A stretch of DNA of 64,000 nt. Source: Allacma fusca. Lineage: Eukaryota; Arthropoda; Collembola; Symphypleona; Sminthuridae. This document shows, one piece after another, positions 1-64,000 of the stretch. The first letter of the stretch is position 1; each line of letters begins with the position of its first letter. The translations under genes and the position numbers were made by a program. Where the stretch lies: positions 29,078,001 through 29,142,000 of the forward strand of contig OX359246.1 in NCBI GenBank assembly GCA_947179485.1, in the 5' to 3' direction. Below the pieces are notes generated by a model. That model was not told where the DNA came from. It saw nothing but the letters and a program-made list of their open reading frames with translations, and searched no databases.

Positions 1-115
1 AAACGTTTTAGGTCTTTTCAAGTAAGTAAGTTCAACAGTTGTGGCTTCATAGCATTGACTACGAAGGATCTCATTTGTTTTTTTACCCATGCATGTAATA
101 TAAAGGGGAACTTAC

Positions 116-535
116 GAGAAAGTCCCAGTTCATCGTATAAATCCTCCTCTTGTAAAACTAAGCAAAATATTCCCAAGACCAGCAACGCCAAGATACCCGT
201 AATCTAGAGCATTCAGTTCAAGCTTATTGTTAGTTAGTACGTGTGAAGAAACTTATCTCTGGAAGCAATTTCCATTCAAAACTGTAAACTCATGCATAGC
301 TGTCAACCTGTTCAATTGTGTCCCTGCCCAATATTTAATAATCTGGATTAAGAACAATCTTACAAATAATTACTGTACACTCAATTACAGAGAATTTTTT
401 GGTTCTCTGGTCAGATTTAACCTATTATTATGTGTTATAATAATTACTGCATTTAAATTGATTTACCATTTGAAGCCATCCAATTGCTAATGTCCATCCT
501 CTGGCTCCACAGCAACAGATTTCGCGTTCCTCCAT
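116..535 (-). CDS. T1: four-TM membrane protein, first two exons (cut by window edge)
   Basis: Exon 1 runs 535 down to 467 (23 codons) and exon 2 runs 203 down to 116 (29 codons plus one base). Exon 1 begins MEEREICCCGARGW and ends with a GT donor. Exon 2 follows a TAG acceptor and encodes ITGILALLVLGIFCLVLQ, a clear first membrane segment, then an acidic loop EEDLYDELG. The start was chosen because the same ATG and the CCCG motif recur in T2 (10047). By comparison with T2, exons 3 and 4 lie beyond position 1. The short N-terminal CCC cluster followed by a GW-rich membrane segment recalls insect DUF4728-type four-TM proteins; that family name is from memory and not proven. Function unknown; a membrane location is likely. 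Confidence 0.6.
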
Positions 536-617
536 CGTAATTACTTGATGAAGAGATTAACCTGAAGAATCGTTTTATTTCAAGTCTTGTCCCTTTCCCT
601 TTTCTGTCACTTTCCTC

Positions 618-860
618 TCACAGAACGAACTGCTTCATTACAATAGGATTAGAAAAGATTCGACGATGCGAGGGACAAAATACAGCTCGGATGTCGGGAG
701 TACTCGGGATTCGAGAGAGCTCCGTTAGCATAAGAGATTTACTGAACCGCATCTTATTAATACAGAACATATTACCCTGAAAGAATGACGGATCAACAAT
801 GAACACACGAAGATTACATGATTCATGAAGCTCAAGGGCAAATACACTTGAGTGACTCAA
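618..860 (-). other. Conserved small ORF upstream of T1
   Basis: An 80-codon ORF ends 82 bp before the T1 start codon. A homologous ORF of 82 codons sits in the same place before T2 (10112-10360). Both begin MSHS, share ELHESCNL and ELSRIPSTP, and stop at the matching position. The length difference is a multiple of three. It could be a small protein gene, a long upstream ORF in the T leader, or simply conserved promoter or leader DNA. No domain is recognised. Confidence 0.3.
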
Positions 861-2589
861 AACGACTCACCACCACTAGCCCACATAAGATTGTGACATA
901 ACAATAAAAACGTTTTGCACGAAAATTTCTATTTCTTCCTTATTTAAATAACGAATTGATTCATATTGCTTTGAACAGAAAAAGCTGATTTCAATTTGTA
1001 AAATAAAACACGACTTTACGTCCACAGTATGATTATTAAGGTTTCTTATTTTAAAAGCGTTATGGTGGAATAAAACTTTCCGAGGAAATATTTTAACATC
1101 CCATTTTTAAACTAGCGTCACTCTTAGCAACAAATCTGTCACGGAGGTCACTTACATGCAGGGGATTTTTATGAGAATACGGGAAGATTTTTCCCAGGGA
1201 AAAAAATCTGTGACAAGGAAAACATTTAGGCAAGGAAACGTTTGAAGGGGAGGAAAATGTTTTTGGTTCATCTTCACCTTCTTTCGTTCATCTTTCTTTT
1301 AAGGAGGATTATTTTATTTGTTGACCATTTTTCAGGATGGATTTGTAAACCTTCCACCAGGGACATCATATCGAGCAGGGAAAATAAAACAAACATTTTC
1401 TGGGGAGATATAATTACAAAACTCCGACTATAAGAAATTAGAAATGAACGCGTTGGGGAAAAGAACGTGATGCAAGGTCAAGGTTTATGCCTTATGCTAA
1501 CAAATGTTTATTTCAGCATGGAATTGTTTACGAAAATCTTTTGAGATATCAGAGCAAAGTAATGTATAAAACCTCAAATGTTCAACCTATACATGTAATT
1601 CACCTATGATAAACTAAAACGGCTTCCCGGTCAAAACGAAGTTTGAAACACAGATACACATATAATTTTTCAATTCGTCATCTCAAGTTTCATTGAGAAA
1701 AGAAATTGGTGCTTTTTACATTTTGTTTTTTTGCAAGCATTCTACAGAGGTTCAAGAAATTAGAAACGAACGCGTTTGAAAAAAAACGTAATGCAAGGTC
1801 AAGGTTTATGCAACAAATGTTTATTTCAGCATAAAATTGTTTATGAAAATCTTTTGAGATATCAGAGAAAACGTTACGTATGAAAGAAAATGTATACGCT
1901 TCCAGGGAATTCCTCTATTTGTATTAGGTTAACTCCCTTGGCTGAGCATTTGCTTCAAGAGCCAAGAGCCATTAAAGGAATTCTGGTGTTTATATTTTTA
2001 ATAGCCGTCTGGCGTTCACGGCAATCAAAAGTCGTTGTCTCAAGAACCACGAGACAAAGTTCTTACGGGTCAAGTCGGCAGTACTTAACGCTACTTATGC
2101 TTGGAAATTTATGACATCACATCTTGCATCAAAAGCAAGCAAACTCCAGTTTATAAACACTCCTTGACTGACAATGATGCCATTTACGATTTGTTTGGGT
2201 AAAACTAATAAATCAGATTAATACTGACTAAACACATAAGCAAAGATAAAAATGAAGGAGAAGTTCAAGAGAAAGTTCCAAGCCCAATGCGAAGTAAACT
2301 TCATGAACGAATCCTCACAGAAGATGAGATTGGTCCTCTAACTCTAACAATGTAATGTTAATGTTAGTGCCTGCCAGACTAAATTCACGCCACGTAAAGA
2401 GAGAAAACTATTCTCCGTATGCGGCTTTCACTGTTTTTCTGTACTCCGTCCTTCGTATTCACAATGTAGAGTAACCAGTTGTTATTCGTTCATTTGGCTA
2501 AAGTACACAGAATGGTAGATTCTGGTCTTGCCATTCTTCCATCGACGGTCTGACAGTCATAGAAATGCTTCGGATGCTAGAATAATATA
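861..2589. other. Intergenic region upstream of T1, homologous to 10361-12105
   Basis: No gene is recognised. Much of the first kilobase aligns with the region upstream of T2, including a stretch with GGGGATTTTTATGAGAA and repeated GGGAAAA words (about 1155-1215 and 10663-10715). A direct repeat of about 125 bp is present at about 1433-1560 and 1755-1880, recognisable by AAATTAGAAA(T/C)GAACGCGTT and CAAGGTCAAGGTTTATG. One copy of the same repeat occurs near 11905-12030. The remainder, about 1900-2589, shows nothing I recognise. Confidence 0.5.
1433..1880. repeat. Direct repeat, two units of about 125 bp
   Basis: Unit 1 (about 1433-1560) and unit 2 (about 1755-1880) both run from AAATTAGAAA through GCAAGGTCAAGGTTTATG to CTTTTGAGATATCAGAG, offset by about 322 bp. 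A third unit lies at about 11905-12030 in the paralogous region upstream of T2. Confidence 0.7.
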
Positions 2590-3100
2590 GAAAATTTCAT
2601 TGGGTTTAAATTGAATCGAATACCATCGGAACAGGTGTAAGCAAGTATTTTCCTCACCTGGCCTGTATACTGAGACTTCTTTCGTATTTACGAAGCTATA
2701 GAGGAATTTTAAAAATGTTCATTTGAATAGAAAATATAAATTAATGCCGGATCTTAAACTCTTTTTTGTTTTTAGCTGCATACAATTTCCATGTCCAGAT
2801 TTTTTTAGTAACTCTGGAATTCCTGACTACTGAACACTGAAATTTCGAGAGTAGAACAAACTTGCAGTAAGAATTTTGCTAAAAGACTCAAGTCAAAAAA
2901 GAGAAATAATTACTATGGCGGGGATACGACAGAAATTTGTTCAATGCGAAAACCAGTCAATTTATCATTGCAGCTTTACATTTACGATCTGGAAATTTCC
3001 CTGGTGTGTTTTGTACTAGAAATAGTTTTTAAACAATTTGGCTCCCTGAGTTACATTTTTAAATATTTTAATTTACTAGTTGCACTTCCAAGGTTATAAA
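2590..3100 (+). pseudogene. IR1: relic of an ionotropic-receptor gene (parts of exons 2 and 3)
   Basis: An exon 2 tail at about 2590-2663 reads as GTGVSKYFPHLA followed by a GT donor, and an exon 3 starts after the acceptor at 2775. Exon 3 is very close to that of IR2 (5860-6272), including NSGIPDY and the LQLY segment before TM3. It is broken: the conserved Trp of DYW is a TGA stop, and small indels disrupt the frame. No exon 1 is present upstream, so this is a 5'-truncated duplicate of the IR2 lineage and not a functional receptor. It shows that duplication and decay have gone on at this end of the array. Confidence 0.8.
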
Positions 3101-3964
3101 AAAGCATATGTGTATTTCAGGAATATTCAGTATAGATAGTACAAGTAATTGATTTCGTGTAATTTTTGTGCCTCTGATAGAAGATATGTAAGATTCATTT
3201 GGCTATCCCTAAAATTATTTATAATTACATTTTAATTTATGTTAATTTTTGAAAACAATTAGTATCGCTAACAGTAGAGTGTAGGGTATTCAGTCAAAAT
3301 TATTGACATGCGACAATACAATAGTATCAAGGTCTCTCGTACTTCAGTTCATGTCTGGATCTGTTTTCACTAGTGCCCTATACAAAACCTTAATATATGC
3401 TTTTTAGCTAGCATTATAGATACTTTATTAAAAATGTAAATATGTACATGTACGGTCATTTGTTTATATGCAAATTCTACTTCATTCAAATATTCCTATA
3501 CCTACTACCGTAACTACACATTATATCCATTTCTCTTACAATCGCGTTCGTGCCTAATTTCCCACGCTCAATAAGTAATATCTATCTGAGGATTTTATTT
3601 TACAGCCTGAAAATTGAACCCCATTTCATTCTTCCCGTTACAAAAAATAATTTATACTTTTGCATCAGTGGATGTTTTCTTACATCATAACAATATAAAA
3701 ATAGTAATTTCCAAACAACAATGTCCATAAATAGACATAAAAATAACATGCAAAGAAAGAAACATTTAATTGGATAGTTTCATGAAACCCTTTTCATTGT
3801 ACGGTCAATATCTAACGATATACAGGTCAGAACATGTGAAACATACAAATTTCAAAAATAAAGTTCTACAACACGAAAATTCTAGAGAAAACATTCAGTC
3901 AATAAATCGGTTGCTAGAAAAAGCAACACATTTTAGTTCAAACAGATTTGTTTTAATCTCCCCA
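3101..3964. other. Intergenic region and presumed 5' flank of IR2
   Basis: AT-rich, with no gene recognised. The open frame of IR2 extends upstream to 3770, but nothing in that extension resembles the paralogues. I treat 3770-3964 as leader or promoter sequence. Confidence 0.4.
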
Positions 3965-6272
3965 ATGACCTCACCAAAAATCGTTTTACTGATACTTTTC
4001 CTCATTATGAGGTTATCTTCCGGAAATTTACCATTAGTCAATATTTTGAACAACTTCAAGTCCATTACTGCAGAAAAGTGCTCATATTTTGATGTAATAA
4101 TTTATGGCGGGAAAGTCAACCCTCCCACAACCAGAGACAGTATTAAACAATCCAATCCAGCAACCTTTCCTACGGTATTCATGAACATTCAACAGAGCAG
4201 AAAATGGGTGAATATCCCAGCTAAATTTACCCCACGCTGTGTAATTGTTATAGCAGAATTTTTGACTAACGATACCATTGATCCTGTTCTCTGCTCTGGA
4301 ATTTTGAGATTTCATGGTTCTCACACTACAACGTTTTACACCTTTCATATTCAAAGCCCCGAAATGTTTTCAGACAGGTTAGGGAAACTTGCCAAATTTG
4401 CAGTCATTTCTCGTAAGTTTTTATATCTTCTAATTCTTGTCAGCGATCAAAGTCAACATATGAGATATTTTCTGGTGAGAGGTCAAATAAGCAGATTTGT
4501 TTTTGAAATCAAAGAACTTCACCAAATACGAGAACTATGGTTTGAAAATAGACTGGATTTTGAGGGCGAAGCTTTAACTTGTATCGTTTGTGTCGTATGC
4601 ACTGAGTCAAAGACGGAACATAAAGAGAAAAATACGAGACCGAATAGTTTTAAGCTACTTCTTTTCGAAATTAGCGATTACTTCAATGCGACCCTCATTT
4701 TGGAACCGGGCTTCGCTTTAGAAAAAAATAATTTCGCCAATGGGGAATGGGACGATTTCATGTACCCTCTGGTAGATGGCACTGCCGCAATTTCAACTTT
4801 AGTTGCATACACACCTGTACATCTTAAATTCATTTACATCAGTAGCTTTTTTATACAAGGTTCCACAATTACATTTGTGACAGCTTTACCAAAGAAGGCG
4901 GAATTCAATTCCCTTTTGAAATTTATCGAGCCATTCAACAAATTGGTGTGGGCGGGATTTCTTGTAAGCTTCTTCGCTATGTTCAGTACTGTGCTACTTA
5001 TCAATCACTACAGCTATAGCCAATGCCTTGACGTTACTTCGGATTGTTCCGCGGCACTATATGCAAAAAGGTACCTGGGCGTCCATGCGCACGTGCGTAC
5101 TTTTCTAGCTCTGCTCAACCCAGTTATTGATCAGAGTGCGTTTGCGAACGCTAATTTTGTTAAAACTGTCCGCTTTGACTCTGCCCGTTTTGGACTGACT
5201 ATTTGGTTTTTAGCGCTAATTGCTATTGTCTGTGCCTACAAATGTAAAGTGATTTCAATAGCTGTCAAACCACTATACATTCAGCCGCCATCCACATTTC
5301 AGGAGCTTGCAAATTCACATTATGAAATTGGTGCTGTGTTGTACTCCAATGTGGTCTTACCATCATTACTGAGATTGAACAATAGTGTTAGCAAAGCCAT
5401 TACATCCAGGGTGAAGGAATACGAGTTCTACGAGCCTGATGTAAGAAATGACACTGGAGTGTATCATCATAAATAATATTATAGAAAATAGCAACGGAGC
5501 ACTTGTTTGTGCGTTGATGTTATTTAAGTGTTTGGTTGTATGTATGTAGCTCTATATTTTTAATAGTGCTACCAAGGAATCCTAAAACGAGATATGGCCT
5601 GCATTTCCAACAACCAAATTGTTAATACCTTTGGTTTGAATTTCATGGCGGACATGAATGGTCAGGGGATGTTTGTTTTCTCAAAAGATTCTTTTGATGT
5701 TGCACCCGTGGGAACAGGCATAAGTAAACATTTCCCTAAGCTGGCCGGTAAAGCGGGACTGTTTTTGTATTTATGAAGCTATGAATGAATTTTGAAAATA
5801 TTCATTGGAATAGAAATAATTATAAATCAATGTGAATCTTAAACTGTTTTCGTTTTTAGCTGCATACAATTCCTACGTCCAGATATTTAGTAACACTGGA
5901 ATTCCTGACTACTGGACACAGAAATTTCGAGAGCAGAACAAAATTGCAGGTAAGAATTTTGCTAAGACTCAAATGAAGACGGAGAAGTACTATGGCGGGG
6001 AATGGAAAGAAGTTGTTTCAGTCCGAAAACCAGTCAATTTAGCTTTGCAGCTTTACATGTATGGTCTGGAAATTGCCCTTGCGGGCTTTATACTAGAAAT
6101 ATTTTTTAATAGATTTGGTTTTCTGGTGTATATTTTTAAAGATTTTTTATTAGTTGCAATACCAGGGGTACATAATTGTACCTTGTGCATGTGTGTTTAC
6201 CTGAAAAAATTAAAATTGCTTACTTTCAAATGCGTATCTGTATTTTGTGAAATATTCCGTATAGATGAGTAA
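3965..6272 (+). CDS. IR2: divergent ionotropic receptor, intact, 3 exons
   Basis: Exons are 3965-5440, 5567-5747 and 5860-6272, joined in phase 0 then phase 1, with GT/AG borders. They give about 689 residues. The frame is open upstream, but ATG 3965 (MTSPKIVLLI) matches the start and signal peptide of IR3-IR5. The layout is that of the IR branch of ionotropic glutamate receptors: signal peptide, divergent N-terminal half, S1 lobe with NGEWDDFMYPLVDGTAA, TM1 at about 327-350, a pore loop with LLNPVIDQSAF, TM2 at about 408-432, S2 starting at IQPPSTFQELANS, an S2 end with GIPDYW, and TM3 at about 610-634. The T..R position of S1 reads TPVH, so the usual glutamate-binding arginine is absent. 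Likely a plasma-membrane chemosensory cation channel subunit; ligand unknown. It faces T2 on the other strand. Confidence 0.85.
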
Positions 6273-6899
6273 TTGGTTTCTTACGGATTTCAAAAAAGTC
6301 AGTCGACAATAGCGTCATGTACCAATATTGGATTAAATCATCATTATTATATGGATTCATGAAATTTATTTCAAGCGATCATCTACTTCAGTTTCTGTAT
6401 GACTTTGTTTTCACCTGTTAATATTATGTATGGTAGAGTGATACTGATTAAAAATGTACATAGATTGTTCATTGGCCATTAGTTATTAGATTCATCAATT
6501 AGCCACAAATTTACTTATCATGAATACTAACATGTCATAACAGATGAAGTTATAACGTTGGGGTACAGTACAAGGGCCAAAAACTGATTTTTTCGTTTGA
6601 ATTTCTTCTTGATTTTAGGCTTTTTGGGCAGGGCAAGTTGGGTATTTTGGGCATTTTGATGGCACCAAAACTGGATCACTAGTTTAGATTTAAAATACCC
6701 AAATGTATAGAAGAGCAGCGAAGGAAGAGTCACATGTAAATGTCTGGTTATTCGCTTGTTCGTTAATATTAATTGCAGAAACATTGACAATTAAATTTAA
6801 TTTACATTCACCCATTGACATGGGGTGATATAATTTGTCTCTCCTATGAAAATCAATTTCAATCATAGCATGACTATGTGCAGGATAAAATAATAATTA
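6273..6899. other. IR2 3' flank with a dispersed repeat
   Basis: No gene is recognised. About 6525-6590 carries AACGTTGGGGTACAGTACAA within a stretch of about 60 bp that recurs at about 12577-12640, so it is part of a dispersed repeat. Next to it, 6600-6690 is rich in GGGCA and TTTTGGG words. Confidence 0.4.
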
Positions 6900-7712
6900 G
6901 GGAGTGCGCACATATTACGTTTAATTTTTTCACCATTTTTGGACCATGCCCCCCTATCGTCATTATTCCTTGACCCCCCCTCCCCTGTAAACGTCATCAA
7001 AGAAAAACAAAGAAAAAAACTAGTTTAATCCGTAGCATTTTAGGGTTGCGTCAGCCCCCTTATAAGATAATGTTGTCCGTCATGTCTGGTAGTTTTCCTC
7101 CGAAACTACCAAAACAAACCTTTCAAAGTTTTCGTTATCATTGTATAGACCGAAAACTTGTATGAGTTCGTTATTGATTGAAATCAGTCAGCGTGTTCTT
7201 GCGTAAAAAAACAAAATCTGTACTTTCATCCGAAAATGCTTGACCAATTTTGTTTTCGAATAGCATGCATGGTAGGCTTGGCTTACAAGGTTGTCTTGAA
7301 TGCTGGGGCCATTAGTAGATAGGGGATAATATGGAAACATTTAGCATGACAAGGGCGACAGCAACTGGGATCGTGAGAACAAATTGTTAGCGAAACTGAA
7401 ATTGACGGACGTGATTTTGTAACTATTCCTGTGTAAGCCATGAGTTTTCGGATTGCTCATGGTTGTCAGACATTTAGACTAATGTACGGCTTGAATATGT
7501 TTATAAAATGTATTAGTGATCTTTCAGAAGTAAAAGTTTGTTACTAAAAATACTAGAGTCTAACAATTATCCGTGTTTATTCCCTACATTTTTGTGAGAA
7601 TCGGTGAAACGTCATCAGCAAGATTACCCCCACCCGCCCTTGGTACACAAAATTATCAGCTTCAAGACCCCCTCCCCTCCGTAAAAATGAAACGTAATAT
7701 GTGCACACTCCC
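6900..7712. mobile_element. Non-autonomous DNA transposon with inverted ends, 813 bp, TTA flanks
   Basis: The left end GGGAGTGCGCACATATTACG and the right end, read on the other strand, GGGAGTGTGCACATATTACG, form inverted repeats of about 30 bp. TTA flanks both sides (6897-6899 and 7713-7715). C-rich tracts (CCCCCCCTCCCC) lie just inside both ends. No transposase frame is seen. Ends starting GGG with a 3-bp TTA duplication suggest the PIF/Harbinger group, but this is an inference. Confidence 0.65.
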
Positions 7713-7943
7713 TTACTGGAAAAACGGCTCGAGTTAGAACCAATGTACATCTTCCACACGGTTCTCAAATATTGTTTGTTTAGTTTACCTGTGTAGACAA
7801 AAAATTACTGTATGGGTTCTAATTTGAACAGAAAGCATGTTTCTGATCGCCCATCACCAATATAAATACATATACAGGGATGTGCATATTTCCTACGATG
7901 GAGGAAGTTCATTTTACGTCCTTACATAAGTCATAACCACAAC

Positions 7944-8816
7944 TAGGGTTTGTCGACTTTTAAATGCCAAGGCATAAATGGCAAATTTGGCAGGCATTTA
8001 GGGCATTTGTTCACATGGGCAAAAAATGCTTTTTTATGCTATTCTGGCAGAATTTGCATTTAATATTTTTTTCCTTGGCAAAGTTGGCATAAATTAACTA
8101 TGCTCATGGAACGCTCTATTTCCGCCATCATTAGTGCTTGCTCCGACCGTGGCTAACTTTAAAATAGGCTTTCAAACAAGCAAAAGAATGTGGGATCGTG
8201 GATTCGATAAACAATTACTTATTTGCAGACACTTTGTCAGATGTTAATAGCCTCAATGAAATTGATGAAGGCGACGAAAAAACCGACGATGAACTTGAAA
8301 CAATATTGATAAATGAGGAACCGTATTCTGATAGTGATTTAAAAAATTGTTAGATTGTGTTTACATATTTTTGGCGATAGTTTCGACTTAGACACAATAG
8401 TTCGCAAAAAGTGACAAATTGGATGAGTATTGTCGGTTAATATGATGTTAAATACTTGGATGTATACTAAAATTACAAATTGAAAACAAATAGACCAGCA
8501 TTCTCACATTTGTTTCTAATTTTCGATTTATAATGGTGGCCTTTTTGAAAGCATACTCATTGTTGATGAGTCTGCTGAACAGGTTTGACTTCTTCATGGC
8601 ACAATACTGCACCTCAACATGCCCCGCAAAAGATTTTTGGCGAGAAATTTTTTGTTGCCATAATTTTTGCCATTTTTGCCATGCATTTATTGCCTTTTTG
8701 CCCGGCATTTATTTTAAAGGGCAAGGCGAAGGCATAAATTGTTTTTTTGCCTTGCTACTGGCAAAAAATACCGGGCAGGCAAAATACCTAAGGCATTTAA
8801 AAATCGAAAAACCCTA
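7944..8816. mobile_element. hAT-like word-repeat element, 873 bp, perfect 8-bp target duplication
   Basis: The element is bounded by TAGGGTTTGTCGACTTTTAA on the left and the inverse of TAGGGTTTTTCGATTTTTAA on the right. The 8-bp sequence ACCACAAC directly flanks both ends (7936-7943 and 8817-8824). Both subterminal regions are built from the words GGCAAA, GGCATTT and their complements. The middle is different and contains a short acidic open frame. An 8-bp duplication is diagnostic of hAT and a few other DNA transposon groups; no intact transposase is seen, so it is non-autonomous. Confidence 0.8.
8210..8353 (+). pseudogene. Short acidic ORF remnant inside the 7944-8816 element
   Basis: 47 codons, rich in Asp and Glu (it includes EIDEGDEKTDDELE), end at a TAG. 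Codon use and composition differ from the word-repeat flanks, so it may be the last piece of a gene once carried by the element, or captured host sequence. No family is recognised. Confidence 0.3.
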
Positions 8817-8869
8817 ACCACAACAATGAAAATACCTGGCAAGGGTTACATGTCTACTAAGATTTAAAC

Positions 8870-8991
8870 AACCACTTATGCAGTACTGAATAGTAAATAT
8901 TTTTGAAGCCTTATAAGCAACCACAGTCCCAGACAAAGTCTCGATTTCACTTACACATATCTTAAGTAGTACTTTATAGTAGTCAGAATTT
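8870..8991 (-). repeat. Partial duplicate of the T2 3' end
   Basis: About 8895-8960 repeats the end of the T2 last exon in decayed form: GCAACCACAGTCCCAGAC resembles GCAACCTCAACCCCAGAC at 9003. It probably arose by local duplication of the stop-codon region. It has no open frame of its own. Confidence 0.5.
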
Positions 8992-10047
8992 TTAAGCTTT
9001 GTAAGCAACCTCAACCCCAGACGAAGCCTCCATCTCCCATTTGTGTATTCCAACAACCCAAATAAAGAAAACTTGAATGGCCGCTTCAATACAGCGAACG
9101 ATTATCGTTGACATTGGCATTCTCCACAGAGCTTGTGCCGCCAGAGGTCCGAATAATTCCGCCAAGGTCGTCAGCACAAAGATGACTAGTGAAATCTTAG
9201 CGAATATTATCCAGTAATTTAACTGCTTGGGGTTTTTCTGCAACAATTTAAAATTATAGTTGAAATTAAAACCCCAAATTTATTTGGCATAGGACACGAT
9301 CACTCCACAGTAACAAGTCAAAGCGGGCTCAATCCAAAGACTATGAAAAAAGAGGTCGTATTGTTATTTTTTTTAAACTTACGCTTTTGCATCCACGTAT
9401 TAGAACGCAGGCCATGATAATACTCAAGATGGCAAATATCATCCTTATCACGATTATCACCACAAAAATTGCAGCTGTAATGCGGAGCATTAAAGATAAA
9501 TTTTAGGACGCAAGTATATTTATGTACATATGTCCTGCAAACTAAAGTAAGTTCAACATTTGGGGTCAATTTTTTCGAAACGATCAATTTCGTTTGATAG
9601 CATCGGCTACGAAAAATTTAATTTTGTTTACCCATATGCATATGATATAAAGGGTGACTTACGAAGTCGTTCCGGTTCATCGGGAAAAACTAAAATCAAG
9701 TTTCTAAAGACCAAGATATTGACAATCTAAAGCATTCCGTTCAAAAAGAATTAGTACTTGTTAACATAATTACATATCTCTGGACGCAATTTTCATTCCA
9801 AACTGTACATTCATTCATAGATGTCAATCTGTTCGATAATGTCCCTGTCCAATATTTAATACTCTGTATTAGGAACAATCTTACAAATACACTCATTTAC
9901 TCAGGATTTTTTGTTTCTCTGGTCAGATTTAGCCTATTATTATATATTATAATAATTACTGTATTTAAATCAACTTACAATTTGAAGCCATCCAATAACC
10001 AAAGCCCATCCCTTGGCTCCACAGCAACAGATCTCGCGTTCCTCCAT
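8992..10047 (-). CDS. T2: small four-TM membrane protein, complete, 4 exons
   Basis: Exons, read on the - strand, are 10047-9979, 9726-9663, 9474-9383 and 9237-8992. They give 156 residues with consistent phases (0, 1, 0) and GT/AG borders. The protein starts MEEREICCCGAKGW. Hydrophobic segments lie at about 13-37, 46-70, 83-105 and 120-138, and the end is EASSGVEVAYKA. Four membrane passes with short loops and a Cys-rich N-terminus recall insect DUF4728-type proteins, but the family is not proven and the function is unknown. Exon 2 is eight codons shorter than in T1, an in-frame loss. T2 converges on IR2, and relics T3 and T4 likewise lie downstream of IR genes, so the pair has been copied together. 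Confidence 0.7.
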
Positions 10048-10111
10048 CGCAATTACTTGATGAAGAGATAAACCGGAAGAATCGTTTTATTTAAAGTCTT
10101 TCCCTTTCCTC

Positions 10112-10360
10112 TCACAGACCGTACTGATTTGCTACAACAGGAAGAGAAAAGATTCCACGATGCGAGGGACAAATTACAGCTCGGATGTTGGGAGTACTCG
10201 GGATTCGAGAGAGCTCCATTGGCTTAAGAGGCTGACTCAACCGCATTCGGCTTATGCTCAACATCGGAGTCTGAATGAATGAAGGAGCGCCAATGCCCGC
10301 ATAAAGATTGCATGACTCATGAAGCTCACAATCAGAGACAAATACAAATGAATGACTCAA
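10112..10360 (-). other. Conserved small ORF upstream of T2
   Basis: An 82-codon counterpart of the 618-860 ORF, placed just upstream of the T2 start. The best conserved block, about 10160-10218, is nearly identical in nucleotides to 680-735, which may point to regulatory rather than protein constraint. Confidence 0.3.
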
Positions 10361-12225
10361 AACGACGCGCCACCTCTAACCCACGTAAGATTGTGACATC
10401 AACAAAAACGCTTCGAACAAAACATTTTATTTCCAACCTTTTTTAAATAACAAATTTTTTAATTTTGCTTTTAGCATAAAATGCATGCAGATGTGATTTC
10501 AAATTGTGAAATAAGACACGACTTTCCGTCCATATTATTATTAAGGTGTATTATTTTAAAAAAGGGTGGAATAAAACTTTCCCAAGATATATTTTTATAT
10601 CCCGCGTATAAACTATAGCGTCACTCTTTGAAATAAATCTGTCACTGGGGTCGCTTCCCAGCAGGGGATTTTTATGAGAATAAGGGAAGATTCTTCCCAT
10701 AGGGAAAAAATCTTTGACAGGGAAAACATTCAGGCAAGAAAACTTATTTCGATGGGGAGGAAAACGATTTTGGTTCATCTTCACTTTCTTTCGTTTACCT
10801 CTCTTTTAGGGAGGATTTTTTTTGATTTGTCGACAATTTTTCAGGTTAGATTTGTGAACCTTGGCAGGAACATCAGATCCAGCCAGGAAAATCAAACAAA
10901 TATTTTCTAAGGAGATAAACAAAAATCCGACTCGTGCTTATATGTAGGTAAGGGCTGAGCATTTCTACATGTTCAAAGTCAGTCAAGTGTATGAGATAGT
11001 TTAGTTTTGCTTTACTGCTTGTTTCCACGTAGATAATGCAGATTGGACCGGTATGAGTCGGAAATTGAGTTTTTCCGAGATAAAAGTTAACCTAAAAATA
11101 GAGATTTGTACCGTATTCAAGGTCAGTTTGTCCATTGCAGCACAAAAAAATGTTTATAGCCACATACCGAACCAATGAATGTATACAAATGTTCAATTTG
11201 TTCACTGGAATGTATGAATTATTGCTACATAAGTGTACACACGTAAATATTGAAAGTTCCAGAGAGTTTGAATGCATCAATGAAGAGCAAGATGTGAAAT
11301 AAGCAGAAGTTAGTCTGTCTCTCTTGTACTACGTCTGCACAGTTTTACCTGCTGGAAGTGAGAATCGGCAGAGTTTGATGGAAAATTTGCGAGCTTGGCC
11401 GGAATGTTATTTGATGAAAATTGTATTTACATCCACTGAGGTATACTTGAATTATTATATTATTGGGTAGTAAAATATTGATCTATCGATGAAGGTGCTC
11501 AAATTGAGGCAGAAGCAGGACTGGACTAAGGGACTGGGTTATGCGTATTTTTAGTATTATTTATTATATTGTTTGCTCATTGCAATGCCTGGTTCTGTTA
11601 TCTTTCTTCCTCGGTTCAGAAATTAATCCTAGAAATTACCATTTACAATAATTTTTTTAAATTCCTAAGAATTTTTCAAGTCTGTATGATAGGGCTTGGA
11701 GTTCCTAGGGTAGATGACGTCAAATGTTGAACCTATATACATGTAATTCACCTATGATAAACTAAAACAGCTTCCCGGAGAAAGCGAAGTTTGAAACACA
11801 GATACGCATATAATTTTTTAATTCGTCATCTCAAGTTTCAATGAGAAAAGAAATTGGTTCTTTTTACATTTTGTTTTTTTGCAAGCAGATTCTAGAGAGG
11901 TTTAAGAAATTAGAATTTAACGCGTTTGGAAAAAAACGTAATGCAAGGTCAAGGTTTATGCCAACAAGTGTTTATTTTAGCATAAAATTGTTTATGAAAA
12001 TCTTTTGAGATATCAGAGAAAACGTTACGTATAAAAGAAAATGTATACGCTTCCAGGGAATTCCTCTATTTGTATTAGGTTAACTCCCTTGGCTGAGCAT
12101 TTGCTTATCAAAATCATTGTAATTGAATCATTAACACATTTTTAATAGAAATCAAATTTGGTTTTCAAAGGATTAAATCATTCAATAAAATTTCAAGACA
12201 TGTTTCAGATAATTTTTAACGTTGT

Positions 12226-12650
12226 TTGTATCCTTTTCAACCGGAAATGAGGGCGAGATGGCTCAAACCAAGTTTGCAAACATGCTTATATTGTGTTGGA
12301 AGGGATATTAATGAGCTTTTACGCATTTTTATTTTTTTTGTGAAATTTGAAAATGAAATTTCGTTATGGGATTTAACATTGGAAAATTTAGGTTGGACAG
12401 GGACCGTTTTCTCACGAATTAAAAGTTTAAACTTCTGCGCGATTTTCCGCGCAAACCAGGGCGAGATGGCCCAAAGGTTTGGTCTCGCTGGGACATTGGG
12501 CCAGGTACCTAAGCTCCCACAAAATTTCATTTCGATCCCGAGTGGACATGGGGCGAGGGTTACTTGTTGTATAAGAACTAGCATGTCATCGCAGATGAAG
12601 TTACAACGTTGGGGTACAGTACAAGGGTCATAAACTGATTTTTTCTTCAT
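12226..12650. repeat. Unclassified dispersed repeat
   Basis: Both strands are open here by chance (frames of 135 and 137 codons), which usually means biased composition and not a gene. GGGCGAGATGGC occurs near 12251 and 12461. The last 60 bp (TCATCGCAGATGAAGTTACA and onward) recur near 6530. Confidence 0.4.
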
Positions 12651-13039
12651 GATTGCGTTCTCTGGTTGTTAAAGGGAATTCTTCATTCTTATGGTAGGGT
12701 CAATTAGTTAGCATTTATTTTGGTTCTAATTATAAATAAATCTTCTTTTCGGCTAGTTACAAGTAGTCTTCACAATATATTTCTTTTTCCACGATTTATC
12801 CTTTGTCTCTTAATATTAATGTCAATAATGATCGAATGCTGTAATACCGCTTGTAACGCTTCTCTAAAACACTTGACACATATATGACCAAGTTCCAAAT
12901 TCATTACAGTGTCTTGACTGTACTCAAAGCTCAAGCGCTGAATTATGAGCTAAGCAAAACTTCACGGAATGGTACATAGGGCTTAATACTGCAAACAAAA
13001 TTGTCAAGATAGCTTCTTTCCTGATTTTGTGTTTCCATA

Positions 13040-13290
13040 AAAGTACCCAAATATTTCAGGTACTTTGAGATCGGCTGCACGTATTTCAATCACTCCTACC
13101 TGCACCTGGTGCAATCCACTCAAACAGGTATTCTTGGGTACACGTTCCTATACCCATACCTGTACTCAAATTTGCGGGTACGAATTCCTTGTGACCAGAA
13201 GGTATTCAAGATTTCTGGGTATTAAAACTATGTATCCATTTTGGACCGGAACGTGTACCCAAATATCCGGGCGCTACTTGTGTACATTAA
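13040..13290. repeat. Degenerate GTACC-word array
   Basis: Words such as CAGGTA, GGGTAC, ACCTGTAC and TACCC recur throughout. The composition matches the ends of the hAT-like element at 40775-42245, so this looks like a fragment of the same family. Matching inverted ends were not found. Confidence 0.5.
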
Positions 13291-13640
13291 GGGGGTTTAT
13301 TTTTAACTTATTTGTAAATATTGTTGTTCGTTTTTTCATATAAAAAATTTCTTTTTTCAAAATGTTTTTGCAGATCTATAATTAGCATAAAAAAAACTGA
13401 ATGAAAGCAAGAAAAAGCACTATTGATAAGTACCAAACTCCAAGATCAGTTAGACCCTGAGTCTCAGAGTTTATCTTGTTCCAACATCATTGCACCCTAG
13501 TGTATTACATTCAATTATTAGTCTTATAATTGTTGCATACATATTTACTTTCCCTTACCTACCATTACTACTCATTACAGTCATTTCTCATGTAATTTCA
13601 TTGAAGTTAACGAAAGACTAAATCCATCACAATTTCAGCA

Positions 13641-14209
13641 AGGATTAGCTTGGACCCTCGTGTTTCATTGTAGAGGCTCAAGGTGATCCTTTAATTTCAA
13701 ATTCAATGGTCAAGAACATAATGACAAAGCAAAAGGAATGCAATCTTCATTAACTATTGTATTAATCAAAACAAGGTTTTATTTAGAACCCTTTATGCGC
13801 TACACCGCCCCAATCAGTATATAAAATAACTAATTTCAAACAATAGTAGAAAAAAAAATTCTACACGGAAATTTCTCAAATGATGCAATTTTTGTGTAAA
13901 TTGCTGTTCTGTAAAATTTGAAAACATATTGATAATGAATTGTAAATGCTACTGCTCCAAGTAAACAGCACTCCATGAAAAGGCCGTGGCTTTTAAATAT
14001 CACTGGATTTCCCCTTCAACCAGAAAATCTAGACTGCGTTTCTTGAATCGCTTTTTATAATGTACAACTCCTGTTGTTCTGGAAAATTTAAAAAAAAATC
14101 TCTAGAAGCCCTAGTAAAAACGATCGCACTTAGTGAGAACGTTCATTCCATGAACCAGGCTTTTGTTTATAAAAGTCACTGGATTATCATTACTGTCCGA
14201 AAGTCTAGA
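13641..14209 (+). promoter_or_regulatory. IR3 upstream region with TATA-like site and duplicated leader
   Basis: Segments at about 13640-13830 resemble those upstream of IR4 (19370-19570) and IR5 (25376-25570), notably CATAATGACAAA followed by CAAAAGGAA. A TATA-like AGTATATAAAAT sits near 13816. Between it and the ATG the leader appears twice in tandem, at about 13861-14037 and 14038-14209; the first copy ends AAATCTAGACTGCG where the second ends AAGTCTAGAATGAC. Promoter activity is inferred from paralogue conservation. Confidence 0.4.
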
Positions 14210-16604
14210 ATGACCTCATTGAAAGTGTATTTAGTTATACTTATCTTCGTATTTCCGACCGCAACGACCTCTTTTGCCAGCATCCTCAACAGCTTTAAAT
14301 CCTTAACTTTGAGACATTGTCCGTACTTTGACATAGTGCTTTATGAGGGGAAACAAAGCTATCGTCGAACCAAAATAACCCATGATATTAGGGATTGAAT
14401 AAACTCTTCAACGTTTCTCATAATGGTTAGAAATGATACCAAACGCAGAAAATTGAGGCCCGATTTTTTATTTAAACTTAGCTCACGTTGTACAATAATT
14501 ATTTCAGAATTTGCACTTAATGAAACCATGGAATCTAAAATGACTTCTCAAATCCTTCGATTTCAAGGTTCACATCAAACAGCATCTTATATCTTTAACT
14601 TCTACGGCGTTAAAAGTCTCCATGACGAATCTATCGCTAGTTTTATTTCCTACATAAAAAGATTTCTATATGTACTGATTCTTATAACTGATTACACTGA
14701 AAGTTTCCGGATGTTTTTAGCCTCAGGTCAAATAAATAAATTCGCTGTTGAAGTCGACACGGCTCAAAAAATACGGGAGTTTTGGTTTGAAAAAACCTTG
14801 GATTTCGAAGGAGAATCTATGATCTGTATCGTTTGTCCTAGATGTACAGCTGATGAGGAAGATTATCAACGGAAAAAAGATATACCGAGCAGTTCGAAGA
14901 AACTTCTTTTTGAAATCAGTGATTACCTTAACGCAACCATGGTTTTAGCACCGGGCTTCGGGGCAGAGAAAGAAAATTTGGCTGACGGTAAATGGGATGA
15001 TTATATGAAGCCCATGGTAGATGGCTCTGCAGCAATTTCAACTTTAGTTAGATTCACGCCAAGGCATCTCAAATACGTTTATATCAGTGGCATTTTTAGT
15101 CACGGTCCCAAAGTGAGATTTGTTACAGCTTTGCCGAAGAAGGCCGCCTTTAATTCCCTTTCAAAATTTATACAGCCTTTCAACAAATTCGTTTGGGCCG
15201 GATTTGTTATTGGCTTCTTCGCCATGTGCAGTATTGTTCAACTGATTTTTCATTATAGCTATGGTCAATTCAATGGCGTTCCTTCAGACTCGTCTGTGTA
15301 TTATCGTACGTTTATCGCTCTGCTTAATCCAGTTATTGATCAAAGTGCTTTTGCATCCGTTAACTTTGCCAGAACCATCCGCTCTGACTCAGCCCGTTTA
15401 GTGATGTCCATTTGGTTTTTAGCCCTCATTGCTATTGTTTGTGAATACAAATGCAAAGTTATTTCGATTATTGTCCAACCACTGTACATCCAGCCACCAT
15501 CTACATTTGAGGAGCTTGCAAATTCTGACTATGAGATCGGTGCCGTTATATATACCATTGCAGTTGCACCTTGGATAAGTAGATTGAACAATAGTGTAAG
15601 CAAAGCCATTGCAACCAGAACGACAGAGTACATTTTCCATACACCTGGCGTAAGAACTATTTTAACGCTTAGGTACCTTATTATTTAAAAACGTCATCAA
15701 ATATCTTGGTTCTATGCTTGGCATTTTCGGAATCAGTTTTAGTTTTTCCTATAAATTATGCAGTAGCACGCTGCAATTTCGAATGCGGCAATTATAGGTA
15801 GGACGTAATTAAACTAAACATTGTGACAATATTTTTCAACAGTGCTATAAAGGAGTAGTAAAACGGGATATGGCATGCTTTGTCACCGATCAACTTGTTA
15901 ACCTCATTGGATTGAAGTTCATGACGGACATTTATGGTCAGAAAATGTTTATGTACTCCAAAGATTCTTTTGATATTGAACCAATGGGAGTAGGTGTTAG
16001 CAAATATTTTCCTCAGCTAGCTGGTATAATAGTGTAACTGCTTTTTCATTTATGAAACTATACATTTGTTTTCTAAATATTTGCTACGATTGAATCTAAG
16101 ACCAATAAATATTGCGCTGCTAATGATTAATGGAATAATATTGCAGTTGCGTTCAATAAGTACAGTGAAAATTTCAAAAACAGTGGGATTTATTACTACT
16201 GGAATCGGAATCGACAGGATCAGAATGAGCTTGCAGGTAAGCAATTTGCTAAGAATCATGTCAAGACGGAGAAATACTATGACGAGAACACGAAAGAAGA
16301 ACTTTCAGTCCGAGAACCAGTAAATTTAGCATTGCAGCTTTATATATATGGTGTAAAAAGTGCCTCGGTGTGCTTTGTACTTGAACAAGTCGTAAACAAT
16401 TGTAATTTACTGTTGTATATTTTAAAAAATGTCATTTTGGTTGGAGTTCCACTTGTGAAAAAATGTTTGTTGCACTTTTGGGAGTACGTCATTTTATTAC
16501 AATTCAGTTCTTCTGCAAACATAATTTGTAGAACAGTTAGTACATTTAAACAACTAATTTCAAAAGGAATTACTAAAAAACAAAATTGCTGTAAAAAACA
16601 ATAA
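14210..16604 (+). pseudogene. IR3: ionotropic receptor, intact except one in-frame TGA
   Basis: Exons are 14210-15649, 15843-16023 and 16147-16604, with the same phases as IR2 and IR5. They would give about 692 residues. The only defect seen is TGA at 14396-14398, codon 63, where IR4 has TTA (Leu) in an otherwise colinear stretch; the frame is the same on both sides. Everything downstream is clean: SRCTIIISEFALNETM, FEISDYLNATMVLAPGF, WDDYMKPMVDGSAA, TM1 at about 327-350, LLNPVIDQSAF, TM2 at about 397-420, IQPPSTFEELANS, and TM3 at about 600-624. The S1 T..R site reads TPRH. It could be a very young pseudogene, a polymorphic null, a sequence error or a read-through gene. The AATAAA at the stop codon may serve as the polyadenylation signal. 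Confidence 0.8.
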
Positions 16605-19369
16605 ATCGCAGGATAATGAATACGTTACTATTATTAAATGTCCCGTGTAGTCATAACAACTGTCCTCACTTCATCTACCTACTCCTGAGTTGAAAAGCCC
16701 ATTAAGTCTCCCCTTTGAGGGACTATCATGTTTTCATATTTGATAAATTATAAATCTTTTCTTAATGTACATTGATAATGCAATTTCCGATATACATTTC
16801 AGCACATGTAAGTATACGTTCCACTAACAAGTTAGTTTACCACTAATTTAACACAATCCTCACCAAATATTGTTGCCGGCGGTAGACAGTACCACTGAAA
16901 CTTATGATTGCGATTGCTGTAACATTTTTACCTCAAAATGCCAGGTTTAACGTTACGCATGTTATTTTAATAATGTTCCGTATTTCTGTGAAATCAAAAG
17001 TTCGCACAGTTGTTGTTTTCAAATTTGTTGTTTGTATAACATTAATCTGTTTACATTAATTAGCATTAACATTTAAAAATTAAAGTAATCAGCTCAGTAA
17101 CTTAGAATTTGCAGAAATATAGAAAAGCTGTAGATGAATGGATAAATACAGACTAGATATCTTCATATTTTAGTGGATACTCCAGTATAAATTGTTGGTT
17201 ATTTAGAAGTGTAAAAATGGTTGGCAAGCTAGAGCAATTAACGTCTCAAAAATAGTAACATTACGTATTGATAGGGTCAAAATAAAGTGACGCCAAATTA
17301 ATTAACAATTCAGATTAAAATTACAAGTAAGCAACAACGTTATTTTCAAATAGCACATTGGTATCGGCAGTCATTATAAAGGCAAATACGCTGGTAGCCA
17401 TAATGTGATCCTAGAAACATTCCATGACGCTGGTTTTCAGGTAGTTGTCGGAGCCGGACATAACATAACGTTTTCCAGAATTTCCACTTCACACGTTACC
17501 AATTGTAAAACAAAGCCACAAATTAAATTCGATGCTATCATTAGAGGTGAAAAGAGTATTTACAGCATTTTTTTAGAAGTTTTTTTATTTCAAAAGTATT
17601 CGGAAGTCAATATTTGAAAGTACTCGGAATATTTTCATTGTATGACTGGCAGGAGTGTACATCGTTATATTGGCATCGCTTATGACTGTAGCATTATCAT
17701 ATATTTACGACAGGCTGTCACCTTACTTGAATCGGAATTGATAATTGTGTCACACCAGAAGGTATTGAAACAATCGTGCATTTACAAGTCCTTTTATTTC
17801 ACTTGATAGTCTAGCCAACGTATGATGAAGAATTTGACCATTGACACTGGCCATCGACAGGCCGTGGACTTAGCGTCGGGTGCAACTAAACAAAGCGTTA
17901 TTAACCACAGGTACAAATTCAAACCTTAGGACAACAATATAGCAACAACTCGGCCAAAATTCACACACTCCAAAAAGCTAATGATGACCTCCACTTGAAG
18001 AATGCTATTGTCATTACAAATGTAGAACCTAGAACGTCGAATGACAGGGGCAACTACGATAAATGGCCCAAGTTACAATCAACAAACCAATAGGCCCGAG
18101 AAAAGGATGTCACGTTGGTGGGTGAGAATTTACGGGAAGGAGAGGCAACTTTTCGAACTACGATAAGTGGCCCCTAATTACTATATTTACCCCAAGTTTC
18201 CGAGCCCGGCATCATAATTGACCTCATTGAGAGTTGACCAGGTTGAAACATAACCCGTCGTTTCGGATGTTCAGCTTACAATTAGTTTAGTTTAGGACTG
18301 GAAATGGGTGCTAATGTGACTGCGACGGTCCCTTCGGGGCCATCCTAGGCATGGCACCAAATTCCAACCTAACCAAAACTAACCTTCACTGTCCACCAAC
18401 AGAATCCACACCTGGTCCGACAAGATGCAAATGGAGATGCAAAAGGAAGAAAGAATGAGTTCATCGTGTCGAGTTGAGTTTTATTGAGAAACCTTAATTG
18501 AATTCAGCGGAAGCAATGAGATGATGTTCTTGCCACCAACAAATAATTCCCTCCTTCCTACCCACAAAAATCAGTTGACGTTGGTAATGGTTGAACGGCT
18601 TACAATTGTATTGCCATAGTATTGAAGCTACCACAGCGAGAGCTATTTAGTTACTGGTACGAGGAGAAGGGGCGAAAGAAAATATTTAATCTAGCACGTA
18701 ATTTGCAGAATTTAGAAAGGGCTTGCTAGTGTTATGGAATTTATAACCTTGAACCCGAGAACATCTTCAGCAGTAATGAGCGTCAACGCGGGCTACATTT
18801 CGAAGTTCGGGGTCAATTATCGTATTTCGGGAAATTGGGCTATGCTTTCGATTTCATCTACACAGCTAGGACATTAGATAAGTGCTCCCATTCTCCTGTC
18901 TGAGCTAGGATTTTCAGTGTTGTTTTCATGTTATCTTTCCCTCATATAGCTATTAACCGAGATGATGAGTGACGTACCCGAATGTATGATGCCCGGCATA
19001 TGATCACATGGCACATAAATTTTCATGGCGTACATATAAATACCTAGTATAATCACACATCAATGTCAAAGCACACATATAACAGCTACGACAGTGAAAG
19101 GCGAAGCTTTAGATAGAGAGTAGAGAGGCAAGTGCTATGCAAATATCATTCAAGGTGCTAATTATGTTTACGTCATGATGCTCTAAATTTAAATTACAAA
19201 ATTGTTATCTATAAATATTCAAATTACCTAATTACAAATAATAACAATGAGAAATAATTCGCTGCATGTTTTTACACGGCATTCGATTCCTGGACGTAGT
19301 TCTATTCAAATTCTGCTCAGTACTTTCACATTCACTAAAGTAAATCGTTCTACAGGCTAAATCCGTCAC
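16605..19369. other. Intergenic region between IR3 and IR4, no gene recognised
   Basis: AT-rich. Short open frames, including one at 17405-17617, have no recognisable family or paralogue. Two blocks near 18050 and 18160 share AACTACGATAA(A/G)TGGCCC. A palindromic stretch GACGGTCCCTTCGGGGCC lies near 18324. No four-TM relic was found behind IR3. Confidence 0.4.
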
Positions 19370-19794
19370 AACTACAGCTTACTTCAGCCTGGTCACCCGT
19401 GTTTTATTATAAAACCTCAAGGACATCCCCTAAAATTAAATTCAATGCACGAGGACATAATGACCAACCAAAAGGAAAGCAGTTCTTTTTGTCTATCGTG
19501 TAAATAAGGACACACTTTTATTCAAGCCTGTCTTTGCGCTAGACCGTTTATAATGCATATAAAGAATAATGCAACAAATTTAAAGTAATACTAAAAGAAT
19601 GGTTATCTGCACATGCGTTTCTTGAATGCCGCTCTGTCGTGCACAATACCTGTGTAATACGTTACTCTGTAAAATTTGAAAACATGTACAAAACTCTTAG
19701 TTAGAGCGATTGCTCCAATTAAGCAAGTTTAATCCGTGAAATGGTTGCTGATAATAAATTTCATTAGAATATCGTTACTCCCCAAAAATCTAGA
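19370..19794 (+). promoter_or_regulatory. IR4 upstream region conserved with IR3 and IR5
   Basis: It shares CATAATGACCAACCAAAAGG with the other IR upstream regions and has a TATA-like GCATATAAAGAAT near 19556. The stretch with GTGCACAATACCTGTG (about 19638) matches GTGCACAATTCCTGTG upstream of IR5 (about 25640). The role is inferred from conservation only. Confidence 0.4.
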
Positions 19795-22700
19795 ATGACT
19801 TCATTAAAAATGTGTTTCCTTATACTTACCTTCGGATTTCCGATAAAAAATTCCGCAAATTCATCTTTCGCAAGCATCCTCAACAACTTTAAATCCTTAA
19901 CTTTGAGACACTGCTCATACTTTGACATAGTGCTTTATGAGAGGAAACAAACATCTGCTTCCACCAGAATACACCATGACATTCATTTTTTAGTAAGCCC
20001 TTCAACGTCATTCACAATGGTTCGAAGGGATATGAAACGCAAAATAAGACTCCTTCCATTTAGATTCTTTCCACGCTGTACAACAATTATTTCAGAATTC
20101 GCCCTTAATGAAACCATGGATTCTAAAATGATTTCTAAAGTCCTAAAATTTGAAGGTTCACAGCGAACAACATTTTATGTCTTTCACTTCCACAACGCTG
20201 AAAAGCGCCATGACGAGTCAAACTCTTTCGCTAACTTTATTTCCTCTACCAAAAAATTTCTTCATGTGCTGATTCTTACAAGTGATTACTCTGAAAGTTT
20301 CCGAATGTTTACAGTCTCAGGTCAAGTAGACAAATACGCTATTGAAATCAAGGAATTTCAAAAACTAAGGGCGTTTTGGTTTGACGAGATATTGGATTTC
20401 GGAGGAGAAGATATGATCTGCATCCTTTGTCCTAGATGTACTGATGATGAGGAAGAACATAAACGGAAAAAAGATGTACCTTATAGTTCGAAGAAATTTC
20501 TTTTCGAAATTAGTGATTACCTCAACGCAACCCTGGTTTTAGAGCCGAGCCTCGTTATTGAAAAAGACAATTTCGCTAATGGTGAATGGGATGGTTTCAT
20601 GAGGCCGATGGTAGTTGGCTCTGCAGCCATCTCCAGTTTAATTAAATACACGCCAAAGCATCTCAAATATGTTTACATCACTGGTCTTTTTATTCACGGT
20701 TCCCAAATTCGCTTTATAACAGCTCTGCCGAAGAAGGCATCCTTCAATTCCCTTTCAAGATTTATTGAGCCTTTCAGCAGATTGGTTTGGGCCGGATTTA
20801 TTATTAGCTTCGTCGCTATGTTAAGTATCGTGCAATTTATCAATCACTATAGCTACTTTTCATACAATGGTGCTAGTTCAGAATTGTGCTTGGCATTCAA
20901 CTCAAAGACATATCTACATAAACAAACGTATTATCGCACAGCCTTAGCTCTGCTTAATCCACTTATTGATCAAAGTGCGTTTGCGTCTGTAAACTTCCGT
21001 AAACAATCCGCTCTGACTCAGCCCGCTTGGTGATGTCTTTTTGGTTTTTAGGCATCATTGCCATGGGTGCGATTATAAATGCAAAGTTATTTCAATAGTA
21101 GTCAAACCACTGTAAATTCAGCCACCAACCACATTCGAGGAGCTTGCATATTCGGACTATGAAATTGGTGCGGTTTTTTATAATATTGCAGTTCTACCAT
21201 GGCTAAGTAGATTAAACAATAGTGTGAGCAAAGCCCTTGCATCCAGAACGAAGGCCTACGATTTCCAAACGCCTGGCGTAAGAACTGATACTCACACTTA
21301 TTAGTACACGTGTTAGAATAATCAACTAATTGTAAGAAACAAGCCGCGTTGTGGCTTGAATGACTCTCTGGGCTTAATGTTTTAAATTGAATTGCTGGTA
21401 AAAAAAAGTACATAGTAGAGCTGGTAAAGAGTGTCAATGACATTGTGACTTAACTCCTTTCCAGCCGAACAAACCTAAACGTCTATGTCCGACATTATGA
21501 CAGGACCACCACAAGGATAACCCCCATGTGCATAGTTTTTTAAACAAAAGACCGTTAGTTTTAGTGGGCAAGGTTGGAGATGATTTCTGTTGGATGAGAA
21601 TTTTTTTACATTTTGTTCAGAAAATCTTGCGCGAAAATACATGCCAGATTGTTGACTCGGAATTCGAAATTTAGGATGACATTCAATTTGCCTGAACGAC
21701 ATTTAATGAGCTTTTAAATTATTTACTAATTACTGAGATACGACATCGCGAGCGAGTTATCGCAGTTTTTTGAAAATCACGAAGGTTCCCAAAACCGATA
21801 TTTTTAAAAGTTCCAACGCTCAACCAGAATGAATTTGAATTTTTTTAATGATTTTAAAAGCTTCATAAAGGACAGTGATTAGTTATGAGGGTAGGCAAGG
21901 TGTCAGATTATCTTTCTTGGAAAACTAAACATGATTGATGTTTTTGTAGGAAGCGTTTGGTAGGATACTTTTTATTTTATCACCATAATTTCGAAATTTA
22001 TTTCTAAACTTCATCCAAGAACAATTATAATTATAAGATTATATTAAAAGATTATAAGTCGATCTACTAGGACTATAATAACTATTATAATCCTGAGAGA
22101 TCGTCTGAGTCAGTTTTGAAGTATGAGAGTGAGTATTTAGACCAGGATTTTCACATGCCAGTTCAGATGATTTTATCTTGTAGAGCAAATAAATATCTTT
22201 AAAACGAGTATTAACGGTTAAGTTGAGACATCCTAATCAAAATTTATTGAAGGTTTTTAGCAGTCCCCAAACACCCATAAACTATTATTCAAAATTTGAA
22301 ACCCGGGTTACAGTCTAGAGTTACACAGAGTTTTGCTTTTTCCTAAAAATTATAAAGCAGCAGGAAAATTAAAAGTAAGCATCTCCAGGTTAACACGCTT
22401 ATTTGTTTAAACTAAGCATTGTGATTATATTTTTCAACAGTGCTATAAAGGAGTCGTGAAACGGGACATGGCATGCTTTGTCAGCGATCAACTAGTTAAC
22501 GTCATTGGTTTGAAGTTCATGACGGACATTTATGGTCAGAAGATGTTTATGTACTCCAAGGATTCATTTGATATTGGACCACTGGGAATAACTGTTAGCA
22601 AATATTTTCCTCGGCTTGCCGGTATATTTGTGTAACTACTGTGTCAATTAGTGTTTCTGAACGGTACGAAAACATGGACTCGACCCGACTCGTTTTCCCG

Positions 22701-23642
22701 AACCGAAAAAAATCCCAATTCTGTTCCCAAAACCGGAACCGATATTTTCGAGTCCGGGACATTTTTGGCTTCCCGGAACCGATCCGGAAAATAAAAGCGG
22801 TTCCCGAACCGGTTCCGGTTCCTTTCCGAACAGACAGAAAATGTATATGATTCATTTTTATGGAAGCCAAAATTGTGTCGCCTTTTCAAATGATAGTTGA
22901 CAAATGCTGACCAAATGCAAGTTTCGCGTTTTAATCCAAAACGGCAGCTTTAACAAACCATTCCCGAAAACTTTCGGTTTTGATTTTTGTACCCGAAACC
23001 GGACCGAAATTTGACGGTTCATAAACCGATGACCCGAAACCGGACCGAAATGTAACGGTTCTTTAAAACGTTGACCCGAAACCGGACCGGAACCGAAACC
23101 GAACCGGAACCTCGGGAATTCCCGATACCGAACAGAAACACTAGTCAATGACGACGCAAGAAAAACAAATTTGTGTTTTTTAATTATTCGCTACGATTTA
23201 ATTGAAGGATTTATCTTATGATTCATGGAATCATTTTAATTTTGCAGTGGCTTTCAATAAGCACGTTCAAATATTCAAAGATAATGGAATTTCTGATTAC
23301 TGGAATCGGAATCGCCAGGATCAGAATGAGCTTGAAGGTAAGCAATTCGCAAAGAAACGTGTCAAGAAGGAGAAATACTACGCCCAGAATACGAAAGAAG
23401 ATCTTTCAGTCCGAAAACCAATAAATTTAGCATTGCAGCTTTACATGTATGGTCTTGAAAGTGCCTCGGTGTGCTTTGTCCTAGAGAGAACGTATTTACT
23501 GATTTACACTTTACAAAAAGTTATATCGGTTGCAGTTCCACGGTTGAAAAAATGTATTTTGTATTTTTGGGCGTACTTGAAAGTATTACAATGTAGTTCT
23601 TTTACAAAAATATTCTCCAGAATATTCAGCAGGTTTAAATAA
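19795..23642 (+). pseudogene. IR4: ionotropic-receptor pseudogene, complete exon set
   Basis: Exons are 19795-21277, 22441-22621 and 23248-23642; splice sites and phases are kept. Against IR3, exon 1 loses one base near 21005 and two more near 21065, so the frame is lost through TM2 and then regained. A further TAA (near 21113) replaces the Tyr codon of the PLYIQPP motif. N-terminal, S1 and TM1 parts are clean (MTSLKMCFLIL signal peptide, WDGFMRPMVVGSAA), and exons 2 and 3 are open. Intron 1 is long (1,163 bp) and intron 2 holds a 495-bp transposon-like insertion, unlike the introns of 100-200 bp in its relatives. This is a recently disabled receptor. Confidence 0.85.
22649..23143. mobile_element. 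Word-repeat DNA element in IR4 intron 2, 495 bp
   Basis: The ends TAGTGTTTCTGAACGGTA and, inverted, TAGTGTTTCTGTTCGGTA form terminal inverted repeats. GTCAAT flanks both sides (22643-22648 and 23144-23149). The body is a degenerate array of CCGGAACCG and ACCGAAA words, in one orientation on the left and the other on the right. No coding capacity. The flank of 6 bp rather than 8 leaves the superfamily open; hAT is the likeliest by comparison with its neighbours. Confidence 0.7.
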
Positions 23643-25377
23643 GCTATTTTGCAGATAATTTCTGAAAAATCAAAATCACTATCAGTAGATTCCAGGATAA
23701 TGATTTCGTAATTAACAGTAAATGACCCAGGACAATTTTATCAAGGAACTAAAGCATTTATTGGGGACAGAAATTCCGTCCCGCTCCGAATCCGATTACC
23801 TGCGGAGGAAATTTTATTGTTCCCATCCAATCCCAAATAACCACGGGGACACTTTTTCTGTCCGTCCCGAACATTGGGACATGAGGACAAAACTTATTTT
23901 CCGATTCGTACCAGCACATATAAAATTCATCGCCGATTGTGTCTCGAAAATTGGGACACCATTAAATTACTATCCGACCCGGACGGTGAAATAATTCTTA
24001 CTGTCTCGAAACCATTCTAAACATAAATAATGTTTTTTGAACAATGATTATAGTTTTTTTGAAGTATAGTTTTATGTTCAATCGTTAATGAAATCCTCTC
24101 TTCTAAGTTGAACGAGTGGACATAGTCGACATGTACTGGACTGTGATGGCAAGAATCAAAGATGCATCGACAACCATAGGTGTCAATATACGACCCCCAT
24201 TAAAATTGTCCTAGGTGCCCGATAGATATATTTCGAAATTTTAAAAAATTGTGAAAATTAGAACTCTAAATTTAGTTTGACTAGTTTATTGCACTTCTAT
24301 TAAACACACTGAAATTATACAATAATTCATAGTGGCCTGTGATTCTTGAATGGCGAGTCAAAGAAGTTGGCAATAATATCAATTGTCATTTGCGATCATT
24401 GGAATATTAAATATTAACTCTTAGAACCTGCGAAACTCGTACCGGAAACTTGGCGACAACATATACATTTTGTACATGCAATTAAATTAGGGTGAAGGGT
24501 TTCCACTCTACACATTCACGTTTTCTCCCAAAGATCCATTCTCTGTATTAACATCGCTTTGTTTTTAATAAAGCTGGCCAAGTTTGGGCATTCTCCTTTA
24601 TAAAACTACTGTGCTTTTTACTCAAACGCATAATATTCTTGCTTAATAGAAAGGGTATTATCTATGGAAGGAGTAAACGCGTACCCGCAGAGACCCTGGT
24701 CCTTCGAATACTATTCCAGCCAGTAGTGTTGAAAGCTTAGCAAGAAACCCCGAATTCGAATTAGTACAGCGGCTATTACAAAATCCTTATACTCCATTAA
24801 ATTAATATTTGGTTATACAATAGTAAAAACCCTGTGCTTCACAGTGCAGTGATAATTATTTCGATGAGAGATGGTAGTTGTGTGCGCAGAAATTAAAAGC
24901 TAAACAACATGCGAATCAAGCCCTGTCGTGGAGACTTACTGTATGCCTAAATCTTGCGAGCTTATTTTTAAAGAGGAGCTTTAAATAAACGGACAGGTAC
25001 TCTTCATTAATAATAAGGATTGCTAGCATATTCGCCTTACCATACGGGTTACTCATAGGTTTACATTTCAATTGTTTTTCGTATAATTACCTCCGTGCCT
25101 CGTTTCCCTTCCTGATAAATAATATCGCTCAGCTTTTGCTTTTTAAGCTGAAAGATTGGCTACAATTCATTATTCCCGATAGCGAAATTAAATTGTAAAC
25201 TATTATTTCCATGGACACTCGAATTTCCAAACAACAAACAATAAATTTGAGAAAATTGTTAGTTCGAAACAGATTCTTACCTTGTAATGTATTCCATAAA
25301 TCTATTCAAATTCTAGTCATTATGTTAACATGAAATGAATTTAATCGTAAAATTAGGACCTTAAATCGTTCAATTGT
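23643..25377. other. Intergenic region between IR4 and IR5
   Basis: About 23745-23990 is a degenerate array of GGGACA / CCGTCCC words, another word-repeat fragment without visible inverted ends. The rest, 24000-25377, shows no gene or repeat that I recognise. Confidence 0.4.
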
Positions 25378-25777
25378 TTAGCAAGGATTCGTCTAGGGCT
25401 TTGCATTTCATGGCTCAATTTCACGTTTTAAGTTGGAATTCAAGACACGTGCTCATAATGACAAAAGAACAATAAAGCAATCGTCATTGTCTGACACATC
25501 ATTGTGTAAACAAAACCAACTATTGATGGAGGTTATTTTTCAGCCTATATCCTTGTAATTCAATTCAAAATTACAATTTTAAACAATACTAGAAGAAACG
25601 AATGTAAACGCGTGTATTTGTGAATTGTATTCTGCCGTGCACAATTCCTGTGCATTACGCAATTTTGTAGAATTCTAAAATACAAAAAGTCCAAAAACGA
25701 TTGCTGTTGTAGTAGTAAAAACGATTACTTCGAGGAAGTACGTTCAATCCACCAAAAAGTAATAACCGAAAATCTCA
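25378..25777 (+). promoter_or_regulatory. IR5 upstream region conserved with IR3 and IR4
   Basis: It carries AGCAAGGATT, CATAATGACAAAAGAACAA and GTGCACAATTCCTGTG in the same order and spacing range as IR3 and IR4. No clear TATA box is seen at the equivalent place. Regulatory role inferred. Confidence 0.35.
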
Positions 25778-28117
25778 ATGGCGGCACTGAAAGTTTATTT
25801 TCTTATACTTACCTTGGGATTCCCGGCCACAAAATCATCCCTCGAAAGCATCGTGTCCATCCTTAAATCCATAACTTTGCAGCATTGTTTATACTTTGAT
25901 ATATTGCTTTACGAAGCTACACAAGCCTCTCAACTAACCATAAAACACCATGACATCAGTTATATAACAAGTTCTTCAACAGTGTTAATAACATTTCGAA
26001 ACAATATCAAACGAATAAAATTAAGGTCCCTTCCATTCAAATTTAGCTCCAGGTGTACAATCATTATTTCAGAATTTGCAATTAATGAAACTATGAGTTC
26101 CAAAATGGCTTCACAAATCATTGGAATTCAAGGCTCCCACCAAACTGCCTTTTATATATTTCATTTCAACAACGTTCAAAATATCCAAGCCCTCGGTAAA
26201 TTTATTTCCTCTACTAAAAAGTTTCTCTACGTGCTGATCCTAACAGAAGAACTCACTAAAAATATAAAAATATTTATTGCTAGAGGTCAAGTAAATAAAC
26301 ACGCTGTTGAGGTTGAGGAAGTTGACGAAATACGAGAGCTTTGGTTTGGGAATAAACCAGATTTTGCAGGAGAAGCTATAACGTGTATCGTTTGTGCCAG
26401 ATGTACAGCTTCACAGTCGGATCACAAGAAGAAGAGTGTGGGTCAAATTGGTTTCATTGCATTTCTTTTCGAACTAGGCGATTACTACAACTCCACCTTC
26501 ATTTTGGAACCAAGCTTTTCTTCAGAAAAAGAAAACTTTGCTCACGGGGAATGGGATGATTTCATGAGGCCCATGGTAGATGGCTCTGCAGCAATTTCAA
26601 TGTTAATTAAATACACGCCTAGACATCTCAAGTACGTTTACACTACTGGTTTTTTGATGTATGGTTCCAAAGTTCGTTTTATTACGGCTTTGCCCAGGAA
26701 GGCCACCTTTAATTCCCTTTCGAAATGCATCGAGCCCTTCAACAAATCCGTTTGGGCGGGATTTATTATTAGCTTCTTTGCTATTTTCAGTATTGTTCAA
26801 CTCGTTATTCTGTATAGCTATGGCCGACACAATCTAGATTCACCCAAAGGCTTATATTCAAAGAAATCCTTGGACACTCATGTACATTATCACACTTTTC
26901 TAACGCTGCTCAATCCAGTTATTGACCAAACTGCATTTACGTCCGTTAATTTCGTCAAAGCCAACCGCCTTGACTCAGCCCGTTTTGTGATCAGTATTTG
27001 GTTTTTAGCTCTTATTGCTATTGTTTCCTCGTACAAATGCAAAATGATTTCAGCTGCTGTCAAACCACAGTACATTCAGCCGCCATCTACATTCGAGGAG
27101 CTTGAAAATTCCCACTATGAAATCGGGGCTGTGTTATACACATATGCGGTTTCACCGTTGCTAAATAGTATGAACAATAGCGTTAGCAAAGCCATTGTCT
27201 CCAGGACCAGGGCCTACAGTTTCCAACAGCCCGGCGTAAGGACTCATAAACAAACTTGAGATACCCGCTTGTGTCAGACAGAATAATCAAATAAATTAAA
27301 GGAATGATTAATTATATATTAATTATATGTTAAATAATTACATATGTTTAATTACTAAATACTAAATTTAACATTGGCTTTTTTTTAAACAGTGCTATAA
27401 AGGAGTCGTGAAACGGGAGATGGCGTGCTTTGTCAACGATCAAGTTGTCAACCTCATTGGTTTGAAATTCATGACGGATAAACACGGTCAGAAGATGTTT
27501 TTGTACTCTAAAGACTCCCTTGATCCTGGATCAGTGGGAATAAGTGTTAGCAAATATTTTCCTCAGCTAGCGGGTATAATTGTCTAAATGCTTTTTCAAT
27601 TACGAAACAATATATAAATATGTATTTTGCTATTATGAACTAAGATTAATAAAACAATTTTTTGATTCCAGTGGCGTTCAATAAGTACGTTCAAACTTTT
27701 AAGACTGCTGGGATTCCGGATTACTGGAGACGAAGTCTCCAGGAGCAGAACGAGCGGGCAGGCAAGGATTTTGCTAAGAAGGAGAAATACTTTGCCGGGA
27801 ATACGAAAGAAGAAATGTCAGTCCGAAGACCCGTCACTTTAGGACTGCAACTTTACAGGTATGGTCTGGTAAGTGCCGTGGTGTGTTTCGTACTAGAAGT
27901 AGTTTTTAAAACATTTGTCTTCCTCAAAAATATTTTTAAAGATTGCATAATAATTGGAGTTCCCATGATTCAAAATTGTATCCTCTGCCTTTGGAGTACC
28001 TTTGCTTGCCGAAAAGGTCAAGAATTTCAGTTTTTAAACAAATTACCATTGAAAATTTTGAAAACCCGTCTATCAAAATCAAAGTTTAAATTAAGGTTAT
28101 CTCAACGATTTGAATGA
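25778..28117 (+). CDS. IR5: divergent ionotropic receptor, intact, 3 exons
   Basis: Exons are 25778-27235, 27393-27573 and 27672-28117, giving about 694 residues with no break. Signal peptide at about 1-18 (MAALKVYFLILTLGFPA). A conserved Cys motif (CIVCARC) lies at about 203-209, and S1 carries GEWDDFMRPMVDGSAA at about 257-272. TM1 is at about 325-348, the pore loop with LLNPVIDQTAF at about 377-387, TM2 at about 402-425, and IQPPSTFEELENS begins S2. Exon 2 gives YKGVVKREMACFV; exon 3 gives GIPDYW and TM3 at about 601-625, then a basic tail. The S1 arginine position is His (TPRH), so glutamate is unlikely to be the ligand. Expected in the dendritic or plasma membrane as a ligand-gated channel subunit. 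AATAAA near 28168 is a candidate polyadenylation signal. Confidence 0.88.
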
Positions 28118-28564
28118 GATATTGTACTTGATTCTGGATTTATACATATAATAGCAATCATTTAAGAAATAAAAGTGAACTTGAGGATTCTTAATACTAT
28201 TAACTGGAAGAAGCGGCAAGTCTCATTGTAGAATCTAAAATCTCACCTCTGAAGCACTGGCGATAACTTATATATTCACTTTCTATGTTTCCATCTCTCT
28301 AAATATCTATTATGTATATCTATGTATGTATGATTATTCCCAGTCCATATACTCTAATTCGAATGTATACAAATATGGCCAGACATTGCAGACGTATTTG
28401 CTATAAACTGACATGTTACCAGAGAAAAGACCGGGATAGTGCATGCTCGCCCAGTAATCTCGTATAGCCAGTGTACATTCTAAAATATGTGCATATTAAT
28501 TATGTTAGCAAATACTTACTATTAAGATGCTATGAAGTTACTTGTAGTAACTAACTCTGTTTTT
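28118..28564. other. IR5 3' flank, no gene recognised
   Basis: AT-rich sequence after IR5, repeated almost unchanged at 34490-34936 as part of the tandem duplication. No open frame of note. Confidence 0.4.
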
Positions 28565-29080
28565 AGGGGCGACGTAGACGACGCCCCTAGTAAGATGATC
28601 GATGTTCGTCCGTACGTCCGTACGTCCATTCCCACGATAACTCAAAAATAAGTTGATCAGTTCCGTCGAAAGTTTTTGTCGACATCACGTATGTCAACAG
28701 GTGGTCTGAGTTTTTAATTGGTTGAAATCGATTGGATAGTTTTGGAGAAACAAATTCTTGAAATTTCCAAATTTCAATTACATCACGGTGGTTTCAAGCA
28801 CTACAATCTGCAACCCGATTTCGATGAAATTTTTCCTGGACATTACTTATGTCAACATGTAACCTTGGTTCGTATTTTGCTGATATCGGTTGGATAGTTT
28901 CTGAGAAAAAATTCTTGAAATTTCGAAGTTTCAATTAAATTACGGTTATTTCAAGCACTACTGGACCGCTTTCAATGAATTTTTTTTATTCTCAATCCGA
29001 ACTCAACAAATATTATGCACATCACCTCCACCTTATTACCAAATCGGGTTTACCTCGGAGGAGCGTCTACGTCGTCCCTT
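28565..29080. mobile_element. MITE-like element with GACGTAGACG ends, copy 1
   Basis: The left end AGGGGCGACGTAGACG and the inverted right end AGGGACGACGTAGACG match. The left end is followed by CGCCCC and can fold on itself. The interior has two related stretches, each with CGACATCACGTATGTCAACA- or GGACATTACTTATGTCAACA-like sequence. No coding capacity and no clear target duplication. Confidence 0.5.
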
Positions 29081-29756
29081 CGCGCAAGCAGTAAATTATC
29101 TTTTCTTCACGCGGAAGTTGTGTGTAACTTCTGGACCATCGACAATAAACAGGGATTAGCAAGTTGTTGTATTTAGCATTGCAGTTAGCTCTACATGTAA
29201 TTGCATAGATTTATTGGAAAAGCAAAATCAATAATCTTGTTGCACAAAATACACTCTCAAGTTGTACCACTGCAAGCATCCGTTGAGACAGACTGGTGGG
29301 GAATGAACCTTGTGAATTTATGAGGCAGTTACAAGAATTTCGCATTAATGAATGCTGAAATTACAAAATTAATCTCGGAACTCTTGTTTGTATTATATTT
29401 CAAAGTTCATGTGTATAATATTTATTAACTTGATCCCTTATTTCAGCTTTTACAGAACTGACAGTATGTATCTAAACATTATAATAAAATATCAAAACAC
29501 ATTTAACAATATCAATCATTCGTAGTTTTCGATTACATCTTCCATGTGAAATTAGCATAAAACATAAAAAGGGAGCATTGAAACTAGACGTATAATTATA
29601 TTAACATTCTACTACTCCTAAACAAATGTATTTCACATTTACTAAGAGAGACAACGTAAAATTAAATATCTAAAAGAATTAAGAGTGGTGATCAAATTTC
29701 ACAAAAAAAATTCTAAAAAATTCGTACGTAATTACAGCAGTTGCTCAAAAATTATC
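29081..29756. other. Intergenic stretch, no gene recognised
   Basis: AT-rich; repeated at 35453-36129. It lies between the MITE and the T3 relic and shows no open frame or repeat beyond the tandem duplication itself. Confidence 0.35.
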
Positions 29757-29829
29757 CTAAACTTTGTAGGTAATCGTAACTCCCGTCGAAGCTTCAATTT
29801 CTGCCTTGTGGATTCCGACAACCCATATA
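29757..29829 (-). pseudogene. T3: last 24 codons of a four-TM gene, disrupted by the LINE
   Basis: Read on the - strand this gives WVVGIHKAEIEASTGVTI and then TYKV stop, which aligns with T2 WVVGIHKWEMEASSGVEV and AYKA. Immediately upstream (29830 onward) is the 3' end of a LINE in the same orientation, so the LINE inserted within the exon coding TM4. The rest of the gene is missing. The relic sits downstream of and facing IR5, repeating the IR2-T2 arrangement. Confidence 0.8.
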
Positions 29830-30419
29830 GATAGATAGATTTATTAAAGGTCGATTTGGCCTTAGCCCTTACAACCCGCTTATTATCGCATTAATTACAA
29901 AAAATCGAATAGCTTTAATTAGAGTAAATGAATTGTGAATTGTTTAAGGAAGTAGAATATATTGAAAAACATTACTAAGTGTTGTGGTGTAGGTGAAAAA
30001 GGTTCCCTGCTATAACAACGGCCGTCAAAAACCTACACGTCTTTCTCCATTACACTTCATTATTGTACTACTTATTCATCAAGTACCAGATAGGACATTG
30101 TAGATAATTATTTATAGATTACGGGTATATCAGATGTATTAGCTGCGAGAGAATATACAAGTACATTTAAAGTGGTTTACAAATATATTAGTGCCTCCAG
30201 GTCGTGAGTTATTGTTATACGTGTTTCAGCCCGCCAACAGCCCCAGCCTTACGACATCCCTGCTTATTTGTCTGGTACCCGCCCATGAGGTTGTTACCAT
30301 TTGTCGAAGGCTATTGATGGGCTGCTACCCGTACACTTCCTTTCGGCTTACATGTTTTGTACCAATCTCATGGGTGGGTGCAACTGTACTTCGAATGTGT
30401 TTCTAATACCTTCCCAGCT

Positions 30420-31109
30420 TCAAGTACCATTTCTTATTTTTATTGCGTCCTTCCAGAATAGATAGGCTCGTTTTGTTCGGCTCTGGTCATCTTCTGTTTG
30501 TAGGAAATATTGGATAAAGTCGTGTTGTCTTAGCTTATTGGCTTCAGGGATATGCTTTGCTCTGATGTCTTCGTAAACTTCACATTCGCACATTATGTGG
30601 TAGCGGTCTTCTGCATTTTTAAGGCACGCACATAATGCGTCGATCGGTCCGCTTTTTGGTTTCCACCGGTAGGTCATAGCTTTTAGATTAATGTTTCTGC
30701 ATTGAACATTTATTCTTGGTTTGTCTAGTCTGAGATTTTGTATGAATTTCGTAAGCGCCCAGCTGTGTCCCTGTCCGTAAAAATCTTCCCTCCAAACGTG
30801 GATTTTTAATCCGATGTACCGGCTGCTCTCAGTCTGCAACATGTCTTCTACATCTGTGTTTGTAGAATGGAGATCTATCTTTCTCCATAAACTGTCGCAG
30901 TGTTTTTTCAAGTATTCCCTTGTGAATTTGTTGAAATCCTCTTCGAGTTTAATTGATTTAAATAATGTCCTCCACTGAGATCTGTTATTCGTGTCTCCCT
31001 CGATTGCTTCCAGCAGCCTGTAGCACTTTGAAGCCATAACAGTTGCATTTTCTGAGAAGATAGAGTTGTACATTGTTGTTATAATGCTTTTCGCGATTAA
31101 TGCTCGCAT
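30420..31109 (-). pseudogene. LINE C-terminal region with Cys/His motif, copy 1
   Basis: 229 codons in a different frame from the RT, overlapping its last 13 nt. It contains CACLKNAEDRYHIMCECEVY, the C-x-C...H...C pattern found after the RT of many LINEs. A shift of frame near 31105 separates it from the RT in both tandem copies, so the break predates the duplication or is used as a recoding site. Confidence 0.7.
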
Positions 31110-33652
31110 TGATTTACTGGACGCAGGACGTATCCAGGAGTGAGATTGCAGGCTCCAGTAATTCTTCGTAAAAATTTAGTCTGTATCTTTTCCATTTCAT
31201 CTGCAAACTCCATTCCCCAAATTGGGAATCCGTAGAGTGGGATTGTTGTTACTAAAGAGTTGAAGAGTCTCATGATGATTTCTATATCGTTCAGTTTGGT
31301 TGACCTAGTAGTGTTTAAAAGTAACTCGACTGCAGCGTTGGTCTTCAAAAGGGTTTGTTTGAGGTGGTAGTGGAATTTTCCGTTTCGATGAAACTCCACT
31401 CCTAAATATCTGTAGCTACTTGCTATTTCTATAACATTTCCATTGTAGTAGAATTCCATTGGCATAACTTTGTTTTTCTTTGTTGGTACTGGTCCTTTTC
31501 CAAAAATCACCACCTTAGTTTTTTCCAGGTTTATGTTGAGATCGTTTCTGCTGAAGAATGTGCTGAGAATTCCGATCTGGGTTTGGAGGTCTGCGGGAGA
31601 GTCTGCTGTTAATACGATGTCGTCCGCGTAAATTAGAATGGTAACTTCAGTGGTAAGCAGTTTCGCACCTCGTACTTCGGATTTGACAAGCAATTCTGTG
31701 ATTTCATCAATACATATAGAGAATAACGTCGGACTCAGTGTTTCCCCCTGCAGTACTCCATTAAGTACGTCCATGAAATTTGTATATCCCCCTGATGTTT
31801 GGATTTTTGCCTTTGCTTGATTGTATATTTCTTGTATCTTTAGAAGAATGTAGGCAGGTACTCCCAGCGTTTCTAACCTATCCCATAGACGTTTCCTCTT
31901 AATGGAATCAAATGCCTTTGACAGGTCTACGAATAAGCAGTACAACTTCTTCTGGTTTGCCAGCGCATTCTGTATTAGAGTGTTTAATACAAACAAGTGG
32001 TCTAAACAGCTTCTATGCTTTCTGTATGCTGCTTGGGATTCTGATAACACCTTATGTTTTTCGATCCATGTGTGCAGTCGCTTTGACAGGAGCATCGTAA
32101 ATAGCTTTACTATTGTGTTGACTAAAGAAATTGGTCTGTAGTTACAAGGTGAGTTTTTGTCGCCCTTCTTATATATTGGAGCTATGATTATTTCCCCCCA
32201 TGGATCAGGGATGGGATTTGCAAGGCACCTATTCAGGCATTCTAATAGACATGGCCGAAATTCCAGTGGTAAGTATTTCCAGATGTCGTTAGGAATGCCG
32301 TCTGTATCTGAGCTCTTATTGTTTGATAATTTCCTTAGTGCCTGATTCAGTTCATCAAGATGAAATGGTTGGTGTGCCGTCTGTATCTGTCGGTGAGACG
32401 TACTGTCCACTCCATCGAATAGGTTTCTGTAGTGATTTTCCCATGCTTCATTAGAAATTAAATTTGTAGCTTCGCCTCTTCTTTTATTGCATCTTAAAAT
32501 GTTCAGACTTTTCTAGAAGTCTGTCGAGTTCTTTGAGGATATGATGGTATTCCTTAAAGACGTGTAGTATTCTAGCTTGGAGTTAGAGGTGTGTTTCTTG
32601 TATTGGTTTCTTGCGTTTATGTATTCTGTTGTCTGTTGTTGGTTTCCTAGGTTTTGCCGTAATACTTTTAGTCTTTCGTTGCATTTTTTCTTTAGCTTTC
32701 GACATCCTTGGTTGAACCATTTGGGTGCATTATGTCGAATTTCTCCTATCCTTCTGGTTGTTTTCATTCCAGTTTGGTTTGCATATATGTACATCTCCTG
32801 CGATAATTGTTGAATATCTCCATTTACACGGGTTCTGATTTCTTCACGTTCAATATAGATTTGGCGAGTGAATGCCTTTTTGAGATCCTTGTTCCAATTT
32901 ATTCTATTTATAGTGGACTCATTTGATCCAAAGGTTTGCTCTTCTTGTCTGAGTAGAAGAATAGGCATGTGATCCGATTCATGTGCTTCTATCACCTTTA
33001 AGTCGAGTATGCCATTCATCGCTTCGTTATCAGCTAAACACAGATCAATCATAGAGTTCCCACTCTGAGATATGTAGGTGTAGTTTCCTGTTTCGTCCCC
33101 TTTTGTCCTACCATTCAATATTGCCAGTCCCTGGTTTTCAAGTTGCCTTTTCATTTTCTTTCCTCTTCGGTTTGTTATTTTATCTTCTGAATTTCGATGG
33201 TCTGTTATTTTCATATTATTCGTTGATGTGTTATCTGGAGTTGTTGCGCTTATTCTTGTGTTGAAGTCTCCCATTAGAATGACGTTTGAGGTTGTTATGT
33301 TGCTTAAGAATTCTTCTACTAACTCATCAAATTCTTCGGGCGGGGGAAAGTAAGTGAAGTATACACGGAGTTTGTTTCCTTCGTCAATTGCTAATTCTAA
33401 ATAGTTTTCATTTTTAAAAGTTATTTTCGAGGATTTTAATATTTCTGTCTTAACGCCGACTAGCGTGCCTCCGCTTGGTCTACCCCCTTTTGCATTTGTT
33501 GTTGCACTAATTGTAGTGCACTTGTAGTTGGGTAGGAGCTTTTCAGCGATTACATTTTCCTTCGTCCAAGTTTCAGCTAGGCAGAATATCTTAGGTTTGA
33601 TATTGTTTAAAAAATTAGTTATTAGTGATAGTTTTCTTTTAATTCCGTTCAC
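31097..33652 (-). pseudogene. LINE endonuclease-reverse transcriptase ORF, copy 1, one internal stop
   Basis: Endonuclease part, 33652-32513: MNGIKRKLSLI start, FCLAETW, LMGDFNTRI and a final SDHMPILL, the metal and catalytic motifs of APE-type LINE endonucleases. RT part, 32410-31097: IIAPIYKKGD, NYRPISLVN, FVDLSKAFDSI, NGVLQGETLSP and YADDIVL, the RT palm motifs. Both parts are in the same frame and the stretch between them is open except for one TAG at 32513-32515. The product would be the target-primed reverse transcription enzyme of the element. The stop and the later frameshift make this copy non-functional as read. Confidence 0.85.
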
Positions 33653-33706
33653 GTTCCAAAATAAAATACTTGTTGCGATTTTAGCGGGTTGCGGGCGGCC
33701 GGCTTT

Positions 33707-34025
33707 TCAGAAGTTTCGATCTCCTGTCGATGGTTGTGTTTCATCCGGCTTCCCATCCCGGTAAAGGATTCCTCCTTTGGCTTCCAGCTTGATGCCCTGG
33801 ATTGTCACTGTACTTGTTTTCCAGTTTTCTACCAATGCTCCTGCTCGTTTTGCTGCAGTTGCTTCCTTTCTAATCAAGTAACGGTTGGTGCCTTCGATTG
33901 CCGAGACGTCTTCGTTCACGTATATTCTTGCTCTTCGGAGTGGTCCGTCTTTTTCATGGCTTTTAGACAGTATCTCATCCGCTTGGGATTGGTAGATGAA
34001 ACGAACTTTAATTGGTCTTTTTTGG
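33707..34025 (-). pseudogene. LINE ORF1 C-terminal fragment, copy 1
   Basis: An open frame encodes PIKVRFIYQSQADEI and ARIYVNEDVSAIEGTNRYLI, similar in style to the C-terminal nucleic-acid-binding part of LINE ORF1 proteins. It is cut at the tandem junction: the frame running past 34025 reads into IR5 intron and exon 3 on the opposite strand, an artefact of the join. Confidence 0.5.
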
Positions 34026-34043
34026 ACAATTTTTTGATTCCAG

Positions 34044-34489
34044 TGGCGTTCAATATGTACGTTCAAACTTTTAAGACTGCTGGGATTCCGGATTACTGGA
34101 GACGAAGTCTCCAGGAGCAGAACGAGCGGGCAGGCAAGGATTTTGCTAAGAAGGAGAAATACTTTGCCGGGAATACGAAAGAAGAAATGTCAGTCCGAAG
34201 ACCCGTCACTTTTGGACTGCAACTTTACAGGTATGGTCTGGTAAGTGCCGTGGTGTGTTTCGTACTAGAAGTAGTTTTTAAAAAATTTGTCTTCCTCAAA
34301 AATATTTGTAAAGATTGCATAATAATTGGAGTTCCCATGATTCAAAATTGTATCCTCTGCCTTTGGAGTACCTTTGCTTGCCGAAAAGGTCAAGAATTTC
34401 AGTTTTTAAACAAATTACCATTGAAAATTTTGAAAACCCGTCTATCAAAATCAAAGTTTAAATTAAGGTTATCTCAACGATTTGAATGA
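34044..34489 (+). pseudogene. Orphan duplicate of IR5 exon 3
   Basis: Almost identical to 27672-28117 (offset 6,372), with the acceptor kept and the frame open. It has no exon 1 or 2 in front of it, because the duplication starts within intron 2 and the upstream sequence is LINE. It could only be expressed if IR5 transcripts spliced over the first copy. Differences seen include K to M near the start and T to K within the tail. Confidence 0.85.
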
Positions 34490-34936
34490 GATATTGTACT
34501 TGATTCTGGATTTATACATATAATAGCAATCATTTAAGAAATAAAAGTGAACTTGAGGATTCTTAATACTATTAACTGGAAGAAGCGGCAAGTCTCATTG
34601 TAGAATCTAAAATCTCACCTCTGAAGCACTGGCGATAACTTATATATTCACTTTCTATGTTTCCATCTCTCTAAATATCTATTATGTATATCTATGTATG
34701 TATGATTATTCCCAGTCCATATACTCTAATTCGAATGTATACAAATATGGCCAGACATTGCAGACGTATTTGCTATAAACTGACATGTTACCAGAGAAAA
34801 GACCGGGATAGTGCATGCTCGCCCAGTAATCTCGTATAGCCAGTGTACATTCTAAAATATGTGCATATTAATTATGTTAGCAAATACTTACTATTAAGAT
34901 GCTATAAAGTTACTTGTAGTAACTAACTCTGTTTTT

Positions 34937-35452
34937 AGGGGCGACGTAGACGACGCCCCTAGTAAGATGATCGATGTTCGTCCGTACGTCCGTACGTCCA
35001 TTCCCACGATAACTCAAAAATAAGTTGATCAGTTCCGTCGAAAGTTTTTGTCGACATCACGTATGTCAACAGGTGGTCTGAGTTTTTAATTGGTTGAAAT
35101 CGATTGGATAGTTTTGGAGAAACAAATTCTTGAAATTTCCAAATTTCAATTACATCACGGTGGTTTCAAGCACTACAATGTGCAACCCGATTTCGATGAA
35201 ATTTTTCCTGGACATTACTTATGTCAACATGTAACCTTGGTTCGTATTTTGTTGATATCGGTTGGATAGTTTCTGAGAAAAAATTCTTGAAATTTCGAAG
35301 TTTCAATTAAATTACGGTTATTTCAAGCACTACTGGACCGCTTTCAATGAATTTTTTTTATTCTCAATCCGAACTCAACAAATATTATGCACATCACCTC
35401 CACCTTATTACCAAATCGGGTTTACCTCGGAGGAGCGTCTACGTCGTCCCTT
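34937..35452. mobile_element. MITE-like element with GACGTAGACG ends, copy 2
   Basis: Tandem-duplicate copy of 28565-29080, offset 6,372 bp, with only a few substitutions (for example CTGCAACC to GTGCAACC). Confidence 0.5.
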
Positions 35453-36129
35453 CGCGCAAGCAGTAAATTATCTTTTCTTCACGCGGAAGTTGCGTGTAAC
35501 TTCTGGACCATCGACAATAAACAGGGATTAGCAAGTTGTTGCATTTAGCATTGCAGTTAGCTCTACATGTAATTGCATAGATTTATTGGAAAAGCAAAAT
35601 CAATAATCTTGTTGCACAAAATACACTCTCAAGTTGTACCACTGCAAGCATCCGTTGAGACAGACTGGTGGGGAATGAACCTTGTGAATTTATGAGGCAG
35701 TTACAAGAATTTCGCATTAATGAATGCTGAAATCACAAAATTAATCTCGGAACTCTTGTTTGTATTATATTTCAAAGTTCATGTGTATAATATTTATTAA
35801 CTTGATCCCTTATTTCAGCTTTTACAGAACTGACAGTATGTATCTAAACATTATAATAAAATATCAAAACACATTTAACAATATCAATCATTCGTAGTTT
35901 TCGATTACATCTTCCATGTGAAATTAGCATAAAACATAAAAAGGGAGCATTGAAACTAGACGTATAATTATATTAACATTCTACTACTCCTAAACAAGTG
36001 TATTTCACATTTACTAAGAGAGACAACGTAAAATTAAATATCTAAAAGAATTAAGAGTGGTGATCAAAATTTCACAAAAAAATTTCTAAAAAATTCGTAC
36101 GTAATTACAGCAGTTGCTCAAAAATTATC

Positions 36130-36202
36130 CTAAACTTTGTAGGTAATCGTAACTCCCGTCGAAGCTTCAATTTCTACCTTGTGGATTCCGACAACCCATA
36201 TA
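36130..36202 (-). pseudogene. T3 relic, second tandem copy
   Basis: Duplicate of 29757-29829; one substitution changes GIHKAEIE to GIHKVEIE. It again abuts the 3' end of the LINE. Confidence 0.8.
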
Positions 36203-38540
36203 GATAGATAGATTTATTAAAGGTCGATTTGGCCTTAGCCCTTACAACCCGCTTATTATCGCATTAATTACAAAAAATCGAATAGCTTTAATTAGAGTAA
36301 ATGAATTGTGAATTGTTTAAGGAAGTAGAATATATTGAAAAACATTACTAAGTGTTGTGGTGTAGGTGAAAAAGGTTCCCTGCTATAACAACGGCCGTCA
36401 AAAACCTACACGTCTTTCTCCATTACACTTCATTATTGTACTACTTATTCATCAAGTACCAGATAGGACATTGTAGATAATTATTTATAGATTACGGGTA
36501 TATCAGATGTATTAGCTGCGAGAGAATATACAAGTACATTTAAAGTGGTTTACAAATATATTAGTGCCTCCAGGTCGTGAGTTATTGTTATACGTGTTTC
36601 AGCCCGCCAACAGCCCCAGCCTTACGACATCCCTGCTTATTTGTCTGGTACCCGCCCATGAGGTTGTTACCATTTGTCGAAGGCTATTGATGGGCTGCTA
36701 CCCGTACACTTCCTTTCGGCTTACATGTTTTGTACCAATCTCATGGGTGGGTGCAACTGTACTTCGAATGTGTTTCTAATACCTTCCCAGCTTCAAGTAC
36801 CATTTCTTATTTTTATTGCGTCCTTCCAGAATAGATAGGCTCGTTTTGTTCGGCTCTGGTCATCTTCTGTTTGTAGGAAATATTGGATAAAGTCGTGTTG
36901 TCTTAGCTTATTGGCTTCAGGGATATGCTTTGCTCTGATGTCTTCGTAAACTTCACATTCGCACATTATGTGGTAGCGGTCTTCTGCATTTTTAAGGCAC
37001 GCACATAATGCGTCGATCGGTCCGCTTTTTGGTTTCCACCGGTAGGTCATAGCTTTTAGATTAATGTTTCTGCATTGAACATTTATTCTTGGTTTGTCTA
37101 ATCTGAGATTTTGTATGAATTTCGTAAGCGCCCAGCTGTGTCCCTGTCCGTAAAAATCTTCCCTCCAAACGTGGGTTTTTAATCCGATGTACCGGCTGCT
37201 CTCAGTCTGCAACATGTCTTCTACATCTGTGTTTGTAGAATGGAGATCTATCTTTCTCCATAAACTGTCGCAGTTTTTTTTCAAGTATTCCCTTGTGAAT
37301 TTGTTGAAATCCTCTTCGAGTTTAATTGATTTAAATAATGTCCTCCACTGAGATCTGTTATTCGTGTCTCCCTCGATTGCTTCCAGCAGCCTGTAGCACT
37401 TTGAAGCCATAACAGTTGCATTTTCTGAGAAGATAGAGTTGTACATTGTTGTTATAATGCTTTTCGCGATTAATGCTCGCATTGATTTACTGGACGCAGG
37501 ACGTATCCAGGAGTGAGATTGCAGGCTCCAGTAATTCTTCGTAAAAATTTAGTCTGTATCTTTTCCATTTCATCTACAAACTCCATTCCCCAAATCGGGA
37601 ATCCGTAGAGTGGGATTGTTGTTACTAAAGAGTTGAAGAGTCTCATGATGATTTCTATATCGTTCAGTTTGGTTGACCTAGTAGTGTTTAAAAGTAACTC
37701 GACTGCAGCGTTGGTCTTCAAAAGGGTTTGTTTGAGGTGGTAGTGGAATTTTCCGTTTCGATGAAACTCCACTCCTAAATATCTGTAGCTACTTGCTATT
37801 TCTATAACATTTCCATTGTAGTAGAATTCCATTGGCATAACTTTGTTTTTCTTTGTTGGTACTGGTCCTTTTCCAAAAATCACCACCTTAGTTTTTTCCA
37901 GGTTTATGTTGAGATCGTTTCTGCTGAAGAATGTGCTGAGAATTCCGATCTGGGTTTGGAGGTCTGCGGGAGAGTCTGCTGTTAATACGATGTCGTCCGC
38001 GTAAATTAGAATGGTAACTTCAGTGGTAAGCAGTTTCGCACCTCGTACTTTGGATTTGACAAGCAATTCTGTGATTTCATCAATACATATAGAGAATAAC
38101 GTCGGACTCAGTGTTTCCCCCTGCAGTACTCCATTAAGTACGTCCATGAAATTTGTATATCCCCCTGATGTTTGGATTTTTGCCTTTGCTTGATTGTATA
38201 TTTCTTGTATCTTTAGAAGAATGTAGGCAGGTACTCCCAGCGTTTCTAACCTATCCCATAGACGTTTCCTCTTAATGGAATCAAATGCCTTTGACAGGTC
38301 TACGAATAAGCAGTACAACTTCTTCTGGTTTGCCAGCGCATTCTGTATTAGAGTGTTTAATACAAACAAGTGGTCTGAACAGCTTCTATGCTTTCTGTAT
38401 GCTGCTTGGGATTCTGATAACACCTTATGTTTTTTGATCCATGTGTGCAGTCGCTTTGACAGGAGCATCGTAAATAGCTTTACTATTGTGTTGACTAAAG
38501 AAATTGGTCTGTAGTTACAAGGTGAGTTTTTGTCGCCCTT
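36203..38540 (-). mobile_element. LINE copy 2, truncated within the reverse transcriptase
   Basis: It matches 29830-32168. It keeps the C-terminal Cys/His region (37482-36793) and most of the RT (palm motifs FVDLSKAFDSI and YADDIVL) but ends at 38540, just after the NYRPISLVN region. No endonuclease or ORF1. The same RT/C-terminal frame break as copy 1 is present. Confidence 0.85.
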
Positions 38541-38762
38541 CGTATATAACGTTTATTAACGGAGGTGAGCACGTAAGTGCCCACCTCGTGGAATGTTCCA
38601 GACATTATTTTAACCAATGGAAATGTAACAAATAAAGGTACCTAATGTATTTTACAGGGGTTATTGTACCTTAGCCTGACATATATGTACATCAATGTTA
38701 CAATATGGTATACTTTAGCTTACAATCATTTCTACAGCCAATAATGGCTTAACAGCAAATAA
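38541..38762. other. Junction between the tandem duplication and IR6
   Basis: About 220 bp that matches neither neighbour. It includes an imperfect hairpin around GGAGGTGAGCACGTAAGTGCCCACC (arms GGTGAGCAC and GTGCCCACC). No gene is seen. Confidence 0.35.
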
Positions 38763-39975
38763 CACTGGTCTTCTCATTCACAGTTCCAAAATTCACTTTG
38801 TGACAGCTTTGCCAAAGAAGGCCTCCTTTAATACCCTTTTGAAATTTATCGAACCCTTCAACAATTTGGTATGGGCCGGATGTTTTGTCAGCTTCTTCGC
38901 CATGTTCATCATCGTACTATTTGTAAATCACTTTAGCTATAACGGATATAATATCGCTGCCTCAGGTTTGAATGCGGCCATATATCCAAAGAAATGGAAC
39001 AAATATGTACATTATCACACTTCCTTAGCTCTGCTCAATCCAGTTATTGATCAAAGTGCATTTGCGTCTACAAATTTTTCTAAAACCATCCGCTTTGACT
39101 CAATTCGTTTTGTGATGACTATCTGGTTTTTAGCTCTTATTATTATTGTTTCTGCGTACAAATGCAAAGTAATTTCTATAGTTGTCAAACCACTGTACAT
39201 TCAGCCACCATCCACATTTGAGGAGCTTGCAAACTCACAATGAAATTGGTGCTGTTTTATACACCGCCACGGTTTTTCCCTTGCTAAGTCGATTGAACAA
39301 CAGTGTTAGCAAAGCCATTTTATCCAGGACGACGGCGTACGGTTTCTACATATCTTATTGGTTTAAAGTTTCTAACGGACATCTACGGTCAAAAGATGTT
39401 TATGAATTCCGAAGATTCGCTTGATCCTGGACCCCTGGGGATAGGGGTTAGCAAATATTTTCCACAGTAAGCCGGTATATTGGTTTAACTGCTTTTTGCT
39501 TTCGTTTTTACATTTATCTGTATTTGAATGTGGTCTTTGCAAGCACTCACTAAAACTGAAGTGATTAGTATGATTTATGGATTACGTTTTTTTTGCAGTT
39601 GAGCTCGGTAAGTACGTCCAGATGTTGAAGAATGCCGGGATTCCTGAACACTGGAGTCGAAAACACCATAAGCAGAACGAGCTTGCTGGTAAGCGTTTTG
39701 CGAAGAGTCAAGTCAAGACCGATGAATACTATGCTGGGAATACTAAAGAAAATATTTCAGTCCGAATGTCAGTAAATTTAGCATTGCAGCTTTTTAAGTA
39801 TGGTCTCGCAAGCGGCTTGGAGTGCTTTGTTCTAGAAAAAGTTACAGACAATTTTTATTTACTGATGTACTTTAAAAAAATAAGTCGTTTGGGGTTCCAC
39901 GCATTAATAAATGTCTTGTTCAGCTGGGCGTGTCTTAAGTTATTACAATACAGGGTTGGAAATATATTCAGGTGA
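38763..39975 (+). pseudogene. IR6: 5'-truncated ionotropic-receptor pseudogene
   Basis: Homology starts in S1 (GLLIHSSKIHFVTALPKK) and continues through TM1 (LVWAGCFVSFFAMFIIVL), LLNPVIDQSAF, TM2 and IQPPSTFEELANS. A 2-nt loss at about 39238 shifts the frame. Further on, exon 1 is fused directly to the middle of exon 2 (IGLKFLTDIYGQKMF), so intron 1 and the exon 2 start are deleted. Exon 2 ends with a TAA before its donor. Exon 3 (39599-39975) is open, with AGIPEHW and a TM3. About 290 N-terminal residues are missing, removed at the junction with the tandem block. Confidence 0.85.
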
Positions 39976-40766
39976 CCTGTTCGATTGAATTAAAGGTAAT
40001 AGGAAAATTGTATTGCCATCGTTTATAAAATCTTCAATAAGTTTGACTTAAATAAATGATTTTTTTTGCAATAACTTAACTTGAAAATACTCCAAAGAAA
40101 AACATTAATCCATGGGTATGCTGCAAAATAATGTGCATGTACTATTAATATATTAATGAGTTGAGCAAATCCGTTATTGGGTGAGTTATAAACGTGGTTT
40201 TATTTTTTAAACGAGATTTTGTGCCCGACTTCATGTTTTAAGTAATTGTAAACACCCAAAGGATGACATTCCTCGATATTTAGGGGTCAGGGACTGGCAG
40301 ACTGCAACAATTAACTCCATACATAATTTTATAGGATTACACTTAAAGCCATCCGTTTGAACGATTGCCAGACTCACGATTGTTACAAACCACAACTTCT
40401 TTAGAAAAGATAGCCACCATTAATCTGGTCATCCTATTTCCATACTACTTTAAAGTTCGTGTATAGAACACCTGTTAACTTGAAAACTAATGTGAACTTT
40501 CGCATATGGACAGTAACTATACTTATATTTTATGATAAAATATCAAAATACAACAACAATCCAATACTTGAGATGACATATCAAAATAAGATTAAACGCC
40601 TAATGGAATCAATAAAACTTGTAATTAAGTGCATATTTACAAATTAGTTGAATTTAGTACTTCCCAAGAAGTGTGAATTTCACAATAACAACTATAACTG
40701 TGACAAGCAATATGCAATGTACTTTGTAAAAATCACATGAAGATTTGAACAATCTATAAGTATATA
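39976..40766. other. IR6 3' flank, no gene recognised
   Basis: AT-rich. Only short chance open frames. Ends at the target duplication of the next transposon. Confidence 0.35.
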
Positions 40767-40774
40767 GTGTATAG

Positions 40775-42245
40775 CAGTGCATCACATGGGTACAAAAATG
40801 GTTTACCTGGACCTGGTCCCAAATAGTGGGTACTCGTACCTAAACCCGTACCTGATTATAAATACCCATTAAGTAAATGTTGGTACCTGGACCTGAATGT
40901 TATTTACGTAGTGCGTACCTGTACCTGAATTTTACCCGTACCCAAAATGCACCTAGAATATGGACCTGTACCTGAAACATTTCTCTGCGTACCTGTACTC
41001 AATCAGGTACTTAAAAAAGAATTACTTTAAATGATTATTATGTCTCATCATATTTATTTAAATGTTTTTGAAACCAGAAATCATAGCAATTATAACTGAG
41101 ATCCAATTCTGCCTCCAGTCATTGTTTTTGTAATACTAGACATATTAATGGAACTAAAATCTGCAGATTTCAACAAATGTCGTGGCTTCAAACAAAAGCA
41201 TTTCCTGATTGTATCACCATTCATTGAAATTCGCTTTAGCGTTAAAAAATGAGAACCGTATGAAAATGTTCTTTCTATCAGAACACACCTTATTTATAAT
41301 CGAACCCATATCTTTGGTTTACGCGGTTAATCTTTATTAAACAAGCTAAATTATATGCAAGCTTTCGACATCTAACAGACTGTCATCCTCAGGCACTAAA
41401 AAGCATGTGACAGATACAGTAAAACCTGTATATAATGGCCGTTCATATAATGGATTCCTGTTAATAGTGGACACATTTTAATTTTCAGCGCCATCTCCTA
41501 TCCTTTAACATAGGAAAATCCCTTCATATAATAGTTTTCTATATAGTGGAAACCAACTCATAGTGGACTAATGATCATACCCCTTCAGTTAAAAATGCAG
41601 CTTGAGGACCTGTATATAGTGGTCAACCGAACGAAGGGATACAAATCGCACGAACCCAAACCAATACCACAGCTGCTTGAGGTTAACTCAATTAAAGGCA
41701 TTTGTTTTAAGTATTTTCAGTGGTTTCGTGTTGTATGTATGTATATCTATGTACTACATCCATGTACTGAATGACAAGTAAAATTGGAATTCCACGTACT
41801 TATTGCTGGCACGTTGTGCTAAGAAGATGATCAAACATCTCTATTGCATAAACGTATCTATGCTTTTTGAAAAGTTACGATGTTCTTCTGAAAATAGACT
41901 GTATAGCGAAAGCAACCTTTAGGTCGGAGAGAGCCACAGATTAAACTACATGTCTAGTAATACGGATTGGATTTGTGTACGTACAAGTACCCACATTTTC
42001 AGGTACTAATTTATCATGTCCAGGTATATTGATAGCTTGTACGTGGCCCTGTCAGGTACAGCCCAAAAAATAAAAATCTGTACCTGTACCCAACACCATA
42101 ATTTGTACCCGAAATTTGGGTACATATAGCTTGTACCCATAAAGTACCCATTCAGTTTGGGTACTTCAATAGCGTACCCTTTTCTACCTGGACCTGTTCC
42201 TGTACCCAAATACTCAGGTACTACTCGTACCCATGCGATGCACTG
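40775..42245. mobile_element. hAT-like word-repeat element, 1,471 bp, perfect 8-bp target duplication
   Basis: The ends CAGTGCATCACATGGGTAC and, inverted, CAGTGCATCGCATGGGTAC are 19-bp inverted repeats with one mismatch. GTGTATAG flanks both sides (40767-40774 and 42246-42253); its T at position 2 and A at position 7 fit the usual hAT target pattern. About 200-250 bp at each end is a degenerate array of GGTACCTGTACC words, oppositely oriented. The middle is non-repetitive and holds a Tigger-like end at 41417. No transposase is seen. Confidence 0.85.
41417..41640. mobile_element. Tigger/pogo-like terminal segment nested in the hAT-like element
   Basis: A TA is followed by CAGTAAAACCTGTATATAAT and then repeated TATAATGG / TATAGTGG words, as in Tigger/pogo ends. 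The opposite end was not found, so this is a fragment or a degraded copy. Confidence 0.4.
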
Positions 42246-42276
42246 GTGTATAGCAGTTGACCAAAAATGAATGTAT

Positions 42277-42348
42277 CTAAATTTTGTAAGCACTCGTAAC
42301 TCCCGTTGAAACTTCAATTTATGCCTTGTGGTTTCCAACAACCGATAC
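42277..42348 (-). pseudogene. T4: relic of a four-TM gene last exon
   Basis: The - strand reads VSVVGNHKA, stop, IEVSTGVTSAYKI, stop, aligning with the T2 and T3 ends. The internal stop and the lack of other exons mark it as dead. It lies downstream of IR6 and faces it, like T2 after IR2 and T3 after IR5. The hAT-like element inserted between IR6 and T4. Confidence 0.7.
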
Positions 42349-43026
42349 AAAAAAAACTTTATATGAAAAAAGGGCAACTTAATAAGAAAATACTCATCAA
42401 GGGCGTATTACTTAATGAGTACTGCAAATAAAACCCGTACCAGTCCACAGATTTCTGCCCTTGGAAGGCAATGTGACTGCCAATAAACACCACCAGATAC
42501 AAGAATTACATTTTACTCTAGCAGCACTAAGGCAAGGTTAAGCGCACTCAGACGACAACTCTTGGGTAGCACTTAATGAGTACTGCAAATAAAACTCTTA
42601 CCAGTCCACAGATTTCTGCCGTTGGAAGGCAAACCATGTACCTGTGTCCGTATTGTACCCGAAATATAATAGACAAATTCTACACATACCATTCTATCTG
42701 AGTGTCGTACCTGTACTCGGGTACTGTATCCAGATTTGTCTAAATGTAATACAGTATGTTATGTATAAACCATGCATGAAACCTTAGCTAATAATTTTGA
42801 CGATCTAGAGCGGTATTTTCTACTGCTTGTTTTCATTGAAGTGTAGAAAAAGTAGTAGCATTTTTGACTAGAAATGACAACAGGTAACTTGAACTGCATA
42901 CTTGCAGATTCATCAAAATATGATCAATCGCGTAAATTTGGCTGGTCGTATCGTATTTTTCAGTTCTATTTTGTTATTATTCCTCATTTGTGTTTATTTA
43001 TACTTCATAAAACATGTTTTTCCAAA
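42349..43026. other. Intergenic, short local duplication
   Basis: A block with AATGAGTACTGCAAATAAAA and CCAGTCCACAGATTTCTGCC occurs at about 42413-42468 and again at about 42573-42628. Some GTACC words follow (42640-42740). No gene is recognised. Confidence 0.4.
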
Positions 43027-43800
43027 GGCATAGATGCACATCCTCATGAGGACAGAGTGCAGCACTCGCACTCACCTCGCACTCAAAGTATTAACGAGTT
43101 GACTTTGAGGACGAGCGCATGTTATTACAAACGTGCACTCATAATCATGAGTGCGAGTACATACAAAAGATTTGTTTATTAATGAGTGGGAGGACGAGAA
43201 CACAAAAGTATAAATTCATTTAAAAAAAATACAATACTCTGCACTGTGGTGTAAAAAATGCGATAAAATACTTGGTTGTATATTATTATGTCGTATATAC
43301 AATTTTGTACAACTACGTAAAATAGAAACGAAACAAAATCGTTCATTGAGTATGATTGAAAATAGCATACATTTATATTTCAATCATAATATTCGTGTGC
43401 CAATCTGATTTTTTCAAAAATGAGTGGGAACAATGAAAGCAAAAAGGGGAAAAACTATTTTTAAAACCACGGAGACTTGTTCAACTAAAAGCAATCTAGG
43501 CTTAAATGGTCTGCAATTGAAAATATTCTGTGTTGAGTACCGTTATTTTTGCATCGCTAAACTAAACCTTTACAAATAACAATTTGCAGCATTTAACCTT
43601 TATCGTCTTTGTAACCATTGCAAGCATGTGTTATTTACTCGTGTGTGTTAATCATTTGAAACTGATCATTGTCTGTTCGTACAAATATTTCAACTTGAAA
43701 AATCATTTTGGAATTGATGCATGTAGTTTCATTTGATGATTACCATAATGAAATTACATGTAAAAATAAATAGGGGAAAAAATTATTTGCATGCATTGCA

Positions 43801-44006
43801 GTCAGGATTGCATACATATATTGCATTGGATAAGTCAGGATTGCATACATATATTGCATTGGATAAGTCAGGATTGCATACATATATTGCATTGGATAAG
43901 TCAGGATTGCATACATATATTACATTGGATATGTCAGGATTGCATACATATATTGCATTGGATAAGTCAGGATTGCATACATATATTGTATTGGATAAGT
44001 CAGGAT

Positions 44007-44009
<3 letters not shown>
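43801..44009. repeat. 33-bp minisatellite, about 6.3 units
   Basis: Units start at 43801, 43834, 43867, 43900, 43933, 43966 and 43999 (partial), each GTCAGGATTGCATACATATA plus TTGCATTGGATAA with few changes. The unit is a multiple of three with no stop in several frames, which explains the repetitive open frames on both strands; these are not genes. Confidence 0.95.

Positions 44010-44073
<64 letters not shown>
44010..44073. repeat. (TA)n microsatellite, about 64 bp
   Basis: A pure TA run follows directly from the CATATATA part of the last minisatellite unit, probably grown out of it by slippage. Confidence 0.95.
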
Positions 44074-44075
<2 letters not shown>

Positions 44076-44285
44076 AATGCACTGCGAGAATTGGCACGAA
44101 TTACTGCGAGTGCGAGGATCAAATTCTAGTAATTTGTCTTCATTAGGACGAGTGTGACTACAGACTTGACATTGCTTAACATATCATTGTCAGGATGAGT
44201 GCAGTTCATTCAATTAGTACTGAGTGCGAGTGGAGTGCGAGAGAAAATGTGCATGTATGCCCTAAAGTCTAAAATACATTTAATG

Positions 44286-44598
44286 CAGTGCTGCGATCGG
44301 GTCAAGTAATTTAAAAACTTGACCATGAACTTGACTTGACCACGAAACTTCAAGTAATTTTCAAGACACAACCTGAACTTGATAACTCGCGTTACTGTAA
44401 TTACTTGACTTGGGGTTCCAGTACATTTGTCTTACTTGCACTTGAACCTAACTTGTCTTAGAATGTCATGGTCAAGCCGGGTACGTACTTAAACTTGACC
44501 TGAATGATTCAAGTAAAACACTTGGCTTACTTGAACTTGACCCAAACTTGAACTTGACTTGAAAATTTAAGTATTACTTGAACTTGTCCGCAGCACTG
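44286..44598. mobile_element. hAT-like word-repeat element, 313 bp
   Basis: The ends CAGTGCTGCG are inverted repeats. Flanks are ATTTAATG (44278-44285) and ATTTAGTG (44599-44606), a 7/8 match. The whole body is a degenerate array of ACTTGAACTTGAC / TCAAGT words. No coding capacity. Confidence 0.75.
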
Positions 44599-44739
44599 AT
44601 TTAGTGTATGTTGTAAAATTAAAAGAGTAATAACATAAGCTATATGTATTCAGAAACACTGAAAATACCTACAGAAGTTTCCAACGTACGGGCATGATGG
44701 CGTACAACTCATAAAAATGACGCAATTCTCAACGTATCC

Positions 44740-45476
44740 AAACACGCAGGTACAATGGTCGGGGTACGAGTTAGTGACCCCAATATACCCGTACCCGGTG
44801 GGTATATACCCGTTTTGAAATCCTTGTACCCATACGTAGTGGTCGGACTAGTTCAGTTCAAAACTGAAAATTTCAGTTCAGTTCAGTTTGGTTCATGCAA
44901 ATTTTGGTTCAGTTTGATATGCAAACTAAACTCAACGGTTCGGTTCCAATGTAAAATTTCACTGAACTGAATTGAATCGTTGTGATTGTTACGCAAGCAC
45001 AATAAAGCCTGTTTGTCATGACGCACTTTTTTTTTGACGGTAACGTTTTAAGGAATATCTATGTAAAATGCGATTGCATTTGCATTGCTAGAACAGTACT
45101 AGCTTGAACATATTTAAAATCAGATTAAAGTGGGATACAAAGAACTGTGTACCCGTTAATTCAAAAATCTGTATATATACACATTATCGATTCAGTTCAG
45201 TTCATAGAAGAAACTGAACTGAACCGAAGAATAGCTGACAGAAATTAAATTTTGATTTTCGATTCACTTCACTGTGTGAACCGAACTAAACTGAATTTTA
45301 CGAACTAAACTGAACTAGTCCGACCACTACCCTAACCCGTACCCGGAATTTTTAGCCGACCAAAGTGTGCCCAGGTAGTACCCGAAATTGATCGGGTACA
45401 CAAAATCGATACCCGAGTAGTCATACCCGTACCCGTTTACCCGAGTATTACCCATACCCGGGCCGAGCACTGCATA
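44740..45476. repeat. ACCCGTACCCG word array, split by a nested element
   Basis: Degenerate ACCCGTACCCG and GGGTAC words at about 44757-44836 continue at 45330-45470 and end at GGCCGAGCACTG. The inverted right end, CAGTGCTCGGCCCGGGTA, has only a weak left counterpart (CAATGGTCGGGGTACG, 44754). The array is interrupted at 44837 by another element. Confidence 0.6.
44837..45329. mobile_element. Word-repeat DNA element nested in the array, 493 bp
   Basis: Perfect 22-bp inverted ends begin TAGTGGTCGGACTAGTTCAG. Both subterminal parts are arrays of GTTCAGTTCAG / CTGAACTGAA words in opposite orientation; the middle is ordinary AT-rich DNA. Flanks CCCATACG and CCCTAACC agree at only 5 of 8 positions, but they lie inside a degenerate array. 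Confidence 0.8.
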
Positions 45477-46469
45477 CACCGTTACTCAACTGAAAAACAT
45501 TTCTCTGGCCGGCCCGCAGGTAAGCATTCTATTCCCTTCAGTGTACATTAAGTACATACTGATACTCTTCAATTAATTGTAAACTAATTATTGGTTTTTC
45601 AGCCGTAATCACTTTGAAATTTAAAGCTCTGATTTTGTGACTTGTGTTGAATGATCATGGAAGGGAGGTAACGCATGAGAGGAATTTAAATATTTTGAAG
45701 GCTGAAGGAAGGATTACAGTTGGATTTAAATGAAGGAAGTGTAAGTATTGAGAAGGCTTTATTTTACTGAACGATGAAGGAACATGTAATTGGAAACGGT
45801 TCCCCTTCTGAAGGATGGACGAATGTGATTTCAAATGAGCACCTCTGTTCCCTAACGAAACGGGTATAAAATACGTTCTCTGATATTCGTGAAAACTACA
45901 TTCTCCTGTTAAATGGAAATCTTTTTTATTTTAGATATATAAACATAATTGTAGGCATACGTCCTGATTTAGGACACAAATATTATGGACACCAAAGGTG
46001 TCCAAATGACTCACTCTATCGTATATCCTTCCTATTTAAAACATTTGAACCAAGCCTACGTATAAGCCTGCATTATAACATGAAAAGGTGAGCCTTTACT
46101 ACATCCTTCCTATATCGGGATCACCAGGCCCACATAGCCTACATTTGATTGATAAATTAGATCAACAAATTTACACCCTTCCTACATCTTATAACGTTTT
46201 CGATGCTGACAGACTATTTAAGGGCATTCTACACTAATAAATTTAAAATGTCTCAAGTCGATCTAATCGGAGTAAAATAGGACCGAATGCTACTACGGAT
46301 TTGCCAACGTAAGGGGCACTGGTAAAAATTATAAAATCGTAAATTACAATCAATTAACCGACAGGTCAATGAGCGAAGCCATTGGCATCGTATGCATTTA
46401 ACTTGAGTATAAATGTAAATGAATTTTGCATAATGTTGTCGCATCGCAATTATTTGCTTATGAGCGAAT

Positions 46470-46620
46470 TTCCGACTGACAAATATTTCCCGGCGACCCC
46501 CAGGGAAAATTCAAAAAACATCCCGACTTCGTCGATAATTCCTGGCGACCCCACTAGGGGAATTTACAACAAAATCCCGACTTCGTCGAGTTTTCCCAAA
46601 AAAACGAATTTACAAAAATT
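46470..46620. repeat. Short internal repeats in B1
   Basis: ATCCCGACTTCGTCGA occurs twice (about 46519 and 46574) next to GGCGACCCC(C/A). The same pair is found in B2 at about 60750-60830. Probably part of an unclassified mobile element. Confidence 0.4.
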
Positions 46621-47781
46621 TGCCTACTTCCCCGGTATCTAAAATCCACGACTATGACGGGTGACTTCCCCGACTAACCGGTTTCGCAGGTTCGGGAACG
46701 TTTTCCAGACCCGGCCTGACAGTACTGTATGTTGACACTCCTCACACGGCGACTCTTTTTGGTACATTGAGACCCCCTGAGGGCAGCCTCGGTTTCGGTG
46801 TATGGCCGGAGTAGTTCCCAAATTTTACAACATTGGTCAAAAGGGATATCGAACTTAAGATTTAACCAATTAAGTGCCACAACAAACTTACAAAGCCAGT
46901 TGAACATTCAGATCAATCATGTAAACGGAAATCTATAAGCTGACTGAGAACATATCGCATAGTAAATCCTGTCTGAAATTTACATTGATTTCAGACGCAA
47001 ATTTTCATTTCAGTCGAGTTTACAAAGTTTCCACTTTACCGACTACTTCCCAAATTTTAATGATGGTGAGGTTTCAGCGCATACGAGATAGCATCAGTTT
47101 TTATGCTCGAACCGCACCGGATTCGGTTTATTCTGTAATTTTCATTTTGCCAGTTCCATATGCCATTATATGATAATCACGTTTTTCAATAGCCTACTTA
47201 TATGCCGATATTCCTACGACGGATGAGCCTACTTATTTGGTAGGCTAGGTTCTTGTATATTCGTGTATATTCGTGTATATTCTTACACGGTATTTTACCT
47301 TCATGCCTGTTTAATAAAATCCGCGCACCCTATAAATAGCCTATACATACCTTTGATGGACAACCTAATGGTCACCATACCATTGCATTGTACATACATA
47401 TACACATACATATCCGCATGCACTTAAATGGCTTTTAAATTTCGTCTACCCAACACATTTAACTTACAATGTAATGGTCCAGCACGAAATAGCTTCTTGG
47501 TAGGTGAGTAAAATAATAACTACTGCTCCTACTAATTTTACTTTGAATATTTATTGAATATCAATGGGAACACTTTTCACAATGATTACATATCTTCAAC
47601 GAATCCAAACTCCAAACACGGACGGATTCATAAATAATCCTAGCGCCGGTTCAATGCCATTCGAATGGCAGCATTTATTGCAGTGGATGGGAAACGGTGA
47701 ATGTGAGTGATGCATTTTTTAGAGTGAGTGCTGAACAACATGTGAGTGATATGAAAGTGGGGGATAAGTGAACACTCATCT

Positions 47782-48859
47782 AAACCATCCGCTTTGACTC
47801 AGATCGTTTTGTGAAAGCTGCCTGGTTTTTAGCACTTATTATTATATTTTCCGCATACAAATGCATGGTTATTTCAATAGTCGTCAAGCCGTCTGTACAT
47901 TCATCCACCGTCTACATTTGAGGAGCTTGCAAATTCACACTATTAAATCGGTGCCGTTTTATATACCGGTGCGGTTTTACCATTGCTAAGTCGATTGAAT
48001 AATAGTTTGAGCAATGCCATTCATCCAGGACGACAGTGTACGGTTTCCACTTGCCTTACGTAAGAACTATATTACTCACGATAAAATAAATATGGGAGAA
48101 TAATTATTGAAATAAAATGAAATGCCGTTCGAAAATTCAAATACACATACTAAACGTTGTGACTATTATTTTGATTAGTGCTATAAAGGAGTACTAGAAC
48201 GGGACATGTCTTGCTTAGTTAGCAATCAAATTGTTAACATCATTGGGCTGAAGTTCTTGACGGACGTATATGGTCAAAAGATGGTTCTGTACTCCAAAGA
48301 TTCGCTTGACGCTGGACCCACGGGAATTGCTATTAGCAAATATTTTCCGCAGCTAGACGGTATAACACTGCAACTGGTTATTTCTACAGCTATGAATATG
48401 TTTTATAGACACTCATTGCATTTAAGTTCAAATCTTGATGTTGCTAATATCTTGGACTAATTTTTGACTTTTGTAGTTGCCCTTAATAAATACATTCCGA
48501 ATTTTAAGAATGCGGGTAATCCTGATTACGGGGAACGGAATCGGCAGGAGCCGAAGAAGCATGCAGGGAAGAGATTTGCTAAGAATCAAGCCAAGTTCGA
48601 GAAACACTATGTCGGATATAAGACAGAAGATGTTTCAGTTCGTAAACCAGTGAATTTGGCATTGCAGCTTTACATGTTAGGTCTCGCAATCGCATTCGGT
48701 GTGTTTTGTATTATAAGAATGACAACAAAAGTTCTATCTGCTAATCCGAGTTTTAGAAAAAATATGTTGTCATGGTTGGTGTTTCGTATCAAAGAATGTG
48801 TCATGTATATCTGGTTGTTCCTGAACTTACCTATTAAAGTGTTTACTTTTAAATGCTAA
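47782..48859 (+). pseudogene. IR7: 5'-truncated ionotropic-receptor pseudogene with intact exons 2 and 3
   Basis: Exon 1 begins abruptly just before TM2 (ACCATCCGCTTTGACTC) at 47782 and ends at 48059 before GTAAG. It has a +1 shift at the PLYIQPP site and TAA where others have GAA in HYEIG. Exon 2 (48179-48359, exactly 181 nt) and exon 3 (48477-48859) are fully open, with YKGVLERDMSC, a G for W change in NPDYG, and VNLALQLYMLGLAIAFG for TM3. With no S1, TM1 or pore it cannot make a receptor. Confidence 0.85.
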
Positions 48860-48922
48860 ATTGTGGAGTAATCAGCAGGTATAAATTACTTCATAAGGAA
48901 ACTGTAACAGCTAATTATGTAC

Positions 48923-49982
48923 TGTAACGAACATTTAATTCGTTACTATTTCGCTATAGCTGTTGTGTTGGCAACCCAGCATCAGTCAGCAGTTCATCTA
49001 TTTATTTATATCTTTATGAGTCAATAACTGAATATTATTGTGACCAATCAATTTATTCCTAATTATAATTCTATAATGTCGCCTTATTCTGTCCATCACT
49101 CCTAAACTGATCTTGAAACAATAAACACGCATATCTTTTGCTATTCTTTGGGAGTCAATATTTTATATAATGAGTGACGAACTATTGATTGAGTCATTAA
49201 AATAGTTATAAAGCTCAACCGGGATAGAATTTTACCCCGAAGAAGTTTCCGCTTGTGACCCACCGGAGAAAAGGTTCCTGCAGCAGGTGTGATGGGGCAC
49301 CCGCCGACGGTTGCACGTTTTCCGCGAGTGAGATACCAGCGTCCCGCTGTCGGTGTGATGGGACACTAGAGGCTGAGGACGCGCTGTCTATCCTCGCAGC
49401 CAGTCACCCACCGCGAATTCAAAACTCTGCCACAGGAGTTATGATGGAAGTAGCGACGTGGGAGGAAGCAGCAGAGCTTGCGGCTAGCAGCTCATTTTTG
49501 ACGTGTGCAATTGGGGCAGAATTGCCAAAATATTATCGTCGCCTTTATTGATGGAATAGAGAAGCAGGCTGCGGCATCTATATGGCAACTTAACCCATCA
49601 TCACAACGCTGCCCAACAAACAACCCGTTCCTGATTTCGGAGAGAACAATACTGCAACAATAAATCCGTTTTCATTTTGAGGGAGAGTTGTGTAACGAAT
49701 ATTTTATTCATTACTATTTCGCTATAGCTGTTGTGTTGGCAACCCAGCATCAGTCAGCAAATCATCTATTTATTTATATCTTTATGAGTCAATAACTGAA
49801 TATTATTGTGACCAATCAATTTATTCCTAATTATAATTCTATAATGTCGCCTGACTCTGTCCATCACTCCTAAACTGATCTTGAAACAATAAACACGCAT
49901 ATCTTTTGCTATTCTTTGGGAGTCAATATTTTATGTAATGAGTGACGAACTATTGATTGAGCCATTAAAATAGTTCGTTATA
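48923..49982 (+). mobile_element. Small LTR retrotransposon (TRIM-like), 1,060 bp
   Basis: Two direct repeats, 48923-49210 and 49691-49982, both start TGTAACGAA and the second ends GTTCGTTATA, nearly inverse to its start. GTAC flanks both sides (48919-48922 and 49983-49986). The internal region is only about 480 bp, is visibly more GC-rich than its surroundings, and ends with a purine-rich GAGGGAGAG just before the second repeat, as a polypurine tract should. No pol is present. A 4-bp duplication fits Gypsy-type integration. B2 lacks the element. Confidence 0.75.
49255..49551 (+). pseudogene. Open frame inside the small LTR element
   Basis: A 98-codon frame, GC-rich, with two CRCDG-like motifs (SRCDGAPADG and CRCDGTLEAE) and an acidic second half. 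It could be a residue of gag or captured sequence; no family is recognised and it may not be translated. Confidence 0.25.
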
Positions 49983-50099
49983 GTACATAATATTAAATCA
50001 CCTGTTACCTTTATTTTTAATTATCTGTTTTGTGGAGTATTCAGCAGATGTAAACTATTTCACAAAGTTTTTAAAAGCATTAAGTGAGTTGTAGTGTAC

Positions 50100-51470
50100 T
50101 GAATTCACACGCACTATTAAATACAATGATTGTGTTTGTGTCAACAGACTTCGTACTTTAGCTGATGACTGACTCTGTTTTCGCTTGTTAATGAGCATAG
50201 TATTACAAACTTGTGAAAGATTTGTATCTTGCTGCATGCACATTTTAGTAATGTAATGGTTGATGCGATAAGTATGCATGTACAAATATATTTTAATCAT
50301 ATTGTTAATACTAACCTATATTTTGGAACAACTATTGTAAATGTGAATGCAAAATAGATTTAGGGCTGCTGGGGCTGAAGCCATATATGGACCTGAATAA
50401 ATTATTAGCATTATTTTAGTAATTTAGATATCTAATGAGCATATAATAAGAATTTCTGAAGAAAGAACATGACAAGTTCAATTTCAAATGCCGAAGAACA
50501 GAAATGCACAATACCAATAAAAAATAAAGTACATAAGCTCAGAAATGCAAGATATGAAATAAAACGTAAAATACTGACACACAATGGTGCAAAATACAAA
50601 ATGAAAATAAATACACAATAGCGCAAATTTTCAAATAAAATACTGTATCAAGGGAATCTTAAATACTAATTGAATGTAAAAATACACATAACTACAAATG
50701 CTCGTATAAATATAATCATATAGAATTATTATTATACATTTTAAAGTATAAAAAACTTTAATTCTTTTATTTAATATAATTAATTAAAATAATTATATGA
50801 TTTAATTCAGACGTAATTTCAGGTCATTCTGAATTTTCAAGGAGTGAATTCTGTAGCCCAGCAAACGTTCACTATCACGTTGGAAGGTAATATAGGATCC
50901 AATATCTTTATCCTAATTCTTCAGGAATTAAATCACACGGTGCCCCAAGATGACATTAAATACGAACAAATAATACCCATTTCAGCGTTGTCGTTTGGTT
51001 CTATCCACACAATTTTTAACGGAAAAGCATAAAAAACCCAGATAGATCATAATAGAAAGAGAAATTGCACATATAGTTATTCCTCTGATTTCAGACTTCT
51101 CCTTTATTTAAAATTCTGTATTTAAGATTGTAATTGTGTCAGCAGACTTTGTACTTTAGCTGTTGTTTGACTCTGTTTTCGCTTGTTACTGAGCATAGTA
51201 TTAGAAACTTCGAATGCTTTCTACCTTGCTGCATAATTATTTTAGTAATTTAATGGGTTTATGCTGCGCTAATAATGAATATGTATAAATACTATTGTAC
51301 GTACATACTTACATATATATTTATTTTATTATACATGTTGATTTTATTATACACGTTGATTTTATTATACATGTTGATTTTATTATATATGTTTTTATTA
51401 TTATTTTATTGTTAATACTAACCTAAATATGGGAACAACCAATGCAAATGTAAGTGTAAAATATATTTAG
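50100..51470. repeat. Local duplication in B1
   Basis: The block with GACTTCGTACTTTAGCTGAT and CTGTTTTCGCTTGTTAATGAGC near 50145-50200 recurs near 51137-51200, and again in B2 near 63245-63300. The tails ATTTAGGG(C/T)TGCTGGGGC also match (50357 and 51468). AT-rich, with no gene. Confidence 0.6.
51335..51400. repeat. 18-bp tandem repeat, about 3.5 units
   Basis: Units TACATGTTGATTTTATTA repeat with single-base changes. Simple slippage product. Confidence 0.85.
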
Positions 51471-51540
51471 GGTTGCTGGGGCCATGGTGATTACATGTTT
51501 TCAATTTAAAATGTATACATATATTTCCAGATCTATGCAG

Positions 51541-51740
51541 CATTTTCAAATATAATATTTTAAAATACGTATTTTCAGACCACAAAGTATTTTGTATCTG
51601 AAAGTTGGCAAGTATTTGGCAAGTATTTTGTACTTAGTATTTTAAGAGCCAGTAAGTACAAAAGTATTTGGTATTTACTTACTCTCAATGACATATGAAG
51701 TGTATTTCAAATAAAGTATTTACATCAAAATACTTTTCAC
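51541..51740. repeat. Degenerate AAGTATTTTG word array
   Basis: Words AAGTATTT, AAATACTT and TATTTTGTA recur throughout. It resembles the other word-repeat elements; no clear inverted ends were identified. Confidence 0.5.
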
Positions 51741-52282
51741 CTGTATGATTTCTGACTTTGACATTGTATGTAGCTTGTATGTTGTATGATGTGCAATATC
51801 TGTGAGAATTCCATTTTAGCATTGAAATAACATACGTTGGAATGAAACCCTTTATTACATCAAACATGTTCAGGTTCTCAATATTGCATATCGTCACTGA
51901 AGAGGAAAAATGGTCTACGCGCGCATGTTTTTGTACAGCGCAGACCATTTTGCTTATTCAACAACGATAATTAAGGTACGCCGAAGACCGACTCGATTTA
52001 ATTTTCAGATACTAACTCCTTTTTATTGTAATTACTCTTAAATACATTTAATTACTAATAAATAAAAATTCCATATTAATCTACATTATTTCATTGACAG
52101 TCATAACGACTTATATATGTAATTATAATGGACCAACCAACTCGGTTAGAGTTGAACATTTTGTTACTGCAAATGTCTTATATAGAGTCTTTGAAGTGAT
52201 TTGTTATCTGAATATGCGTTAAAAGGTTGCTTCTTAAAGCTGTTTGTGAATTCTAGAAACCGAAAGGAGTGAGCATTAGGTT

Positions 52283-52440
52283 CGAGGTGGGGCCCAGAAG
52301 CGGGATTTTTGATTCGCGCTGGCCCGAACCCGACTCGGCCGGTTTTGGCCGGGTTTGGCCTATAAATACGAACTTACGTTGGGCTCCGACCGGGTTCGGG
52401 CTGCAATAAAACAATGAAACCGGGTTAAGATCGCCCTTGG
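52283..52440. repeat. Degenerate CCGGGTTCGGGC word array (B1 copy)
   Basis: CCCGAACCCGAC, GGCCGGGTTTGG and CCGGGTTCGGGC words in both orientations, strikingly GC-rich against the background. The B2 copy is at about 63555-63700. Confidence 0.6.
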
Positions 52441-52740
52441 GCCTGAATTTATTCATCTCCAAATTTGCTTTGCTTATGATAGTGTCGTGCATTGGAAATT
52501 GAGAACTAACTTGTGATTCCCGTATTTGCGTACTTATTCGTGTTATACCTGAAGCTGAACAACCCTTATTACCCTTACACCAAGATTGCGGATATGCGTG
52601 TATCTTTTAAAGGGCTTTGGTGAAATTCTCGCTAAAGCGAATACATTTTATAGTGAAATGTTTAAACTACCGGGAACTTGTAGCTGGAAGATACTGAAGG
52701 TTTTATAGTTATAAGTCACGGAGGAAAATAAAAGCAGGCA

Positions 52741-55319
52741 GGATAGCAGTTGTGTAAATCAAAAAAAGTTATCCTGTTTAATCACAATTGAAACTGTTTG
52801 ACAGAGTTGAGAAAATGTGCTAGTAAAAATAGAGCAAACGATAAGTGCATCTATTCCTTCCGGTGGTTGGAATATACATGTTATTATATTGTTTTCCCTC
52901 TTTTCCGCGGGAAATTGAAACAACGGGAGTTACTCCATCCTAAAATGGTAACTGCCCCTTGTGTATTCTAATAGATTTTGAACCTCTCTATGCAAATAAG
53001 GTTAATGTCGACGTATCTCAGCTGTCATTCGTAAAAATTGTCTTATTAAATTCACTCTTTGCAAGTGTTCTAAATGTTTTATTTGTACATGTACTCTGAA
53101 TTTTTCCCTCATTTCCTCAGAAATTCCTAAGAATAGCATTCCACAAAGTCAATTCCTACTCTTGATTTTTAACATTCATTAAGTCATGGAGTAATATAGG
53201 TTTCTAAGAAATGTACTCAGTAAGAAATGCAAATGTTTCCAATATACCCCTTGGTGCTTGAACTAATTATTACTGAACCCGTCAAACGTAGATTGAAATG
53301 GAACTAAACTTGTATGGTGAAGTCTCCTTAACGTTGTGAGGTTTAAGATAACTGTTCTCAAATAGTGGTGGGAATCAAGATTTGTTTTGATGCACTTTCA
53401 AGGGGGTCGTCCTAATATTACTTTGAACAGATTGTAAGTAACATAAGTAATTTTCCTGAAATACGCAATATTCTTAGTAAGATTGAACTATAGTCTCTTA
53501 CTTATTTCAGTATGACATTATGGTTTATGTTTTGGTTCTTGCCAAACGTGTCACAAACAGAAGTAATATTCTGTGTCTCGGTATTAAAAGAAAAGATTGA
53601 CTTTTAATGTCAATTTCCTTCCTTTTACCCCATAGAATTACAATTATAACTCTGTAATTTCTGCCTCATATTAATGGTCATTACAATGTCCTTTCCTTAG
53701 TTACGAATGAAATCGTACCTCTCCGTATCGTTCTCACTACCTCAGTTTATTGCTTTTGGTAGGGGAAATACAAACAATCACTGGCTCATATGAGCATGGT
53801 ATTTTCCAACCGGATAATTTTTATTTTCGCGCTTTTTTGTTGTAGCCCACAAGCATAACCCAGTGTATGAACAATCACTTAGTTTTGTTTGTTGTGACTA
53901 GTACGGAACAAACAAAATTTTGCGTCGCGAGGAGGCAGTGTTTACGCAAATTTTATACGTAACATATTGATTCATGTCCTAATGTCGTTGTGAGGCCGAC
54001 CCTAGTGTTATGTCGTTTCATAATTTTCTTTATTGGATTGTTATATAGAATCCTTTTAATTGATTTTCTTAGTTTATACATTTTTGGGTTTTATTATTTT
54101 GGTTTACTTTTTATTGTTGTTTATTTTACTGCAGTAACGAGCCTTCCCTCATCATATTACTCGATAATAGTTGTCCTAGGTGGATATATTCTTATCTAAT
54201 CGCTTGTCTAACTTTGGACGAGATCAGTCTCTAAATATTGTAAAACACTTAGCAGTATTGAAACCCAAAACTGGGGTCCTCTGTCAATACTTCCCTTTGT
54301 AGGATTGGGAAGGTAATATCCTCACGGAAGGATATTATTGCTGTTGTGGCGTCGCTGACTCGATCTTTAGTCAAAGCTTGCTTCCATTTTCACCAGACCT
54401 CGGCAAAAAATCGTCAAGTGGGTTCATCATACCGTAAGATCAACAGATGCAATTGATCCTTCCACACGAACTAATTCATAATGAGGATTCAAAATATTTT
54501 CTCTTAAATCTTTCGGGACTATTTCATTTCCGGTGATATGTGTTAATCTGTAAAGTAGTTTCATGAAATCATGAATGGTCCACAAAATCTATCAATATTG
54601 ATTGATATTCTTTAGGGGCTAGCTGATTAGTTTATCTATCCAAGTGATATAATTTGGTGGCTCCAGGGTGTCCTGAATCTTGTATGAAATTAATAGTGAT
54701 CATATTTCCATGTTTACATACTAATCTCAATCTTTCATAGAATCGAACACATTTCATTCGATCTAAATCGTTTCCAACACTTAGTTCGTCGGCATTCCCT
54801 AGGCATGCCAAGGAAGGCATCCCAGTCAGGAAAGCAGTTGGGCCAACGCTGGCGTGTTGTCGTTGGCCAACCGTCGGTAATGGCCATCGGCCGAACGTTG
54901 GTCCATATTTGGCTCCACGTTGCTGCCAGCGTTAGTCCGATCTCTTTTCACACCGTATCCGCCACTTCTTCAACCCCATTGTAAAATGAAGGGTTGACTC
55001 AATTTTCGCTAAAAACGTATGCAGTACTACCAACGTTGTTCAGGTAAATTTTTATTCAATCAAGGTATCGACATGTACTCATCAAATCCAATTTTGCAAG
55101 GCAACAAATAACACTTCAATTCTAAAAGTATATAATTTCGAAGACAAATGGGATACTTTAGAGATACCCACCGTAGAGCTCTCACACGGAAATCCTGAAA
55201 CGCTACACTTACCCCTAAAGTTTCTTCCAGCATATAGACTTATAGATTAGTTTTGTTAGAACGCTTGGACACGATAACAAACACATCTCCAACATTAGAT
55301 AAACCGCAATTATTAGCTT
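52741..55319. other. Gene-poor region
   Basis: AT-rich; short open frames such as 53990-54199 (Phe- and Ile-rich) look like chance. About 54820-54930 is a GC-richer array of GTTGGCCAACG words. Nothing else is recognised. Confidence 0.4.
54820..54930. repeat. GTTGGCCAACG palindromic word array
   Basis: The words TTGGGCCAACG, TTGGCCAACCG, TGGCCATCGGCCGAACG and ACGTTGGTCC follow one another. Each is near-palindromic. No inverted ends were identified. Confidence 0.5.
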
Positions 55320-56110
55320 CAATTGACGTACTAGGAGTAATGCGTATTCTGCCCGATGAAGCTGTTTTGTCACTCACCACGCTAAAGCGTCTGTAAGTGC
55401 ATTACAATTTTTTCGCGAACCATAAACCTTACTGTCCTCTGCTATATGGGAGAGTGAATAAGGATTTGACACAATAAACTCTTCGAAATATAAACGGGGC
55501 ATTATTTCAGCAAACGTTTTAAGCAGACCATCAGCATACTTTCACCAGGCAGCTCGTTGTGCAAATTTGCTAAGATGCATTTGCATTGCTTTACTAAACA
55601 GTAAAAACTGCTCGTACTTATTTCGGGACAAAACATCACGAAAACAAAATCCACCTGTGTAAAGCATAAACACCTTCATTTTGTTGCTTTCCACATCCTA
55701 AATTCTATGACGGAACGCAGTATTCTAGAAAATTTGGATGGAGTCAATTTTACAGCTCTGCACAAGTTGTCATTGAGGAGCCGGAGTTGCTTGGCGCTAC
55801 ATTTATAAGGAACAGGTCCCTCCATACAGGCTTTTAGCAATTTCTTTGTGCATCCCAAGCAACATAAGGGCATACAGTCGAGAACTACCTGACCTACCAT
55901 CCCAAGTTCAATTTTCCGAAGAGTACATTGACCAACATGGTGAAGTGGGTCTCAATTTTTCCAAAATGACTCGTTGGTTCTTTCCTCACAGATGGCTTCA
56001 GGAAATATTGTTCTTCCTACGTATCATCCCTTTGCAAACACCGCTCACAGCCATGATAGGCATTGTACGGAACAATCTGCTTTATAAGAGCTCCGGCAGT
56101 TGCATCTTAA
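55320..56110 (-). pseudogene. Decayed DNA transposase
   Basis: On the - strand, pieces in two frames follow the order of a transposase-domain protein common in invertebrate genomes: PYNAYHGCERC, then RTNESFWKN stop DPLHH, RKIELGMVGQVVLDCMPLCC, KKLLKACMEGPVPYKCSAKQ, SRILRSVIEFRMWKATK, then VFMLYTGGFCFRDVLSRNKY and IVSNPYSLSHIAEDSKVYGS. Typical members have MHLVCLG and RWKATEFR at the matching places. At least three stops and one or two frameshifts are present, so it is dead. I recognise the family by its conserved phrases but cannot name its superfamily with confidence. Confidence 0.6.
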
Positions 56111-56287
56111 ATTACACTAAATACGTGAAAGTGATGATTTCCATGGATTTCTAAGTAAGAGCGTTATTCTACTAACTTTTACAAAAACCCACCTTTAAGG
56201 AGTTTTTCTTATCCATAATAAATTGCAACTATAAAAGGAGTCTTGATCATAGACTGATTGGCCAGCATCACTTATAACCGCTTTTTT

Positions 56288-56790
56288 ACAATGGTTACTG
56301 ACTACCATCGTGAGCTTACACGTAGACTGTGCAAGTTGCAACGTCGTTCTCTATCAAAATTCCTTATGCTGCGGTCGCTGACTCTTGGTCCTCTCGCATG
56401 ACAATTCTTGATTGGACTGTGATCTAATCCATGACTTTCGCTGCGGAAATCTGGGCGATAAACCTTCCTTTGCATGTTGAGACAGTTCAAACCCAATTGT
56501 TTAAAAGAATGCTTTGGCTACCTAACAGAACTCTTTGCATGTACTCGGAACCGAAAGGGGTAGACATCAAAATTGTAAATGAAAGACTCAAATTTGCGGG
56601 TTCTAGCTGCCCTCTGTTCAGCAAAAACAACTCCTGGCCAATGTTTATTCGAGGCCTGCTCCAGTAGCACGGCTCCCCAAATCTCTGGGACGTTCAGTCA
56701 GGTTAGTACCCAGAGGAGTTTTTTCTGCAGTTATGGCCACTATGTTGGATTGCTTACCAGAGGAGGATCTGAGGCGTATTGAGTTTTCAA
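56288..56790 (+). pseudogene. LINE fragment, end of reverse transcriptase region
   Basis: MTFAAEIWAINLPLHVETVQ followed by LFKRMLWLPNRT matches the conserved stretch after the RT palm of many LINEs (A.IWG...... ....Q..F.KR.L..P..T). The first 206 bp (56288-56493) recur at 59832-60037. It is a different LINE family from the one at 29.8-34 kb, judging by sequence. Confidence 0.6.
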
Positions 56791-57432
56791 ATCCATACCT
56801 GAGTACAAAACAATCAAATGCCATTTCTCTACATCTAATTACTTAAACCAGAACATACCCTTTCAATACAATACATAGGATGCAAATGAAAGACTCCGCT
56901 TTATCTCTCTGTATACCAAAAGAAACGCATACAGTTTATCAAACCCTGGATTATGTGACTTCAGTAACGTAAGCGAAAAGCATGATAAATTTCACGCAGT
57001 AATAAGATGCCCTTTATATGTTACTCCAAGACAACAAATAATTTGTAAATATGGTTGTAATATTATTAATTTCTCCGTAAGGTTACCCAGCATAAACCAT
57101 TTTTCCGTGGCAAGTTTTTCATTGGGGTCAAAGACTGATGAGGGTATAATATACAATGAAGAGATAATGAGAATGGATAAACGATTTGTGACCAAGAAGG
57201 CATACAATCATCATATGATAACGATAATAATAAAATTATTAATACACTTTTTTGCACTGCTGTAGTTAAAATTGAGTGAGTAAAATTTAAAAGCTTTACT
57301 GATGAGTGCATGTTTTGCGCAGACTGGTGTAGCGGCTAATCGGGTGTGAACGAGAGTGTGGCCATTTAAGTTGCGGTTTCAATTGTTTAGATTGAGTGTT
57401 AATCATGTACCACTTCGTTCTAGTGCTATGAA

Positions 57433-58080
57433 TCACCACTTGTCACAGTTAAGAGCGGCAGCGGATACGAATGACGAGAATGAGAGGCGAGACGCTACTA
57501 TGACGTTTGCGAATTTACTGAACAGGAATATGAGGACAAAATCGAAAAGGTGACAAATTATGTACCACGAAAACGGATACAGGAACCTCAACAAAGTTCT
57601 TCGAAGTATGTACCAATTCCTACGCAACAAAAACATTTAGAGGAAAGGAGTTTATCAGAACCGTGGTCCCAAATACTACACATAATGACCTGTGAGGAGT
57701 TTTGTTTATTTATAATGTGAAACAGCTATCAGAAGTGGTAAATCATCCTGACGTTTTGGTTACTAGGAGGAGAAGAGAGAATAATGATCAATTAAATGAT
57801 CAGAGTAATTATTTCCCTCTTTTGGGGAAAATGTGCAAAGAAAAGAACTTTAAATATTACCCTAGTTACTAACATTAATACTTTTGTTGACAAAACTGTT
57901 ATTAAACTTATTATTGCTGTTATTATTATTGTTGTTGTTAATTGTGAAGCTATTGGTAAATTAATGCTAGTCCCATTAGATCGATCGGCTACCACTGTAT
58001 AGGGGCCGAGCCTGAATGTTGGAAACCAATCTTGCTCTACAGTCCAAGGCACTTGTATTACAGTAAAAGTAGCAGCGTGG
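57433..58080 (+). pseudogene. Frameshifted ORF, possibly from a mobile element
   Basis: One frame reads MNHHLSQLRAAADTNDENER up to MTFA, and another continues EFTEQEYEDKIEKVTNYVPR and then KRIQEPQQSSSKYVPIP. Both parts look like real hydrophilic protein and would join with one frameshift near 57510. Later pieces (NYFPLLGKMC) may also belong. The composition suggests an ORF1- or gag-like protein, but no family is recognised. Confidence 0.3.
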
Positions 58081-59831
58081 GGTGTAAAACCAGAATATTA
58101 TTATAAATTGTTGGTGTTCATGATAAACGTATATAAGACAAATAAAAGAGTTTATTTACAGTTAAGATTGTGCATTGACCCTTAAATCGGTCATTACAGA
58201 ACATAGTAGAGATAAATGCCACGGACTTGGTGAAGACCCATCCTAATGCAGTGGTGACGATTTATGTTTTTGAGTACTGTAAAGTGTTGTTCGGGTGCAC
58301 AAGTTCAAAATTTATGCTATTGCACACGGCAGATAAAAAATAATAATTCACATGTTATGCATATGCGAATGCACATTTAATATGGTCTTGATCTATATTA
58401 ACAAACATGGTATGAAGCACTATTTCACTTAAAATATTCCTGTGGTAATGGACAATATTGATCGTTGAAATTGTGCTAACATAATGGTATGAACGTAGTC
58501 ACAAAATTAATGCATAGAAATTATACGCCACTACATACGTATTTCCGATTTCTATGTTACATGGTGTACATCTACTGCATATATTACAATCATTAAATGA
58601 AACTATGCGTAGCTCGTTGTCATCCGCCTGACGAATTGGACTCACATTCACCGTATGATTGATGCCAACACCCATTCAATTCGACTTCAGGAGAGCGTTT
58701 ATGAATATCATTCTATTTAAACCAGCCTTCACTATTTTATCACACTAGAGTTTCAAATGTCACACCGGAAAGAAAATTACCATCCTTCTTACTTCAAAAT
58801 ACCTATTGTAGCCGCACTAAATGAGCGAAATATCACCTAGAGATGGAGAGATAAGGATAGAATTCGTATTTAACGTCGGTGCAAGTGTTTTCAACGGTTG
58901 ATTTTCATAGCGGGTACATATATAAATGTTATAAACAGGAAAGCAAACCTAACCGTATATAGGAATGTTTACGGGTTCAATGACGTTTGCCCGGCAAGAC
59001 AAATAGTTTTTGTTAGTTGTAGCGTGTACAAAATAACACTACATAAATGTATTAGTCTCAAGTGACTTTATCTATTTATGAAGCAAATAAACTAGTTTAG
59101 TTGCTTACGAATACCTCACACTCACTGATTCAAGGGTTTGAGCACAAATATGACAGATTCGCTTGATATCATCGGAACTAGAGTGTCTACGTATTCAACA
59201 CTGTGTAAAATCCTACTTCTTACGGTAATTAACATAGTAGGAGTGCAGAATAATAATAATATTCATCGCCTGTGACAATGTTTTGCAATTATGGTAAAAT
59301 ACATTATGCCAATCACTATGAAGTTCAATATTGCTATTTTGTCCAATCCAGGCTTCTACTGTAAGATATATTGATGATGAATGGCCACGTTTTGAGACAA
59401 ACCAACGTTTACACGGAAAGTTAATTCATTCTCTTTCAAGGGAATCTATAATATCTAGATGGCACTGTATGAGGTAAAAACTAATTGATAAATGGTACTC
59501 CTAATGATTTATCATCAATGTATTTCGTAATTCGCCACGTTATAGTACAGTTAAGTTAGTATAATTAAGCAGCATTGTCATGGCATGTTCATGAATTTAC
59601 ATATACATTACACTCTTCGCAGGAACGATTACCTTAGAAAAACATCTCCCTTCATATTTTGGTGCATGATCACAAATGCATGTGACTGACGGTCTTGATG
59701 CCAGCATATCAAAGAAATGTTCGAAACTAATCTCTAGCAGGGGGAGTGCACTGTATCAACCAAAACTACACACATATATGAGATAAGGGATCATGATGTA
59801 AAGCCTGGTACTAAAGTATTAAAAATAGCTG
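58081..59831. other. Intergenic region, no gene recognised
   Basis: AT-rich with no long open frame, no recognisable repeat and no paralogue elsewhere in the window. Confidence 0.4.
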
Positions 59832-60037
59832 ACAATGGTTACTGACTACCATCGTGAGCTTTCACGTAGACTGTGCAACTTGCAACGTCATTCTCTATCA
59901 AAATTCCTTATGCTGCGGCCGCTGACTCTTGGTCCTCTCGCATGACAGTTCTTGATTGGACTGTGATCTAATCCATGACTTACGCTGCGGAAATCTGGGC
60001 GATAAACCTTCCTTTGCATGTTGAGACAGTTCAAACC
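59832..60037 (+). repeat. Second copy of the 206-bp LINE fragment
   Basis: Matches 56288-56493 with a few substitutions and ends exactly 11 bp before the start of block B2, so it may mark the junction of that duplication. Confidence 0.8.
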
Positions 60038-62002
60038 TGAAACGAAGGTGATTTAAAATGAGCACCTCTGTTCCCCAACGAAATGGGTATAAAATACGCT
60101 CTCTGATATTCGTGAAAACTACATTCTCCTGTTAAATGGAAATCTTTTTATTTTAGATATATAAACATAATTGTAGGCATACGTCCTGATTTAGGACACA
60201 AATATTATGGACACCAAAGGTGTCCAAATGACTCACTCTATCGTATATCCTTCCTATTTAAAAAATTTGAACCAAACCTACAGATAAGCCTGCATTATAA
60301 CATGAAAAGGTGAGCCTATACTACATCCTTCCGGACCTTCCTACATATCGGGATCACCAAGCCCACATAGCCTACATTTGATTGATAAATTAGATCAACA
60401 AATTTACACCCTTCCTACATCTTATAACGTTTTCGATGCTGACAGACAATTTAAAGGCATTCTACACTAATAAATTTAAAATGTCTCAAGTCAATCTAAT
60501 CGGAGTAAAACAGGACCGAATGCTACTACGGATTTGCCAACGTAAGGGGCACTGGTAAAAAATATAGAATCGTAAATTACAATCAATTAACCGACAGGTC
60601 AATGAACAAAGCCATAGGCATCGTATGCATTTAACTTAAGTATAAATGTAAATGCATTTTGCATAATGTTGTTGCATCGCAATTAGTTGCTTATGAGCGA
60701 ATTTCCGACTGACAAATATTATATCCCCGACGACCCCCAGGGAAAATGCAAAAAACATCCCGACTTCGTCGATAATTCCTGGCGACCCTACTAGGGGAAT
60801 TTACGACAAAATCCCGACTTCGTCGAGTTTTCCCAAAAAAAAAACGAATTTAAAAAAATTTGCCTACTTCCCCGGTATCTAAAATCCACGACTATTACGG
60901 GCGACTTCCCCGACTAACCGGTTTCGCAGGTTCGGGAACGTTTTCCAGACCCTGCATGACAGTACTGTATTTTGACACTCCTCACACGGCGACTCTTTTT
61001 GGTACATAGAGACCCCCTGAGGGCAGCCTCGGTTTCGGTGTGTGGCCGTAGAAGTTCCCAAATTTTACAGCATGGGTCAAAAGGGATGTCAAACTTAAGA
61101 TTTAACCAATTAAGTGCCACAACAAACTTATAAAGCCAGTTGAACATTCAGATCAATCATGTAAACGGAAATCTATTAGCTCACTGAGAACATATCGCAT
61201 AGCAAATCCTGTCGGAAATTTACATTGATTTCAGACGCAAATTTTCATTTCAGTCGAGTTTACGAAGTTTCCACTTTACCGACTACTTCGAAATTTTAAT
61301 GATGGTGAGGTTTCAGCGCATACGAGATAGCATCAGTTTTTATGCTCGAACCGCACCGGATTTGGTTTATTCTGTAATTTTCATTTTGCCAGTTCCATAT
61401 GCCGTTATATGATAATCACGTGTTTCAATAGCCTACTTATATGCCGATATTCCTACGACGGATGAGCCTACTTATTTGGTAGGCTAGGTTTAAAGTGTAT
61501 ATTCTTACACGGTTTTTTGCCTTCATGCCTGTTTAATAAAATCCGCGCACCCTATAAATAGCCTATACATACCTTTGATGGACAACCTAATGGTCACCAT
61601 ACCATTGCATTGTACATACATATACACATACATATCCGCATGCACTTAAATGGCTTTTAAATTTCGTCTACCCAACACATTTAACTTACAATGTAATGGT
61701 CCAGCACGAAATAGCTTCTTGGTAGGTGAGTAAAATAATAACTACTGCTCCTACTAATTTTACTTTGAATATTTATTGAATATCAATGGGAACACTTTTC
61801 ACAATGATTACATATCTTCAACGAATCCAAACTCCAAACACGGACGGATTCATAAATAATCCTAGCGCCGGTTCAATGCCATTCGAATGGCAGCATTTAT
61901 TGCAGTGGATGGGAAACGGTGAATGTGAGTGATGCATTTTTTAGAGTGAGTGCTGAACAACATGTGAGTGATATGAAAGTGGGGGATAAGTGAACACTCA
62001 TC

Positions 62003-63196
62003 TAAACCATCCGCTTTGACTCAGATCGTTTTGTGAAAGCTGCCTGGTTTTTAGCACTTATTATTATATTTTCCGCATACAAATGCATGGTTATTTCAAT
62101 AGTCGTCAAGCCGTCTGTACATTCATCCACCGTCTACATTTGAGGAGCTTGCAAATTCACACTATTAAATTGGTGCCGTTTTATATACCGTTGCGGTTTT
62201 ACCATTGCTAAGTCGATTGAATAATAGTTTGAGCAATGCTATTCATCCAGGACGACAGTGTACGGTTTCCACTTGCCTTACGTAAGAACTATATTACTCA
62301 CGATAAAATAAATATGGGAGAATAATTTATTGAAATAAAATGAAATGCCGTTCGAAAAATCAAATACACATACTAGAAGTTGTGACTATTATTTTGATTA
62401 GTGCTATAAAGGAGTACTAGAACGGGACATGGCTTGCTTTGTTAGCAATCAAATTTTTAACATCATTGGGTTGAAGTTCACGAAGGACGTATATGGTCAA
62501 AAGATGTTTATGTACTCCAAAGATTCGCTTGAAGCAGGACCCACGGGAATCGCTATTAGCAAATATTTTCCGCAGCTACTCTGCAACTGGTTATTTCTAC
62601 AGCTATGAAAATGTTTTGTAGACACTCATTGCATTTAAGTTCAAATCTTGATGTTGCTAATATCTTGGACTAATTTTTGACTTTTGTAGTTGCCCTTAAT
62701 AAATACGTTCTGAATTTTAAGAATGTGGGGATTCCTGATTACTGGGAATGGAATCGGCAGGAGCAGAACGAGCTTGCAGCGAAGAGATTTGCTAAGAATC
62801 AAGCCAAGTTCGAGAAACACTATGTCATATATAAGACAGAAAATGATTCAGTTCGTAAACCAGTGAATTTGGCATTGCCGCTTTACATGTTAGGTCTCGC
62901 AATCGCATTCGGTGTGTTTTATATTATAAAAAATGACAACAAAAGTTCTATCTGCTAATCCGAGTTTTAGAAAAAATATGTTGTCAGGGTTGGTGTTTCG
63001 TATCAAAGAATGTGTCATGTATATCTTTTTGTTCCTGAACTTACCTATTAATGTGTTTAATTGTAAATGCCGATTTTGTGGAGTAATCAGCAGGTATAAA
63101 TTACTTTTTAAATTATTTTTAATTATCTGTTTTGTGGAGTATTCAGCAGATGTAAACTATTTCAAAAAGTTTTTAAAAACATTAAGTGAGTTGTAG
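62003..63196 (+). pseudogene. IR8: ionotropic-receptor relic, copy of IR7
   Basis: It has the same abrupt exon 1 start and the same exon 1 defects as IR7. Exon 2 begins at 62402 and is open (YKGVLERDMACFV), but the end is deleted after PQL, removing the donor site. Exon 3 starts at 62690 and keeps W in GIPDYW where IR7 has G. An extra A near 62930 shifts the frame after the TM3 start, so the tail reads on in another frame to 63196. Non-functional, and more decayed than IR7 in exon 2 but less so at the DYW motif. Confidence 0.85.
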
Positions 63197-63554
63197 TGTA
63201 CTGAATTCACACGTACTATTAAATACAATGATTGTAATTGTGTCAACAGACTTCGTACTTTAGGTGATGACTGACTCTGTTTTCGCTTGTTAATGAGCAT
63301 AGTATTACAAACTTGTGAAAGATTTGTATCTTGCTACATGCACATTTTAGTAATTTAATGGTTGATGCTACCTTAATGAATACGTATGCATGTACAAATA
63401 TATTTTAATCATATTGTTAATAATAAACTCTATTTTGGAACAACTATTGTAAATGTGAGTGCAAAATAGATCTGATTATGCGTTAAAAGGTTGCTTCTTA
63501 AAGCTGTTTGTGAATTCTAGAAACCGAAAGGAGTGAGCATTAGGTTAGAGGTGG

Positions 63555-63700
63555 GGACAGAAGCGGGATTTTTGATTCGCGCTTGGCCCGAACCCGACTC
63601 GGCCGGGTTTTGGCCGGGTTTGGGCTGTAAATACGAACTTACGTTGGGCTCCGACCGGGTTCGGGCTGCAATAAAACAATGAAACCGGGTTAAGATCGCC
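63555..63700. repeat. Degenerate CCGGGTTCGGGC word array (B2 copy)
   Basis: Copy of 52283-52440 within the duplicated block, with a few substitutions and short indels. Confidence 0.6.
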
Positions 63701-64000
63701 CTTGGGCCTGAATTTATTCATCTCCAAATTTGCTTTGCTTATGATAGTGTCGTGCATTGGAAATTGAGAACTAACTTGTGATTCCCGTATTTGCGTACTT
63801 ATTCGTGTTATACCTGAAGCTGAACAACCCTTATTACCCTTACACCAAGATCGCGGATATGCGTGTATCTTTTAAAGGGCTTTGGTGAAATTCTCGCTAA
63901 AGCGAATACATTTCATAGTGAAATGTTGAAACTACCGGGAACTTGTAGCTGGAAGATACTGAAGGTTTTATAGTTATAGGTCACGGAGGAAAATAAAAGC

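Follow-up and report, generated by a model that had tools for sequence, protein, structure and literature searches.

The tips of hAT transposons are short terminal inverted repeats of the C/T-A-G type. Herves of Anopheles gambiae carries the word CG/AATTCAT and its variants repeated in both subterminal regions, where they are sufficient for transposase binding, and its authors note that the sequence of the binding region varies from one hAT element to another (PMC3143072). According to the cited part of the Hermes report, the BED fingers of this Musca domestica element bind subterminal AAG(T/C) repeats, 17 at one end and 14 at the other; the AAGT-type repeats are concentrated near the tips, and about 220 bp of each end are required in cells (PMC10368747). 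Similarly, the ends of the fish hAT Tgf2 are described as holding 17 and 18 subterminal repeat copies (PMC4890040 and PMC10368747). Protein-binding microarrays gave motifs for four hAT-encoded proteins that match their own element's subterminal region, and the passages cited also report that specificities differ between related hAT/CGG-binding proteins (PMC8097297). The published subterminal word of Ac is AAACGG. SIMPLEHAT of Arabidopsis is a simple-repeat hAT. Its printed probe, reversed, reads TAGGGGTGTCAAAATGGGTAACCCA (PMC3189211).

How do the springtail elements compare? We analysed 64,000 nucleotides of the Allacma fusca genome (the window). As in Herves, a short word is repeated in both subterminal regions; Herves, however, is one element with one word, whereas the springtail genome holds many lineages, including same-tip relatives with a changed word. 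Hermes likewise has subterminal repeats near both tips, but its words, as the cited part of the report presents them, are sparser and asymmetrically oriented at the two ends, unlike those of the springtail arms. In Tol2, the sources cited for it place the palindrome AAGTACTT directly after the tip, and these are the letters of the fitted 51541 motif core (PMC4890040, PMC10368747). The SIMPLEHAT probe, to which that comparison is confined, has a TAGGG tip, about 13 bp and then a palindrome-like word, which is the springtail layout, although SIMPLEHAT is a plant family. Finally, the microarray study, in its cited part, measured proteins, whereas our analysis concerns site-array evolution within one genome. 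Published work has already established that subterminal sites vary from one hAT element to the next; in the open-licence literature searched we found no description of a letter change running through a whole array while the tip stays identical, which suggests that this change is the new part.

The joint change of specificity in a DNA-binding enzyme and its dozens of dispersed sites is an old problem in transposon and transcription-factor evolution. In the springtail genome many hAT lineages stand side by side with one readable word each, with non-autonomous derivatives in hundreds and at least one clade with a fixed tip and a changed word. In practical terms, word plus tip is a label by which a short orphan element can be assigned to the transposase that mobilised it. 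We consider it very likely that most of the loci are non-autonomous hAT transposons carrying a lineage word as putative transposase site, with protein and site changing together.

Word arrays and element ends

An earlier note on this DNA had listed 11 loci as repeated-word arrays. The best 7-mer (at most one mismatch, both strands) of these loci and of an added locus, 43029, was set against those obtained from 100 dinucleotide shuffles. Ten of the 12 segments exceeded all 100 shuffles, nine of them among the 11 loci; among control segments, 4 of 131 exceeded the maximum of their own 20 shuffles. The arrays of GGGACA at 23745 and of CCGGGTTCGGGC at 52283 did not go beyond chance (their counts are reached by 10 and 4 of 100 shuffles, respectively), and both were dropped as word arrays. 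The words had also been called often near-palindromic, which holds for the fitted motifs of 40775 and 51541 (above 25 of 25 shuffles) but for no other fitted motif. Tandem Repeats Finder covered no array end to end with head-to-tail units of constant period, as a satellite or minisatellite would have; it reported short stretches inside some arms only, for example 22991-23089 in E2, where a 41-bp tandem unit lies at 22991.

Table 1. Features of the window, with terminal inverted repeats (TIR) and target duplications (TSD) as matching positions.
Feature	Position	Strand	Tips	Word	TIR	TSD	Word arms (bp)	Remarks
E1, hAT deletion derivative	7944..8816	.	TAGGGTTT	GGCAAA/GGCATTT	18/20	ACCACAAC, 8/8	139 + 151	
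Remnant ORF in E1, C-terminus of E1 hAT transposase	8167..8353	+						match to L061
Decayed right-arm fragment of E4 family (13040 locus)	13030..13290	+						alignment
E2	22649..23143	.	TAGTGTTTCTG	AACCGG/CCGGAACCG	16/20	strict 8-bp 2/8	172 + 171	inside gene copy; 6-bp direct repeat gtcaat on both sides
E4	40775..42245	.	CAGTGCATC	GTACC[CT]	18/20	GTGTATAG, 8/8	236 + 259	
E5	43029..44259	.	CATAGATGCACAT	GAGTGCGA		only 5/8 in window	126 + 152	missed in earlier note; array above 100/100 shuffles
E6	44286..44598	.	CAGTGCTGCG	ACTTGAAC	14/20	7/8		two arms meet
E7	44747..45472	.	CAGTGCTCGG (right)	TACCCG	6/20	6/8		interrupted by E8; left end decayed; array above 100/100 shuffles
E8, nested in E7	44837..45329	.	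TAGTGGTCGGACTAGTTCAG	GTTCAGTT	20/20	only 5/8 in window	135 + 139	
E12	45660..45847	.	CAGAGGTGCTCATTTG (right, hAT-like)	GAAGG				missed in earlier note
AAGTATTTTG array	51541..51740	.						beats 100/100 shuffles
GTTGGCCAACG array	54820..54930	.						best 7-mer 5 copies, shuffle maximum 4

The inverted ends previously noticed at several loci are present in E1, E2, E4, E6 and E8, and the two perfect 8-bp target duplications proved to be those of E1 and E4. The two CAGTGC starts belong to 40775 and 44286, and CAGTGC also stands at the right end, 45472, of E7. We looked for element ends at 23745, 51541, 52283 and 54820 and found none. Tips of hAT type (CAGTG, TAGTG, TAGGG) are present in E1, E2, E4, E6 and E8; the E5 tip, CATAG, deviates from the consensus, and an E5 relative carries a hAT transposase.

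The words do not make up the whole body of an element, as had been thought. They are confined to two end arms, ending about 125-260 bp from each tip in the elements with a middle left (7944, 22649, 40775, 43029 and 44837); in most window elements their outer limit lies about 14-27 bp inside the tips. The idea that a word was amplified until it filled its element is not supported either, since the words stop at the arms in these elements and in transposase-bearing ones. The short elements are those whose middles were lost. The middle of E4 holds a stretch that we take to be pogo/Tigger-like.

Genome-wide families

With the identical pattern read backwards as control, the genome contains 260 end copies of E1 (136+124; control 0), 1200 of E4 (601+599; control 1+0), 952 of E6 (474+478; control 0) and 764 of E8 (377+387; control 1+0). 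Perfect 8-bp target duplications flank 7/8 of the fetched genome copies of E8, 2/2 of E1 and 2/2 of E4; the 942-bp E4 copy L063 has one of 8/8. E1, E4, E6 and E8 are members of genome-wide families with hAT-like ends, and the shared ends and target duplications that the earlier note had looked to other copies for are there.

Could the words be ordinary satellites or simple-sequence tracts that lie near transposons by chance? The failure of 23745 and 52283 against shuffles, the lack of ends at 51541 and 54820 and the true tandem units in some arms, such as the one at 22991, would agree with this, but arrays end at element tips with target duplications, mirror arms are near-equal in length and have no fixed period, and tip plus word are common to hundreds of copies. 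The satellite explanation is contradicted for E1, E4, E6 and E8 and left only for loci without ends; as an account of the words in general we regard it as extremely unlikely.

Transposase-bearing copies and their words

Transposase-bearing copies with the same ends, which the earlier note had asked for, were found for E1 and for a relative of E5, but none was found in the genome for the E2, E4, E6, E7 and E8 families. L060 and L061 are full E1 copies, with tips and word as in E1 plus a hAT transposase. The remnant ORF of E1 is identical at 53/58 positions to the C-terminus encoded in L061, and that L061 ORF carries PF05699, the hAT C-terminal dimerisation region (37.7 bits, cut-off 21.4). The E5 relative (L032+L049) has the E5 tip, the target duplication ATCATCGT (8/8) and the same dimerisation region at 59.9 bits. 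The hAT-type identity of the elements is thus supported by 8-bp target duplications, by hAT-like tips and by transposase in E1 copies and the E5 relative.

Transposase-bearing elements have the layout of the window elements, with words confined to end arms, and in the eight tested the arms exceeded all 40 shuffles. In the 12 that are two-ended, target duplications are 8/8 in ten and 7/8 in L018 and the L050 element. The 3' flanks of 6/20 transposase loci lack an array in the DNA fetched, and 2/12 ten-kb transposase loci (L017, L027) lack a convincing one.

The proposed pairing of transposase clade with word was borne out. Across the 12 two-ended elements, the 6-mer similarity of arms is 0.36-0.99 within clades and has a mean of 0.104 and a maximum of 0.269 between clades; the fit of arm word content to clade was reached in 0/10000 label shuffles, a comparison in which one within-clade pair, L060/L061, consists of near-identical copies. 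These data support the conclusion that arm words follow transposase lineage and differ between lineages.

The elements follow one plan. An element consists of an 8-bp target duplication, a tip of about 10-12 bp conserved within the lineage, an arm of roughly 125-260 bp in which one word recurs in numerous degenerate versions, a middle either coding for transposase or no longer present, and a mirror-image arm and tip. The tip would be what the catalytic core cuts, and the word most likely the subterminal binding site of its own lineage's transposase, probably read by an N-terminal BED zinc finger. Words would differ between lineages because protein and site change together, and the presumed benefit would be orthogonality, each transposase being kept on its own elements. 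The words are probably such binding sites, a reading in line with what has been measured for Herves, Hermes, Ac and other hATs. In clade C, which comprises L022, L023 and L028, a hAT dimerisation region is accompanied by a BED match, at 28.2 bits in L022 (Pfam cut-off 20.6) and below the cut-off in L023 (17.9) and L028 (17.7). Pfam detected no BED finger in N-terminal pieces of the E1 transposase and of the E5 relative.

Word conservation

Arms might also have grown by replication slippage or by template switching in post-excision gap repair, from different seeds in each lineage and with no selection for binding. Cut-and-paste transposition leaves gaps that are repaired by copying, and short tandem units do occur within arms. 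Word conservation speaks in part against this explanation. The L019/L026 pair has 311 exact word cells against a mean of 72 under neutral decay at matched identity, and the word-spacer difference was reached in 0/60 neutral simulations; for L018/L025 it was reached in 2/60, but for L019/L021 (clade A) it was indistinguishable from neutral (10/60 at matched identity). Like the L019/L021 result, two further comparisons count against the binding reading. Word columns are no better conserved in L022 versus L023 (p = 0.43), and the two fossil E4 arms do not keep their words above spacers beyond neutral expectation, 66-507 of 1000 neutral simulations reaching the difference under four settings. Site-by-site swaps in aligned arms, described below, speak against wholesale re-amplification. 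As a full account we judge this explanation unlikely; slippage and gap repair may instead have contributed to the arrays alongside transposase binding.

A changed word under a fixed tip

The transposases of clade C are 54-63% identical, and all three elements carry the 12-bp tip TAGTGCTGTAAT; five of their six ends have it exactly and the sixth deviates at a single position. In the arms the word reads TTGTTG in L022, TTGTTC in L023 and TTGTAC in L028. L023 and L028 have identical 12-bp tips and alignable arms, in which TGTTC sites of L023 are TGTAC in L028 at 7/11 alignable sites; the reverse direction gives 7/12. From L023 to L028 the variable word position is changed at 8/11 sites versus 2/44 for the other four positions, and reciprocally at 11/12 versus 7/48. 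With TGTTC replaced by TGTAC at 7/11 sites and the other positions little changed, dispersed sites in both arms therefore moved in the same direction. The BED recognition helix differs at one place among L022, L023 and L028 (TNLK-D, TNLK-N and TNLK-K, respectively), and by-eye alignment to the DNA-contacting S66, N67 and R70 of Hermes puts the variable residue at the R70 position.

These alignments raise the possibility, which we put forward tentatively and hold with somewhat less than even confidence, that clade C records a putative switch in binding specificity followed across the whole site array while the tip stayed unchanged. If so, hAT lineages would split by rewriting of their end word, one letter at a time, with one finger residue, and mutually blind transposase families would arise inside one genome.

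Alternatively, the words could serve another host or element role, for example as sites for transcription factors or as signals for heterochromatin or DNA structure, and follow lineages by descent only. Transposase binding is here something we infer, the fossil copies keep their words no better than neutral simulation predicts, and the clade C difference could be drift in a low-complexity arm. However, the mirrored arms come as near to the tips as in hATs with demonstrated transposase-binding sites, word content tracks transposase clade, and most of the change falls on a single position of the word. We find such a role very unlikely to be the explanation, and prefer transposase binding.

Further features of the window

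A blind scan of the window for TIR plus TSD gave 13 matches; because only 3 of them are word elements, the scan alone is not specific. The insertion of E2 is visible from empty sites in introns of aligned paralogous gene copies. The 13040 fragment is colinear with the right arm of E4 at a score of 119 (500 word-block shuffles: mean 39.7, maximum 72); judged by this alignment, it is of the same family as E4, with colinear homology beyond common words. The left end of E12 was not found. E12 has 9 GAAGG/CCTTC words in 151 bp versus a window average of about 0.3 per 200 bp, and in L008 and L040 words and tips (CAGAGATG) similar to those of E12 lie 3' of the hAT transposase domain.

Word arrays and element ends

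What are the word arrays of the window, and does each word belong to a particular transposase? The class of word arrays is real, and the arrays are hAT transposon ends. Nine of the eleven loci listed in the earlier note carry an array that exceeds 100 of 100 dinucleotide shuffles; the counts of GGGACA at 23745 and of CCGGGTTCGGGC at 52283 lie within the range of the shuffles, and both were dropped from the class. The CCGGGTTCGGGC stretch is present twice in the window, 96–98% identical including the flanks, and because the copies are alike together with their flanks it is part of a longer repeat. Palindromic words, described earlier as frequent, go beyond shuffles in some elements, fail against them in most, and were rejected as a general rule. 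Both of the perfect 8-bp target duplications (TSDs) noticed before were borne out (Table). The insertion at 22649 is missing from paralogous gene copies, in which the flanking sequence is single.

Features of the window (element positions, words, TSDs and arms, followed by side observations)
Feature	Position	Word	TSD	Two arms holding the exact words (bp)	Tip to first exact word (nt)
Element	7944-8816	GGCAAA	perfect	139/151	
Element	22649-23143		imperfect	172/171	52
Element	40775-42245		perfect	236/259	
Element absent from earlier note	43029-44259	GAGTGCGA	imperfect	126/152	
Element	44286-44598		7/8		
Element	44747-45472		imperfect		40
Element nested in 44747-45472	44837-45329		imperfect	135/139	
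Array absent from earlier note	ends at 45847	GAAGG			
Profiled element	51541				45
Old copy of one arm of 40775 family	13040				
CCGGGTTCGGGC stretch, two copies	52206 onward; 63470 onward				
Four insertions plus a fifth array in 2.8 kb	43029-45847				
Minisatellite in middle of 43029 element	43800-44073				
Stretch nested in middle of 40775 element	41420-41630				
Recent tandem duplication	28200-34490; 34600-40700				
Near-identical duplication	47273; 61495				
Another element	6912-7700				
Possibly another DNA transposon	28562-29085 and its duplicate				

Exact words are found only in the end arms, and the middles of the elements at 7944, 22649, 40775, 43029 and 44837, 158 to 982 bp long, are free of them; at 44286 the two arms meet with no middle between. 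Since the words are confined to the arms, the elements were not filled by amplification, as had been proposed; the window elements consist of end arms that have lost what lay between them. From the tip to the first exact word there are 14 to 27 nt in five of eight profiled elements, and more in the remaining three (Table). The middle of the 43029 element contains a 33-bp minisatellite of 6.7 copies followed by (AT)32, and the 40775 element has, nested in its word-free middle, a stretch resembling pogo/Tigger ends. The crowding at 43029-45847 perhaps reflects a site that tolerates insertions or one that is preferred for them.

Genome-wide families

The window occupies bases 29078001-29142000 of C8, a chromosome-scale contig in a 392.7-Mb assembly. 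Searches of this assembly, with up to 2–3 mismatches allowed and the reversed pattern serving as control, found 377+387 matches to the 44837 tip (control 1+0), 601+599 to the 40775 tip (1+0), 474+478 to the 44286 tip (0) and 136+124 to the 7944 tip (0). TSDs are perfect at seven of eight loci examined in the 44837 family, the eighth being mis-paired, and in both genome copies examined in each of the 7944 and 40775 families. Copies with shared ends and target duplications thus exist genome-wide for these three families, and copies with shared ends for 44286. The exact end patterns were found in neither viral nor prokaryote contigs; no match was confirmed either for a hAT C-terminal consensus in viral contigs or, in prokaryote contigs, for five aligned consensus sequences of this kind.

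Do these families include transposase-bearing copies with the same ends? The 7944 family does. The 7944 element encloses an ORF of 61 residues, and the full copies L060 (3348 bp, TSD CTCAGGGG) and L061 (4127 bp, TSD GCCATGTC; L numbers denote loci elsewhere in the genome) have its tips and GGCAAA arms with a transposase between, split over several ORFs. The last 58 residues of this transposase match the 7944 ORF at 53 positions, and its C-terminal piece matches PF05699 at 37.7 bits. For 43029 there is a transposase-bearing relative only, L032+L049, with the same first 12 tip bases and a related word (forms GAGGGCGAG and GAGCGTGAG). No transposase-bearing copy of 22649, 40775, 44286, 44747 or 44837 was seen among the matches listed (at most 100 places per tip); L062, the sole long 40775 copy examined, has a nested retroelement in place of a transposase. 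A 1692-bp element at L046+L052 has an 8/8 TSD (ATTAATAC), the tips CARTGCTCTCA and, in each arm, the words AGTAAGTA; of a hAT transposase it encloses the 3' part alone.

Transposase clades and their words

The hAT dimerisation region gave at least 150 scored matches in the genome, from 860 candidates, and we surveyed 40 transposase loci: 12 of 10 kb, 8 of 3.2 kb and 20 3' flanks of 1.4 kb. Two-ended elements came from 8 of the 12 10-kb loci, L017-L028, a sample biased to younger copies because it was chosen by long open frames. In L020 and L024 the word of clade A lies on the 3' side of the transposase domain, and L017 and L027 gave no convincing array over their 10 kb, the best count in L027 lying slightly above its shuffles. 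Among the 3.2-kb loci L001-L008, arrays are clear in L004, L005 and L008; L001 and L006, one above shuffles, were left out of this count. Of the 1.4-kb flanks L029-L048, 12 of 20 lie two or more above shuffles (L030, L032, L033, L035, L039, L041, L042, L043, L044, L045, L046 and L048), including three arrays that are not the transposase's own arm (L030, L033, L043) and one that is AT-rich and doubtful (L045); L029 and L040 exceed shuffles by one, and six flanks have no array.

The arrays in L033 and L043 were rejected as transposase arms, both being nested short elements. The short element in the hAT copy L043+L051 has tips TAGGARTGGGACTG, words GGTCTGG/GGAACAG and an 8/8 TSD, ATGTACAG, with an empty site in the sister copy L033; at L033+L050 the hAT itself sits within a short element with tips like those of the 44837 element and the word AATTGAATCG. 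The arm in L030 is of the 44286 type and points away from the adjoining transposase, and was not counted as a pairing.

Clade A (L019, L021, L026; proteins 52–57% identical) has the word CGGATA, clade B (L018, L025; 51%) ATAACG, and clade C (L022, L023, L028; 54–63%) TTGTTG, TTGTTC and TTGTAC; the clades are about 19–24% identical to one another. The separate element L033+L050 has TAGGAAGG. TSDs are 8/8 in 10 of 12 two-ended transposase elements and 7/8 in the L018 and L050 elements. In a cross table of 17 elements and 12 words the large values lie on the diagonal: each element's own word is abundant in its arms and near zero in its middle, and the words of other elements are nearly absent. 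As the words in this table were picked from the same elements, 6-mer similarity of the arms serves as a test without picked words. It is 0.36–0.99 within clades, the mean being raised by the near-identical copies L060 and L061, and averages 0.104 between clades (maximum 0.269); 0 of 10000 label shuffles reach the observed value. In these 12 elements the word content of the arms goes with the transposase clade.

Conservation and divergence of the words

Are the words themselves maintained? Neutral simulations at matched identity, which took one observed arm as the starting sequence and applied uniform substitutions and small indels, served as reference; the aligner favours matching words. The identities of word columns and of all other columns are 0.89 and 0.54 in L019 and L026 (difference reached in 0 of 60 simulations), 0.77 and 0.55 in L019 and L021 (10 of 60), and 0.91 and 0.59 in L018 and L025 (2 of 60). 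Intact word cells number 311, 261 and 111 in these pairs, against simulated means of 72, 64 and 31. These comparisons give moderate support, so rated because the simulation is simple and the aligner favours words, to the view that the words may be under selection in transposase-bearing elements. In a fossil pair, the right arm of the 40775 element and the 13040 fragment, word conservation is not significant.

In clade C the word differs beneath a shared tip. L023 and L028 have a 12-bp tip in common, and their arms align over the full length (176/254 and 147/234 identical). The L023 arms contain 12 exact TGTTC sites, 11 of which align with L028 free of gaps. At 8 of these 11 the fourth letter is a different one in L028 (A in seven, giving TGTAC), against 2 differences among the 44 remaining letters (Fisher p = 5.4e-6, treating sites as independent). 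Conversely, L028's 12 TGTAC sites differ from L023 at the fourth letter in 11 cases, seven of them exact swaps, and at the other letters in 7 of 48 (p = 9.7e-7, on the same assumption); either letter may be the ancestral one. L022 is too distant from both for a site-by-site reading: in comparison with L023 its word columns show no better conservation than the rest (p = 0.43), and with L028 slightly better conservation (p = 0.023). In the protein alignment the BED helix reads TNLKD in L022, TNLKN in L023 and TNLKK in L028. Hermes contacts its site via S66, N67 and R70 (excerpts of PMC10368747), and aligned by eye the variable residue would fall at the R70 position.

Proposed mechanism

By analogy, the transposases of the springtail elements probably bind the words. 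It is established that the transposases of Ac, Herves (excerpts of PMC3143072) and Hermes (excerpts of PMC10368747) bind subterminal repeats, and motifs of four hAT proteins match their own elements (excerpts of PMC8097297). We propose that the transposase, using several DNA-binding domains, would attach to the arrays of words in the two arms, bring the ends together and cut at the tips. A short element that has retained its arms and tips could then be mobilised by its own lineage's transposase. Joint change of word and protein would set a lineage apart from its sister lineages, because the word would carry much of the specificity. The general principle of hAT subterminal sites is already known; what appears to be new is the range of words packed into a single genome, together with a letter change that extends across the arrays beneath an identical tip.

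Other features of the window

The window carries a tandem family of ionotropic-receptor-like genes, with weak PF00060 matches below Pfam's cut-off, and a non-LTR retrotransposon. The recent tandem duplication, whose copies lie about 6372 bases apart and are about 99% identical where compared (29694 with 36067), includes a non-LTR retrotransposon and a receptor exon, and the near-identical pair at 47273 and 61495 (offset 14222) is 99% identical over 300 bases. The element at 6912-7700 has inverted ends ATATTACGTTT.../ATATTACGTTT and near-identical palindromic flanks, GTGCGCAC and GTGCACAC; the possible DNA transposon at 28562-29085 has inverted ends GGCGACGTAGACG/GGGACGACGTAGACG.
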